DNA of 64,000 bases. Origin: Anadara kagoshimensis. Its lineage: Eukaryota > Mollusca > Bivalvia > Arcoida > Arcidae. How positions within the stretch are numbered: position 1 is the stretch's first letter; the number at the start of each line of letters is the position of its first letter. The stretch spans positions 7,552,678 to 7,616,677 of the forward strand of contig CM037874.1 in NCBI GenBank assembly GCA_021292105.1, written 5' to 3'. The position numbers were made by a program, and so were the translations under genes. Below the pieces are notes generated by a model. It was not told the origin of the DNA. It was given only the letters and a program-made list of their open reading frames with translations, and searched no databases. Below are positions 1 through 64,000 of this stretch, in pieces.

Positions 1-555
1 TGACGTGAAAATCACAAGATTTACCCTTTTTGGCGACACAGTAATGAAATTGGCAACAAAATTTTACAACTGGCGATTTCCTTGACGACAGACTTTTACA
101 ACCCAGCGCTAACCCTGCTAGGGTCTTTTCACCAGATATATGCCATAAATTATTTATGGATGGTGGGGAATCATACGTAACTGGTATCCCAGTTACAATC
201 TCTAGTTTTAGTTATTCTTCTGTTTTCCCTTACCGGGTCTTCTGATACACCGTTGTTAGGATGCCTATTGCATATAGCTTCATCATTATTCTTTCGGACG
301 CAAACATTAAAGAAACTGTCATAGTTATGACCAACAACAAATAACGCAATGACCAAAACAGACTTCATGTTGTGTTTTCCGAACAAATAAACACACCTAA
401 ACCAAAGTCACTTAATAAAACATCGAACCCCAAAGGACCAACCAAATTACTGAAATCATCTATTAACATTCCAAAGTCAAAAATAGCCAGGGTCACAAGT
501 TGACCGAATACTCTGTTTTTGGTCATTGCGTTATTTGTTGTTGGTCATAACATAA
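1..555. other. Intergenic, no gene; ~38 bp inverted repeat
   Basis: I see no supportable gene here; short open frames on minus have no recognisable domain. The one structured item is an inverted repeat: the arm at 325-362 (TTATGACCAACAACAAATAA onward) is matched in reverse complement at 512-550 with a single extra T, across a spacer of about 150 bp. The right arm abuts the dispersed repeat that begins near 556. Confidence 0.5.
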
Positions 556-1293
556 TAAATATTATTTTATTTTAGTTTTCATACATAAAGGTATTATGTT
601 TTTCAAACAGTTATCTTGTTTTTTTATTTAAATTCCAAAACACCTGAATACCAGGTGACGGGTTTGAAATTGTATTATTATACTTGGTCAGAATGTCATG
701 ACACAAAGTAAATAGGGGCAACCCGCTTTACATTATATTCAATACTTAATAAAAAAAAGTACAAAAAAGATTTAACTTTCATCTTATCAGGGGTTCGAAC
801 CTCATTTACATACAGATGCGTACTAGAAAAAAAGATTTAACTTTCATCTTATCAGGGGTTTGAACCTCATTTACATACAGGTGCGTATCAGAAATAAAGA
901 TTTAACTTTCATCTAATCAGGGGTTCGAACCTCATTTACATACAGGAGTGTGTCAGACATTAATTTGGGTATCAGGACACCTTGATCTCAACTCATTTTA
1001 AAAGAGGTTTTCTGTTTCCCAATTAGTAACATAGGGTCATTATGACATCTGCTTAATGATATTTCGTTAACTTTATTCAATACCTACCCTTTAAAGAGTT
1101 AATGAAATACCATCATGCAGATGCTTTCAGAAATACCCTTACATTATCTTAGATCGGTCACCTACCACATGCTTTCCCCACACACCCTTTGATTTACACA
1201 CAGATGCACGCACGCCAGGTGATACCTCTCTTTGTGTTTCAAACCCATTTCATTTGCATACAGGTGCGCATTTAATTTACATACAGGTGCATC
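556..1293. repeat. Dispersed repeat family A, copy 1, with 63-bp tandem triplet
   Basis: This segment aligns base for base over most of its length with 21641-23548, which carries two extra insertions. It contains three tandem units of about 63-66 bp at roughly 767-955. Each unit includes a run like AAGATTTAACTTTCATCT and then GGGGTTCGAACCTC, which resembles a tRNA B box, and ends in TTTACATACAGGTGCG-type sequence. The same TACATACAGGTGCG phrase recurs at 1220-1290. No coding sequence. In both copies the repeat lies to the left of a copy of the unknown two-exon gene, so it may be part of the same larger unit (inference). Confidence 0.75.
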
Positions 1294-1944
1294 CACATTG
1301 GATAAATACCGCGGTCATAATAGCCCTATACTACTGTTGTCATTAATGAAAATTGTAAAAAGAACTTCAAAATAATAAATAAAAAATTAAGTTTAAGTTT
1401 ACTTTTGCGTTTGTTATTTATCGACTCTAGAAAATATGGTTGGATTCGAACCTATGTATTTCCCGATGTGTGTCAGTTAATTGCATACGTACCTAGTATT
1501 TTTAAGCACTAATAAGATTCGTGAATAAATAAAAAGTATCACAGTAGTTAAACTACACAATCAGATATCATTCTGCCACTATGTTCGGCTTCTATGGTCC
1601 GTTTATTTCTGGGGTTCGACATGAATTCAAGTACCAGTATTTCAGCTTATGTGATAACCAATACGCATCATTCCAATGATGTTACTTATATCAAAAGGCA
1701 GATATCTCCATTTTGTATTAAATAAGGATTGACTATTTCAACCATTGCCATAAATATGGCTATTTAATACAAAAAATATAAACAACGATACGACTATGTA
1801 CATACTATTTTATTTTATGACTACAACACATTTTCAATAAATTTTCATCTTGATATATCCATGATCAATTCTAGAAAATTGTGGAATAAATCCACAAGGT
1901 CTAATAAATCTTGAAAATGATGTAAATACAATTCAGTTTGAATT
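1294..1944. other. AT-rich spacer, nothing recognised
   Basis: No open frame, repeat or RNA gene that I can support. A phrase GGTTGGATTCGAACCTATG at about 1438 is B-box-like but has no matching A box or cloverleaf. Confidence 0.4.
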
Positions 1945-2562
1945 TTACCACAAAAATGTGTCGTCAACAAAGAAGTAAACATCTGCTTCAACAATTTTAG
2001 ACAGTAATTCACCATGGGAATAATATATTCTGTCTTTAAAGTATTTTCTATCGTTCAAATATGTATCCGTGTTGAATAAGTCCCACATGTCATTCGTCTC
2101 ATGGGGGTTTCTATTCCAACTCACACATTTCACTATTTCTTCATTCTGATTCAATTATGAGGTTGTCCTCTGTAACAGCATATAGCATAACAGTGTTCCT
2201 TCAGACATTTGACTTTTTCTTAAAATAATTAAAAACAAAAATTATATCAGTTTTAGTACGTACATCTGTTTACTTACTATCTCGCCTTTAAAAGAGAATG
2301 AAAATAAGGTTATGCCCCACTGAACGCGTGAATGTAGCTCGTTCTTTTGACAAGTGTAACATATTTACTTTTACAAGACTTGCACACTGATATGGAATTT
2401 TAAGGGGAATAATCGAATGGCGCGTAATATAAATTCATTTACAAGGTTTACGAAATAATTCTAGGTTTTGCGTTTACTACATCCAAATATATTCTCACAC
2501 AAGTTAAATTCTTGCAAGCATATTTCTATTTAATGTTTATATGTAAACTAATCAGACGTATA

Positions 2563-5205
2563 GGTCGCGCACGATAACTTGGCACATCCGGGGTTTTTCA
2601 GTTTGTAAATAAACATTGCAGCTCGTTCGATAAATGTTATGTTTTGGCCCATAGTGTATAACGGGGACAAGTGTTGAGAGTTCTATCCTGCTATAATACA
2701 TTTTTTTAATAAAAAAGTTTGATTAAGCCCATTAATAATAGTAATTTTAATAACAATAATGTCATTAATAATAATATATTGTCGTGTGCTATTTTGACTC
2801 TATATTTATTTAATAAAAAGTCAAAATGGAAAATAATAATAATAATTTCTTATTATTTGCTGTATCAAATAATAAATTCTTCACCATGAAATGTATGCTG
2901 AATATATTTAAAACAAGTTACTGAATGGCTTTGCGAAAAATTTTAATTTAAAACTATTTATTTATTAATCTTATGTACTTAGTCTTATTCTGTTTTTGTT
3001 TTTATTTTGTGTCTGGAATTTATAATTGTGCAGCTCCATGCAAGTTGGTAATAGTAAAAATTTCGTCAGCTGTATCAGTCGTATCTTCTTCTGAAATGGT
3101 TGATTCTTCGTCGGCCGTCATTGTAGATGTTTCTTCTTCCTCATCCTCTTCTTCTTCTGTTGCTGTGTCTGTGTCTTCGTCGCTGGAATCGGTTTAAATT
3201 TTAAATTTTGTGAAGCAACATATGATTTTAGATCAGCCCAAATTAATTCTATAGGATTTAAGTCTGCATGATAAGGTGGTAATCTTAAAATTTTATGTCC
3301 ATGTTCTCTTAATATATAATCAATTCTGTAGGAAGGTGGAATAATTTGTTGTTTGCATATTGTAAGTAACTGTGCGCGAACCATGTCTTCTGTAAATTTA
3401 ATGTTGTGTTTTGTGAGCCATTCCTGAATGTCTTTTTTCTTCCACGATGTTGTTGGTTTTTTGTCTTCTTGGACGTTATGATAAGATGCATTATCGACTA
3501 CCAAGACGGAATTTGGTTCAAGGTTTGGAATTAATTTTTTGCGAAGCCATTTAGTGAAATTCTCAGCATTCATTTCATGGTGATAATCACCTGTTGATGA
3601 CTTGGCTTTATATATAAGGCTTGCATTAGGAACAAAACCCTTTTCTGAACCAGCATCAACAACAATAAGACGGTCACCTGCTCCGATTGGAACACTTAAA
3701 CCGTTCCCATCCACGTCATTGCACTTGCTCTCTCCAAGGGACAGCTGATGGGATTTTTGAGACATTTTTGTTTTGCCTCATCAAAGCAATGTTTTACAAC
3801 ATTGATGGCAATTTGTTTTGCCTGTGAATTTAATCTTTTTATTTTCAGACATCTTCTCGGTTATGAAAATCACACGTGTTGCCTCGTTTTCGCCTTATAC
3901 CTATTATACTATATTCTCACATTTTTACGAGGGCGTGACCATTCAACTCGTTCGCATGTTCTAATTAATGGTCCAATTAACTTAATAATTAACATCTCGT
4001 CCCTTTTAACTCTCAGATCCACCCAACGCCATGATATGTTGGAATTCATATCCTATTGTATTATATTATTAATTAGAACAAACACCTGCTGTAATCTCTT
4101 GCATCACAAATTGGAAACTGGTACATTTGATTCACTTTAATTTTGAATCTATTAATAAAAATTATAAATGAATGCATTAATATGAGTTGTGTTGTTGGAC
4201 ATAAAATATTTCACTTGTAAGGAGGAATTGTATTTTTATATTTCGCACAGCGTCATGTGGAGCATTTTGAATTTTAACAGAGAAAAATATTAAATTTAAA
4301 ATTATGCACATGACAACAATATTAACTGTCTATTCCCAGATATGAATAAATAAAATAAATAAATTAAAAAAACAATAAATAAATGAATAAACACAGTAAA
4401 ATTTATTGATGTTGGCATCCTTTTCCAAATTAATATAGGTTTACAGTTTGATTTTTTCGTATGACGCGGCGGTGAGGTACGGATTAATAATAGTGATTAG
4501 TCCCAAATAGTGCTAATATTTTGATTTCTGTATGAAACGAGACGTTAAAATTTTGCCCTGTGCTAATTCTAAATGTAATGTAGTTCTGGTAGAAATAATT
4601 TCCACAAGAATTTTAAAATTTAGGTTGTTCATACATTTACAAGATAGAAATTTATTAATTATTAGCCTGATAGCACATTTAAATAATTAGTATAGATTCA
4701 TTTATTTTTTTTACTTTTTAATTAAAAAGTTTTTATAATAAAAATTAAAAACAAAATTAGATAAAATTAAAAAATATATATGTATGGACCCGGTATTGTT
4801 CGAACTCACTTGTGACAAAATTATATAGCTGTCCACTAACTGTAAGATATGTTACATACCACTGAGCCAAGGACGACAGTAACCTATCCTATCAAATTAA
4901 AGGTGTTAAGGACAAATACCTTGTTATATCTTCAGACAATTCGTTCCACAGTTATGTGGAACTTCACAAAAATTATGCAGAAATGAAATAATTTCATGTG
5001 AATATTTAAAAAGTTTCAAATAAAGAATATAAATGAAAATGTCCAAGATAAGTGGAATATGATATATTATATTTCAACAAAAATATGTATGAAGTGCAGC
5101 ATGGACATTGGCGAGTTGTTCAATGTGCGTGTTTCATGAGTCCGAGTTACAATGTTTATTTACGAAATGAATAAGTCCGGATGTGCCAAGTTATCGTGCG
5201 CGACC
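2563..5205. mobile_element. Tc1/mariner-IS630-type DNA transposon, 2643 bp
   Basis: Both ends carry inverted repeats beginning GGTCGCGCACGATAACTTGG; the first 29 bp are identical and similarity continues to about 63 bp. The flanks show a TA target duplication (2561-2562 and 5206-5207), as expected for Tc1/mariner relatives. Joining the flanks restores the intron start seen intact in copy 3 of the unknown gene (CCTGAATCCA), so the insertion is supported by an empty site. It carries a DDE transposase on minus and a tRNA-like remnant near 4785-4875 (minus: TGGCTCAGTGGTATGTAAC then GAGTTCGAACA). Confidence 0.85.
3118..3765 (-). pseudogene. DDE transposase (IS630/Tc1-mariner type), N-terminally damaged
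   Basis: This frame encodes 215 residues. The catalytic signature is visible: an Asp in LIVVDAGSEKGF (about residues 33-44), the second Asp in VLVVDNASYHN (about 88-98), and the third acidic residue in LPPYHADLNPIELIWADLK (about 157-175). This is the DDE_3 layout used for cut-and-paste transposition. The upstream helix-turn-helix half is missing: a remnant at about 3760-3825 reads AKQIAINVVKHCFDEAKQK in a different frame. The basic, glutamine-rich tail comes from a (TCT)n microsatellite at about 3126-3180. The enzyme would be nuclear; this copy is probably inactive. It lies inside the 2563-5205 element. Confidence 0.8.
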
Positions 5206-5307
5206 TATACCTGAATCCATACCTCTGTTTTATAAATGTAGATTTCCAAATAGTTCACACAGATGATCAATTTCTATTTCAAAAAATTCTTCGTCTAAAT
5301 CGTCCAT

Positions 5308-5578
5308 AACAAACCGTCTTGCAGCTAAGAACTTCGGGTCTTAGAATAAAAAGGCACGCTTTACAAAATATAATATAAATCTTTACTAATGAAATAAGGT
5401 TTCCAATCATTGGATACAGCAGGTGATGGAAGTTTCCACAACGTGACATATGTCCTATAGAAGCAGGTGACAGGTCTGGACGTGCAGCAGGCGCGGACGT
5501 GCAGGGTATGTTTGGACGTGCAGTGTGGACGTGCAATTTCCGCTTCTGCCCCCCCCCTATAAAGTTACGTCTACACTA
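5308..5578 (-). promoter_or_regulatory. 5' block of unknown unit, copy 1, with GGACGTGCA repeats
   Basis: Upstream of exon 1 on minus. GGACGTGCA-like motifs recur four times between about 5475 and 5540 (plus-strand reading: GGACGTGCAG, GGACGTGCAGGG, GGACGTGCAGTG, GGACGTGCAATT). The block is collinear with those at 11690-11787 and 28206-28516 and ends at a shared edge, ACGTCTACACTACT. A role as promoter or as transposase/regulator binding array is inference. Confidence 0.5.
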
Positions 5579-5659
5579 CTAAAAACGTATAAGTTTTAAA
5601 AATCGAGTTGAATTTCATGCTGATTAATGTTCAGTGATTACAGAGAAATTTTTTCTTGT

Positions 5660-6462
5660 AAGTATGCATGTCATCCAGGATTTGGATAACATTACTCTCT
5701 TAGAAAGTGATGTCAGAGATATTCTTCTCTCATTGAATACTTCTAAAGCAGTTGGACCTGATGATATTCATCCTAGATCGCATTGTTACCGGTGCCACAC
5801 AACTAACTAGTACTTCACTTCTGTTAAAAGAATCTGGCTGGGAAACACTAAGTGACAGACGTAAAAAACACAAATTTGTTTTATTTTATAAGATGTATCA
5901 CAATATGACCCCTGACTATCTTTCTAATTTAGTGCCCCCTCACAATTTTGAAACCCATTCGTACAATACACGACAACAGAATAATCTCGTACACATCTCT
6001 TCTAAAACCAAACATTATTTCGACTAATTTTTACCCTCTGTTGTTAGAGATTGGAATGAAATTCCAGAGGAAATAAGAAACTCTTCTTATATAGGTTCAA
6101 ATCATATCTAAATAGAAATAAGTTAAATATTCCAAAGTTTTTTGCCAAAGGCAGTCGATTGGGACAAATTCTTCACGCACGCCTAAGAATGAATTGTAGT
6201 TCGCTAAATAGTCATCTGTCCCAGAAAATGATAATTGATTCTCCCAACTGTCTCTGTGGTAAAACTGAAACCACCAAACACTATATATTTGATTGCCCAA
6301 TTTTTAATCGACAAAGAACTGAACTATATAATTCCTTAAACCACCAAAATTTTAATTTAAATACTCTTTTGTACGGTAATCCAAACTTATCTGATGTTGA
6401 AAACACAGAAATCTTTTTAAAATTTCAAAAATTTATCATTGACACTAGAAGATTTAAATAAA
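5660..6462 (+). pseudogene. LINE reverse-transcriptase remnant, internally deleted
   Basis: A first piece (about 5667-5775) reads LLSLNTSKAVGPDDIHPR, the start of a non-LTR reverse transcriptase domain. It jumps at about 5783 to RIVTGATQLTSTSLLLKESG, which is normally hundreds of residues further on. The C-terminal part continues past a stop at 6027 and one frame change to a zinc-knuckle-like CLCGKTETTKHYIFDCP near 6252-6297 and stops at 6461. The core of the reverse transcriptase, including the catalytic Asp pair, is gone. It resembles the C-terminus of CR1/Jockey-type LINEs; clade not certain. AT-rich 3' sequence follows to about 6660. Confidence 0.75.
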
Positions 6463-7590
6463 TTGATGTTATTTTCAGAATTTATTTTTACAAGCAATTA
6501 GTAACAATTTTAGTTAATATTTATCATCTTTACAACAATTTAAAGATTTTTTTCCAATCCATTTATGTTCTTTCATTACATAAGTGCATATCATTGCATT
6601 ATTATTTATATTGATTTATTATTTATATTGATTATTATCTATTGTCGGTCTTACTATTTGTAATTTATTATTCTTGGAGACGGATTAATATAATGGTTGT
6701 CCCTTTTTTGAAAATCCAGGTAAGAATTTGGATAAAAAAAGGAGACAATCATGAATTCAATCCTAATGGAGAACAATAGGACTTAAGTTTAGCTTGGGGT
6801 ATAGTTTATTTCAGAAAAGAAGGTAAAAGAATAACAAATATTAAATATTACATTTTATTTTTACTTTTATTTACAAAACATAATTAATTCATTGAATAAT
6901 GCAAATTTGCAAATACATCTATTTTCAAAACAAAATTCATTCATATAAATAAATAAATAAATAAATAAAATAAATAAATAAATAAATAAATAAAATTAAA
7001 ACATACACAAATAAAAATAAAATAAAATAAAATAAAATAAAAAAAAATAAAATAAATAAATAAAATAAAATAAATAATAAATAAATAAATAAATAGATAA
7101 TAGATGAAAATAAAATAAATAATAGATGAAAATGAAATAAAACATACACACATAAGATTATTTCAAAAAATAAAATAAAATAAATAAATAAATAAATAAA
7201 TTTTACTGACAAATGACATCACATACTGTAAAGGGGGGAATACAAAATATAAACCCACTTATATCGATAACGCGAAAATTTTACCCATGCAAAATGTCAA
7301 ATTTCAAAAATTGCGAAAATAATCCCCTTTACAGTTATGCAATAAATACACATATATAAATACATATCTATACGTACAATATAAGTAATATTAAACTAAA
7401 TTATCACTAAATATGTAACTGAAGGAATGTATTACTAAGAGCTATCAATAAAAATCACATGACAAATAAATAACGTAGATATATTATAAAAATATACAGA
7501 GCACTACATGTTAAGCACATGTGTCTTAAAAGCACTAACAAAAATCTACTGTTTTGAGCACTAGCATTAAGTTCACTAAACACAAAATGT
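6463..7590. repeat. LINE 3' tail, short hairpin and (AAAT)n low-complexity tract
   Basis: AT-rich sequence without a gene. At 6693-6752 a small inverted pair (ATGGTTGTCCCTTTTTT and AGGAGACAATCAT) may be the left end of the MULE element to the right. From about 6945 to 7200 there is a long imperfect (AAAT)n/(AAAAT)n tract; the open frames there encode only Phe/Leu/Ile/Tyr runs and are not genes. Confidence 0.6.
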
Positions 7591-9021
7591 CTATCGGTGC
7601 TTCAAAATATGAGAAACGGCATCTGTATAGTCCATCACATTAATCATGTCAAGCTCATATCTCTGTTTCAACTGTTGAAGCCTTGCCTCCAAATCCCGAT
7701 ACTTTTTTTCCTTCTTTCTTCTTTTACCACCTGCTGCAAGTTGAATAATCTTAATTTCATTGGCAGATTGAAATGTCTGTAAAAGTTTAATAATGGTGAA
7801 GATGTTCGGATGAGCGCGATGCATTTGGTTGTTGAGCTTATGGTGCCAGCCTTCTAGATGGTTTGTGGTTCTTGGTCCTTCTGTTTCATAATGATTCCAC
7901 ATTGGACAGTTGTTTTCAACCCATGTCTCTGTTACATAATCGCTAAACTCAACTACAGAACGGTCATCACTATCTACTTCCTCTAATGCCTGAAACCAAA
8001 CGTCCTCAACCTTTTCAACTGGAACCAATGGGAGTGCCATTGCACGTCTAACAAATTTGTTGATATCATCATTGTTGCTGTATTCATTTTGTAACCCACA
8101 TGACTGAATCTTCCTCCACAAGCACTGACCATAATGGAATAAGCATCCTTTAATTGTAACATTTGGAAACACTATAGTTGCTGCATTTTGGGAACCTCGT
8201 TCAAAATCCAAAAATATGTTATCCGGATTCAATTGTATATTCCTCTGGCTGGCACACCTCACTAAAAGTTGGAAAAATCGCACATAAGTCTCCTGGGTTT
8301 TGTTTGGTAGAAAAGCATACACTAATGGATACATTTCATCATTTACGAAAGCATGAACTGTATAAAGTTGTGCAAACAAATTGGGACTGCTGTAAAAAGT
8401 ACCATCACAATAGTAAGTTTCTGCTGCTGCCAAATGAGTCAAGTTGTCGTTCGTAGAGAAAAGTAGAATTCTGTCATTGTCGCCATCATCTGCTAGAAGA
8501 AATTCTTCATTTGCTGTGGTATACTTAAAATCTTCTGGCAAGTCAATTTCCCCCCTAGTCTGTGGTAGAACTGGCAGTGATTTGCTTCGCTGATAATATA
8601 GTCCACCACGGCAACCGTCGAATGATGGGATCTTCGATACTGTCTCTCTCATGTCGCCATTCCACGTATCACCTCTCAGTCTGGAAATTTCTTCTTCATA
8701 TATAGATGGAAGGGGTTCAACTTCGTCTCTACAACGCTTCTTAATATTACCAAGAAATACTGCAGCCTTTATGTCATGGTTGGATGGCTGGTGGTTGTGT
8801 TGATGTCTTCCAAATTTGATCGGAATCAAACTGGGTTCTTCGTCAGTTCCTCTGTTTTCTGTGTTAACAGTGCCTCTGCAATTTCTAACGACACATCGCC
8901 AATATACAATTCCATCGGACTTGGTATTCTTTCTGCAATATCTTTAACCATTTATACCAATGTTGTAACCTCTGCCCCTGGTAATTGGAATAATAGTGAC
9001 TTCTAACTGAACATTCGCCAT
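7591..9021 (-). pseudogene. FLYWCH-MULE transposase with one nonsense codon
   Basis: The frame runs from ATG at 9021 to a stop at 7591, 477 codons including the stop, broken only by a TAA about 26 codons in. N-terminal residues 15-75 form a FLYWCH-type zinc finger: YNIGING, stop, RYCRK, VYWRCVVRNCRG, then HQHNH. A MULE transposase domain follows: YCDGTFYSSPNLFAQLYTVH with its first catalytic Asp, LDFERGSQNA with the second, and GCLFHYGQCLWRKIQ. A C-terminal lysine-rich coiled stretch closes it. FLYWCH plus MULE is an established pairing in animal Mutator-like elements. The TAA falls where a Tyr is expected, so one substitution separates this copy from an intact frame. GGGACAATCAT-like motifs at 6693 and 9941 are possible element ends, without a clear target duplication. 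Confidence 0.8.
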
Positions 9022-9289
9022 GGATAATGTTTAAACATGTAATGATATATTTTTCAAAGTAATAATTTATATATCCTTTAATGGCTTGGAAGGGGTAAAA
9101 CTACAGAAAAAATAAGCTTGTGGAATGACAAGGGTAGGCTAATATTATTATTTGGAACTGTTCACAGAGGCAGTACACGCTGAAATCAGCTTGTAAAGAC
9201 AAAGATGAGTTAATTTGACACAGATAAGCCTAAGCTTGGTGTAATTTGAAGAAGTTATGGTAATTACCTAAAGAAAAACATACACACAC

Positions 9290-9340
9290 AAATAAATAGA
9301 TTTTAATAAATCATTAAATAATTAATAACAATATTTAAAA

Positions 9341-9395
<55 letters not shown>

Positions 9396-9463
9396 AATGA
9401 AAATAAAATTAAACACATACTTACCAAAATTGAGATAGTTAAAATTAATAAAAATATTTAAAA

Positions 9464-9498
<35 letters not shown>

Positions 9499-10260
9499 AA
9501 TGAAAATAAAATTAAACATATACTAACCACAATTTAGATAATTAAAATAAATATAATATCATTTTTGTTCTTATTTCATTTAAAATGAAATTTAAAGAAT
9601 TTAATGTTTGAAAAATTGAAATAAATATCATTTTTGTTTTTATTTCATTTAAAATGAAATTTAAAGAATTTAATGTTTGAAAAATTGAAATAAATATCAT
9701 TTTGATTTTATTTCATTTTAAATGAAATTTAAAGAATTTAATGTTTGAAAAATTAAAATAAATGCTATATCATTTTTATTCTTATTTAATTTGTTTCAAA
9801 TTAGTAATATCTTAATTCAGTCCACCAGGTAAAATTATTACAGGTAAAATTGGAACAGACTATAATTGTTTGTTTGAACAGCACATCAAACCCAGAAAGG
9901 GACAATAATGAATATCTGTTTTTTAGAAAAGGGACAATCATGAACAGACCATTTAACCATTGTTTCCGAATCCATATATATTTATAATTATGTATGTTAT
10001 TGTATAACAATTTAGTGAATAAAATATTGTTTACACTAAATCCATAAATGCAAATTTTACCGTTAAAATACGACAATAAATTTAGTGTACATTGAAGCTC
10101 GCGGCCATTTTTGTTTTCATTGACGATGAATGAACGATCTTACTTTTTTGCTTTTTTCAGATATCTACACTTCATGCGTATAATATTTTGCGAAAATTAA
10201 TTACAATAGCATTGTAATATTATGTCAAAATTATACAGAGAAATAATCATGGCCATACAG
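9290..10260. repeat. (AAAT)n tracts and ~80-bp tandem triplet; no gene
   Basis: Imperfect (AAAT)n runs occupy about 9340-9400 and 9463-9500. From about 9556 to 9780 three tandem units of about 80 bp each include TTTAAAGAATTTAATGTTTG after the palindrome ATTTCATTTAAAATGAAAT. Two GGGACAAT motifs (9899 and 9931) mark a possible transposon end. I find no coding sequence. Confidence 0.65.
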
Positions 10261-10264
10261 GCTC

Positions 10265-11240
10265 GGTCCCAATATCGTGCCCGCTCCATATCTTCCATGT
10301 CTATGGATGGATTTTGATCAAACTTGGAACAAATGTAAACGAACATGAGAAGATGTGTCTCTTACTAAAGTTATGTGCATAAATCAAAGGTCAAGGTCAG
10401 GAGTCAAACCTTACTTTTTCCGTCACTATATTGTGCCCGCTCCATATCTTCCATGTCTATGGATAGATTTTGATCAAACTTGGAACAAATGTAAACGAAC
10501 ATGAGAAGGTGTGTCTCTTACTAAAGTTATGTGCATAAATCAAAGTTCAAGGTCAGGAGTCAAATCTTACTTTTTCCGTCACTATATTGTGTGCGCTTCA
10601 TATCTTTTATGTCTATTGTGGATTTTGATCAAATTTAAAACAACTTAAAACAAATGTAAACCAACATGAGAAGATTTGTCGCATACACAATTTATGTGCA
10701 TAGATCAAAGTTCAAGGTCAGGAGTCAAATCTTACTTTTTCCGTCACTATATTGTGTGCGCTCCATATCTTTTATGTCTATTGTGGATTTTGATCAAACT
10801 TAGAACAAATGTAAAACAAAATGAGAAGATGTGTTGCATACTAAATGTATGTGCATAGATGAATGGTCAAGGTCAGGTGTCAAATCTTACTTTTTCCGTC
10901 ACTATATTGTGTGCGCTCCATATCTTTTATGTCTATTGTGAATTTTGATCAAATTTGCCGGACAAATGTAAACCATTATAAGACGATGCGTCGCATACCA
11001 AATTTATGTGCATAGATCAAAGGTCAAGGTCAGGTGTCAAATCTTACTTTTACCGTCACTATATTGGGTGCGCTCCATATCTTTTCTGTCTATTGTGGAT
11101 TTTGATCAAACTTGCCGGATAAATATAAACCATTCATGATAACACAATGTGTCGCATACCAAAATTGTGTGCATAGGTCAAAGGTCAAGGCCAGGAGGTC
11201 AAATCTTTATTTTTCCGCTATATTATCGTGTCGGTTGAAA
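10265..11240. repeat. Tandem array, ~155-165 bp period, six units
   Basis: The phrase CACTATATTGTGTGCGCTCC recurs at about 10431, 10587, 10752, 10907 and 11064 after a first unit near 10270, giving spacings of 156, 165, 155 and 157. Each unit has TTTTGATCAAACTTGGAAC and a block AAAGGTCAAGGTCAGGAGTC, a direct repeat of AGGTCA. Divergence grows toward the right. No coding sequence. Confidence 0.85.
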
Positions 11241-11467
11241 TCTTACTTTTATTCATAATTCTTTTTAAAATCTAAGGTCCCGCGAATCGATCAAAGTAGT
11301 TGTAACTCATTGTAAAATTCAAAATAATAAAAGTTATAGTTACGCAAAGTACGGCTAACTGAATAATGATCAAAGAACATGATCAACCAAACGTAGCTAA
11401 GCGTCGCTATGGACTTGTGATCACCGAGTTGACGTGTGCATTACGTCATCAAAGAGTTACCTTAAAT

Positions 11468-11545
11468 ACACATCCGGGGTTCGAACCCCGACTTTACATA
11501 TTCAGAGCTAGCACACTACTAACTGAGCTACCGTAGTTCATCTGT
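11468..11545 (-). repeat. tRNA-like fragment (SINE head)
   Basis: On minus it reads GGTAGCTCAGTTAGTAG (A box) and, about 30 bases on, GGGGTTCGAACCCCGG (B box with a perfect T stem). The anticodon arm does not pair, so this is a SINE head or tRNA pseudogene rather than a working tRNA gene. Confidence 0.5.
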
Positions 11546-11689
11546 TCAACGCGGAAGAAGTTATATATGAACATAAGTAACAAGTGCCCCCAGCAGTAAA
11601 GAAACTCGAAAGAAACCAAGGCAAGACAAAATTCATCAATCCTCTCTTAGACCTTTTCAAGTTACATGGGCTTGGCTGTCATATCGGAC

Positions 11690-11787
11690 AGTAGTGTAGA
11701 CGGAGCTTTTGAGGGGGTTAAGAGTAATATTGCACGTCCACGCTGCACGTCCAAACATATCCTGCACGTCCGCACCTGCTGCAGGTC
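11690..11787 (+). promoter_or_regulatory. 5' block of unknown unit, copy 2, with GGACGTGCA repeats
   Basis: This begins AGTAGTGTAGACGGAGCTTT, the reverse complement of the shared edge seen at 5570 and 28505. The reverse-complement motif TGCACGTCC recurs four to five times between 11730 and 11785. The block continues beyond the SINE at 12128 with CATCTGTTTCTATAGGACAT, matching copy 3. An extra ~110 bp (about 12220-12340) relative to the other copies is of unknown origin. Confidence 0.5.
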
Positions 11788-11799
11788 CACACTTGCCAA

Positions 11800-12127
11800 C
11801 CACTGCGGTAGCTCAGTCGGTAGAGTGCTCGCTCCGTAAGTGGAAGGTCGTGTGTTTGAACCCCGGCCGGGTCTGACCCAAGACTTGAAAGTGTGTAGTG
11901 ACTGTTCTTTCGCCAAGCACTCGGCATTACGAAATGAAGGTCACGGTTCGTTTGGATGGTAACTTAAAATAAAACGAGGTCTCGTGTCACGGTGGGCTTG
12001 GTACGTTATAGAACCCTGCTTTATAATGCCATCAGCGCAACGCACAGGCAAAATTTCTGCGTCTTCGCCTATAGCTGGCGACGTCTCGAAATATTCTTGA
12101 CTGGGACGTTAAACACCATTACTCAAC
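11800..12127 (+). mobile_element. tRNA-derived SINE with 13-bp target duplication
   Basis: The head reads GCGGTAGCTCAGTCGGTAGA (A box) and GTGTTTGAACCCCGGCCGG (B box), followed by a body with TGACTGTTCTTTCGCCAAGC and TATAGCTGGCGACGTCTCG and the tail GGGACGTTAAACACC. Flanks TCCACACTTGCCA (11787-11799) and TCCATACTTGCCA (12128-12140) differ at one base and are the target duplication. Removing the SINE restores the 5' block seen in copies 1 and 3. The same body appears at 30042-30385. Confidence 0.85.
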
Positions 12128-12446
12128 TCCATACTTGCCATCTGTTTCTATAGGACATCCGTCACGTTGTGGAATCTTCCGTCACCTGTTGTATCCAATG
12201 TTTGGAGACCTTATTACAAACTTTTTGTTATAAGTAGACATATTTTCTGGTCGCATTATAAATCTATATTTACAATTACTTCATATTTTGCGTTCTCTGT
12301 GATAAAACCTATTTGCATTATCATACCATTATTGCCATTCAGTGATTGGTTAAGATAGATCTCTTTGCTTTTATCAGAGACATATAAAACCCAAGATTGG
12401 CAACTCCTATATACCGCTATAAGTCCGCAGCGAACTATCGCGGTTC

Positions 12447-13445
12447 GGGGGTATACTTGCAACTATGATAAGGAATTTTATTATTTTTAATTTTTTACTA
12501 AAACTCTAATTGCAACAAGTTTATAATACTTATACCCATTGTAAGAAAAAAGTTGCATACAAATTTGAAATAAATTATTTAGTTTTTACTGAATTTCAAA
12601 ATGAGAGAAAAATTGAAATTTTCATCTTTTGGCGTGTTGGGGGTATACTTGCCACTTTGATAAAGGATTTAATAATTTTAAATTTTTTACTAAAATTCCA
12701 ATTGCAACATGTTTATAATACTTATACCCATTGTAAGAAAAAAGTTGCTTACAAATTTGAAATAAATTAATTAGTTTTTATTGAATTTCAAAATGAGAGA
12801 AAAATTTAAATGTTCATCTTTTGGCGGGTTGGGGGTATACTTGCCACTTTGATAAAGGATTTGATAATTTTCAATTTTTTACTAAAATTCTAATTGCACA
12901 TTGTTTATAATACTAATACCCATTGTAAAAAAAGTTGCATACAAATTTGAAATAAATTATTTAGTTTTTATTGAATTTCAAAATGAGAGAAAAATTGAAA
13001 TTTTCATCTTTTGGCGTGTTGGGGGTATACTTGCCACTTTGATAAAGGATTTGATAATTTTCAATTTTTTACTAAAATTCTAATTGTAACATGTTTATAA
13101 TACTTATACCCATTGTAAGAAAAAAGTTGCATACAAATTTGAAATAAATTAATTAGTTTTTATTGAATTTCAAAATGAGAGAAAAATTTAAATGTTCATC
13201 TTTTGGCGTGTTGGGGGTATACTTGCCACTTTGATAAAGGATTTGATAATTTTCAATATTTTACTAAAATTCTAATTGCAACATGTTTATAATACTTATA
13301 CCCATTGTAAAAATCGATTTGCAGACAAATTTGAAATAAATTAATTGGATTTTAATGAATTTAAAAATGAGAGAAAATGGAAATTTTAATCTTTTGACGG
13401 GTCGGGGGTATACTTCCAACTATGATAAAGAATTTGATTATTTTC
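12447..13445. repeat. Tandem array, ~191-bp period, five to six units
   Basis: The phrase GGGGGTATACTTGCCACTTTG starts units at about 12447, 12639, 12831, 13021, 13213 and 13403; spacings alternate 190 and 192. Each unit contains CATTGTAAGAAAAAAGTTGC and AATTTCAAAATGAGAGAAAA. Middle units are the most alike and the outer ones degenerate, as expected from unequal exchange. It lies inside the 12375-15898 element. The open frames in it are side effects of the repetition. Confidence 0.9.
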
Positions 13446-13523
13446 AATTTCGTGCGCTTCGTCTCTCTCTCAAAATTCTCAAATTCACTAAATTAATATT
13501 AGAACCACATACAAATAAACACT

Positions 13524-13554
<31 letters not shown>

Positions 13555-13636
13555 TTTTTTTGAATTGTCACTTTCATATGTATATATAAAAACCACTTAA
13601 AGGTCACCGGTCACTGGTATCACATTTGGATGACGT

Positions 13637-14016
13637 TCTTGGTTGGTTGGTTGAATGTTGCTTAACGTCGCATCAGCAATTTTTCAGCTATTCGCGACGA
13701 GAACTATTTAATTAATCTCTATGGATTAATCTATGAACAATTTTGTGTATGCATGTGAAGTGCGAGGGTGTTGTATGGTCTGCCTTGTACTAGCGCGCAC
13801 TCAGGGCGACTTTACCGTGCTAACTCACAGAGTCAGTACACCGCAGACAAGCGTACCACTCCCCCAGTCCATTATACTGATACCAGGTGAATCAGTGAAG
13901 GCCAACGGCAAGGAAAATTCACTTTCCCACATGTGGTCCGAGCGGGACTCGAACTCACAGCGGTGAGAGACCCTGGATTTGAAGACTGACGTCTTATCCA
14001 TTAGGCCACCGCGCCC
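13637..14016 (-). mobile_element. tRNA-derived SINE (Arg-tRNA-like head)
   Basis: On minus it starts with GGTGGCCTAATGGATAAGAC (A box) and later TGAGTTCGAGTCCCGCTCGG (B box), an arrangement close to arginine tRNA. A body of about 250 bp follows, and the tail is GATGCGACGTTAAGCAAC with a short (ACCA)n run. The head is complete, but the following body and tail mark it as a SINE and not a tRNA gene. It is inserted within the 3.5 kb TIR element. Confidence 0.75.
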
Positions 14017-14095
14017 TCAAATGACGTTCTTTTCATCCCATTAAAACAAGTGTAATAAAGTTATTATAAGAAAATTTTTATTTATTTTTTATTTT

Positions 14096-14131
<36 letters not shown>

Positions 14132-14856
14132 GTGATGATTAAACTTACTGCAAATAAGAATAGGAAGCTATTGAATTGAAATTGTTTTCATATTTAAGTA
14201 ATACTGGGATAAAATATTTATTTGAAAGACAATAAGAAATTATTTTTTAAACCTTTATTTTGATATTTTTCGTTGAACAAAAAACTACAGGTCTTGGACT
14301 CAGATTCTACCCGAAAACGTATTTTTTTATTCATTACATGGGTAAATAATAATAATAATAATAATAATAAAACTTTGAAAAATTTTCTTATTTTTAATTA
14401 AAAAGGAATTAAAAATGGGACAATTTCTAAAACAAATATGAATTAAAATCAATTTGAGGTAATAATATAGCTGTACTAGAGAGAAGAAAAGATTGTTTTT
14501 AAAATAAAAAAACAAAAAAATGGGTCCTTTTTATTATTCCTTATGATAAATAAATAAATTAATTAAATAATTAATTCATTCATTCATTAATCAATAAGAG
14601 ATATGTAAAAATAATTAAAATGATATTAAATATTAATAAAAATTAATGTGAACAATATTTTAAATAAAAAACGGAAATTTGGGTTCTTTTATTATTTGTT
14701 TGATGAATAAATAAATAAATAAATAAATAAATAAATTTAAAAGAGATATAAGGATATTTAGAAAGATATTAAATATTAATGAAAATAAATATGAATAATA
14801 TTTTAAATAAAAAACAAAATGTGTGTTCTTTTTATCAATTCGTTGTGATAAATAGA

Positions 14857-14902
<46 letters not shown>

Positions 14903-15840
14903 GTAAAATTATGTTTTGTAAAAGTATTAGTAAATAGTATATCATACTTAGAGCAAACACACATATGAAATATCGTTTTTTCTTTATTTATTTCTTATTA
15001 TGTTTTTTTTTTTATTGTTTTTTTTCTGCTGAAGGAAACTAAAATACCCTATGCTAAACATAAAAATACTAGAAGTTATTTCCGATAAATCTGGGTAATA
15101 AATGCAGTTCAGTATACAAGCTTCATTTACTAAATAGCTGGTATAACACCTTCTGCGTCACTTCCGGTTTTGTGTCCTTTTACTACCAAAGGGAGATAAT
15201 ACCGTTTTTCAACAGTTTCAGGACTTTAATTTACGCTGTAGAAAAGAGCAGAAATGATTAAAAAAAATGTTATTTGTGGCTAAATCGACTTTTTATGATA
15301 TAATCTTTCGGAAAATAGTACTACAAAAAATTCGGTTTTTGGTGACCGGTAAAATTCGTATATGTTTGCAATATAAGTACTGAAGAGATTTTATTTCCAG
15401 ACACATAATTAGAAATAAAATAACGTTTCTTTATTTAATGCTTGTGAAAATAAAGGTTGTTGAAATAGTGTAACACAGTTTCTATAAAATTAGTTGTATA
15501 TGTAAGTTAAGAAAAAATCCATCTATTTTCTATATAAATCTCTGCAAAAAAATCGTTATCCGTAAATCATGCCAATTTTCAAAGTAATTTGTAGAAGGAT
15601 ATTTGTCATTAACGTAAAAGTTTGAAAATCAAGATGCAGAAGAAATAAAAAATATCAATGTGAAATTATCATACTTTTAATTAAATGCTTTGCGTTTTTT
15701 TTATCAAAATAATGATATCTAAGTAAAATACCACCTATTTACATACGCGAGGTTACTTCAAAGTTTACATGTCGGCATGTACTACACACATGCCCTGGCG
15801 GATCTCCTTGTGATCTCGATGCTAATTTGCATATCAAAAG
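14017..15840. other. AT-rich interior of TIR element, microsatellites only
   Basis: A (GAT)n run occupies about 14097-14135, (AAT)n 14345-14370, and (AAAT)n runs about 14702-14735 and 14868-14900. Two loosely similar ~150 bp AT-rich stretches (14460-14700 and 14640-14880) look like a diverged tandem pair. I see no gene. Confidence 0.5.
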
Positions 15841-15977
15841 TGGCCGCGATTTATTACGGGATTTCGTGAAGTTGCCAATCGGGTTTTATATGTCTCTGCT
15901 TTTATATTATATTTGGTAAAGCGTGCATTTTATTCTAAGCTCCGAACTTGTTAGCTTCAAGACAGGATGCAATTTTT

Positions 15978-17480
15978 ATGGACGATTTAGACGAAGGATA
16001 TTTTGAAATAGAAATTAATCATCTGTATGAATTGTTGGATGTATGGATTCAGGTAAGTTTTCATATTATATAAATGTAAGAGAAACATAAATATTTTATA
16101 TATTTTGAAACCTAGAATGATTTTGTAAACCTTGAAAAAGAATTTATATTACGCGCCATACGATTACCCCCCCCCCATATTATTGTAAGCGCGCCAAAAA
16201 TAATATAAGGTCCGTAGGTGGGGAACATCGCTTGTTAGGTGGGTAGAGCTGGACGGACCGGCGGCTTACTTAAAACAAAATGAATAAAAACAATACTAAA
16301 CGCTCTTGACGTCGTTTCTTTTGAAGTGTATTCTATATAGAAATCTCATATAATAATTTTGTTCACATATTAATTAATAATGCGGGTCTCCGCTAAAACG
16401 ATATGTCCGTAAAAGAGTTCACAATAAATAAAAATGTTCACAATAGATATTTGATATGCTGCGTGTATCCGCTTAAGATATAAAAATGTTCAAACAACGA
16501 GTTTAGAGTTGAACGGTAAAATTCCGTGTCAACCTTCTCTCACTCCGGTAGATCCGAAAACCCCAGGTTTCGGGATTCCACGTGGATATAAAGAATATCT
16601 ATTAACCCGAAAAAGATTAATTGAAACCATTTGATTGCATGGTTGATTACCGAAAACTTAAGTACATGTTGTAAATACCCGTACAAACAAACAAATATAC
16701 AAATATAAGACATAGAAATGACATGATTGAGGTAATTAATGTTATATAATAAAAGTGTAAATCAAGGGTTTTAGAAAACGTATTATCTCAAGTCACTGGA
16801 TTAAGATATCAACAAATATCATAGAAAGTAAAGTAAAAACACCTGGAATTTCTTAGTAAAAATGTCAATAAAGATGAAACATATTAAGTAATCGGAATGA
16901 CTAAAATTAACAAAAAGTCCGCTGTTACATTATTTTTCAGTGGGGCTTAACCTTATTATCATTCTTTTTTAAGGGTGCGATAGTCCGTCATTATATGTAG
17001 TAAGCAGATGTATGTACTAAAACTATATAATTTTTGGTTTTTATTATTTTAGAAAAACATACAGAAGATTGTGAGGATTTATGTCTGAATGAATGTGACC
17101 ACTGTTATGCTGTAATTAGTTACAGAGGACAACCTCATAATTGCCCCGTAGATCAGGGGGAAGATTTGGGCTTTGTTGTTGATTTAGAACTTTTATGTGA
17201 GGAAATCGGGAAAAAAATTATAGTGTCATTCAGAATGGGATTGGACGCTCGTCTCTATGGTATGAATGGAGAAATAGTGAAATGTGTGAATTGGAATAGA
17301 AATCCTTACGGATTGGAAAGATGGATAACCTTTAATTTAAATTACCATTTCCCCCATGAGACGAATGACATGTGAGACTTATTCAACACGGATATATATT
17401 TGAACGATAGAAAATACTTTAAAGACAGAATACATTATTTCCATGGTAAATTACTTGATTGTTTGACTTATCTAAAAAAA
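15978..17480 (+). pseudogene. Unknown two-exon gene, copy 2 (most complete exon 2)
   Basis: Exon 1 runs 15978-16052 from MDDLDEGYFEIEINHLYELL to a donor GTAAGT; compared with copy 3 it lacks about 20 bp, which changes the junction phase. Exon 2 begins at 17052 after a TTATTATTTTAG acceptor and encodes CEDLCLNECDHCY (a possible zinc-binding cluster), then PHNCPVDQGEDLGFVVDL, and an aromatic-rich stretch with VKCVNWNRNP. A TGA at 17373 replaces the Trp found in copy 1. Alignment to copy 1 ends near 17458. The family is unknown to me. Repetition of the same gene in three broken copies with different lesions suggests a multicopy, mobile or recently duplicated source locus elsewhere. Confidence 0.6.
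16053..17051 (+). other. Intron of unknown gene copy 2 with an unidentified insertion
   Basis: The first ~120 bases (GTAAGTTTTCATATTATATA onward) and the last ~120 match the intron of copy 3 or copy 1. The middle, about 16174-16930, has no counterpart in them and carries no recognisable coding sequence, so it is probably a further insertion of unknown type. Confidence 0.45.
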
Positions 17481-18355
17481 TGACGAAAGGTTGTACATGT
17501 TTTCTCCTTAATGCTGTTTTTGTTTAACAAACTCCTTAATGTTTTATCTGGAATGATGACAGGTTGTTGGTCTTAACTGGGGAAACTTTAGAACCTCAGA
17601 AACTGATATTAAGTGACAACAGTAGATTATACATAATAGCTAGTAGTTCTGTAACAAGACAGCGATTTTGTGATAAAATACATATGCTAATTATTCAATG
17701 TATTTAAAAAATCACTGAAATAAATTAATTCAGTTATTCAATTAAATTAAACTAATTAATATTTTTATTTATGGTATATAGAATCATTAAACTTAAAATA
17801 AAAAAATCTAGTGACAGTGGTAGTGTAGTTTCATAAATTAGGAAATTTGTTATTTTCAAAGGAAGGAAAAAGGTAAATGTTCATTAAATAGAATCATTTT
17901 TGAAGTGGTTTAGACCAGTAATTAATGACATTTAAATATATTTTTATGTTATTATATTGCATAGTTTTCTACAACTGATGTTTATATTTATATTTAAGCT
18001 GTTGTGATGTTATCTCTACAGTTCATGCTTCAAGTTAAAAAATGTCTCAACGGCATGGCCTATCATCACCTTCAACTTTCCGACCCAACATGTGTGACTT
18101 TTCAAATGTCAAAAAATCTCTAACCAAAAAAATTCACTTGATAAATGACATCTGATAACCAATCTCTTTTGGAAACAAGATACATTAAAATAAGGAGAAA
18201 ATTAAACATTGTAGTAAGTATTGGTAAAATTACAAATGAAATGTGATAATCATCAAGTCATAAGTGAATTTGGTAAAAAATACTTTAAGAAATCTCTTTG
18301 TTCAATAAAAATTATCAAAAGAAAAAAAATGTAAAAGAAAAATAAGTTCAAGAAT
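17481..18355. other. AT-rich spacer, nothing recognised
   Basis: I find no gene, tRNA or repeat that can be supported in this stretch. Confidence 0.4.
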
Positions 18356-18545
18356 ACAACAGTCCAATCCAAGAGTCCAGTCCATGAGTTCAGTCTAAAA
18401 GTCCAGTCCACGAGTCCAATCCAGTCCAAGAGTCCAGTCGAATCCAAGAGTCCAATCCAATCCACATTTTACACCAAAGTCCAATCCAATCCAATAGTCC
18501 AATCCAGTCCAAGGGTCCAATCCAGTCCACATTTTACACTTTGCC
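18356..18545. repeat. Degenerate 10-12-bp tandem repeat (AGTCCAATCC)n
   Basis: The motif AGTCCAATCC or AGTCCAGTCC repeats about fifteen times with irregular spacing; the unit CCAATCCACATTTTACAC appears twice (near 18460 and 18522). The minus-strand frame through it gives a Gly/Leu/Asp/Trp-rich run and is not a gene. Confidence 0.8.
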
Positions 18546-18700
18546 GCTATTTTAGACTTAAGAATGTTGATAGATTGAATCTAGAAATCTGGTTGGTCAT
18601 TTAGGGTGAGGGGTCTCCGTTGTTTTTTGAAATGGACTTGTCCAGTATGGTCAAAGGAAAATTTAGTTAGTCTTGGAGAAAATTAACGATAACTTATATC

Positions 18701-19306
18701 ATGCTACAGAGGAGTTTAATTTCAGTTCTTTTCTTTGGTTTATATTTTACTGTCATTGCTGATCATTATCAGAGATTATGTGTGGAAAGAGACACAAAAT
18801 TAACTTGTTCAGCTAAGGCTTCAAATGGAATCAAGTAAACATAAGGATTACACACATTGAGTTAGCTGTCTGGTTTGAAAAAAATTTGTTAAATCCTTTA
18901 ATTTTCCCAAAACTTAAAAAAGTCACTGGGGCCACGTACTGCGGACAATGGAACCGATTGAAAACTTTAACTGTAAATGGTAAAGACTGCTCATTCAACA
19001 ATGGTCTGGTGGAAAAGAAGTACGATATTAAAAGCAAAGACGAAAACGCAAAATATAAAGAAAATGACATACGGGATGAATTTGTAATAACAAGCGCCAC
19101 AGAAGGAGTGATTTTACTGGGCTGTGTTCTCATAATCATTATAGGTGGTATTTTTGGACAAAAAACTAAAGTACGATTAGATGGTGTTGTGGTAAGACTT
19201 AGATCATCAGTATATAGGCTAACAAATAAAGTGGACAGAATCAATACTCAATTCACACAATCCACCATGTTGGAGGGTGATGAACATGAGACAAGCCTGA
19301 AGAGGT
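18701..19306 (+). pseudogene. Ig-like type I membrane protein ORF, frameshifted
   Basis: An ATG at 18701 opens a hydrophobic signal-peptide-like start (MLQRSLISVLFFGLYFTV), then TKLTCSAKAS with a first Cys. The frame is lost near 18833 (TAA) and resumes one base out of step with ITHIELAVWF, giving the core Trp, then GATYCGQWNRL with the second Cys in the Y-x-C setting of an Ig fold. A charged stalk follows, a transmembrane segment VILLGCVLIIIIGGIFG (about 19108-19160), and a basic cytoplasmic tail to a stop at 19304-19306. The total of about 200 residues with signal, one Ig-like domain, TM and tail fits a small cell-surface receptor. It sits about 90 bp upstream of the Penelope-like frame on the same strand. 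It is intronless over 600 bp, so it is either one exon or a retrocopy. Confidence 0.5.
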
Positions 19307-19392
19307 AACTTGGAGGAGATCGGAGACTTTTAGCTATTTTTTCTTTAGTTAGATCTGTCGTTAAAACTAGGATTGCCAAACTTAAAGGGTCT

Positions 19393-20864
19393 ATGAGTAC
19401 TAAACCGTCTTCAGTACTCAAGGATCCAGAAATCAAGGCAATTCTTACAGACATACACAACAAATATGTTGTTGTCCCAGCTGATAAGGCTTCCAACAAC
19501 ATTATTATCGTTTGTAAGAGATTCTACCTTGAATGTCTTATTAAGGAGCTTGGTTTAGATAGTATATCAAATAACCCTGCATATTCTAGAACTAATTTTA
19601 CCAAAGATGAAGTTCTTTCCAACCATAGGGGAGTTCTCGAGTCTTTTGGTATCAATCTTAAAGAGGAAGATCTTGATCTTCCTTACTTGTATTGGATTCC
19701 TAAACTCCATAAAAATCCATACAAGGAAAGATATATAGCAGGCTCATCTAAATGTACTACTAAATCATTATCGGTAACTCTAACACAAATTTTGACAATC
19801 GTCAAAGATGGTCTTCAGTCTTATTCAGAAAAAGTATATTCTACATCTGGAATCAACCAAATGTGGATTCTAAAAAATTCTAAAGAATTACTTGAACATC
19901 TTGCTTCTAATACTTTATCTCATGTAAAAAGTATAAAATCATTTGATTTTTCTACACTATACACCACAATCCCTCATTCTAAATTGAAAGAACGTCTTAA
20001 AGAAATTATTCACTTGTCTTTCTTCTACAAAAACGGTAAGCCAAGATACAAATATCTGGTGCTGAACAGGGATTCTGGTTATTTTGTCAAGCATCATACG
20101 GATTCCAAACAAAAATATACTGAAGATACCATCAACAAAATGTTGGAGTTTTTGATAGATAACATATTTGTTGTGTTTGGTAATATAGTATTTCAGCAAA
20201 CAATCGGTATACCAATGGGTACAAACTGTGCACCATTGCTTGCTGATTTGTTTCTTTATTCTTACGAAGCAGAATTTATGCAGAACCTTGTTAAATCTGG
20301 AGAAAAACTGTCGCCAAATCATTCAACTCAACATACAGATACATAGATGACGTTCTGTCTCTTAACAATCCTAAATTTGGAGACTATGTAAATGTCATCT
20401 ATCCTAGTGAGCTTGAAATAAAAGACACGACTGATTCCTCAAGTTCTGCTTCATATTTAGACTTACACCTGAATTATGACACACAAGAAAGGCTACATTT
20501 GAAACTTTATGACAAACGTGATGACTTCAATTTTTCTATTGTCAACTTTCCTTTTTTATGCAGCAATATACCTGCTTCTCCTGCTTATGGTGTATTTGTT
20601 TCCCAATTAATACGCTATGGTAGAGCTTGTTCCCACTACGGGGACTTTGTACAACGAAGTAGGCTGCTTGCAAATAAATTGTTGACTCAGGGATATTGCA
20701 AGCCTAGGCTTATCAAGGCCCTCAAAAAGTTTTATGGCCGTCATCACAGTATTGTTGATAAGTTTGATGTCTCTGTGTCCAGGATTGCCTTGATATATTT
20801 GACGTCTCATAGTTCCATGTTCCTTTCACACAATTTTGATTACACACGTGACGGGTGTAGCTAG
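19393..20864 (+). pseudogene. Penelope-like reverse transcriptase, frameshifted
   Basis: Two frames make one protein. The first (19393-20346) has an N-terminal NKYVVVPADKASNNIIIVCK, a finger motif YLYWIPKLHKNPYKERYIAG and QQTIGIPMGTNCAPLLADLF. One missing base near 20317 shifts the frame directly before the catalytic TYRYIDDVLSL, which continues in the second frame (20322-20864) through KLYDKRDDFNFSIVNFPF, a Pro/Ala-rich turn and QGYCKPRLIKALKKFYGRHH. Motif order and the GIPMGT box fit Penelope-like reverse transcriptases. I see no GIY-YIG endonuclease after it; the frame ends at DGCS. The 3' end is shared with fragments at 36028 and 40381 and closes near AGTATGTTTGTTTTT (about 21010). Confidence 0.7.
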
Positions 20865-21010
20865 CTAAACAGGAGGTGCTTACCCTTCCGGAGCACCCGG
20901 CCTCACTTCCCTGGTGGAAGTTCACGTGTCTAACCTAACTTGTCAGTTCCAAAGTTTTTACTTTGCTTCTGGATTGTGATTCGGAAATTGATAAGTATGT
21001 TTGTTTTTGA

Positions 21011-21440
21011 TAATTTGACTCTGATCGAGATTTATTCGATTTTTTTTCATATAATGATAAAGAAATATTTTATAATAACAGATTTTTTATACATTCACTT
21101 TTGTTTCCGATAAAAGTATTCTCTGTTTATATTTTATAATTTTTTTAAATATGATTAATATAAAGATAGAGTTTGTGATTATGAGAGAGAGAGAGAGAGA
21201 ATTATTTTTTGTATATTTTATTTTTTTATTTTTTGTATATTTTAGCTTTGATTTAAACTTAAGTAAAGTTTTTTAATTTTTTAGAGAGAGAGGGAGAGAT
21301 TCATTAATATATTTTTTGTAAAATGAATTATATATTTTTATATTTTTCAGATAAAAGTATTATCTTTTTGCAGTTTTTTTTAATTTATTTTTTGTATCTT
21401 TTTATTTTAACTGATTTAAACTTGGGTAAAGTTTTTTTTA

Positions 21441-21487
<47 letters not shown>

Positions 21488-21640
21488 TTTATATACTTTT
21501 ATGCAATGAATTTTATGTTGTTTATCTTTTATTTTTATACATAAAGGTATTATTTTTTAAAGTTTTTATTTTTTGTATCTTTTTATTTATAACTTTGATT
21601 TTACTCGAGAAAAAGTTTGTTATTTTACAAAATGAATTAT
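21011..21640. repeat. AT-rich tract with (GA)n microsatellites
   Basis: (GA)n runs lie at about 21183-21200, 21284-21300 and 21450-21482, inside a threefold loosely repeated stretch of about 130 bp (TTTAACTTGGGTAAAGTTTTTT and similar). The open frame through the third run is Arg/Glu low complexity and not a gene. Confidence 0.7.
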
Positions 21641-21767
21641 TATTTTATTTTAGTTTTCATACATAAAGGTATTTTGTTTTTCAAACAGTTATCTTGTTTT
21701 TTATTTAAATTCCAAAACACCTGAATAACAGGTGACGGGTTTTAAATTGCATTATTATAATAGTTGA

Positions 21768-22035
21768 ATTTCGGACAATACACTTACACTTATTACTGGA
21801 AAATATGTACTTCTTTTATTTCTTGCTAGTAACCTTAGATGTAAACTTAGATGATATACAGTATTATAAACAATGTGGAACGATGTATTTATATTTAATA
21901 TTTGTATGTATGAAATGTATATTTATTGTAAACATTGTGATGCAGGCATCGGATTTATATTATATGTAAATATACCTCTTGTACCACCTCCGGTGGTTTA
22001 GAGTGAATAAAGTTTGAATTGAATTGAATTGAATA
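21768..22035 (+). mobile_element. 5'-truncated LINE 3' end
   Basis: About 268 bp absent from repeat copy 1. It ends GAATAAAGTTTGAATTGAATTGAATTGAAT: a polyadenylation-like AATAAA followed by a short tandem (TTGAA)n tail, the usual 3' end of several non-LTR elements. No reading frame remains. Confidence 0.65.
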
Positions 22036-22501
22036 ATTGGCCAGAATGTCATGACACAAAGTAAATAGAGGCAATCCGCTTTACATTATATTCAATACTA
22101 AATAAAAAAAGTACAAAAAAGATTTAACTTTCATCTAATCAGGGGTTCGAATCTCATTTACATAAGTTGCGTACCAGAAAAAAAGATTTAACTTTCATCT
22201 AATCAGGGGTTCGAATCTCATTTACATAAGTTGCGTACCAGACATTAACTCGGGTATCGGGACGCCTTGATCTCAACTCATTTCAAAAGAGATTTTCTGC
22301 TTCCCAATCAGTAACATAGGGTCATTATGACATCTGCATAATGATATTTCATTAACTTCATTCAATACCTACCCTTTAAAGACATACCCTTACATTATAT
22401 AAGTTAATGAAATACCATCATGCAGATGCTTTCAGAAATATCCTTACGTTATCTTAGATAATTAGATTGGTCACCTACCACATGCTTTCCCCCGAATTCA
22501 A

Positions 22502-23430
22502 GTCAATTCGACCCCCCACGGTAAATTCGCCCCCACTTTCATCAAATTCGCCCCCCCCCCCCATGTCAAAATCGCCCCCTTTCAAAATCGCCCCCACTTC
22601 TTGCAAATTCGCCCCCATTTTTTTCCAATAACCATATAACAAATAATTTTTTTACTTTTATTTTTTTTTTATAAAAATCAAATAAAAATAATGATACTTT
22701 AGAAATGAAACATATCAATGCATCCATTTAATTAATATGAATTTAACTTTTATGTTCAATTGTATTATTAAACGTAGTCAACGTTGCTTTTGACAAAATA
22801 ATTTTTATAAAATACCGACATATAGTAGAAGCCATTTTAAAAGTGAACAATGCATTTGATGTTAGCAGGAAGAGAGAAATTGTTTCGAAGGAGCGCCTGG
22901 TATGTTGAAAAAGATGTTCTCTCAACGGTACATAATCTATCAATACTCTAATGTTATTCTTTAATAAACGTTACTGAAGTATTTTGTTTTTACTTAATCC
23001 GACTAATCAGCCCACTAAACCCCCATTTTAATTTTTTGACTTTTTGGAGGTTTGTGGACCACAAACCTCCAAAAAGTCAAAAAATTAAAATGGGGGTTTA
23101 GTGGGCTGATTAGTCGGACTAGTTTTTACTGTACCCACTGTTATGATTATAGCAAAATCTTACAAAGGAATTTTGATTTGAATGCGCGACAAAAAACATT
23201 GCAATAAAAACAATACATTACAAATAATTTGTCTGCCATGAGTTATTTAGGCATATCCGAGGTCGTAAAAATAATTTTATGTTACTTTTACAATCTCAAT
23301 AAAAGAAGATTTTTTTTTGAAAAATTTGGGGCGAATTTGCAAAAAGTGGGGGCGATTTTAAACGGGGGCGATTTTGACATGGGGACGAATTGATGAAAGT
23401 GGGGGCGAATTTACCGTGGGGCGAATTGAC
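22502..23430. mobile_element. Long-TIR DNA element (~929 bp), non-autonomous
   Basis: The ends are inverted copies about 110-130 bp long, built from spaced C-rich boxes on the left (AATTCGCCCCC, AAATCGCCCCC) and G-rich boxes on the right (GGGGGCGAATTT, GGGGGCGATTTT). The outermost bases read GTCAATTCGACCCC on the left and GGGGCGAATTGAC on the right. It is absent from the matching place in repeat copy 1 (near 1180-1190). The target duplication is not clean. No transposase frame inside, but a 121-bp palindrome is nested at 22998-23118. Confidence 0.8.
22998..23118. repeat. Near-perfect 121-bp palindrome (foldback MITE, copy 1)
   Basis: The left arm TCCGACTAATCAGCCCACTA and onward is followed by its reverse complement with a single central A at 23058; the arms are essentially identical over 60 bases and would form a long hairpin. 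A diverged relative with the same ends lies at 40754-40865. Confidence 0.9.
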
Positions 23431-23606
23431 CCTTTGATTTACATACAGGTGCATGCATGCCAGGTGATACCTCTCTTTGTGTTTCAAACCCGTTTAATTT
23501 GCATACAGGTGCGCATTTAATTTGCATACAGGTGCATCCACATTGGACACAAAATTTAGCGAGACTCAAGTTGCCCTTAACTACTAACACTCTGTCTTAC
23601 TGAAGT

Positions 23607-24020
23607 TCATTGGTTAAATGTAAGTGCAATACCCGTTTTTGACGGAACTAGAGTTTGTTTTCCATGCGGGATAAACCCGACTTCTTATGTCCACCACTTG
23701 AAATGGTTTCTTGATATTCACGAATATATTCCTACCTAAGTCGATCATGACTCCCATTTCATAACTGTTAAAAACATATTTTTTGTCAAAATTATTAATG
23801 CATTATTGAATTTCATTCCAGTGTGCCTGGTGTAGTAAATGCCATTGTTCTACACTTAAAAGCAATTCCCTTTTTGGTAGGATAAGGACCCGTATTCTCC
23901 TGCACCATATTGACGAATGTGTATCAAAATATGGTCGTTATATCTTTGTGCAACCACAAAACGCTCATTTCTGATGTTTAGAAGACACAAATCTCTTCTG
24001 ACTGTATTAGCTTCATTTCC
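23607..24020 (-). pseudogene. PC4-like (transcription coactivator p15) domain fragments
   Basis: Two pieces on minus. The first (24020 to 23813) reads NERFVVAQRYNDHILIHIRQ and, after one frame change, PTKKGIAFKCRTMAF, ending TPGTLE. The second (23764 to 23607), after a TTTTTAACAG acceptor-like site, reads GVMIDLGRNIFVNIKKPFQ, VVDIRSRVYP and, out of frame, PSKTGIALTFNQ. A beta-rich stretch, VDIR or HIRQY, then P-x-K-x-GIAL is the core pattern of the PC4 single-stranded DNA-binding domain. The two may be tandem domains of one gene. Both are frameshifted. They sit left of unit copy 3 on the same strand, where exon 2 would be expected. Confidence 0.45.
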
Positions 24021-24168
24021 TAAAATACAAATCAAAATTATTCATTAAAGTTTAACCATAAATGCGACAACAGAGTTTTCATTAATAAAATAGGTCTTAC
24101 CTATAGTTCATGACTTGTTTATGCCCTTAAAAATTTAATATATTTTTTCTGATAATTTAATTTTCAAA

Positions 24169-24206
<38 letters not shown>
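24169..24206. repeat. (GT)n microsatellite
   Basis: An uninterrupted GT dinucleotide run of about 17 units within the intron sequence of unit copy 3. Confidence 0.95.
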
Positions 24207-24401
24207 ACTTTAATCCCGCTGACATATTATTTTGACAATTTAAAATTCTCAACTTTTAAAAGGAATGATAATAAGGTAATGCCCCACTGATTACATGTAA
24301 TATAGTGCGTTCTTTTGAACATGTACAGGTAGACTGTTTAAAGATAATACGGGATTTTAAGGGGGGGGTAATCGTATGGCGCGTAATATAAATTCTTTTT
24401 T

Positions 24402-27400
24402 CACCTCACCTCACCTCACCTATCCTCTTCGTGCCCATTGGCACATAAGGTCCCGATACACCTCCTCCAATTTGGCCGGTCTTTTGCTGCTACTCTTGCC
24501 TGTGCCCATGTGGTCCATCCCAGGTGGTCTCTTTCCTGCTCTGTTGCTCTCCTCCATGTTGTTTTTGGCCGACCTACTTTCCTTCTGCCCTCCGGATGCC
24601 ATGTAAGGGCTGTTGTGCATATCCTCTTACTGCTGTTGAATCGGAGGATATGCCCAATCCATTTCCACTTTCTCATCATTATGGTTGCACTGATGTTTTT
24701 AGTATTTGTTCTTTCATGTAGCTCTTTATTTGTTATTTTATCTGGCCATCTGACTCAAAGTATGTTTCTCAAGCACCTGTTTTGAAATGTGTCCAGCTTT
24801 TTCTTGTCTCTTTCTGTGGTTTTCCAAGTTTCGCTTCCGTAGGTGAGTACTGATACAACCAAGCTGTTAAACAATCGTATCTTTGTTTGGATTGAAAATT
24901 TTGAGGTGTTCCAAATCTTCTTTAATCGTCTAAATTGTTGTTTTGCTTTTCCTAATCTACTGTTTATATCCTGATCGCAACCTCCTTCTGTTGTTACAAT
25001 GCCCCCTAGATAAGTGAAAGTCTCTACATCTTCTATTTGTTGATCGCCTATTTTTACTGGGTCTTGTATGGTGGTGTTGAGCCTCATTACTTTAGTTTTT
25101 CTGGAGTTTATTTTAAGGCCAACCTGCTTTGCATTTTCATGTAGTTTTTGAGTTTTGCTTTGAATGTCTTGGTATTTTGATGACAGGAGTGCCAGATCGT
25201 CGGCAAAATCTAAGTCTTCAAGTTTAGTTGTAAACTTCCACCTTAATCCAGTTGGTTCCCTTTCGGTTGTCTTCTTCATGATGTAGTCGATGACGAGTAG
25301 GAATAGGAATCCGGACATAGTGCAGCCTTGTTTCACACCAGTTGTTACTCTGAACCACTCTGATTCCTCACCATCAACTATTACAGAACACTGGAAGGTG
25401 TCATAAAGCAGCTTTATCATCCTGATTAATTTTTCTGGTATGCCATAGTGCTTCATGATGGACCATAGGATGTCTCTGTGAATTGAGTCGAACGCCTTTT
25501 CAAAGTCGACGAAGTTGATGAATAGTGGTGCATTCCATTCATTACACTGTTCAAGAATGTTTCTAAGTGTAAACAGTTGTTCAGTGGTATTTCTCCCCTT
25601 TCTGAATCCAGCTTGTTCTTCTCGCAGTTTGTCATCTATTCCATTTTGGATTCTCTGAATGATCACTCTAGAGAAGATCTTGCTTGGCACTGATAGTAGG
25701 GTTATGCCTCTGTAATTGTCGCATATTGACTTGTCACCCTTTTTCGGGATTTTTACAATCAATCCTTTGTTCCAGTCATCTGGTATTGTTTCTTTGTTCC
25801 ATATAGCTGTAAACAGTTTTTCAAGATACTTTACAGTTGTTGTCAAATCTGCCTTTAGAATTTCAGTTGTTATACCATCAATTCCTCCTGATTTTCCATT
25901 CTTAAGCTTTTTCATTGCCTTTATAATTTCATCTTTCTCTATGACACCTGTGTTTATCTCATCTATCAAGTTGTCGTCATTCTCTGCTATTAATGGATCG
26001 TCTGGTTGAGGTCGATTCAGGACATTGCTGAAATGCTCTTTCCATCTGTTCTTTATTTCAGTCTGGCTGCTCAGAATGTTCCCATCTCTGTCTTTTATTT
26101 TTGACGTTTCTGTTCTCTTCTCATTACTTAGCACCCGTGTAACCTCGTAAACTGTTTTCATATGACCACTATTGGCTGCTGTTTCTGCCTCTTCTATTAG
26201 GTCTTCTGTCCAATTTCTTCTATCTTTTCGAATGTTGGACTTTACCTCTTTGTCTATCCTACTATATTTTGATCTTAGGTTCTCTTTCAATCTTTCGGAT
26301 CTGCTGTTGTTTAGTTGCTGTTTTACTTGTTTTCGTTCATCAACAAGTTTCCAGGACTCTTTACTTATCCATGGTTTATGTCCTCTTTTCTTTACTCCGA
26401 GAATGTTCTTTGAAGTTTCAATATAGCCCTTTTCCATTGTTTCCCAGATATCCTCAACTGATTCCATGTGCTCTAGTACCTGGAATCTATTTTTAAGTGC
26501 GATGGAGAATGCTCTCTTACTCTCAGGCTGTTGTAGCTTGGTGGTGTCAAATTTGATTCTTCGATTTTCTGTTTGTTTCTTAAATGCCTTGAGTTTGATT
26601 CTGATCTTACAACGTATGAGCTCATGGTCACTGCTTGCATCTGCTCCTCTCATTGATCTTGTGTCCAAACATGCTGTTCTGTGTTGTTTGGAAATAAGCA
26701 TGTGGTCAATTTGGTTTTCTGTCCTTCCATTCGGTGATATCCATGTAACTTTGTGTCGAGGTTTATGTGGAAAGATGGTGCCGGTTATAACTAAGTTGTT
26801 TATTTCACAAAATTCCACTAGATTTTCTCCATTTTCGTTTCTGGCTCCTATTCCATGTTTTCCCATTACACTTTCATGGCCTTTGTTGTCACTTCCAACC
26901 TTTGCATTTAAGTCACCGATCACTAGCAAGATGTCGTGTTTGGGAATGCTGTTAATCACCTCTTGCATATGTTCAATAAATAGTTCTTTTTTCTCTTCTT
27001 TGCTATCGTTTGTTGGTGCATATGCTACTATTATGCTTATTTTCAGTGTGGAAGTGTACAATCGAACATACAACAGTCTTTCATTGATTGGTTTCCATTC
27101 TAACACTGATTTATTCGCTCGTTTTGAAAGCATTATTCCAACTCCTTCCTGATGTAAGTCATCCTCTCGTCCTGAGTAGAGGACAGTTTTTCCACTCTGT
27201 AGCGATATTTTTCCATTTTTGGTCCATCTTACTTCATTAAGTCCAAGAATGTCAAGTTTGTATCGATCCATTTCTTTTTCTACTTGTGCTGTTTTCCTGC
27301 TGAGTACATAGTTCTTACATTCCAGCTTCCAATGAAAATGTTGTCATTTGGTGTGCAAAATGACATCGGCCTGTGAGCTTCCTCTCGGCTTTCCCCCACA

Positions 27401-28018
27401 AGCGTCATGTTGTCCGCTGCACCGGTATCTCTAACAAGGAGAGGAATGGTCTCTCACTGTGTTCTTTGTGTATCGTGGATTTCCGTAATCGATTCTTTTT
27501 ACCATACCCGGTGATTAGCCGTGCATGAACCCCCTGGACTCGGAGGGCCAGTGGTTTTCTGTTAGGATTTTCCTTCCTTAGATGCTCCCATTACCCTGGT
27601 GACAGGGTCATCTCCCTGGATTTTCTGTCTGGATTTACTTCCATAGCCTTTGACTCAAAAGTCTAATCACAAGGCAGTGATACTATTTAACCCATAGCTG
27701 GGGCAGGGTTGGTGAGAGCCAGGGCGTGTCCACACACCGATGGGCCTGCACTCTGCACCTCTTGGGTCCTTGCTACTCCGAGATCCCCTTCAACTTAGCC
27801 TTGAGTACTAGACCCAAGTTACCGTGCATTGCCACGAGGAGGCATTAAAGGAGTCTTGGTAGTGTAGAGGCTATGTACTGGCAGGAAAGATTTACGCACT
27901 CGACTCTCCTTTTTACCTACAAGTAGGCTAGCCAGTGACAACAAAGATCTAGAGGCGTTCGGTCTCTGCCGTACTAGACGCATATCACTACCCTGTGGCG
28001 TCACCACCACTAACACAC
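24402..28018 (-). mobile_element. RTE-like LINE, nearly full length, 10-bp target duplication
   Basis: ATTCTTTTTT occurs at 24392-24401 and again at 28019-28028, flanking the element exactly. The sequence on either side matches copy 1 of the host unit as one uninterrupted stretch (GCGTAATATAAATTC then AAGGTTTACAAAATCATTC). The element is on minus and its 3' end carries a short (GGTGA)n tail rather than poly(A), as in RTE-type LINEs. Length is about 3.6 kb. It includes a ~600 bp 5' region, one long endonuclease/reverse-transcriptase frame and a shifted C-terminus. Confidence 0.9.
24412..27414 (-). pseudogene. RTE-like LINE ORF: APE endonuclease plus reverse transcriptase
   Basis: The main frame (27271 to 24755) encodes 838 residues. 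The endonuclease shows LGLNEVRW (catalytic Glu), IGDLNAKVG and SDHELIRCK. The reverse transcriptase follows with LKNGKSGGIDGITTEILK, GITLLSVPSKIFSRVIIQRI, INFVDFEKAFDSIHRD, TGVKQGCTMSGFLF and LDFADDLALLS, so the catalytic box is FADD. Two frameshifts break the gene. An upstream piece (27414 to about 27280) holds the endonuclease start IFIGSWNVRTMYSAGK one base out of step. A downstream piece (24679 to 24416) holds KWIGHILRF, HPEGRRKVGRPKTTWRRA and CANGHEED, the usual RTE C-terminus. With those repaired the protein would be about 990 residues. A recent insertion is likely given the exact flanks. Confidence 0.88.
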
Positions 28019-28111
28019 ATTCTTTTTTCAAGGTTTACAAAATCATTCTAGGTTTCAAAATATATAAAAATATTTATGTTTCTCTTACATTTATATAATA
28101 TGAAAACTTAC

Positions 28112-28205
28112 CTGAATCCACAGCTGATCCATACCTCTGTTTTTCCAACAATTCGTACAGATGATCAATTTCTATTTCAAAATATCCTTCGTCTATATCG
28201 TCCAT
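28112..28205 (-). pseudogene. Unknown two-exon gene, copy 3: intact exon 1
   Basis: Exon 1 reads MDDIDEGYFEIEIDHLYELL then KQRYGSAVDS for 31 codons plus one base, ending at a good donor GTAAGT. Phase 1 fits the exon 2 acceptor in copy 2 (G plus AA makes Glu). The exon is acidic and likely starts the protein. Its intron continues to the left until it is broken by the RTE-like LINE, and resumes at 24391 down to about 24240. Exon 2 is not found; family A repeat and PC4-like sequence occupy that side. This is the reference copy for exon 1. Confidence 0.6.
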
Positions 28206-28516
28206 TAAAATTGTATCCTGTCTTGAAGCTAACAAGTTCGGAGCTTAGAATAAAAATGCACGCTTTACCAAATATAATATAAAAGCAAGGAGACCTATCT
28301 TAACCAATGAAATAAGGTCTCTAAACATTGGATACAACAGGTGATGGAAGTTTCCACAACGTGACAGATGTCCTATAGAAACAGATGGCAAGTGTGGACG
28401 TGCAGCAGGTGCGGACGTGCAGGGTATGTTTGGACGTGCAAGGTATGTTTGGACGTGCTGCGTGGACGTGCAATATTGCTACCCCCCCCCAAAAAAAAAA
28501 GCTCCGTCTACACTAC
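28206..28516 (-). promoter_or_regulatory. 5' block of unknown unit, copy 3, with GGACGTGCA repeats
   Basis: GGACGTGC occurs five times between 28396 and 28471, spaced about 15-18 bases. The block then ends with AGCTCCGTCTACACTACT at about 28516, the edge shared with copies 1 and 2. The sequence between the motifs and exon 1 (TAAGATAGGTCTCCTTGCTT on minus) is the empty site for the 3.5 kb TIR element of copy 2. A promoter role is inferred from position. Confidence 0.5.
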
Positions 28517-29250
28517 TTCGGACCAATCTACTGTGGCACATCAACTGTGGCTGATGACATCACCCTTGCATCACACTGTCCACTTGAACTCCAAACTATG
28601 CTTAATGTACAAGAAAACTGCCAGAGCAGAACAGTACTGACATAAATGAGACCAAGTCTGTAGTACTATGTATTGACAACAAGGACAAACCACTTTGAGC
28701 AGTCGCACTGAACTCCAACACTGAAAAGGCAACTCATCTAGGGATAACCAGAGATTGCAATTCAAAATTTGGTACAAGTCATGTTGTGACAGAAAGGATA
28801 AGTACATCAAGGAAAGCTGCATACGCCATGATGGGGGCAGGTCTACATGGGGTCAATGGATTCAACCCAACGATTTCCATACATCTTATTAAGATCTACA
28901 TAATTCTTCGCCTAGAGTATATGGCCTGGGTGTCATACGGCTTATCACCAAAGACATCTTAACACTATCAAGTTATCACAAGAAACTATTGAAGCAAATT
29001 CAACATCTGCCAGACCGTGCCCCTGATTCAGCCGCTTATCTACTGCTTGGTGAACCTCCTATTGAAGCTGAAATCCATAAGCGAATACTGACTACTTTTG
29101 GCAGCATATGCAGAGATCTCGATTCTGTAGAAAACCAAATTGCCTGGCGTCAACTCTCTATAAATGACAAAACCTCGCATAGCTGGTTCACTCTTGTCCA
29201 AGACATCCTAACAAAGTACAACCTTCCATCTAATCATCTTATGAAGTGCT
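28517..29250 (+). pseudogene. LINE reverse-transcriptase fragment (part 1 of 2)
   Basis: It begins at CGTSTVADDITLASHCP, a reverse transcriptase catalytic box with VADD, and reads on with frame changes through HLGITRDCNSKFGTSHVV and the thumb-like KQIQHLPDRAPDSAAYLLLG and PPIEAEIHKRILTTFGSICR. It breaks off after LTKYNLPSN at about 29240 and the same protein resumes at about 34430. It resembles the C-terminal half of I/Jockey/CR1-type LINEs; clade not certain. The 5' part of the element is missing at the junction with the unknown unit. Confidence 0.75.
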
Positions 29251-30024
29251 AGTCTGGTGGAAAAAAATTGAAATTTCACAATAGGGGGACATGAGTGTTC
29301 AAAGCTGGCAACATAGCTGTCTTATATCATCATAGGTTAGGGGTCAAGAATCAACCTGTTGCCAAGCTGATCGACCCTTGGTTTAGTACATAAAAGGTCA
29401 AAGGTCAGATAGTGGTTTTTCCCCCAAAAATTAATCTTTATTAGTTTATAGCTGTCCAAATATATACTTTCTAAGATTTAAATAAATCAAATAAATCTGT
29501 TTTCATGCAATCATAGCATTTCATGTATTTTAACATTGACTAGGAAGCTAATTGAGACTGTTTATGCTAAAATTTAAATATTTTAATGTTATTTTTCAAA
29601 ATTCTGACACAAGCTTCAAGATAGAATAAAATAAAAGTATACATTTAGCATCAAAAAATGCTAAAATATAATTCTTTTGTAAATACGTGACTGTGATTAA
29701 AACAGATGTATTGTTTAAACCCAGCTGATAATTTGAAATTTATTAACAGTTTAAAATCAAAGTACTGCAAGTACTGTAATCTGCAAGGCATAGTCACGAG
29801 AATCTCTGGAATATATCAGTCACATCTAACGATTTCTTTTCAGTCATCAATATCACTATCTGTGGCATTATCATTCAAAGGGTTCAACCAATCAACAGTT
29901 CAACGGTCCCATTGCAAGTGCATACAGCCACCCACTTTAAATTGTATGCCCTACATGTACATCTTGTAGTGCAGCATGATTTATATTTACATTTCAGCAA
30001 TGCATGACATGATTTTGGTAAAGG
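29251..30024. other. Left part of a 5.2-kb insertion; no gene
   Basis: This stretch separates the two halves of the LINE fragment. At 29345-29400 it reads TCAACCTGTTGCCAAGCTGA, which resembles the reverse complement of 34370-34415 (TCGGCTTGTTGCCAAGCCAG), so these may be ends of one large element. No supportable gene. Confidence 0.4.
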
Positions 30025-30041
30025 TTATTTTCTCATTAAAA

Positions 30042-30385
30042 AACCCCTACTGTAGCTCAATTGGTATTATGCTCATTCCCAGTATGTGGTGAGTCTTGGG
30101 TTCGAACCCTAGTTGGATCTGACCAAGACTTGAAATAAGGTAGTGACTGTTCTTTTGCCAAACACTCGGTATTTAGTAACGAAAGTCACGAGATTCTTTG
30201 AGAGAGATCTTAAAATCCGATGCCCCGTGCCAAGGCGGGTGTAACATGTTAAGGAACTTTTCCTGCACATTTCCCTAAGTTCACTGCAAAGGTCAAAATT
30301 TCTGCCACTTCACCTATAGCTGGTGACGTCTTGATATGACTGAAATACGTAAAAGCCTGTAAAACCCCATGCAATCAATTAATTT
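30042..30385 (+). mobile_element. tRNA-derived SINE with exact 17-bp target duplication
   Basis: The head has CTGTAGCTCAATTGGTATTA (A box) and TTGGGTTCGAACCCTAG (B box). The body matches the SINE at 11800 (AAGACTTGAAATAAGGTAGT, TTTTGCCAAACACTCGG, ACCTATAGCTGGTGACGTC). TTATTTTCTCATTAAAA is present at 30025-30041 and again at 30386-30402 without a mismatch. Confidence 0.92.
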
Positions 30386-30402
30386 ATTATTTTCTCATTA
30401 AA

Positions 30403-32229
30403 ACTGTTTTAAGTCACATTCAGACTCGCACTAACTTAACTGTCCAAGAATAATCGTGAACATCAGGAAAATACTTAACTTAAGTCCAAAAAGTTAAGAT
30501 CCTTTGACCTGTAATTGCCTTAGAAAAGTTAAAGTTCAAGGAAATTTATTTTGTGAAAAAAACTCAGATTTAAGTATAAAAACTAGTATTGTTCGTGGTC
30601 CTGTTGCCAGATGACAAGACAAAATTAGTTTATGGTGGGTCACAAAACAAGGTCGTTTTGAAACATAAACACAAAAGCGACATTGGGGATGGATAGGTCA
30701 CACCATCAAGACACCTGCCAACAACATCACAAAATTTGAAATGGAACACACGAGAATAAAAGACACCTTGAGACAAGTTTCTGGAATTGAAACAGAGGGG
30801 GTAAAAGTGCACAGAACAGAGCCAGTTTGAGGGATTTTGGCGATGGACTAACCTCCAATGGGAGTGAAAGGCATACAGTACGCAAGTTAGTGAGACTAGG
30901 ACCATCCGTGTCCTATAGGTGAAGGGAGATCTGGAACAAATACCAGGTATACCTAAATGCAGCCAAACAGCAGTTTAATAGTGTGCACGTTGAATATGTA
31001 GGTCGGTTGCATATGATGTTGGAAGTAAATTTTCAATTGTACTTTTCCCCTGAGAGGAACAGTTTACATCGTAGATGAGAAATCCTCGTACATTCAATAA
31101 AGGCATCTGCACTCACAAGTTCAGAATAAATCCCTCTTGCAAGAGTGGGAAGAAGACCTGTGTTTTCCCTGGAAACACGGAATGCTGTATTTAGAATGTC
31201 CAGAAAGTTAATTGACAGGCTTACAGTCTGTAATTGCAAGAACTGTGAGCTTATTCCTCTCCAGAGGTGATAATTTTATGCTATGAACAGGACGAACTTT
31301 AGATGTCCCGGTCTGGAATCATACTTCCTCCTTTAAAAGCAAAGAATAAGGTCATCAGTATCACGACAGACAACACCTGTTCTTTTATAGCCTTGCATGT
31401 AAGCATCAACACCATGGGGAACAATTTTAGTATCGGCTTCCTTGTGTAAAGCTTTAAAAACGGTTACACTCCTTCCTCTATATGAATTAAACATGCTGTC
31501 TGTTTGACCTCCAGATACCCTCAGCTAAGCTAAGAAGTGTCGTGAATTACTTCGAGATGCTATTTGTTTTCTTGGTGACTTATAAAATCTTACCAATTTG
31601 ATGGCAGAGGGACATTTTAATTATCAATAATTCTTTTTTTTTTTTTTTATTTATTTTTGTTAGCTCTCATTAACTTATACAACTACATAATATATAAATA
31701 TATCCAAAAATACATATTATCACACAAAAAGAAGATTGCAATTATATACAAGTGGAGACTTGCTAAATACATTCAACCCTGTCTATAAAGACCTCCAAAG
31801 GAATCATCAAAAGTAGCCCACGTGGCTTTTAAATAATAGGAACAAAAAACGTTTAACATACAATTGTATTGGCCTCTATAATCAGGTGACTCTTATATAG
31901 AGGTGGCCTTCAAGGCAGGTCAGACTGCATACACACACACATATATATATATATATAAACAAAACAAAATTATACTAATTCAAAAAATAGCAAAAAGTAT
32001 TATTCTAATTAGGTTAAATAGAATTGTAAAGTTTAATCCAGAGGTTTTCAAATTCAATAAACTGATTCTTACTATACATAATATGTTTCATGATGATTAT
32101 TTTGTTTTTTAAAAGGAGTTTAAAACCCTCTAAGTTTATACAGTTAAAGCATTTGTCTAATTTTAATGTATTAAAGAATTTTGCTATTAATATACAATAA
32201 TTTAATTGTGGAGAAGAATTTTCCTGATA
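30403..32229. other. Degraded repeat-rich DNA; small LINE C-terminal scrap
   Basis: At about 30677-30850 the plus strand reads HWGWIGHTIKTPANNITKFE, like the C-terminal end of a LINE ORF, with nothing else of the element left. Otherwise there is a poly(T) at 31629 and a (TA)n/(CA)n run near 31930-31960. I see no gene. Confidence 0.45.
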
Positions 32230-33285
32230 TAAACCAAAATTACATCATAACATGTAAGAGAGATACTTGTTCGGTTGATTTTGTTCCACCAATTTTCAAA
32301 AGGTTTCCAAAATACTTCTAAAGTTTTACAGAAATAAAATTTGTGCACAATTGTATCTAGTTCATTACAATATGTACAATTGGGGCTATTGAGATTCCCA
32401 TTTTAAAAAGTAGTTTGTTGTGACTTATAATTCTGTGTATGATTTTAAATTGAAATTCTTGCAATTTTGTATCTGATGTACATTTAAACGGGAGTCTAAA
32501 TATAAGTTTCCAATTATCCTGTTCGATTTGAAATATTTCTGACCACTTACCTACACAAGTAGGAGTATCGTGAATAGTTTCAATAAAGGCCCAATAAAAA
32601 TCTTTACATGACATTTTCAAAATATTTACAGTGTGCTTTTCATTTTTAAGATTAAATTAGTATCATTTATGTTTGGGACAGTTTTATTCTTGAGATATTC
32701 TTTCCATGTTTTAGGGATAGCATTTAAAATGCTCATATATTCTAAAAAATTTATATTAAACTCAAAGCGTTGACATAGAGAAGTATGTGTTAAAAAATTC
32801 CCAGAAGAATCTAGTAAATCTGATATAATAAGTAATGCCACTTTCATACCATTTTTTAAAGAAAATTACCTTTTTACCTATTTTAATATTATCATTAAAC
32901 CATAATACTTCTTTGTGTATTATGGAAAAAATCATATCATCAAGTGATCTTAATTCCATCCAGTGGTGAAGTAAATCTCTATAAAACGATGATAAGGGAA
33001 TGCCCAGTTTTTCAATACAGCATCTGGATTGGAGAAGATGAATAAGAGAAATATTTTTAAAATATGAATGAAATAATTGTTTCCATTTTGATGCTTGAGG
33101 ACTTAGGTAACGTTTTATCCAAGATAATTTCAAAGCCTTCACCTGATATTCTCAATTCAATAATTCTTCTAACAGAACGGGGACCTGATCCTCTTTTATC
33201 TCTAGATGGTTTCATCTTTTATGGATTAGTTGTCATATCTGTCATAATGACATCAATTTTATTACATTATCTTTCGCATGGATAA
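32230..33285 (-). pseudogene. L1/Tx1-like LINE ORF2 C-terminal remnant
   Basis: On minus, with several frame changes, it reads ALKLSWIKRYLSPQASKWKQ (about 33140-33080), then a tract with VLWFNDNIKIGKKVIFFKKW, then CQRFEFNINFLEYMSILNAI (about 32765-32705), and finally WKLIFRLPFKCTSDTKLQEF with YCNELDTIVHKFYFCK (about 32370-32340). That order, ending in a CxxC...HxxxxC-like motif, is the C-terminal region of Tx1/L1-group ORF2 proteins. No reverse transcriptase core remains. Confidence 0.7.
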
Positions 33286-33533
33286 AAACAGTTTGTGCGT
33301 TTCTTAACTCGCCGAATGCATTGATGCCTTTCCGCCAGTGCTACAACTAAAGTTTGAGCACTAATTATTTTGGTAGTAATGTCTCCATGCAAACTTCTTC
33401 CTCAGGGATATTTTGAAGATCCGACTCGTCGGCTGCAGATAACAAGGGTCCTGATGTATCAGGTATAGAAAGCGACACTGGGAATAGTTCGCGTTTCAAA
33501 AGTTAACTAATGTTTCCACCAGAACAAGAGAAC

Positions 33534-33900
33534 CAGGGGCGGATACAGGATTTTTGAAAGGGGGGGGGGGTTGAGAACTATCCAGGATTTTTTAAAGGGG
33601 GGGGGGGGTTGAGAACTATCCAGGATTTTTTTAAAGGGGGGTGAGAACTATCCAGAATGTTTTGAAAGGGGGGGGGGTTGAGATCTATACATGATTTTTA
33701 AAGGGAGGGGCGAGAATTATATCAATGCTAGATGCGAGCGCCAAAGGCGCGAGCTTCAGAGACGATGGGTCTAGGGCATAGCCCCGATGGGGGCCTAGAA
33801 ATAATTTTATCAGTCAATATCTCACTCTCCTCTCTCTCTCTTTAAATTTTTCAAAGGGGGGGTTGCAACCCCCGCAACCCCTCCCCTAAATCCGCCACTG
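33534..33900. mobile_element. hAT-like non-autonomous element with G-run tandem
   Basis: The ends CAGGGGCGGATACAGG and CCTAAATCCGCCACTG are inverted repeats of the CAGNGGCGGAT type common in animal hAT MITEs. Inside are four tandem units of about 50-58 bp, each a run of 6-12 G followed by TTGAGAACTATCCAGGATTT. A conserved CGAGCGCCAAAGGCGCGAGC hairpin lies near 33735. An 8-bp target duplication is not convincing (AGAAC-rich on both sides). Confidence 0.7.
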
Positions 33901-34429
33901 AGAACACATGTACACTTGATAGTGTTATACAGATACAGTCATTATAGCTAATCAAATCTTTCAGTACCACCAGTACTTTGATTTCTTTTTTTTAAAAGTG
34001 GATATTTATATAAATACGGGCAATATGATTCAGGAAAATTATTTTTAACAGAAGTCCAAAGTTTTGTTAAACAATTTCAAATGCACAAATGTGTTTATAC
34101 TAGTATTTATTTGCCACAATTAATCATATTTGTAAAGGTCAAATTTGTGCAAGCGTCTAATCTTATTTTTCATGGAAAACTTTGAAAATAAGTGACCGAA
34201 TTAGTTGGATATGACTTTTTTTAATTTGAAGATACCACTTACATATTTAGAAGACAAAATGTATAAAGAAAAACTTCTGTAAGCTATCTTGAATTTGTGT
34301 ATGGGTCAATATGGGCATTTTCGCTTGAACTTTGCACCCATTGACCTTTAGCTGCCCCCACAATGGCCCCTGGGTAAAATCTGGCTTGGCAACAAGCCGA
34401 TTCTACCAAAGTAAAGTTCAAAGAAGGTT
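33901..34429. other. Right part of 5.2-kb insertion; no gene
   Basis: No open frame of interest. The stretch 34370-34415 (TTGGCAACAAGCCGATTCTA) is the possible inverted partner of 29345-29400. Confidence 0.4.
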
Positions 34430-35111
34430 ATGACATAACTTGCCACCTTTGAACACGTTGTCCTCCCTACATCGAAAAATAAGCGGTTTTTTCAAAATCC
34501 TCTACCAGACTATGCTTGAAAATCCAGTCGGTAAATACACCTGGAAAAATCTAGTATATCGAGCAATAGACCAATACTGGGAAAGAAAGCTGAAAGATGA
34601 GGCTAAGAACAAAACATCTCTTAATAAATACCTCAACATTGACAAGCTAGCTGTTGGAAAGGTACGCCGGCCAAATATGGGAAAAAGCTGGAACAAAACC
34701 AGTCTCCGTCACCAAAGCATGTACTAAGACCAAGCTGCTACTTGGTGTCTATATCCTGCAGGCTAACACAGGTTTAATCAGTTCAGGGTCAATCCTGCAT
34801 GTCCTGTGTGTACTAAGGACCCTGAAGACAGGCTCCATTTTGTATTACAGTGCCCATCTACACAGCACATTCGTCAGCCATTTCTAAACCTTTGTATGAA
34901 CTCTTAAAAACAACATAGACATTGTAACACTTAGTGCTGGTGACTGCATGCAACTTATAATGGACTGTAGCTCAATTAGTTCCATCCCTCCAGCTTATTC
35001 ATGTTATTATAGAAAAGTAGAAAACATCACTAGAGGTCTTTGCTATGCCCTGCATGTTGCTCGCAACACTATGCTTCACAATAGCCTTGCTTACATATCC
35101 AATAGATGAAC
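34430..35111 (+). pseudogene. LINE reverse-transcriptase fragment (part 2 of 2)
   Basis: It continues the protein interrupted at 29250: ENPVGKYTWKNLVYRAIDQY and KDEAKNKTSLNKYLNIDKL, then a frame change to CTKTKLLLGVYILQANT and a zinc-knuckle-like CPVCTKDPEDRLHFVLQCPS (about 34798-34857), closing with VARNTMLHNSLAYISNR before a stop near 35107. This is the C-terminal region of an I/CR1-like LINE ORF2. Confidence 0.75.
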
Positions 35112-35293
35112 TTTCTGCTTTATTGTGTATATATATGGACTTTGCTAATGTGTGTACCGGTAGGAATTTAGTGAATAGTGAATTTTACTGTGCTAACCCT
35201 TCACTTGCCAATTAATATGCAGATATATGCAGATCCGTCGGAACCTGCAGTTCTCCAGAGATTGGAGGAAAATACATAACAACAACAACAACA

Positions 35294-38200
35294 ATGGCGG
35301 ACTCCGGTGTTAAGATGGGTAGCGATGATCTTTTATACTATAAAGAACATTTTAAGATAAGACGCACAGGAAATCCTGTGTTTCTTCTATATCATATCAA
35401 AGATGGTTTTATCAAACTTGATCAAGATGCCTTACAAGCGGCACCGAAGAGAGGCAGCGGTTTGGTTTCGGATCTAACAAAACAGGCCCATAAGGATATT
35501 TTGACGAAGTATTGTCCGGATAACAACTGTTGTTTCATCGTGCTTGACTTCGCCGTAGAAGGACTAGAACGCAGTAAAATCTTTAACATAATGTGGTAAG
35601 ATCATATTTGATATATGCTTCATTACTTTCACAGTCTTACGCTCTATATTTTGAACATTATGGAGGAATTAGGGGATTTCGATCACTTAATGGATTTTGG
35701 AATAATTGTTTAGCTTGCTAAATAATACTGAATCCAATGTACATCAGCGTAGTTAATACTAATTAATATGGATGCTTTTATACTGACAAAAACTCAATCA
35801 AAGCATTACACAGCATGTTTTATCTAAATCCCAACCGGTCTCCATTTCTATGTATGGAGGAATTAGGGGATTTCGATCACTTAGTGGATTTTGGAATAAT
35901 TTTTTAATCTACTGATTTATGGATTGCATAAATAACTACCGTACTCCTGTTTCTTAAAACAAGATGTGTATCATATCACAGTTCAAGATTGCCCCATTCA
36001 ATGAATGAAGCAGTTATACCAATGAAAAACAAACATACTAATCCATGTCCAAATCACAATCCGGGAGTAAAGTAAGAAAAACTTTGAAACTGACAAGTTA
36101 AGTTAAACACGCGAACTTCCACCAGGGAAGCGAGACCGAGTTTTCTGGAAGGGTAAGCACCTTCTGTTAGCTACTTACACCGGCCACGTGTGTAATCAAT
36201 ATTAAGTGAAGAGAACATGGAACTAAAACATCCAGGTCAATATTGGACACAGAGACATCAAACTTGTCAACAATACAGTGATGATGGTCATAAAACCTTT
36301 TGCCGAAGGCCCTGATAAGCCTAGGCTTGCAATGTCCCTTGGCTAGGTTTCCATTCCTGGTAGCCAAAATCGCCATTGGCTACTAATTTCTGAGTAATTC
36401 TTTCAAAAAGTAACCTATTTTAGCAAATTTGTAGAAAAATACTTTAAAAAGGACTATATTTTCTCAAATTTTGAAAATTTGACTCCTAATTATTTTAAAT
36501 TTGTGGAAACCTAGCCTTGGTCAACAATCTATTCTGTTTGTGACTGCCTTGGTTGCTCAATGGTATAGCATCCTCTTGGAGAGTGGAAGGTTTTTGGTTC
36601 CAACCTGACTTGTGTTATACATGACAATACAGTATTACTTCAAAATTTGAGTTACTGCTTCCTCATTTTGCAAGCCACATTTGGCTTAAAGGATAGATTA
36701 TCGACTGGTTATGGAATTATATTAATTGGGAGTGGAATGCTTGTCTGTAACTCTGTTAGGCAGCACCTTTAACCCACAACCCGATATTAATACAGTGGTA
36801 TGAGGGTAAGCTCCTCTTACACCTTCAACATTCACAGGCATATAGTACCATGATGAGAATTTTCTAAAGCACAGACCATTGCAAGTGACAAATGATATGA
36901 TTAAAACTTGACAGGCTTATACCGAAATAATGTTAATTTTAGCCCAGCCCCTTTAAATTTCACTGCATGAAGAGCCCCAGCCCCGGAGAGTTAAAAATGC
37001 TTTTTCACTTATATAGAGACGGTTAATTCTAGGATGGTGGGTTGGAGTTTTTTTTACCCCAGTCAAGATTATTTATTATTCACCTAAATTGAAATGAAAC
37101 ATTCTGGGATGATATACTAGAAAGATGGTGCTTCAAGATTTATATTGAAATGGTCGCTTATGTGGATGGTGGAGTGGAAATTGGCATTTATTCACTTATA
37201 CCAACTTTTTTTTTCGAGAACCAAGTCTGGGATATTGAAGAAGGTAATGTTGATTTTACCCTAGTTAAAATTTTTATATTCATTCCGAGAACTAAATTAT
37301 TGGAATCCCCTGCCAGCATCAGTAGTCCAGTCGCCATCCCTGGAGGTTTTCAAGGAGTCAATTCAGACCTTACCTAAGTGGATCCCAACTACAGTCAGCT
37401 GCTAAACTCAACATGAATGTTTTATTATTGTTATTTTCATCACAACTTTTTGGGACAGCGGTCCATCTCATTGCACAACATGTACAGTTTCCTCATCAGT
37501 TATGTCCAAGTTAGATTTTTGATGAGTGCAGTCATTGTAGTTGAAGTCAGTTTTAGTCAGCACCTTTAAGTCAAACTGGTCCAGCTCGATCAGCTGATCA
37601 TGATATCCACGTCACATGTAAACAAACACACAATGTGAAGACATGGCTAATCTGCACAGACCAATTAGATCGCACGTTAAACATCACCATGTGATAAAAC
37701 TGAGAGTTTCACCATCCAACAGCAACACTTTATTTAGCCAATTCTTTGACAATCTACACCTCAGGAACCACCGGGCCAATTTAAATCAAATTTGATGTCG
37801 AAGGTCCTTAGATGGAGTAGATAAAAGTTTGTACAAGGCGATCCTTTACAAAATCCAAGATAGCCACTGTAGCAATATCACTAAAATGACCATTGTGCAA
37901 TCAATTTTTGGTTGATATTCTTCAAATTTGAAATATAGAAAATAAATATTTAGCCATTTATCATATGAAACATGTTTTTTCAAGAAATTTTTCATTGACT
38001 CAGTTTTAGCAAATTATGTAAATGAGGTTAGATTTTTAGCCAATTCTTTGAGAGCCATCTCCTCGGGAACCATGGGGCCAATTGAAATCAAATTTGGTGT
38101 GGAAGGTCCCTAGGTGGAGTATATCAAAGTTTTTTCAAGACTACCCTATACAAAATCCAAGATGGCCACTGTTACTATGAATAGCAAAATCGCTAAAATG

Positions 38201-41200
38201 GCCATTATGCATTCAATTTTCCACCAATTTTCTTGAAATTTAAAATATAGAAAGCAGATACCTGTTCATTTAACATATGTAACAAGTTTTTCAGAGAAAT
38301 TTTTCAAAATTGTAGCAAATATGGTCAAATTTGCCAGTTGAGCATTACAGGCCCCTTTTGGGCCTCTTGTTTTTATATGGTGTTAATGGTTGCTTAATTA
38401 CCTAGCACATATGAAGACCGATGGAATAGGTCAAAACCATTGAAACAGTCAACTAAGAAAATCAAAATAATCAACTGTTGGCAAGTCTCTTTCTCTTTCT
38501 CTCTCTTTCTCTCTCTCTCGCTTGCTCTCTACAACACACATGCACACATACACTTTTTTTTTGCACACACACACATGCAGTTTTTGGCAAACACATGCAC
38601 CCCCCCTTACACACACACACACACTTTTTCTATAGAATGTATTGATGGGAAGTCATTGGCGTAGCTTCTATTAGGCCATATAGGCCTATACATTATTTTT
38701 AAAAATGTAATAAAAGTCAGAGATTTGATTACAGATAATTTCTATTAAAAGAAAATTTGCTGGTGTATGAACGTGAAATAATTTTTCACTTGTTAAAAAA
38801 TGATATGTGATTGTATCAAGTAGAAATCAGTCAAAATCTCCACGTCAACATTTTCAGTACTGTGACGTAACAGTAACGTTATCATTATGTAGCGTAACCT
38901 CGAGCTGTTTCTTTCTTATTATATTTTATGGACGCCACCAGACTTATTGCCGAGTTAACAAGACCTGCGGAATGGCATAGCTGCGAATATTATTGACCAA
39001 GTCTTGTCTTGTCTTCCACTGCCGAGCTATGTACCCTTTGTTCTTAATTGCCGAGCGTTGCTGTACACATGGTTTCGTGTGCTGTACCACGTTACTGTGC
39101 GGTGCACCCCACTTTATTGTGCACTTCGTCCACCGATGCCGTGCTCTGCGCCGTCAGACTTCACTGTGCGCTGCGTCCCACGTTGCTGTGCGCCTTCCCA
39201 CGTTGTGTTACTGCGTTGCCATGCAATGCGTCCAACATTGCTGTGCACTTTCTTCTATGCTGACGTGCGTTGTGTTATTGTGTTGCCGTGTAATGCGTTA
39301 TCAGGGCTTAGGTTCACCGGGCCTACCACTGGTGAAACCTTAGCTTGTGCCGGGCTAAACCTCTGGCACCTTCCAACGCTTTTCAACACTGGGGTTTCCA
39401 CTGGTGCCCTTTTCTTCTCTGTACCACAGATGAACATCCAATGCCACAAACCTTTGTGTGCCTTGCCTTGACGCTTTATCCAAGCGACCGGGTCTCCCAG
39501 CGGCACTTTTCCCTAATATTTTATAATATTAGAAGCTTACCTTTGTATCTTTAGCTTTGTCTTTCAACGTAGACTGTAGACTGTTCAGAACAGAATGATC
39601 AATCTGATCTGAAGCACCCCTTATATACCCATAATGTGTGATGAGTCTGTAGTCATCCGCTAATTAAGATAGTCCTATCACTGATTATAAAACTCATTAA
39701 CAAGTACCTAATACCTTGGTATTCTGATATCTTTGGAATCATATAAAATCAGGGAATCAAATCAAAATGAATTTATCTGTATTTTAATGATGGAATCATT
39801 GCATTTAATCAAAATATAAACCAGGAAGTTTAATTCATCTTGTTAAAATTACTCCGCCACATTGGCTGTTCAATTTAACCTCCCTCTGTAAATGACCATA
39901 TCTTGGCTATTCCAAATTACTCCCGCTGAGTACAATGAATCATCACAATTACACCACGATCATTGCTGTGAAAACATGTTGCAGAAAAAGATGTTTTGCC
40001 CTATCCACTGGTAATAACGAATTTCCAACTAGACATCTTTAGTACATTATTCAGTGTCTTTTCTGGTATAAAAATAATTTCTCAAAAATTAATAAGCAGT
40101 TTTATTTTTAACCGACGTTTTACGTTCTTACTTTTTCGGATTTAAAAATGCTGGACATGATTTTACTATAAGAAATCATGAGAAAACATAATGATGCATT
40201 TTTTGAAAATAATTTAAACTTGTATGTTGTAAAACTATACTCAGATTTTTCGGTAAAATATCTTAAAAGACCAGTCGAATCAAACTTCGGGTATAGATAT
40301 TATGTTATACTATTGAACAAACCTCCAGAATGTCTCTTGTCTACAAGCATTTTAAAGCATCATGTTTGCCCATAAATCATGTCTGCTTCATATTTAGACT
40401 TCAATTATGACACCCACAAAAGGCATTCATTTGAAATTTTATGACAAACGTGATGACTTCAGTTTTTCTATTGTCAACTTTCCTTTTCTATGCAGCAATA
40501 CACCTGCTTCTCCTGCTTATGGTGTATTTGTTTCTCAATTAATACGCTATGGTAGAACTTGTTCCCAATACCGGAACATTGTACAGCAAAACAGGCTGCT
40601 TGAAATTAAATGGTTGACCCAGGGATATTGCAAGCCTATGCTTATCAAGGCCCTAAAAAAGTTTAATGGCTGTCATCACAGTATTGTTGATTAGTTTGAT
40701 GTCTCTGCACTGCTCTGTGTCCATGGTTGCCTTGGATATATTTGATGTCCCAAATAGTCTGATCAATCAGCCCACTAAACCCCCATTTTAATTTTTGACT
40801 TGTTGGGGGTTTGTGCACAAGTTATAAATTAAAATGGGGTTTAGTGGGCTGATTAGTCAGACTACGTTCCAAAGTACTACATGTATGTTCCTTTTACACA
40901 ATTTTGATCACAGATGTGGCGGGTGTAGCTAGCTAAACAGGAGGTTCTTACTCTTCCGGTAGAAGTTCACTTGTAAGTTTCAAAGTTTTATACTTTGCTT
41001 CTGGATTGTAGTACTACATGTATGTTCCTTTTACACAATTTTGATCACAGATGTGGCGGGTGTAGCTAGCTAAACAGGAGGTTCTTACTCTTCCGGTAGA
41101 AGTTCACTTGTAAGTTTCAAAGTTTTATACTTTGCTTCTGGATTGTAATTCGGACATGGATTAGTATGCTTGTTTTTGGTTCGAAGAAATATCTATTTCT

Positions 41201-44200
41201 TCCTGCATTTACATTCCATGCATATGTTCAACTGGGCAGGCGTAAAATATTCAAGCAACAAAGCCTATTACTAATGCTACTGTTTTTGAAGTGTAGCTAA
41301 TTTGAACATCTTGGAACCTTGGCACACAGAGTTTTGCAAAATTTGTACAAGGAATGAAGACGAAGTTGGTCCTGTTGTTCTTATTCATTTTTAGGTCACC
41401 TGACCAAAAGGTGATGTGAGCTTATGGCATAGCGCAGGGTGTGTATGTGCGTGTGTGCATGCATCGTTAACAACTATTTTCGACATCTCCTCTGAAACTA
41501 CAAGACAGATTTCAATGAAACTTGGTGAGAAGTATATATGGGCAGGTGCAATTTAGTTTTGTTAGTAGCGTTGCCATGGCTACCATAACTAAGTCAAGGT
41601 GACCTAGGGGTGCAAAAATCTTAAAAAATTTACTTCTCCGAAAGTAATGATTGGAGAAAAAATTTGATGTGATATTTGGCTTCTCTAGGGTCTTAAGCCT
41701 GTAGTTTGTTCATTTAATGAAATTCAAATAAAATTAGGTTACGCGTTTTTGTGTTTAATTTTGGAAAAATCGTAAAATAGCTTCAAATTGTTATAACTTG
41801 ACTATTTGACCAGATAATGACATGGGGTTTTCAGTTTTGACATCTCTTTGTTAGTATCTTAAAATGAGGTCAAGGTCAATTGTGAAGGTCATGACCTATT
41901 TTTTTTACCTCTGATTATATTAATCATTTGGATAACCATAAACTTTTTGTATAGGCATGTATAATAGAATGTTGTAGGTATTGATACAGTATAGAAAAAG
42001 GTCATGGGTTCAAAGGTCAAGATCACAGATGCTAAAACTATACTGAAATGGTTAATTATCTTGAAAACTTTAAACTTTTTGTATAGGCATGTATATTAGA
42101 ATGTTGTAGGTATTATTACAACAATCATTTTGATGTATGGAAAAAGGTCATGGGTTCAAAGGTCAAGGTCACAGATAAGAAACAATACCAAAATGGTTAA
42201 TTATCTCGAAAACTATTAACTTTTTGTATAGGCATGTATATTAGAATGTTGTAGGTATTGATACAACGATCATTTTGATGTATAGAAAAAGGTCATGGGT
42301 ACAAAGGTCAAGGTCACAGATGCAAAACAATACCGAAATGGTTCATTACCTCGAAAACTATAAACTTTTTGTATAGGCATGTATATTAGAATGTTGTAGG
42401 TATTGATACAACGATCATTTTGATGTATAGAAAAAGGTCATGGGTTCCAAGGTCAAGGTCACAGATGCGAAAACTATACTGAAATGGTTAATTATCTTGA
42501 AAACTTTAAACTTTTTGTACAGGCATGTATATTAGAATGTTGTAGGTATTGATACAACAATCATTTTAATGTATAGAAAAAGGTCATGGGTTTAAAGGTC
42601 AAGGTCACAGATGTGTAACAATACTGAAATGGTTAATTATCTTGAAAACTATTAACTTTTTAGCTCACCTGAGCCGAAAGCTCAGATGAGCTATTGCAAT
42701 CTATCACCGTCCGTCGTGCATCATCCGTCGTGTGTAAACTTTACATTTTAATCTTCTTCTCCAAAACTACTAGGCCAAATTTAATGAAACTTGGTGATTA
42801 TCATGCCTGGGTAACAGCCTTTCAAAATTGTGTTCGGGGTTTGGCCACACCCAACAAGATGGCCGCCGTTACTAAAAATAGCAAAAAGACAAAAACATTT
42901 TCTTCTCTGGAACCAGAAGGTGCAGGCAAATTTTGATTGGATATTTGGATTCAGCATACCTGGGGACATTAAAATTGTGTTTTTCATGAAAATTGAACGA
43001 AAAATAGGTTACGCGTTTTTTGCATAAAATTATGTAATTTTGAAAATGAGACATTTATTGTTATAACTCAATAACGGCTGAAAATAATTGCATGGAGTTT
43101 TCACTGTTGATCTTGTCTTGCTATTTTCTTCCAAAAGATGTCAAGGTCAAAGGTCAAGGTCATGTCCCTGTTTTTGACCTTTGTTAAAAAATGCTATTTT
43201 TTAAACATTTCAAGTGATAATGGCATGGGATTTTCAGTTAATTGTAGGTATTGACATGACGATCATTTTGATACATAGATCAAGGTCAAAGGTCAAGGTC
43301 AAAGATGAACAGTTATTTCCGTTATAGTTGATTATCTGCAAAACTATTAACTTTTTTTATAGGCATACATATTAGAATATTGTAGGTAATGGCACAATGG
43401 TCATTTTGATTTATTAATAAAGGTCATGGGTTCAAAGGTCAAGGTCAAAGATGAACAACTATTTCTGTTATAGTTGATTATCTGCAAAACTATTAACTTT
43501 TTGTATAGGCATACATATTAGAATATTGAAGGTAATGGCACAATGGTCATTTTGATATATTAATAAAGGTCATGGGTTCAAAGGTCAAGGTCACAGATGC
43601 AAGCAAGAACTGAAATAGTTGATTATCTCAAAAACCATAACTTCCTTGTATAGGCATATATATTGGAATATTGTAGGTATTGGTCTAATGATAATTTTGA
43701 TATATGAATAAAGGTCATGAGTTCAAAGGTCAAGGTCACAGGTGCAAATAATACTGAATTGGTTAATTATCTTGAAAACTATAAATATTTTGTATAGGCA
43801 TGTATGCTAGAATATTGTAAGTATTGGCCTAATGATCATTTTGATATATGAATGAGGGTTATGGGTTCAAAGGTCAAGGTCACAGGTGAGCGTTAAGGCG
43901 CATGGGCCTCTTGTTTGTATAGGCATGTATATTAGAATGCTGTAGGTATTGATACAACGGTCATTATGATGTAAACAAAAAAGGGGTTTCAGTATTTATG
44001 TTTTCTTGAAATCTATCAGCTAGCCATTATTTATCAGGTGAGCATATCAGGCCCATGGGCCTCTTGTTCTAGTCTGTGTGGAAAATCTCATCCCAGGTCC
44101 TTCAGATGGACTTACTAAGACTTAATATCATCTGTCCACTACTAACCAGGGTCATACTGGGAACCAAACTAATGGGATGGAATTTAAGGTCCAGACCAGT

Positions 44201-44456
44201 GATCAAACCTTGGACCTCCCACACCTTAGGTGAGCACTCTACCAGTTGAGCTACCTAAATACATTAAAACACTACATATTATTTACATTTTAGGAATCCT
44301 GACAGTGCCAAACCAAAGCTGAAAATGTTGTATGCCTCTTCTAAAGGAGCCATGAAGAAAGAACTAGAAAACACCGTAGAGATAGAGGCCAAAGATAAAA
44401 GTGACCTAGAATATGATTTACTATATGACATAGCTCTTAAAAGTATTAAGAAGTAA
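35294..44456 (+). CDS. ADF/cofilin-family actin-binding protein (divergent)
   Basis: There are two coding exons, 35294-35595 and 44294-44456, joined in phase 2 (TG plus G makes Trp-101) across an 8698-bp GT-AG intron, giving 154 residues, within the usual ADF/cofilin size. Exon 1 begins MADSGVKMGSDDLLYYKEHF; Ser-4 is near the position of the regulatory N-terminal serine of cofilins. The actin-binding core spans the junction: KIFNIMW, then NPDSAKPKLKMLYASSKGAM and KKELENTVEI, matching the WxPDxAxxKxKMxYASSKDAxKKxL pattern of the family. The product would bind and sever or depolymerise actin filaments in the cytoplasm. The N-terminal half (IRRTGNPVFLLYHIKDGFIK) is unlike standard cofilins, so it is a divergent paralogue. 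Start chosen: (CAA)n-rich leader directly before the ATG, no better upstream start seen. The intron holds many repeats. Confidence 0.85.
36028..36546 (-). pseudogene. Penelope-like 3' fragment in the ADF intron
   Basis: On minus it matches the last ~330 bp of the copy at 20700-21010: HHHCIVDKFDVSVS and the 3' untranslated end with GGATTGTGATTTGGACATGG. It is interrupted at 36343-36514 by a MITE and resumes to about 36546 (minus: AATAGATTGTTGACC). No full frame remains. Confidence 0.8.
36343..36514. mobile_element. 172-bp MITE with 6-bp target duplication
   Basis: The ends CTAGGTTTCCA and TGGAAACCTAG are perfect inverted repeats, flanked by CCTTGG on both sides (36337-36342 and 36515-36520). 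Removing it restores the Penelope-like sequence seen at 20676-20700. The interior is AT-rich and noncoding. Confidence 0.88.
36547..36625 (+). repeat. tRNA-like SINE head
   Basis: TTGGTTGCTCAATGGTATAG resembles an A box and TTTTTGGTTCCAACCTGAC a B box at tRNA-like spacing. No cloverleaf acceptor stem is complete. Confidence 0.4.
37262..37410 (+). pseudogene. Tiny LINE C-terminal fragment
   Basis: With one frame change it reads FIPRTKLLESPASISS and then PSLEVFKESIQTLPKWIP, the W-N-x-LP...S-L-x-x-FK ending typical of CR1/Jockey-like ORF2 proteins. Nothing else of the element is left. Confidence 0.55.
37690..38375. repeat. ~300-bp tandem pair ending GGGCCTCTTGTT
   Basis: Two diverged units start at about 37732 and 38034 with TTTAGCCAATTCTTTGA and share GGGCCAATT, ATCAAATTTG and AAAATCCAAGATGGCCACTG. 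The block ends GGCCCCTTTTGGGCCTCTTGTTTTT, the same 3' signature as the repeats near 43905 and 44055, so it belongs to that dispersed family. Confidence 0.75.
38485..38635. repeat. (CT)n and (CA)n microsatellites
   Basis: A pyrimidine run of TCTCTT units (38486-38530) is followed by several CACACA runs (38533-38630). The open frame across it is low complexity. Confidence 0.9.
39060..39305. repeat. Degenerate ~30-bp tandem repeat, CACGTTGCTGTGC type
   Basis: GC-richer than its surroundings. Variants of CACGTTGCTGTGCG recur: CACGTTACTGTGCGG, CACTTTATTGTGCAC, CTTCACTGTGCGCTG, CACGTTGCTGTGCGCC, AACATTGCTGTGCAC. All three plus frames and one minus frame stay open for 60-150 codons here as a consequence of the repetition; none has domain content. 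Confidence 0.75.
40381..41180 (+). pseudogene. Penelope-like 3' fragment with nested palindrome and tandem duplication
   Basis: It matches 20440-21010: LKFYDKRDDFSFSIVNFPF, SPAYGVFVSQLIRYGRT, then a stop. A foldback element at 40754-40865 interrupts it just after the conserved coding end. The following 137 bp (40874-41010) are duplicated exactly in tandem (41011-41147), and the family 3' end follows (ATTAGTATGCTTGTTTTTGG). Confidence 0.8.
40754..40865. mobile_element. Foldback MITE, copy 2
   Basis: The left arm AATCAGCCCACTAAACCCCC and the right arm AATGGGGTTTAGTGGGCTGA are inverted repeats with ends TAGTCTGA and TCAGACTA. It is the same family as the palindrome at 22998-23118, but with a less perfect centre. 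It is absent from the Penelope-like copies at 20780 and 36230. Confidence 0.85.
41390..44070. repeat. Composite repeat block with ~145-bp tandem arrays
   Basis: Segment starts are GGTCACCTGACCAAAAGGTG (about 41393) and AGCTCACCTGAGCCGAAAGC (42662); ends are GGGCCTCTTGTTTGT (about 43905) and GGGCCTCTTGTTCT (44057). Inside, GGTCATGGGTTCAAAGGTCA marks units at 42000, 42146, 42291, 42436 and 42582 (period 145-146), then at about 43424, 43567, 43710 and 43855 (period about 143). Nearly every unit carries AAAGGTCAAGGTCA. It lies within the ADF intron and has no coding content. Confidence 0.88.
44095..44265 (-). repeat. tRNA-derived SINE fragment
   Basis: On minus it reads GGTAGCTCAACTGGTAGAGT (A box) and, about 45 bases on, CCAAGGTTTGATCACTGG (weak B box), followed by a body unlike the other SINEs here. 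It ends 30 bp before the second ADF exon. Confidence 0.5.
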
Positions 44457-47400
44457 TATCAAGTCACTTTCTTAAAACAAGCATCAACATTCAGATGTAA
44501 TGTGGGACTAGGTGTGTAAGAAATATAAATTGTAATTTGTAATGATAACTTAAAAGTCAGTAAATTGTAGAAATTCACTTTGGTAATGGAATTGAAAATG
44601 TACCACATGATGCCTCATAATGTCTGTATTGTGTAAACCAGTTATTTCACTTGGATGTGGAATTGTAAAAGTTGACATTTTCCTGTATAAACATTTCCTA
44701 CTAAAACATTTATCCATAAAATTACATACTAATATAAAAAGGTTTTGATCATGTGGTACACTGACAAATTCCAGAACAACAAATGGAAATTTGTATACAT
44801 TTTGTACCTGTAATCCCAACATTTTGTATTATTTTTGGTTTTTTTTTTTAACTGTACATTTTTCTGTAACCAATGCTTTTGTGTTGCTGCAGTCTATTTA
44901 TAACAAAGAATTCTTATGTTTTACTATTCCAGAGTTGAAAATAACGGACAGCCCAAGTTGAAAACTTTTAGTTAGAACTTTGTCTCTTAAGCAGGGCTTG
45001 CTATAATTTACTCAGATGAATTTGCATGGTTGTATTTAAGATTTTTAAAACAAGCATATAGTTGGGCTGGCTAAACTTTTGACAAGTTCAAAACCCTGCC
45101 ATTAAAATTTCTACTTTATTATACATATTCAGCATCTTTTGTCCTATATGTGCTGTTATATAAGTTTTTTCCCAAATAGTGGTGCATATAACCAGTTATT
45201 TCAAAATTTTTGAAATGTTCACCTTGAAATAAAAGAAATTCCGTAGAAATCTCCGACAGTTGATTTTGAGCCAGTGATGAACCCTATCAAATTCATTTTT
45301 TAAAATATTATCATTTCAAATCGGTAAAAAACAGTGCATGGGTGTTGAAGTCCAAGCCACTTGGTACTATAATGCAGTGGGTCTCACTGCTGTACCACAT
45401 GATCAATATCCCTTAACGTTTGTGCAGAATGTTTTTGAAAACATTTTTGATGGGAATTCTTGGAATAACGTCGTTTTGACAGAAAAAAATTACCTGAAAT
45501 GATTCCATATCCAATGGAAATTTAGTTTTGCACGAATGTTAGTGGGTATCATGTAGTATGATGGCGAACCAAATTTATTCATATGCCACATGTATATACT
45601 TCCTACTGTTAGTATGGAAATGTCATATGTATAACATACTTTGTGCTGGCTATAAAAAGCTGACTAGATCAGATCCATCACACATTAATATTATTTTTAT
45701 TGGAAACTGTCACAACATAGTGTGGTTCTATAATGCCATATCTAAAAAAAAATGCAGATGTTGGGCAGTGTCCCATGGTGCATGTGGGTACATTTTATTG
45801 GATAGAAAAAAGTTAGAGACCATATTTTAATACATGATGTTGGACTATTCAAGCATTGTTTGATGTGGTAGATCTACATAATCATGTGTGTGTGCATTGT
45901 TTTGAAGGCTGCTTATTTTAAACTTGATATAAAACTTCTATATTACAGCTTGTACATGTATATAGACTCTTAACAATTTTAACATTGATTGCTTACCAGT
46001 AAACATGTACAGTATGCCTGTTGTTTACCACCACATCAGATATCCAGATAATATATAATCATAATATGATTCATAAAGCTTTTTTTAATTTCTTTATTGC
46101 TCCAGTATAAGATCAGCAAGTTATTATAATCATGTCTAGTTTACTCAACATACCGGTACTCGACATTCACCTCAGTCGGTCATTGTTATAAAATCTGTTA
46201 AAATATATCCTGGTCAAACTCTTTTTAAAATAGGGAGATGTTTTCATGAATGAAACTAAAACTAAAACTCAAGGGTTTGTTAAAACTCTAGTTTATGCAC
46301 ATTTCAGTGAACTCTACAATAATACAAAACCTCTTGTTGGACATACTGGTACTGGTATATTCTATTTAAAAGCTCAGATTCTTTTTTGTAAATCAAGTGT
46401 TCAGTGAATTAGTGAAATATACTATAAAGTGTATGACTAGTGAAATAAGTAAGGTTGAAATTATCAAAAAGGTAAATTTATGAAGAAAATGTATGTGTTA
46501 CATATCATGGTGTCAGCTGTTAGTTATTATGTATTTTGGCTTTATGCTTTTATAGTTGTTAAGTGCTATTGTTTTGTTTTGTTGTTGTTAAAATTGTCTC
46601 TGGTGTATTTTAGAATCAAAAAAGTGCTATAGGTTGATCCAATTCTTGACACAGGTATATTTATATTTAAAGAATCATTAAAACTTTATATTAATAAACA
46701 AAATTCTTCTTTTTTAAGACAGATTGACATTGTAAGTGTAATCTGTATCTTATTTCTTCTAAGTGACATAGGAATTAACTGATGTATTAAACAAAGGATT
46801 CAGAAACAATGGTTGCAGCTATTATGGTAGACAAACAACATTGACCTGTCCGCTTGACCTTTAATTTAAATATTTTTTATGAACAAGTACATTTACATAT
46901 ACAGAACACTAATGTTTAACTTGTCTTCATATCACTTGACCTGTGCATTGTGTACGTATTATGGTAACTTCGAATTCTAACACTACCTATGTACTGGGTG
47001 GACTTTCCTATATAATATTTATAATGAAGGTCAAACCGACAGGTCAGTGTTGTTTGACTATAATTTAGATCTTTTCCCACTCATTATTTTATTGATATTG
47101 TTGTGTACCATGACTTGGTGGAACTTGTATATTCCTCCATTTTCAAAGATTACTAGAAATAAAAATTATAACCATATTAGATAAGACATAACTTGGCTCA
47201 ACTGGTGTCTTCCTTCATTTCCAAGATCACTGATTTTGAAAAATAAAAATATCAGTATTTGAAAGTTTCTGTATTTATGTATATTTTTTTTAATTGACAT
47301 GTTTATTGATTGCTATATTAATTTAGATCTGCAACATATATTTTTATTCTTCTTATATAGACTTACAGTGTATCCTGCGAGCATCCGAATAAATGATGCA

Positions 47401-48130
47401 TCAATTCATGGGACCAAAATAAAAATTTATCTGTGATTTTAACATTTACAATGTACTGATTATATACAAGTAAAAGGTTGGCTAACACATATTGTAACCA
47501 TGGAAGTTTTTTTCCACAATTATATTTTGCATACCAATTTACTGAATTTTTAATTTTATTCTTAAAAAGGAAATGATATATTGAAGTACTTGTTTAGTAA
47601 GCTTCACCATCATGATAAAATTGACTCTCCAGCTTTTAGATTTGAATAAAAATTAATTTTCATAAAGATGGTTTTAGTGTGAACCCATAGCTTATGGTTG
47701 TATGGACAATAATTAGTAAAATTTATAAGACAATATTGAGAGACAGATTTTAGAGTTGAGATCTCTGAGGATGTGTATTATCTTGATTGTTTTTGATGTA
47801 ATTCCAGTTATATTTTTTTATGTAATTATTATTATTGAAATCATTCCAGCTTTGTTTATTGGTATAGGAAGATCTGATTTGTAACACTTCTACACTTGTT
47901 TCGGAAATCTTTTTTGTATATCCATTGTCTTGCTTTCTAAACGAAAATAAAACTTTATTTTGATAAAGTTAACACAAGTCTTTATTTATTTATTCGCTCA
48001 TCTTTTCAAAGTTTACAAGAGATTATGCTGTACCTTTTACATAGATATAGGCATCTGATATTAATTTTTAATGGACTTAGTATGCAGATGAGCCACTCTC
48101 TTTAACGGTGCCTGTTTATACAGTGATAAA
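44457..48130 (+). other. Probable long 3' UTR of the ADF gene and downstream DNA
   Basis: No gene is seen in this stretch. Polyadenylation hexamers AATAAA lie at 45226, 46697, 47386 and about 47944; the last is followed by a T/GT-rich region, so the transcript may run as far as about 47970 or stop earlier. A MITE copy lies at 45377-45572. Which hexamer is used cannot be decided here. Confidence 0.45.
45377..45572. mobile_element. MITE family B, copy
   Basis: The ends GTGGGTCTCACTGCTGTACC and the reverse-complement-like GTAGTATGATGGCGAACC frame an interior with CTTAACGTTTGTGCAGAATG and GATTCCATATCCAATGGAAA. Related copies lie at about 53968, 56757, 60841 and, more diverged, 62378 and 62650. 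Confidence 0.7.
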
Positions 48131-48164
48131 TTATGATGTTCTTTTTTTATGATTGATTCATTAA

Positions 48165-48382
48165 TTGAATGGGGTTTCACTCATATTGAGACATCACCAG
48201 CTGTAAGCGAAGTAGCAGAGATTATTACCTTTGCAGTGCACTCAGGTGCATTTTTTAATGCCAAGTGCCTTGCTAAAGAAGATTCACTGCCTATTTTCAA
48301 GTCTGTGCCAGATCTGGCCAGGGATTCAAACTCACAACCTCCCATATATGAAACGAGCACTCTACCAACTGAGCTACCATAG
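48165..48382 (-). repeat. tRNA-derived SINE
   Basis: On minus it has GGTAGCTCAGTTGGTAGAGT (A box) and TTGTGAGTTTGAATCCCTGG (B box), followed by a body like 11800-12127 (GAAAATAGGCAGTGAATC, AAGGCACTTGGCATT). The 3' part (ATAATCTCTGCTACTTCGC, AGCTGGTGATGTCTC) shows it is nearly complete. Confidence 0.75.
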
Positions 48383-48715
48383 TGTTATCTCCTTTTTTGT
48401 GATAATTATTCAGTTTGTCAGACACATTTCCATGAGATACGACACATTATGCAACATATATGCCAAACTTTTACTTTATTTATATAATAAAGTTCTTTTC
48501 TGCTCTTTTCTTGAGATGAAAATTGAACAGAGTGCAAAGTAAAAGTGATTTATGCCAAAGTCAAAATTTTCCACTTATATTGAGATGTTAAAGTCTTAAG
48601 ATGCTGGAGGAAGTCGAGTTGTTCAGTTCAGGGATAGTTAGGTAACACAGAGAAAATCACTGCCTTTCAGCAAAGAAAGAGACTAGGGTCTGCCAGAGTA
48701 AGTTTTGATTGATTT

Positions 48716-49026
48716 AATGGGGTTTTATGTTTGAGTCAAGAATGTTTTACTTATATTGAGAAGTCACCAGCTATATGTGAAGTGGCAGAAAACTTTACCT
48801 TTGCAGTGCACCCAAGGCAATATGCACAGAGGGTTTTTTACATGCCACAGGCATAAATTTTTAAGGTCTCTTCTGAAGGACCCAGTGACTTTTATTTCTA
48901 AATGGCGAGTACTTGCCAAAAGAACATTAGCTACTGTATTTATGTCTTGATCAGACATAGCCGGGGTTTGAACCTAAGACCTCCCACATATGAAGCAAGA
49001 ACTCTATAAAATTGATCTACCATAGT
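48716..49026 (-). repeat. tRNA-derived SINE, second adjacent copy
   Basis: Same family and strand as the copy at 48165. On minus: ATGGTAGATCAATTTTATAG (decayed A box), GAGGTCTTAGGTTCAAACCC (B box) and the tail AGCTGGTGACTTCTCAATA. More diverged than its neighbour. Confidence 0.7.
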
Positions 49027-49335
49027 GGTGATAATAAGTTTCGAACGTGGACGACTAGAGGCCTTGTGGAGCTATTAATGTAGACTATTTAGCAACAGAG
49101 GTCCCTACACTGAAATCGGTAGCATAATTAAATATACATGTACTTTGCAAAAACTAGAAGAATTAAAGAAAGCACCACCAATAGACAAAAGATGAGACAA
49201 ACAACATACCAGATTTGTACACGATACATTGAAGGGTAATATTTGGAGATGTACAGGAATTCTATTTTGGATAGTTTCTGTCTACTGTTAACAACAGGTA
49301 AAAGTACCGTTGACGGCAATGTGACCAGGTACTCT

Positions 49336-49640
49336 AAAGCATGTGCCTAGGAACAAAGCATCTCTAATGACCTAGGTTCAAATCCCACTAAAGCATGTGC
49401 CTAGGAACAAAGCATCTTTAATGACCAAGGTTCAAATCCCACTCGGGACTGAGCCTAGTGTGAGAAAGTTTGTCAGTTGCTTGCCAAACATTGGGGTTTT
49501 TCTCTGGATACTCTGATTTTCTCCACCATATATGTACATAAAACTCTACTCTATTCCTTGATAGCAATATATTGTTGGGTTTTCCAGACAGGTTCTACAC
49601 TCTAGCCATGTGCCTCCTTTGACAAAGAGATGCAGATTTA
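49336..49640 (+). repeat. tRNA-like SINE with duplicated head
   Basis: A 55-bp head (AAAGCATGTGCCTAGGAACA to GGTTCAAATCCCAC) is present twice in tandem, at about 49337 and 49389, each with a B-box-like GGTTCAAATCCC. A common body follows: GAGAAAGTTTGTCAGTTGC, CAAACATTGGGGTTTTTC. Confidence 0.65.
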
Positions 49641-51076
49641 CAGTCGTGTCCTTTTAAGTCTTGAAGTTAGTTTGTAAGCATGACATTAAGCATTGAAAAA
49701 ATGGACACCAGACTAGGATTGTAAAATATCAATGAAAGTACCAATATGATATAATCATATGATTGGTTTAGTTTCATACACTACTTATACATTATGTTTA
49801 CCCAGGGTACCTTGTGTTACTATATAGTATTACCTTGGAAAGTAAAGAAAGTAAGCTCAAACACAATCATCAAAGACAGTACTAAAGTAGCACAGGTCCC
49901 TCAGGTAAACAAAACATTATTTAATTCCTGACAGACCCCAGTTTCACAATCATTCCTTAACAAAGATTTTCCTTAACTTAAATTTAGCAGATTTTGGCAA
50001 TCTTTATCGAAGCTACTAGGAAACATTTGTGATAAAACTTTGTGTAAATATTGTAAGCTTGAAATGACACCTTAAATTCCCAAATACATTGTATCTTTGA
50101 AAAATAAGAAAATTATTAAGAATTCAACTTTGCCAGATTTAAGTTAGGGAAAAATTGTAACACTGGGGCCAGGCACTTAACTAAATAGAACAATATCAAT
50201 ATTGTTCAAATACATTATGTTGGGACAAAATCTTTTGTAGGATCCAAATCTTCATTCATATTTTACATCCAGTGGCTTTTTGGAAAATAAATAGATATTC
50301 CATAATTATTTTGGAGAAATATAGACCTATGATATACGAGTCTCTGCATAGTATGTATTGGAGCAGTACAATGATTTTCACATTGCCCTAATTAACGTAG
50401 ATGATACAATAGGCACCTATAAACATGCTTAGGGTTAACTTTTTAAAGAAAAGTTATCTTATGCATGAGGTGGTTCATTTGAAGCCACTGAAACTTCGAT
50501 ATGCATTCACCTGGTGGTTTAGGACATTCATACATAAATCTTGGGAGTGGAGTGGGGAAATAAGAGGTTTAAACCCCAGTCGAGATACTTTCACTTATAG
50601 CAAGGCAATCAATTCATTGATGATAGAAGAAACCGGAGAAACCATTAACTTTTTGAGAGCATGCCACCATTTTTCAAATTAGGATCTGCCCCGAGTGTCA
50701 TTCCATCCTAGGTGGTGAGATATGATGTGATCTGTAAGTCTATAGTTTAGGTCACTTGAGGATCCTTCATTAATTTTTTGCCTCTACTAATGACTTGAAC
50801 ATTGCAACTGACAAGTACAATATATCATGTGGTGTGACATGATAATCTACAGCAATGCTGGAAAGCACTTCAATTCACCACAAATATACAACTATTACAA
50901 CTAAGATCAAGAATACATGCATAAAACATGCACCACAATCTTCATCCTATTTATGCAAAGAAAACCATTGGAGTCAAAGTAGCTATGTAGCCCAGTAATG
51001 GAATGGATCCAGTTGAAAAATAAATAGGTTAGCAAAAGAAACAACCACACATAAATACATTTGTACTTATTTTGTT
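49641..51076. other. Intergenic, between SINEs and the ASPHD-like gene
   Basis: At about 50510-50690 the plus strand has a SINE-like piece (CCTGGTGGTTTAGGACATTC, GGTTTAAACCCCAGTCGAG). Otherwise I see nothing supportable. The 85-codon frame at 50425-50682 runs through that piece and has no domain content. Confidence 0.4.
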
Positions 51077-51082
51077 TTTATT
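51077..51082 (-). terminator. Polyadenylation hexamer of the ASPHD-like gene
   Basis: AATAAA on minus, 18 bases past the stop codon at 51100-51102. It is the nearest signal and would give a very short 3' UTR; a more distant site is possible. Confidence 0.5.
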
Positions 51083-51099
51083 AAATATCTCCACACAGA

Positions 51100-52957
51100 T
51101 TAGTTTCTTTTTGGTGCAAAAATAAAATCTATAGCTTCTTTTTCATCAGGAGTTACTTCTGGATTCCATAGGTCAACCATTAGTACTGCCCTTATTCCAT
51201 TACCATCAGTGTCACATTTATCTACGCTACTGTATTTTACACTGTGTAAGAATGAGTCATCAAATATCAAACATTTTCCACAATTCCATTCTCTTGTCTC
51301 TCCATTCACAGTTAACTTACAACTAGATGGCGTAATTAAACCTTAAAATAAAAAGTAAAACAAAACTAATTTAAAACTTCCAATGGAGGTTATAAGAATA
51401 TTCCCCAATTCCTTATTTTATAAAACAAAATGGTCAACTTTATAAGATTATGGTTAAGTTCAAACTTAACATGGTAATAAAGTGTTTTTTGTTTCTACAT
51501 TATCTGCACTAATGGAAGTAGTTCACTTTATAGCATTAGTATTGCATTCTTTAGAAATGGATCGACCTAATAAACAGATCTAAGAGTGGCAAAGTTTCAC
51601 TATTTTCTGTGCATAAGGTGGTAAGTATAATAGATACAGGTATGATATAGTAGAGGCTTCAGATAAGAAAATAAAAGCGGAGTTCCAAGGAAACCAGACA
51701 AGATAGTAAAGTGCAAAATATTAAATTAACATGCAAATAAAAAACATATTATACCCATATATAAAATGTCGCTACCACATCAATATTGTTGAAGTTTTTG
51801 TGATATGTTTTGATAAAATCAATGTTGCAGAGAAAAAGTTCTTGCTTTTGTGAATAAAGAATCAAAATCAAGCAGTCCATGTAAGGATTGAAGCAAAACA
51901 TGTCATGTGTAAAAAGTCTCATGTTTTTAACATTATAATACAAATGCACAGTCACAGGAATTAGTTAGGGTCATTTACTAAATTACTTATCAGGCCAATT
52001 AAGATTAATTCCTAGATTTTCACCATTTTTTCTTTTCAAAATTGGGGTGGGGGAAGGGAATTTTATTTTTCATTTTCAGATTTATAAGAAATAACGGATG
52101 ATATGACAACAAAAAGTGCCTGAAAGAAATTTTATTAAAGAACATGACAAAAATAAACAAATAAAAAAATTTGGGGTGGACGGGGATGAAAATCTAGGAA
52201 TTAATTTGATATGGCCTTACCAATTACTCCTACCTAAATGGCATCTTGATCTTACATTTGTTGGACCATAATGTTCAGTGATAAAAGTCTCTGGTTCAAT
52301 TACGGAAAAGGCAACATTGCTAAACACATTGTTTTTCATAACTGATGGTAACGATGAAACTAAATTAAATGTTACTGGACAGAGTTTACAGTTTGTTGTA
52401 ATAATGCACCCTTGATTTATTAAATGACAAACACGCCATCTTCCATTTGGGGTGTCATTTAAAAGCCACTTGGCTTCTTCACTCTCATATAATTTTTCAA
52501 ATTCTTCAAAAATACAATTAAAATTTGTCTCGAGAATAGATTTATCATCCTTAAAATATTCTTTTTCAAACCACCAAGAAACTGATTCTGTTTCTAAAAG
52601 TCTAAATACTTCAGGATTTTGTTCAGATCTAGATTTTTGTGAACTAGATTTATTTACATTTTTCACAATCTCTGTGTGAACTTCCTTCTTATCAATCAAT
52701 GATTGTTCAATACGGAATATGTTAATGTGTTGATGTAATTTCTGTAGCCGTTTTAATCTTATTTTGGCACTTGTCAATATTTCTCTGTAAAGTGTGCATC
52801 TCGCACAGTTTGGATTTTTACATTTACTATAATAAATTGATGGATCATCTACGCCACTATTCTTAAATCTTTTAAACAACATAATCAAAAATGCGGATGC
52901 TATAACAACGGTTACAATACATGAAGCGCACCACGCAAAATCAAAATCACTAAACAT
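51100..52957 (-). CDS. Aspartate beta-hydroxylase domain protein (ASPHD type)
   Basis: Two exons on minus, 52957-52234 and 51341-51100, join in phase 1 (G plus GT makes Gly) to give 321 residues. Residues 8-27 (WCASCIVTVVIASAFLIMLF) are a membrane anchor. A conserved CKNPNCARC follows at about 47-55, and the AspH domain from about 115 on. The iron and 2-oxoglutarate site is visible: GPTNVRSRCHLGL holds the first His, CLIFDDSFLHSVKY the second, and GIRAVLMVDLWNP the Arg that binds 2-oxoglutarate. Family members hydroxylate Asp/Asn side chains in a 2-oxoglutarate/Fe(II)-dependent way; the substrate of the ASPHD group is not known to me. Length, the single anchor and the absence of the TPR and calsequestrin-like regions of full ASPH fit ASPHD1/2. 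It is head-to-head with the dynein gene. Confidence 0.9.
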
Positions 52958-53455
52958 TTCCTACTTTCACTTTCAACCTATGGGCGCGGACATGTTTGCT
53001 GTGTGTCGGTTAAGTCCGTCAACTTCCGCCATGAAATTACAAATAATAAAGATTATTATTGAGTATTTTTAGAATCAAATATCAAGATCATACGTGTTAT
53101 TTATAAAAAAATCATTCAGAAATACAGTATTAGAAAAATTAAAAAATTATTCATTTTTTATGTCGAGATTGACGAGATGTTGTCAAGAGATACATGTGTA
53201 AACAATATGGCGACTGTTTGAAAACTTTGCAAAGTGCCCCTGCTTGTCTTATATTTTTAGTTGCAGGCATAGAAGATATCCCGTTTTTTGTAAAAACTAA
53301 AGGGAATCGTTAAGATTATTTGTTTTGGAATATTTTGAGTGGAAGTCGCTTATTATATATTTTGTGGTGGAATCGTTTCCCCACATTAGAACAGGTAGTT
53401 GCAAGGACCAAGGTGACACATAAAAGAGAATGCACTAGGATAAAGAACCAATAAA
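52958..53455. promoter_or_regulatory. Bidirectional promoter interval
   Basis: The start codons of the ASPHD-like gene (minus) and the dynein gene (plus) are 498 bases apart with no repeat between them. The stretch is AT-rich with a more mixed part next to 52958 (GGGCGCGGACATGTTTGCTG). I recognise no TATA box at a convincing place; transcription starts are not determinable. Shared regulation is inference from the arrangement. Confidence 0.55.
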
Positions 53456-56400
53456 ATGGATGATCCAAGGTTTGAATGGATCAAAGACCAAGTGAATTTG
53501 GCACTTAATATAAAAGAAAATGAAGTTTTCGATGATCTTTTGGAAAGAGATGACGGTCTTTATGAACGGCAACTTGGTAAATTTTTGAATGACACTCCTG
53601 AAGAAGAGGAATCTTCACTTTTATTTTATAAGATTATCAGAGAAGAAGAGGAAGAAGTAGAAGTAGAATGTGGTATGATGATTATTTACTCCTCTCTTTC
53701 ATCTATAAGATAGTGTAGCCTGAGTGAGGTGAGGAAGTGGATTTTTTAAGTGTTTCCTCCTTCCTACCAGACTTTCTAGTCTGATGGTAGAATGCTCACT
53801 TTTCACACTTGAGGGACAGGTTGGTTCTCAGCCAGAGCATTTTTTCTGATGTTTTCCTCCCTCCTGTTCTTCAAGTTCTCAATGTGCCAAATGACACTGT
53901 AATCTCTCTTGTACAGTAGTTTGGATATCATTCTGGTAAAATTTCTCTCAGTAAAATCCCTCCTGTTACAACAGATTTTATCATTCTACCAAGTGATCAA
54001 CACCCCTAAATACATTTGTGCAAAAGTTTACATTGCCAATTTCGGAATAACATCATCTTTTTTGTATGAAAAACATGAATTGATATGATTCCATATCCAA
54101 ATGAAATTATGGTTCCACACAAAATGTTAGGGAGTATCATGTGGCACAATGAGAACTCAATTGTACAGAAATTTGTAAAATATGCTAATAATGTGATTTT
54201 TCAACATTTTTCAACATTTTTTTGTAATATCCATTGTCTGGACAATTGGACATACAGGACATATGTATGTTCTGTGCTGTGTGATAACACAAACTATTTA
54301 CTAAGACTGAAAAACCGAGGTCCAATGTGTCACTGCATTCTAAAGAAGCATCAGTAGTCTGAGTAGAATGTAGATGTCCAACAATTGTTTTGAGGAGACT
54401 CATATGTTCTCAGGACCCTACCTGAGAATGTTGGCACCTTTACATTCATTCTTACATGTACTTTACATACATGTATGTGTCTATTATTTGGTATGTACTG
54501 GGTTAGGTTCTAGGTTTAATTGTTGATTCAGAGCTGCACTGTTTTGTACTGCTGAGAAATAAAATTAAAATTGTAAAAAAAGGAGTACCAGTAATTTACC
54601 TCTGGCCACTACAGAGGATGGTTAATTACTTATAAGTGACTTAACAAACAAAACGTATAGTAAACAGCATATTAATTTTATTTAATATATTATACAGAGC
54701 CTGAAATACCAGATATTGAAGAAGAGGAAGAAGCTGCAGAGGGAGAAGGAGGAGATCAACAAGGAGAAGGAGATGGAGCGGATGCTCCAGCTGAACAGCC
54801 ACTCCCAGTATCCTCCCCAACGGGTACAGGTGATGATGAAGAAAGTCAAAGAAAAGGTAGTGTTCCTTATGCAATTTTGGGGTTTTTAAATTAATATTCA
54901 ATCGAGAAAATATGAAATATTTCATTTGGTTTGTTTGTGTGTGCCTTTAGCATTATATAATTTCATACAGCAATACCTAAATCATATTATATTAACAACA
55001 AGATTTTTTTATTTGCAAAACAAAATATTAATACATTTATAGAAATTTTGGATGAAGTGCAAATGTCTCATACTATTCCTGGCTGAAAAGTGTCTTCAAA
55101 AAGACCAACTGATAGTATTTATAAATTTTGATAGAATAAAAACCTTACTCTATGTAATATTATTTTAGTATCTGGAAAAAAGAAGAGAAAGGGTAAAGAT
55201 ACACCATCAGATGAAAAAGCAGATGGAGCCACAGAGGACGGAAAGACCCCAGTTCCTGATGGTGAAAAATCAGAAGCAGGTGATGGTGGTGGTGAAGATG
55301 GTGATGGTGAAGGCCAGGGTGAAGACGGTGAAGAAAATAAAATGCCCAAAACTGTAAGTGATTTAGATTTTTAAATGAATTGATCAAGTGAATGAATGGA
55401 TGGATAAATGGTTAAATAGGTGGCAATGGCCCTGTTGTACATTACTTGATGTGATGGACTATACATCAATCATCACAGCTCTTGCAGGTGTCCAGGGCTT
55501 AGTTACATTTTCTACCATAATAAACTTATTTCACCCACATTTAACTCTTATCTAAAATGATGAAAAAATCATTCTTTATATTGAGTGACTTTATCTAGCC
55601 AACATATGCTAAACTTCCCTTGCAGGGCTCTCTTTCTCTCTTGCTCTTATTTTAATGGGACCAGCACCCTTGCAATTAATATGGGAAAAAAGCAACATAA
55701 TGGTCAAAATTGTTAAAAAGAAAACTTCCAAATATACTGGTTTTAGAGCTGAAATTTTTAAAATAGTGAAAATTGGCAAAGTAACTGTGAAAAAAACAAG
55801 TAGATTTTGAATTGTGAATTGGACAAAATATCGACCCAAAAATGACCCAGTAAGAGACCTGCCTTGTATGTACTCATGTTTCTTATCTGAGTTTTATATG
55901 TTAAACATGTACTTATTACATTTTTCATCTTTTTCTTCCAGAAAATAGTCATACAGAAAGTGATGAAGACATATCTCTACATGTGTTATACACATTTACC
56001 AGAAGAAGTAGCAGAACAGGACAGTGTATATTTCCTACGTAACACACAAGGAATGGTGCCATTACCAAATAGTCTAGAAGAGGCCAATGAGACACTACCA
56101 GCTTACTTTGAGATTGGTCTTCTTAATGGTCATTCTTTGGTCATGTTGGAACAAGTTATAACACAGGTATGTTTATACACAACATTTTAAAATCTAAACA
56201 GTAAAACCAGACTCTTTTTAATTTGTTTCCCGTTTCTGAATGTATGGTAATAAAATTAAGTAATAACTAATAACCAACATCTACCCTTAGTATTTCTCAT
56301 CAAATAATAATCAGGTCATAGTTCACATATGGAAAGAATATGTCATCATGTAGCAAATATTCTAACATGACTTAAATGAATTAAAGCACTGAAATGAATG

Positions 56401-59400
56401 CAGAACATACTTTTTTCTCAAAAGTACATTTTACTACTTATTTGCAAAAAGGTTCATTGAAACAATGCTGCCGTTGAAATTACCTTCGTTGAAATAAATA
56501 ACTTCATGAATGAAAACTATGTCACATCCAATGTTCGTGACACATAGCATAATGTCACAAGGTGAGTAGAGAAAACAATCAGTAAAATGGAACAGCCTTG
56601 ATTATATCATTTGTTTTACTATGGTTGGCTTTCTTTAGGTTTCATATAATTTCTCAGGAAACTCAGGTTGTGTTGGAATCTATTTTTTTTTTTTTTTTTT
56701 AATTTACCTTGAGTCAATTTCACAATCATTCCTTAAGTAAGATTTTCCTTTACACAATGGGGTTCGCCACTGTACCACATGATACCTCTAACCTTTATGC
56801 GGAACACTGGATAAAGAATAGCATGAGATGACGTTTTCCCGCAAAAACGATGTCATTTTAGGAATATGTGATGTTGATGTTCTCCAAAACATTCCGCGGC
56901 AAACCCTAATTTGGCAATTTTAATGACACTTCATATTATTATTATGATTGTAGTGATGACCTTTCAGGAAAATTTGACAATTGATAGAGTAATTTGTGGT
57001 TTTGTACAATCAATAAATTTGTTTTTGTTTGCAGGTATTCATGCCATTGTTAGCATACAATCAGTATAGAAATGGAGATTCTGGAACAAGAGCTGTAAGT
57101 CGTACTGAGACACAGCTTACTCAGGAATCCATGAAAACAGATGCTAGTGAACCTGTTGAGGAAGAAGATGATAAGGTCAACGTAGCCGAGTCCAGAGCTA
57201 AGGCCTTGCTGCGTGATGAATTCCTTATCAGTATGCAAAAATTTTCATCTAGTATAAACAGAACAATTCAGCAGATAGAAGGTGAAGTTAGACTGGAAAT
57301 ACCAGAAACTGAATACAGTGATAATATTGATGAAGTACTCGGTGACAGTGAGGCCATGGCCAATATCAGAGAAATATGCTCAGAATGGGCCAAGTTGATA
57401 CGCGGAGCTCTTGAAGCTCAACTGAAAAAAGTACCTCAGGGTAAAGGACCTCTTGCTGAAATAGATTTCTGGAGAGAACGAAATGCTTCACTGAGTGCTC
57501 TTACTGAACAGTTAAAACTTCCAAAAGTGAAACACATGATTGATATTTATAGTAGAGTAGAAAATGACTTTGACGATATCCGTACTGAACTAAATAAATA
57601 TTATGTTGAAGCAAAAGACAATGTTAGGTTCCTGTCAACTCTGGAAAGACATTTCAAAAATATTACCCATGGTGCAACATTCCAGGTTGTCATAGAAACC
57701 ATTCCTTCCATGATGAATGCTCTCCGTATGGTTTGGATTATCTCACGTCACTACAACAAAGATGAGAGAATGGTCCCGTTAATGGAGAGAATTGCTTGGG
57801 AGTTGGCTGAGAGAGTGGCCAAGGTTATCAATATAAGAACTATATTCAGGTATACTGTTTAACATTTTTAATTATTTATACAGTAATGCATGTCAAAACT
57901 ACAGATTAAAGAGACTTAAAGTAAAGTTGTAGTTTCTTAGTCATATAGATTAATTTGAAACCAAATTGACTTGATATCCAGTTTGTGCAAATTTTAATAT
58001 TTTTTCGTTGGAGTTCAACTCTTTGCTACATATAGGTCCAGATATTCCGGCCTTTAGTTGAAATATATACACCCTATTTCATGTAATTAAGTTTTTGTGA
58101 TATTTCATGCATTAGTTTTCAATGCTAAATGTTATTACAAGTATAAGAAAATCATTAACACAACAATGAAACATGTATTTATTTATTAATGTTTAAGGAT
58201 TAAATTCAGACTTCATGATTACTTATAAATATCTCATTGACTTGCAGATTGACAAATCAAAAATAAGTAAATTTGCTGCCAGTTTTTTTTTTTTTTTTTT
58301 TTTTTTAAATCAAAGTCAAAACGTTAAACATCAAAATGATTCATTGCTTGCTATTTTTCAGTGAAGGAACAGAAGAAGTAAAACAAAGGACGGCAGAGGC
58401 AAAGAAAATGTTACAAGTTTGGTCTGACTCTTACTTTGAGGTCCGTGCCAAGATAGAAGCCTCAGGAAGAGATCAGAGATGGGAGTTTGACAGAACAAAA
58501 TTGTTTGGAAGAACTAAATACATGACAGATATTTGTCAGAATTTATATGATGTAGCTCAGGTTAGTAACTTAGTCTGTTTACTTTCGTGTAAATGTCTCT
58601 AAACTGGACATCAGCCATCTTTGTATGTTGTATGAACTATACTATTGAGTTTCTATTTAGAGTACAAGAAAAACTGTCTGATAAACTGCAGAGTTGTTCA
58701 GAAAGATTGTACTGTACATGTATATATATAAAGATAGAGTTATTTAAATCACTTTTTAGATATCCTTGTCTAAAATAAAGATTTTTAACACTGCAGCAGT
58801 AGTATCTTATGACTATTTCGTTTAAAACAAACTTTGAACTAACCTACTTTGATCATACTTTATGTGACTTTCTCATAGATTTACATGTAATTATTCATAG
58901 AATAAAAATTGACCTTTCTGTATCAAAAAAAATAATAAAATAAAATAAAATAAAAGAAATAAATAAATAATATTAAAGGTTAAGGCTTAATTTATATATT
59001 TTCTTTAAAAACTCATTTGGTGTGTCATAACCTTTATAATTAATTATAGATTCATTAAAGAGAAATACATGAATGATCTTGTTGGATATTTATAGTTAAC
59101 ATTATTTAGGTATTTTGTTTCTTAATTACAGGTTTTAGAAGAATTTCATAACATTTTTGGTCCGGAATTGAAAGCTGTAACTGGTGAACCTAAAAGAATT
59201 GATGAAGTATCACAGAGAGTGGACGCCCTTGTAAAACCATTGGCAGAGGTACGTTGAAGTTGAATATTAGACTGGCCCCCTCTCCTCATATTCTGTCTTC
59301 CAACAATGAATGGAAAAAATCAGTCTCCTACCATTGAATGGAAAAAAACATTCTTCCACAAAGGAGAGGAACATTTCTGTATTAGTTGTTTGATTTCATG

Positions 59401-62400
59401 TTAGGAAATTTAATTCTTTTTATTTCATATACATCAAACCTTGATTCACAACACCAGCAATAGGATACTGTTGTCTGGTATTTTTGGATCTTTGTGTTCT
59501 TTCCTACTGGCGTACCAGTTTATAAGGGATACAGAGGTATTTCAAACTACCGTATTTAAAAACTCCAGGGGCCACTAACAATTGTTCTACCTGTCTGTGA
59601 ATGTTTGGTATACAAAATACACTGCAGGGTATTATAGCTGAATATGAACAAAAAATGAATTCTGAAAAAAATCATACAATGCGGGTGAGAATGACAAAAA
59701 ATCTCACAAGCATGGGTTCAAAAGTGTAATGTCTGTATTTTTACTGTTACAGGTTAGCTTTGATCCTTTTGTGATGAGACACAAGGCATCCTGGGAAAGT
59801 GTGATGAACACATTCTACAAACAAGTAGAGTCCATTGAAGGGGAGGCAAAGAAGTTTATCAACGACTCGTTCTTGGCTCTCAGATCAGCCGAAGGTGCCT
59901 TTGATATGTTACTGAACTTCAAACATATCCGATCCAGAGAAGCAATAAACGCTCTGATGATGCAGAAATTCCGAGACATTCTTGTACAGTATGAGAAAGA
60001 GGTAAATATGACAAATCGTAATACATTTATTGTCATAATGGACCATCAGTTTATTAAGTCTAATTGATTAACCCATTTTGAAGTGACAATATGATGATCA
60101 ATTTGCAGAAGTGTGACATGAGTTATCTCCCTTAAATACATGTTGCATGTACGTTTAAAATGAAAATGTATCTTAATGAAATAAATTGAACAAAAAAACC
60201 CTTTTAAAATTTGTTGTAGCATGTCCATGATATTGACACATTGTTGAAGATATATACAGACATCCTTAGAATAATAAATATTGAACAGGGTTGGCTCCTC
60301 ACAGTCTTACATGCAGTAATTTAACACGGCTGTATATGTATTGACATCTTATTTTACAAGAACATGTTATGTATATAAAGAAACTTTATTTTGTTTTAGG
60401 ATTTAGTTTAATATTAATTTTTGAGCCAATATTAAGACCATGAATAATTTTCAATAACTTCTATTTCTGATAATTTTAATTTTTCTGTCTGTCATATAAA
60501 AAGGTAACACCTTTGGTATTTTTGTTTTATTTCTCTCATTTTTTCATTTTTAGGTGACAAATATGGATGAGTTGTTTCAGAAACATAAAGAAAATCCTCC
60601 TCTACATAAAAATCACCCACCAGTCGCTGGATCAATATTCTGGGAACGATCACTATTTCATCGCATCAAACACACAATTATTCGCTTCCAGTCTATGGAG
60701 GAAATGATGCAGAGCGAAATGGGAAAACATGTATGTACCATTATACATTTGTTGATCATGAAAAATTTATGTTGCACACTGTTGATCCTATTTTTGTTGC
60801 TGTTTTTGTTGTTTCTATGACTTATTTATGTAACTTTGAATTGGGTTCACGGCTGTACCACATGATACCTCCATTGGATATGGAATCATTTCAGTTAACA
60901 GTTTCCTGTAAAAAATAACATTATTACCATGTTAACATTTTCTAAAACATCCTGCACAAACGTTAAGGGGTGTTGATCACATGGCACAGCAGCAAACCCC
61001 ATTGATGTTTGAAATGTTTCTTTATCTGTAGTGTATAATGTTATGTTAAGAAAGACTTTTTGTGTTAATTTTGAATTCATGTCTGCATCAAATTGCAAGT
61101 TTTTTAACATGTAACAACATTTGATATTAACCTACTGAGAGGACAGAATTTTACATCTTCATGTCCTAATATTTCCCTTATAGAGGAACATAATTTTCTT
61201 GATGAAACAATTTAATTGAAGTTTTTTATGACTCCTTCAAACAGTTTCTTTAGAGCTTTTAAGTTAATAGAATGCTGGTTTTTCCCATTAAAATTGTTAG
61301 TAGCAGTTAAAATCAAACTTTCACTGATTGCATGTATTTGGGATGTATTTTGTTTCAACTTTTTTTAACATACACCCTAGCCTTACCTCTTTGGTTATTG
61401 CATTTGGTTATTGCAAATGGTTCCATTTATTTTTTGTTTTTTTTTTTTTCAGGCCAGAGCAAAATATTTAAGTGTAGCAAAACAAATGAAGGCATATGAA
61501 GACCAAAAGTATGAACATTGGCGGGAACATGTTGAGATGATCTTACCCTCTCTATTAAAGAGGAATCTGTTAGCTAAACCAGCCCCTACACAATCTCCCC
61601 CAACCCCGGCCCAGGAGGAGGGACAAGAGGAACACAGTAAGTAGATTATGTTCTAATTATGTACACATCATCACTGAAATATTTATCTTTTTTATGTTAT
61701 ATTTATCACATTTCTAATTTTTTTAGATGTTTTAATTTTAATTTAACTACAAATTTGAAGACATGAGATACTATGAAATCTATAAAGAATGTGTTTTTCA
61801 CTGATATATTAATTAATTTTTTTTCTGCTCTTATCCACAATTTTTTTTAGCTGATGAAATTAACATCACATAAAAAATATTTTTTCTTATCACGGAAATT
61901 TAGATCCCATAAAAAAAAGAAAGAATTGGCAAGACATAAGTTTGTAATTATTTTTCAAAAATGACTAAATTTCTGTTTTAAATTATTGATGTTTTTTCTT
62001 CTTCTTTATTTTTTTGTTTTTTAAATCTGAATTTGTAATTTTGAAGAGGTTTGATTAAAACTTTAACTTCTGTGAAGCGATATATGTGTTTTTAAAATTC
62101 TTACACTCAGAACATTTAAATTTTATATTTTATTTAAATATTTTTAAATATTTTATAATTTTACAGACTCTTAATCAACAACTTTAAAATCTTAACTTTT
62201 TTAGAAGTGATATATTTTTAAAGATCTAACAAATCACTATCACAATTTGTAGAACTTTGCTTTATGCAAATTACATGTTATATACGGACAAGTCACTTCA
62301 CAAGTTCAATAAGTTACTGGTAGATAATTACTTGTATTGATGTTGTAAAAATAAAACTTGATATACATCTGTATAATGGAGTTCACACTGTAACATGTGA

Positions 62401-63930
62401 TACCCAAACATTAGTGTCAGGCTTATTATTTCTGTGTTATAATTTGATTCTTTCCTGTAAAATCACATCATTCAAGGAATTTTGCCATGGAACCAGTAGA
62501 AGCTACCACAATACATTGTAGTACCAAATATTACATACCTTAAGTACTTAATATACCAGTGTTAATCTTACAGCACTAGACAACTCTTTTGGTATACAAT
62601 TTCTCATCAGTAGTACATGGACCAAAATTGTAAAACGAAAATTTTTCATGGGGTTGAGAAAATATCCAAATGAACAAAATATATATTTAATCACATTTAG
62701 CTAAAAATACTTTGCATGATGATGAGGGAGTATACCTTAGTTTTTGAGGAATGTTAGCGGTCATCACATGTTCAATGAGTGGACTCTATCTGTTATACCT
62801 TATTTCTGTGTATTTTCTTTTCACCATAGATATAAATTTATATTGTTTAATATAGAAGTGGATTTATTGTAAAAATAAATGTCCAAGTAGTAGTTCCTCC
62901 TCAATAATTATAAACATGCCTTTTTTCCAAGTGAAAATGTGGTCCTGAGGGGTTATGGGGTATAATTTTAATTTAAGTGCATAGATCTGATAATACTGTA
63001 ACAAGTTGTTTGGGTTATTAGGAGGGGGTGGGGAGAATTGACCTTATTACATTAGTCCACTAAGATGGTATTAGTAATGATGGAGTAACCTTCAGAGGAA
63101 TGAATGTCTGGGAGGGGGCACCTGTTCTCAGAAAAAGAATCTGGGTAAAGAACTTCAGGTTAATTACATGTTTTGATTATAAGAGAGGAACTGCTAAATT
63201 TTACATATACATGTATACACAATTAAAATCTTACATCTAACTAAACATTTCTTCTATATTATTCTATATGTATATCTTTATTGTTTGGTATTTTTTGCAT
63301 GCTTAGACTTAATTTTTAACATTTTTGCATGAATTTATCTGTGTAACAGCTCCCGCTCAGAATGTTGGAAATTCTGACAATTTTAGTCCTCCGCAACAAA
63401 CTGCGAATAATGACGCCAATAGTACCGAAACCAAGAATGGTAACGTTTTATCTTGAAACTTTGAGAAGTTTTATAACCACTGTTTTTGCCTCCTGACACC
63501 CTTTGACACACAATAGTTCATGTAGATATGAGTTGTATTTCTGCACTTTATCATCCTTATATCACAGTTACAACATAGTCTGAGTCACTAGTGGTAGTGT
63601 TTTAGTGGCACAGTGTCGGTCACTAGTGATAGTGTTTAGTGGCACAGTGTCAGTCACTAGTGGTAGTGTTTTAGTGGCACAGTGTCAGTCACCGGTGATA
63701 ATGTTTAGTGGCACAAAGGTTAAAGGTGAATTAATACTTTATCATATATTAGTTAGTATCTTTGAGGTTATATATAGGAGGGCAGACATGACATCACATT
63801 TACATTGTTTTGCTTGTAGCAGATTTAATTTATTTGTTAAACATGAACATGATAGTAAGACAATGGTTGATTACTACATTAAATCAAAGTCATTCTTGTG
63901 TTTTATAGATTTTGGTGGCCAAGCCAAGCA
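53456..63930 (+). CDS. DNAH10: Dynein axonemal heavy chain 10-like, N-terminal part
   Basis: Eleven coding exons with GT-AG borders and matching phases: 53456-53672, 54698-54856, 55169-55353, 55942-56166, 57035-57849, 58362-58560, 59132-59248, 59753-60001, 60554-60730, 61453-61636, 63350-63439, and a tentative 63909-63930; the gene continues past the window. They encode about 872 of some 4500 residues. Residues 60-187 are acidic and Gly/Pro-rich low complexity. Exon 4 has YLYMCYTHLPEEVAEQDSVY. From about 320 the conserved tail (DHC_N1) reads RDEFLISMQKF, PQGKGPLAEIDFWRERN, DNVRFLSTLERHFKNITHG, RMVWIISRHYNKDERMVPLM, RAKIEASGRDQRWEFDR and NIFGPELKAVTGEPKRID, closest in my recollection to DNAH10, an inner-arm I1/f subunit of motile cilia. 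Motor domains lie outside. Exons 10-12 add a Pro/Gln/Asn-rich linker. Confidence 0.88.
53968..54152. mobile_element. MITE family B, copy in dynein intron 1
   Basis: Reads CTACCAAGTGATCAACACCC at the left and GGGAGTATCATGTGGCACAA at the right, with ATTGATATGATTCCATATCC inside. The ends are inverted relatives of each other and of the other copies. Confidence 0.65.
56757..56925. mobile_element. MITE family B, copy in dynein intron 4
   Basis: Left end GGGGTTCGCCACTGTACCAC with ATGATACCTC; right end CATTCCGCGGCAAACCCTA, an inverted match to the left. Confidence 0.65.
60841..61003. mobile_element. MITE family B, copy in dynein intron 9
   Basis: Left end GGGTTCACGGCTGTACCACA, right end TGGCACAGCAGCAAACCCC, inverted matches; ATTG on both flanks could be a short target duplication. 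The interior has GGATATGGAATCATTTCAG. Confidence 0.75.
61637..63349 (+). other. Dynein intron 10, AT-rich, diverged MITE pieces
   Basis: This 1.7 kb intron has no gene. Diverged family B pieces appear at about 62378-62500 (GGAGTTCACACTGTAACATG) and 62650-62790 (GGAATGTTAGCGGTCATCAC). The rest is AT-rich. Confidence 0.5.
63579..63718. repeat. ~35-bp tandem repeat, four units
   Basis: Units read GTCACTAGTGGTAGTGTTTT followed by AGTGGCACAGTGTC; four occur with small changes (GATAGTG, ACCGGTGATAATG). Within the dynein intron before the tentative exon 12. Confidence 0.85.
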
Positions 63931-64000
63931 GTAATATAACCACCTCTTATAAGGCTGTTGAATCTCATTTTAGCAGATCTTAGTACAAGAGAGTTTGTCA

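What the first reader, a model, noticed from the sequence alone, without database searches (positions are those of the whole stretch)
1945..28516. Unclassified dispersed unit: three broken copies of a two-exon gene with a shared 5' edge
Copies at 1945-5578 (minus), 11690-17480 (plus) and 24240-28516 (minus) share a 5' block ending at GTCTACACTACT, exon 1 (MDDIDEGYFEIEIDHLYELL in the best copy) and the intron start; copies 1 and 2 also share exon 2 with its WNRNP tract, and copy 2 alone keeps the Cys cluster CEDLCLNECDHCY. Each copy is damaged differently, so none derives from another after damage. An intron-bearing gene spread in both orientations with a common outer edge is either a DNA transposon of an unknown kind or a fast-duplicating gene with its promoter. 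I cannot place the protein in a family.
Basis: partly seen in the sequence, partly recalled or inferred. Interest (0 to 1): 0.75.

Follow-up and report, generated by a model that had tools for sequence, protein, structure and literature searches.

The report
Ends of two decayed Maverick elements
The three repeated gene pieces are the ends of two dead virus-like jumping elements (Mavericks) of a shortened kind that seems to depend on its full-length cousins, so this is a new variant of a known thing rather than an unknown transposon.

Summary
Copies 2 and 3 are the two inverted ends of one 16.8-kb element (11690-28517) that starts AGTAGT, ends ACTACT and sits in a 6-bp target duplication, TCGGAC. 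Copy 1 is the right end of a second element whose broken integrase and ATPase tail lie just left of the window. Relatives occur genome-wide as inverted pairs; 9 of 12 examined have exact 6-bp duplications. This is Maverick/Polinton. The 'exon 1' peptide is an upstream ORF in the terminal repeat; behind it lie a start (MDS) and a splice donor that serve different genes: a double-PC4 protein (copy 3), a BIR/IAP protein in kin, or the unclassified Cys/WNRNP module (copies 1, 2). The lineage is about 7 kb, with its own integrase and packaging-type ATPase but no polymerase or capsid candidate: 0 of 66 such integrase hits lie within 20 kb of one, against 31 of 43 for other integrases. One short element's outer 120 bp equal those of full-length Mavericks. 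Best reading: dead copies of helper-dependent mini-Mavericks; whether they are packaged as satellites is open. A palindromic polymerase-only Maverick turned up in passing.

The parts
11690..28517 (.). Element A: decayed Maverick, both ends present (copies 2 and 3)
   Evidence: Outward-facing inverted ends AGTAGT/ACTACT and 6-bp TSD
11684..11689 (+). Left target duplication TCGGAC
28518..28523 (+). Right target duplication TCGGAC
11690..16172 (+). Left terminal repeat of A with leader and start of intron, in pieces 11690-11797, 12128-12374, 15888-16172
11799..12127 (+). Later insert in the left end: SINE-like repeat (other copies at 30042 and 48249 in the window)
   Evidence: ARAGORN finds no tRNA; SINE is my reading
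12375..15887 (.). Later insert: element with ends CAGAGACATATAAAACCC..., holding 192-bp tandem repeats
15978..16052 (+). Leader of copy 2: MDD... upstream ORF, then ATGGATTCAG and splice donor
   Evidence: and sequence
17053..17375 (+). Second exon of copy 2: Cys cluster plus WNRNP, ends at a TGA where copy 1 has TGG
23583..24019 (-). Second exon of copy 3: broken double-PC4 protein
   Evidence: tblastn with the L041 PC4 protein E 1.9e-33; Pfam on the window piece only 0.015, below cut-off
24401..28010 (-). Later insert in copy 3: LINE with RVT_1 and endonuclease, between copies of AAAAAAGAAT
28011..28517 (-). Right terminal repeat of A, leader 28205-28101 and start of intron
1273..5580 (-). 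Right part of element B (copy 1); its INT' and ATPase' relics lie left of the window (L078)
1945..2207 (-). Cys/WNRNP exon of copy 1
2558..5210 (-). Later insert in copy 1: TA-flanked element with 68-bp inverted ends and a DDE_3 ORF (3118-3777)
   Evidence: (DDE_3 E 1.4e-14)
5205..5307 (-). Leader of copy 1

Best explanation
The unit is the end segment of a short (about 7-kb) Maverick/Polinton lineage. Shown: its members start AGTAGT, sit in 6-bp target duplications, and carry a retroviral-type integrase (INT'), a packaging-type ATPase with zinc fingers (ATPase'), a double-PC4 gene at one end and a BIR gene or the Cys/WNRNP module at the other. Both ends carry the same leader: an upstream ORF, then the start MDS, with a splice donor for the PC4 and Cys genes. 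Shown: the window holds element A with both ends and the right end of element B, both dead and invaded by later transposons. Inferred: INT' inserts linear copies with a 6-bp staggered cut; DNA synthesis is done in trans by the protein-primed polymerase of full-length Mavericks in the same genome, since the short lineage has none and shares termini with them. Inferred and weaker: the ATPase steers packaging into the helper's capsids; the leader drives both end genes together; BIR blocks host cell death and PC4 helps transcription or single-strand handling.
For: Ends and TSD of A. 12 pairs examined genome-wide: 9 exact 6-bp TSDs, 1 with 5 of 6, 2 without an edge on both sides. Pfam on kin: PC4 3.4e-16 and 3.1e-20, BIR 9.9e-11 to 4.2e-6, rve 1.6e-10 plus Chromo, Adeno_IVa2 1.5e-7 and 6.4e-6 for the short ATPase. 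The Cys exon of copy 2 has kin in 18 fetched loci other than the window copy and its duplicate: 17 with INT' (84-98% aa) and 1 with ATPase' beside it; 14 of 18 also show the leader at E 1e-3. Relics of INT' and ATPase' left of copy 1 in the order seen in kin. INT' hits at 60% or more: 0 of 66 with PolB or capsid-candidate hit within 20 kb; below 60%: 31 of 43. Outer 120 bp of short C19 equal those of long C3 and C14; short C8 is 91% to long C9a over 330 bp. dN/dS 0.13-0.15 for INT' (C7, C8, C17) and 0.15-0.17 for PC4.
Against: Element A itself keeps no integrase or ATPase, so its class rests on ends, PC4 and kin. The genome lists are capped: 107 of 1416 INT, 75 of 212 PolB and 140 of 164 capsid candidates were scored, and hits are not all separate elements. 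PolB and capsid labels rest on motif and position that I recall; Pfam and PDB gave no support. Only three long elements were read. C7, C17 and window ends have no long partner among those read. INT' pairs with C19 give dN/dS 0.35-0.61 and the whole ATPase' ORF 0.37-0.60. No transcript, particle or mobilisation was seen.
Confidence: 0.75

Rival explanations
1. The short elements are ordinary non-autonomous Maverick transposons: integrated by their own integrase and copied in trans or by host repair, with the ATPase as leftover or with another role and no packaging.
For: No particle or capsid gene in the lineage; Polintons without capsid genes are known (PMC4028283, passages).
Against: The ATPase' core of 171 codons shows 0 nonsynonymous and 2-5 synonymous changes among C7, C17, C19, though C8 pairs give 0.28-0.42; in the published capsid-less Polintons nine had also lost ATPase and protease.
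Confidence: 0.4
2. The short elements are satellites: packaged into full-length Maverick capsids by their own ATPase, as phage satellites redirect packaging (comparison recalled).
For: Retained, constrained ATPase' and INT' without PolB or capsid candidate; shared termini with two long types.
Against: No direct evidence of packaging; small sample of long elements; capsid label not confirmed by a family model.
Confidence: 0.35
3. A host PC4/IAP-type gene family spread by ordinary duplication with its promoter.
For: PC4 is among expanded families in Manila clam (PMC5499747, passages); BIR+PC4 IAPs in hard clam (PMC7831173, passages).
Against: Fixed termini, 6-bp TSDs, paired inverted ends, linked integrase.
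Confidence: 0.02

Closest known systems
Maverick/Polinton (Polintoviricetes; animal adintoviruses)
   Same: AGTAGT/ACTACT ends, 6-bp TSD, retroviral-type integrase with chromodomain, packaging-type ATPase; full-length kin in this genome also have an adenovirus-type protease and PolB-like and capsid-like genes
   Different: About 7 kb, no PolB or capsid candidate, introns in end genes (none seen in intact vertebrate Mavericks, PMC8097293, passages), leader and start inside the terminal repeat, PC4/BIR/Cys cargo
Capsid-less Polintons (PMC4028283)
   Same: Polintons that lack the capsid gene
   Different: Nine of those also lack ATPase and protease; here the ATPase is kept and PolB is missing
Ginger DNA transposons (PMC2836005, abstract in listing only)
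   Same: Integrase-bearing DNA elements
   Different: Here a packaging-type ATPase and Maverick-type ends; not compared by sequence
Virophages, polinton-like viruses and phage satellites (recalled)
   Same: Small elements that may exploit a larger relative
   Different: Those keep a capsid gene (virophages) or are bacterial; dependence here is inferred only

Membership tests
Maverick/Polinton | (AGT)2//(ACT)2 termini | tested here: met
   Window element A, and both ends in 10 of 12 pairs examined
Maverick/Polinton | 6-bp target site duplication | tested here: met
   TCGGAC for element A; exact in 9 of 12 pairs, 5 of 6 bases in one, two without both edges. Not testable for B
Maverick/Polinton | Retroviral-type integrase | tested here: met
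   rve 1.6e-10 in C7 and 2.4e-8 in C14; broken relic beside copy 1; absent from element A
Maverick/Polinton | Packaging ATPase | tested here: met
   Adeno_IVa2 1.5e-7 and 6.4e-6 in short kin, Pox_A32 2.1e-5 in long C14; absent from element A
Maverick/Polinton | Protein-primed PolB | tested here: not met
   Absent from the short lineage: no such ORF in four short elements and no hit near 66 INT' hits (capped lists). Present as PolB-like gene in long kin by recalled motifs only
Maverick/Polinton | Capsid genes and protease | tested here: not met
   Not found in the short lineage. In long kin: Peptidase_C5 1.9e-4; capsid by position only. So the window elements are Maverick-derived, not complete Mavericks
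Maverick/Polinton | 15-20 kb length | tested here: not met
   Short kin 6.7-7.0 kb; element A is 16.8 kb only because of later inserts
IAP (BIR) family | BIR domain | tested here: not met
   Met in kin but no significant BIR hit in the window copies
PC4 family | PC4 domain | tested here: met
   Kin 3.4e-16 and 3.1e-20, two copies each; window copy by homology to kin, 1.9e-33, own Pfam score below cut-off

The most novel reading that the evidence does not exclude
This genome holds a helper-satellite system of animal Mavericks: a constrained 7-kb lineage that has dropped polymerase and capsid, keeps its own integrase and packaging ATPase, carries the termini that a helper's polymerase reads, and places an anti-death (BIR) or PC4 gene behind a leader built into the terminal repeat. 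A palindromic polymerase-only Maverick integrated with its own target duplication would be a fossil of protein-primed linear replication, like adenovirus defective genomes (recalled).
Probability: 0.3. Interest if true: 0.82.

Novelty: new variant of a known kind. Interest (0 to 1): 0.58.

Why it matters
Mavericks are held to be virus-like, yet their particles have not been observed (abstract of PMC8097293 as shown in search listings). A lineage that keeps integrase and packaging-type ATPase under constraint without polymerase or capsid candidate would make trans-replication and trans-packaging, and so the existence of capsids, testable in living animals. It also suggests that part of the PC4 and BIR expansion reported for clams may be Maverick cargo rather than host genes (inference; sequences not compared).

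Tried and rejected
Host gene family: rejected by termini and TSDs. BIR in the window copies: no significant hit; the window's left gene is the Cys/WNRNP module. Cys/WNRNP protein: no Pfam family at E up to 1 for the WNRNP part, best 0.02 (zf-BED) for the Cys part; best PDB match 0.015, Bax1 endonuclease, not relied on. PolB and INT' scans of viral contigs confirmed no relative. PolB-like and capsid-like genes had no Pfam match at the thresholds used (0.1, 1) beyond weak, unrelated ones, and none of use in PDB. Structure prediction of the window exon was never accepted. ATPase' and PC4 genome-wide counts were not obtained. Paper searches touching BIR, PC4, satellite or palindromic forms of Mavericks: no title or abstract in the lists describes them; I read only the passages cited, so I do not claim they are not in print. 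Pairs not examined for TSDs include C7 at 45.43 Mb, C19 at 39.81 Mb and C10 at 29.93 Mb.
Full report
WHAT IS THERE. The window is C18:7552678-7616677 of a 1.115-Gb genome in 36 contigs. The three copies are real. Copies 2 (+) and 3 (-) face each other: their edges at 11690 and 28517 both start AGTAGTGTAGACGGAGC and are flanked by TCGGAC, at 11684-11689 and 28518-28523. They are the two ends of one 16,828-bp insertion, element A. Its two ends differ by 28 substitutions in 463 aligned bases over three blocks (10 of 108, 6 of 91, 12 of 264), about 6%. The ends of C19, C7 and C14 are 99.7% alike and those of C17 94.7%, so A is comparatively old.

DAMAGE. A's left end is split by a SINE-like repeat (11799-12127) and by an element with 192-bp tandem repeats (12375-15887). 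Its right intron holds a LINE (24401-28010, RVT_1 5.4e-35) between copies of AAAAAAGAAT. Its interior holds ORFs that look like a Penelope-type reverse transcriptase (recalled; RVT_1 5.5e-4, below cut-off) and no core Maverick gene that I could find except PC4. Copy 1 holds a TA-flanked DDE_3 element (2558-5210).

GENOME-WIDE. A search with the right-end block gave 43 hits, many in inverted pairs about 5-7 or 17 kb apart. I examined 12 pairs, the window's included. Nine have an exact 6-bp duplication beside AGTAGT: window TCGGAC, C17 GTCAAG, C19 CTACCC, C9a GACATC, C9b TAACAT, C3 CCTAAT, C14 AAAACA, C8 ACGATT, C7 CATACG. C10 matches in 5 of 6 bases. C8 at 43.55 Mb and C2 gave no edge on both sides. 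Vertebrate Mavericks are described with 5'-(AGT)2//(ACT)2-3' ends and perfect 6-bp TSDs (PMC8097293, passages).

TWO SIZE CLASSES. Long (about 17 kb): C14 and C9a carry a PolB-like gene on the left; ATPase, integrase with chromodomain, capsid-like genes and a BIR gene on the right. C9a also shows an adenovirus-type protease (Peptidase_C5 1.9e-4). PolB and capsid names rest on motifs and position that I recall; Pfam and PDB searches did not confirm them. Short (6.7-7.0 kb: C7, C8, C17, C19): PC4 gene, ATPase with zinc fingers, integrase, two small ORFs and a BIR gene. Short integrase and ATPase are 47-49% and 33-35% identical to the long ones, so the short class is not a recent deletion product of the long ones read here.

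THE CYS/WNRNP MODULE. The copy-2 exon gave 78 hits (89 of 89 candidates scored). Of the 20 loci fetched, 2 are the window copy and its duplicate; of the other 18, 17 carry the short integrase (84-98% aa in their pieces) and 1 the short ATPase next to it, and 14 show the leader at E 1e-3. So this module takes BIR's place in part of the lineage. Other hits hold a longer WNRNP protein without a Pfam match.

ELEMENT B. Just left of the window (L078) lie an ATPase' tail (66-85% aa by piece) and a broken integrase (71-85% aa by piece, no match for residues 105-185), in the order ATPase', INT', then the window's Cys exon, leader and edge at 5580, as in L053. About 6.9 kb separate INT' from the window part; that stretch was not analysed.

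THE LEADER. In kin the MDD... peptide ends LHL-stop, and about 10 bases on comes ATGGATTC. At the PC4 end it reads ATGGATTCAG|GTAAG and an acceptor precedes GAAATGAAGC, giving MDS-G-NEANTV; the BIR gene starts MDS with no intron; the Cys gene has the same donor and its own acceptor. So both ends carry the same leader and differ in what follows. This is read from sequence; no transcript was seen.

TEST OF THE SHORT LINEAGE. With the C7 integrase as query there were 109 hits, with the C3 PolB-like gene 84, with the C14 capsid candidate 142. Of 66 integrase hits at 60% identity or more none has a PolB or capsid hit within 20 kb; of 43 below 60%, 31 do (18 PolB, 31 capsid). The lists are capped (107 of 1416, 75 of 212 and 140 of 164 candidates scored), some hits are pieces of one gene, and the Fisher value (1e-17) treats hits as independent, which they are not. 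Of the 32 hits at 85% or more, 12 read 385-386 residues without a stop.

TERMINI. Over the outer 120 bp short C19 is identical to long C14 and C3 (94% over 330 bp). One-ended short-type loci C3:21.0 Mb (INT' 98%; BIR) and C13:41.4 Mb (ATPase' 76% and BIR) have the same type (98-100%). Short C8 and long C9a are 79% over 120 bp and 91% over 330. C7 and C17 are 90% over 120 bp, but the window's right end is only 43-50% to them beyond the shared first 20 bases; no long partner of this type was read. The PolB-like gene of C9a is 38-63% identical by piece to that of C3, while integrase, ATPase and the penton-like gene of C9a and C14 are 96-99% identical and the main capsid piece 94%, its C-terminal pieces 64-96%. 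This fits termini that go with the polymerase, but only three long elements were read.

CONSTRAINT (Nei-Gojobori). INT' 0.13-0.15 among C7, C8, C17; pairs with the broken C19 gene 0.35-0.61. PC4 0.15 and 0.17, one pair without synonymous change. BIR 0.25-0.48. ATPase' whole ORF 0.37-0.60; its 171-codon core has no nonsynonymous change among C7, C17, C19 (2-5 synonymous) and 0.28-0.42 with C8. Small ORF 0.27-0.94. For long C14/C9a: integrase 0.21, capsid candidate 0.54.

MECHANISM. Shown by ends and TSDs: Maverick-type integration. Likely, not shown: copying in trans by a protein-primed polymerase. Open: whether the ATPase packages DNA into a helper's capsid (about 0.35) or is remnant or re-used cargo (about 0.4).

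COMPARISON. Mavericks make up 1.69% and 1.93% in the two columns of a repeat table in PMC8905726 (passages). Polintons without capsid genes are known; nine such also lacked ATPase and protease (PMC4028283, passages). PC4 and transposase families are among those expanded in Manila clam (PMC5499747, passages), and a BIR+PC4 IAP type is reported in hard clam and mussels (PMC7831173, passages). These may be Maverick genes; I compared no sequences.

PALINDROME. C3:3285028-3302117 (TSD CCTAAT) has two arms of about 8.25 kb that differ by 3 substitutions and 7 gap openings, against 11-13 substitutions to the C14 arm. It carries the PolB-like gene twice and, of the genes searched, nothing else. The unlike flanks and the TSD argue against a fold-back read artefact.

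LIMITS. Host not named; no structure prediction; window elements dead, function read from kin.

Noticed in passing
L039/L040 (C3:3285028-3302117): Nearly perfect palindromic Maverick: arms of about 8.25 kb with 3 substitutions between them, PolB-like gene on each arm, TSD CCTAAT.
   Followed up: partly
L010, L011, L014 (C18:8.01-8.04 Mb): The window's element ends recur about 0.45 Mb away with the same flanking sequence, so this is a segmental duplication or an assembly duplicate, not new insertions.
   Followed up: no
L076/L077 against L042/L043: Two long Mavericks share a nearly identical right half but carry PolB-like genes only 38-63% identical: halves have been exchanged.
   Followed up: partly
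L067-L074; window 1945-2207 and 17053-17375: WNRNP protein of about 150 residues, no Pfam family, present at many places in the genome.
   Followed up: partly
window 12375-15887: Element with 192-bp tandem repeats; its repeat part gave 88 hits genome-wide, a lower bound (39 of 3081 candidates scored).
   Followed up: no
window 7591-8943 (-): 450-aa ORF with a MULE transposase domain (1.9e-14) and a weak FLYWCH match.
   Followed up: no
window 19309-20864 (+): Two ORFs like a Penelope-type reverse transcriptase (recalled); RVT_1 5.5e-4, below cut-off.
   Followed up: no
window 52220-52960 (-) and 57017-57859 (+): Long ORFs that look like host exons; not searched.
   Followed up: no
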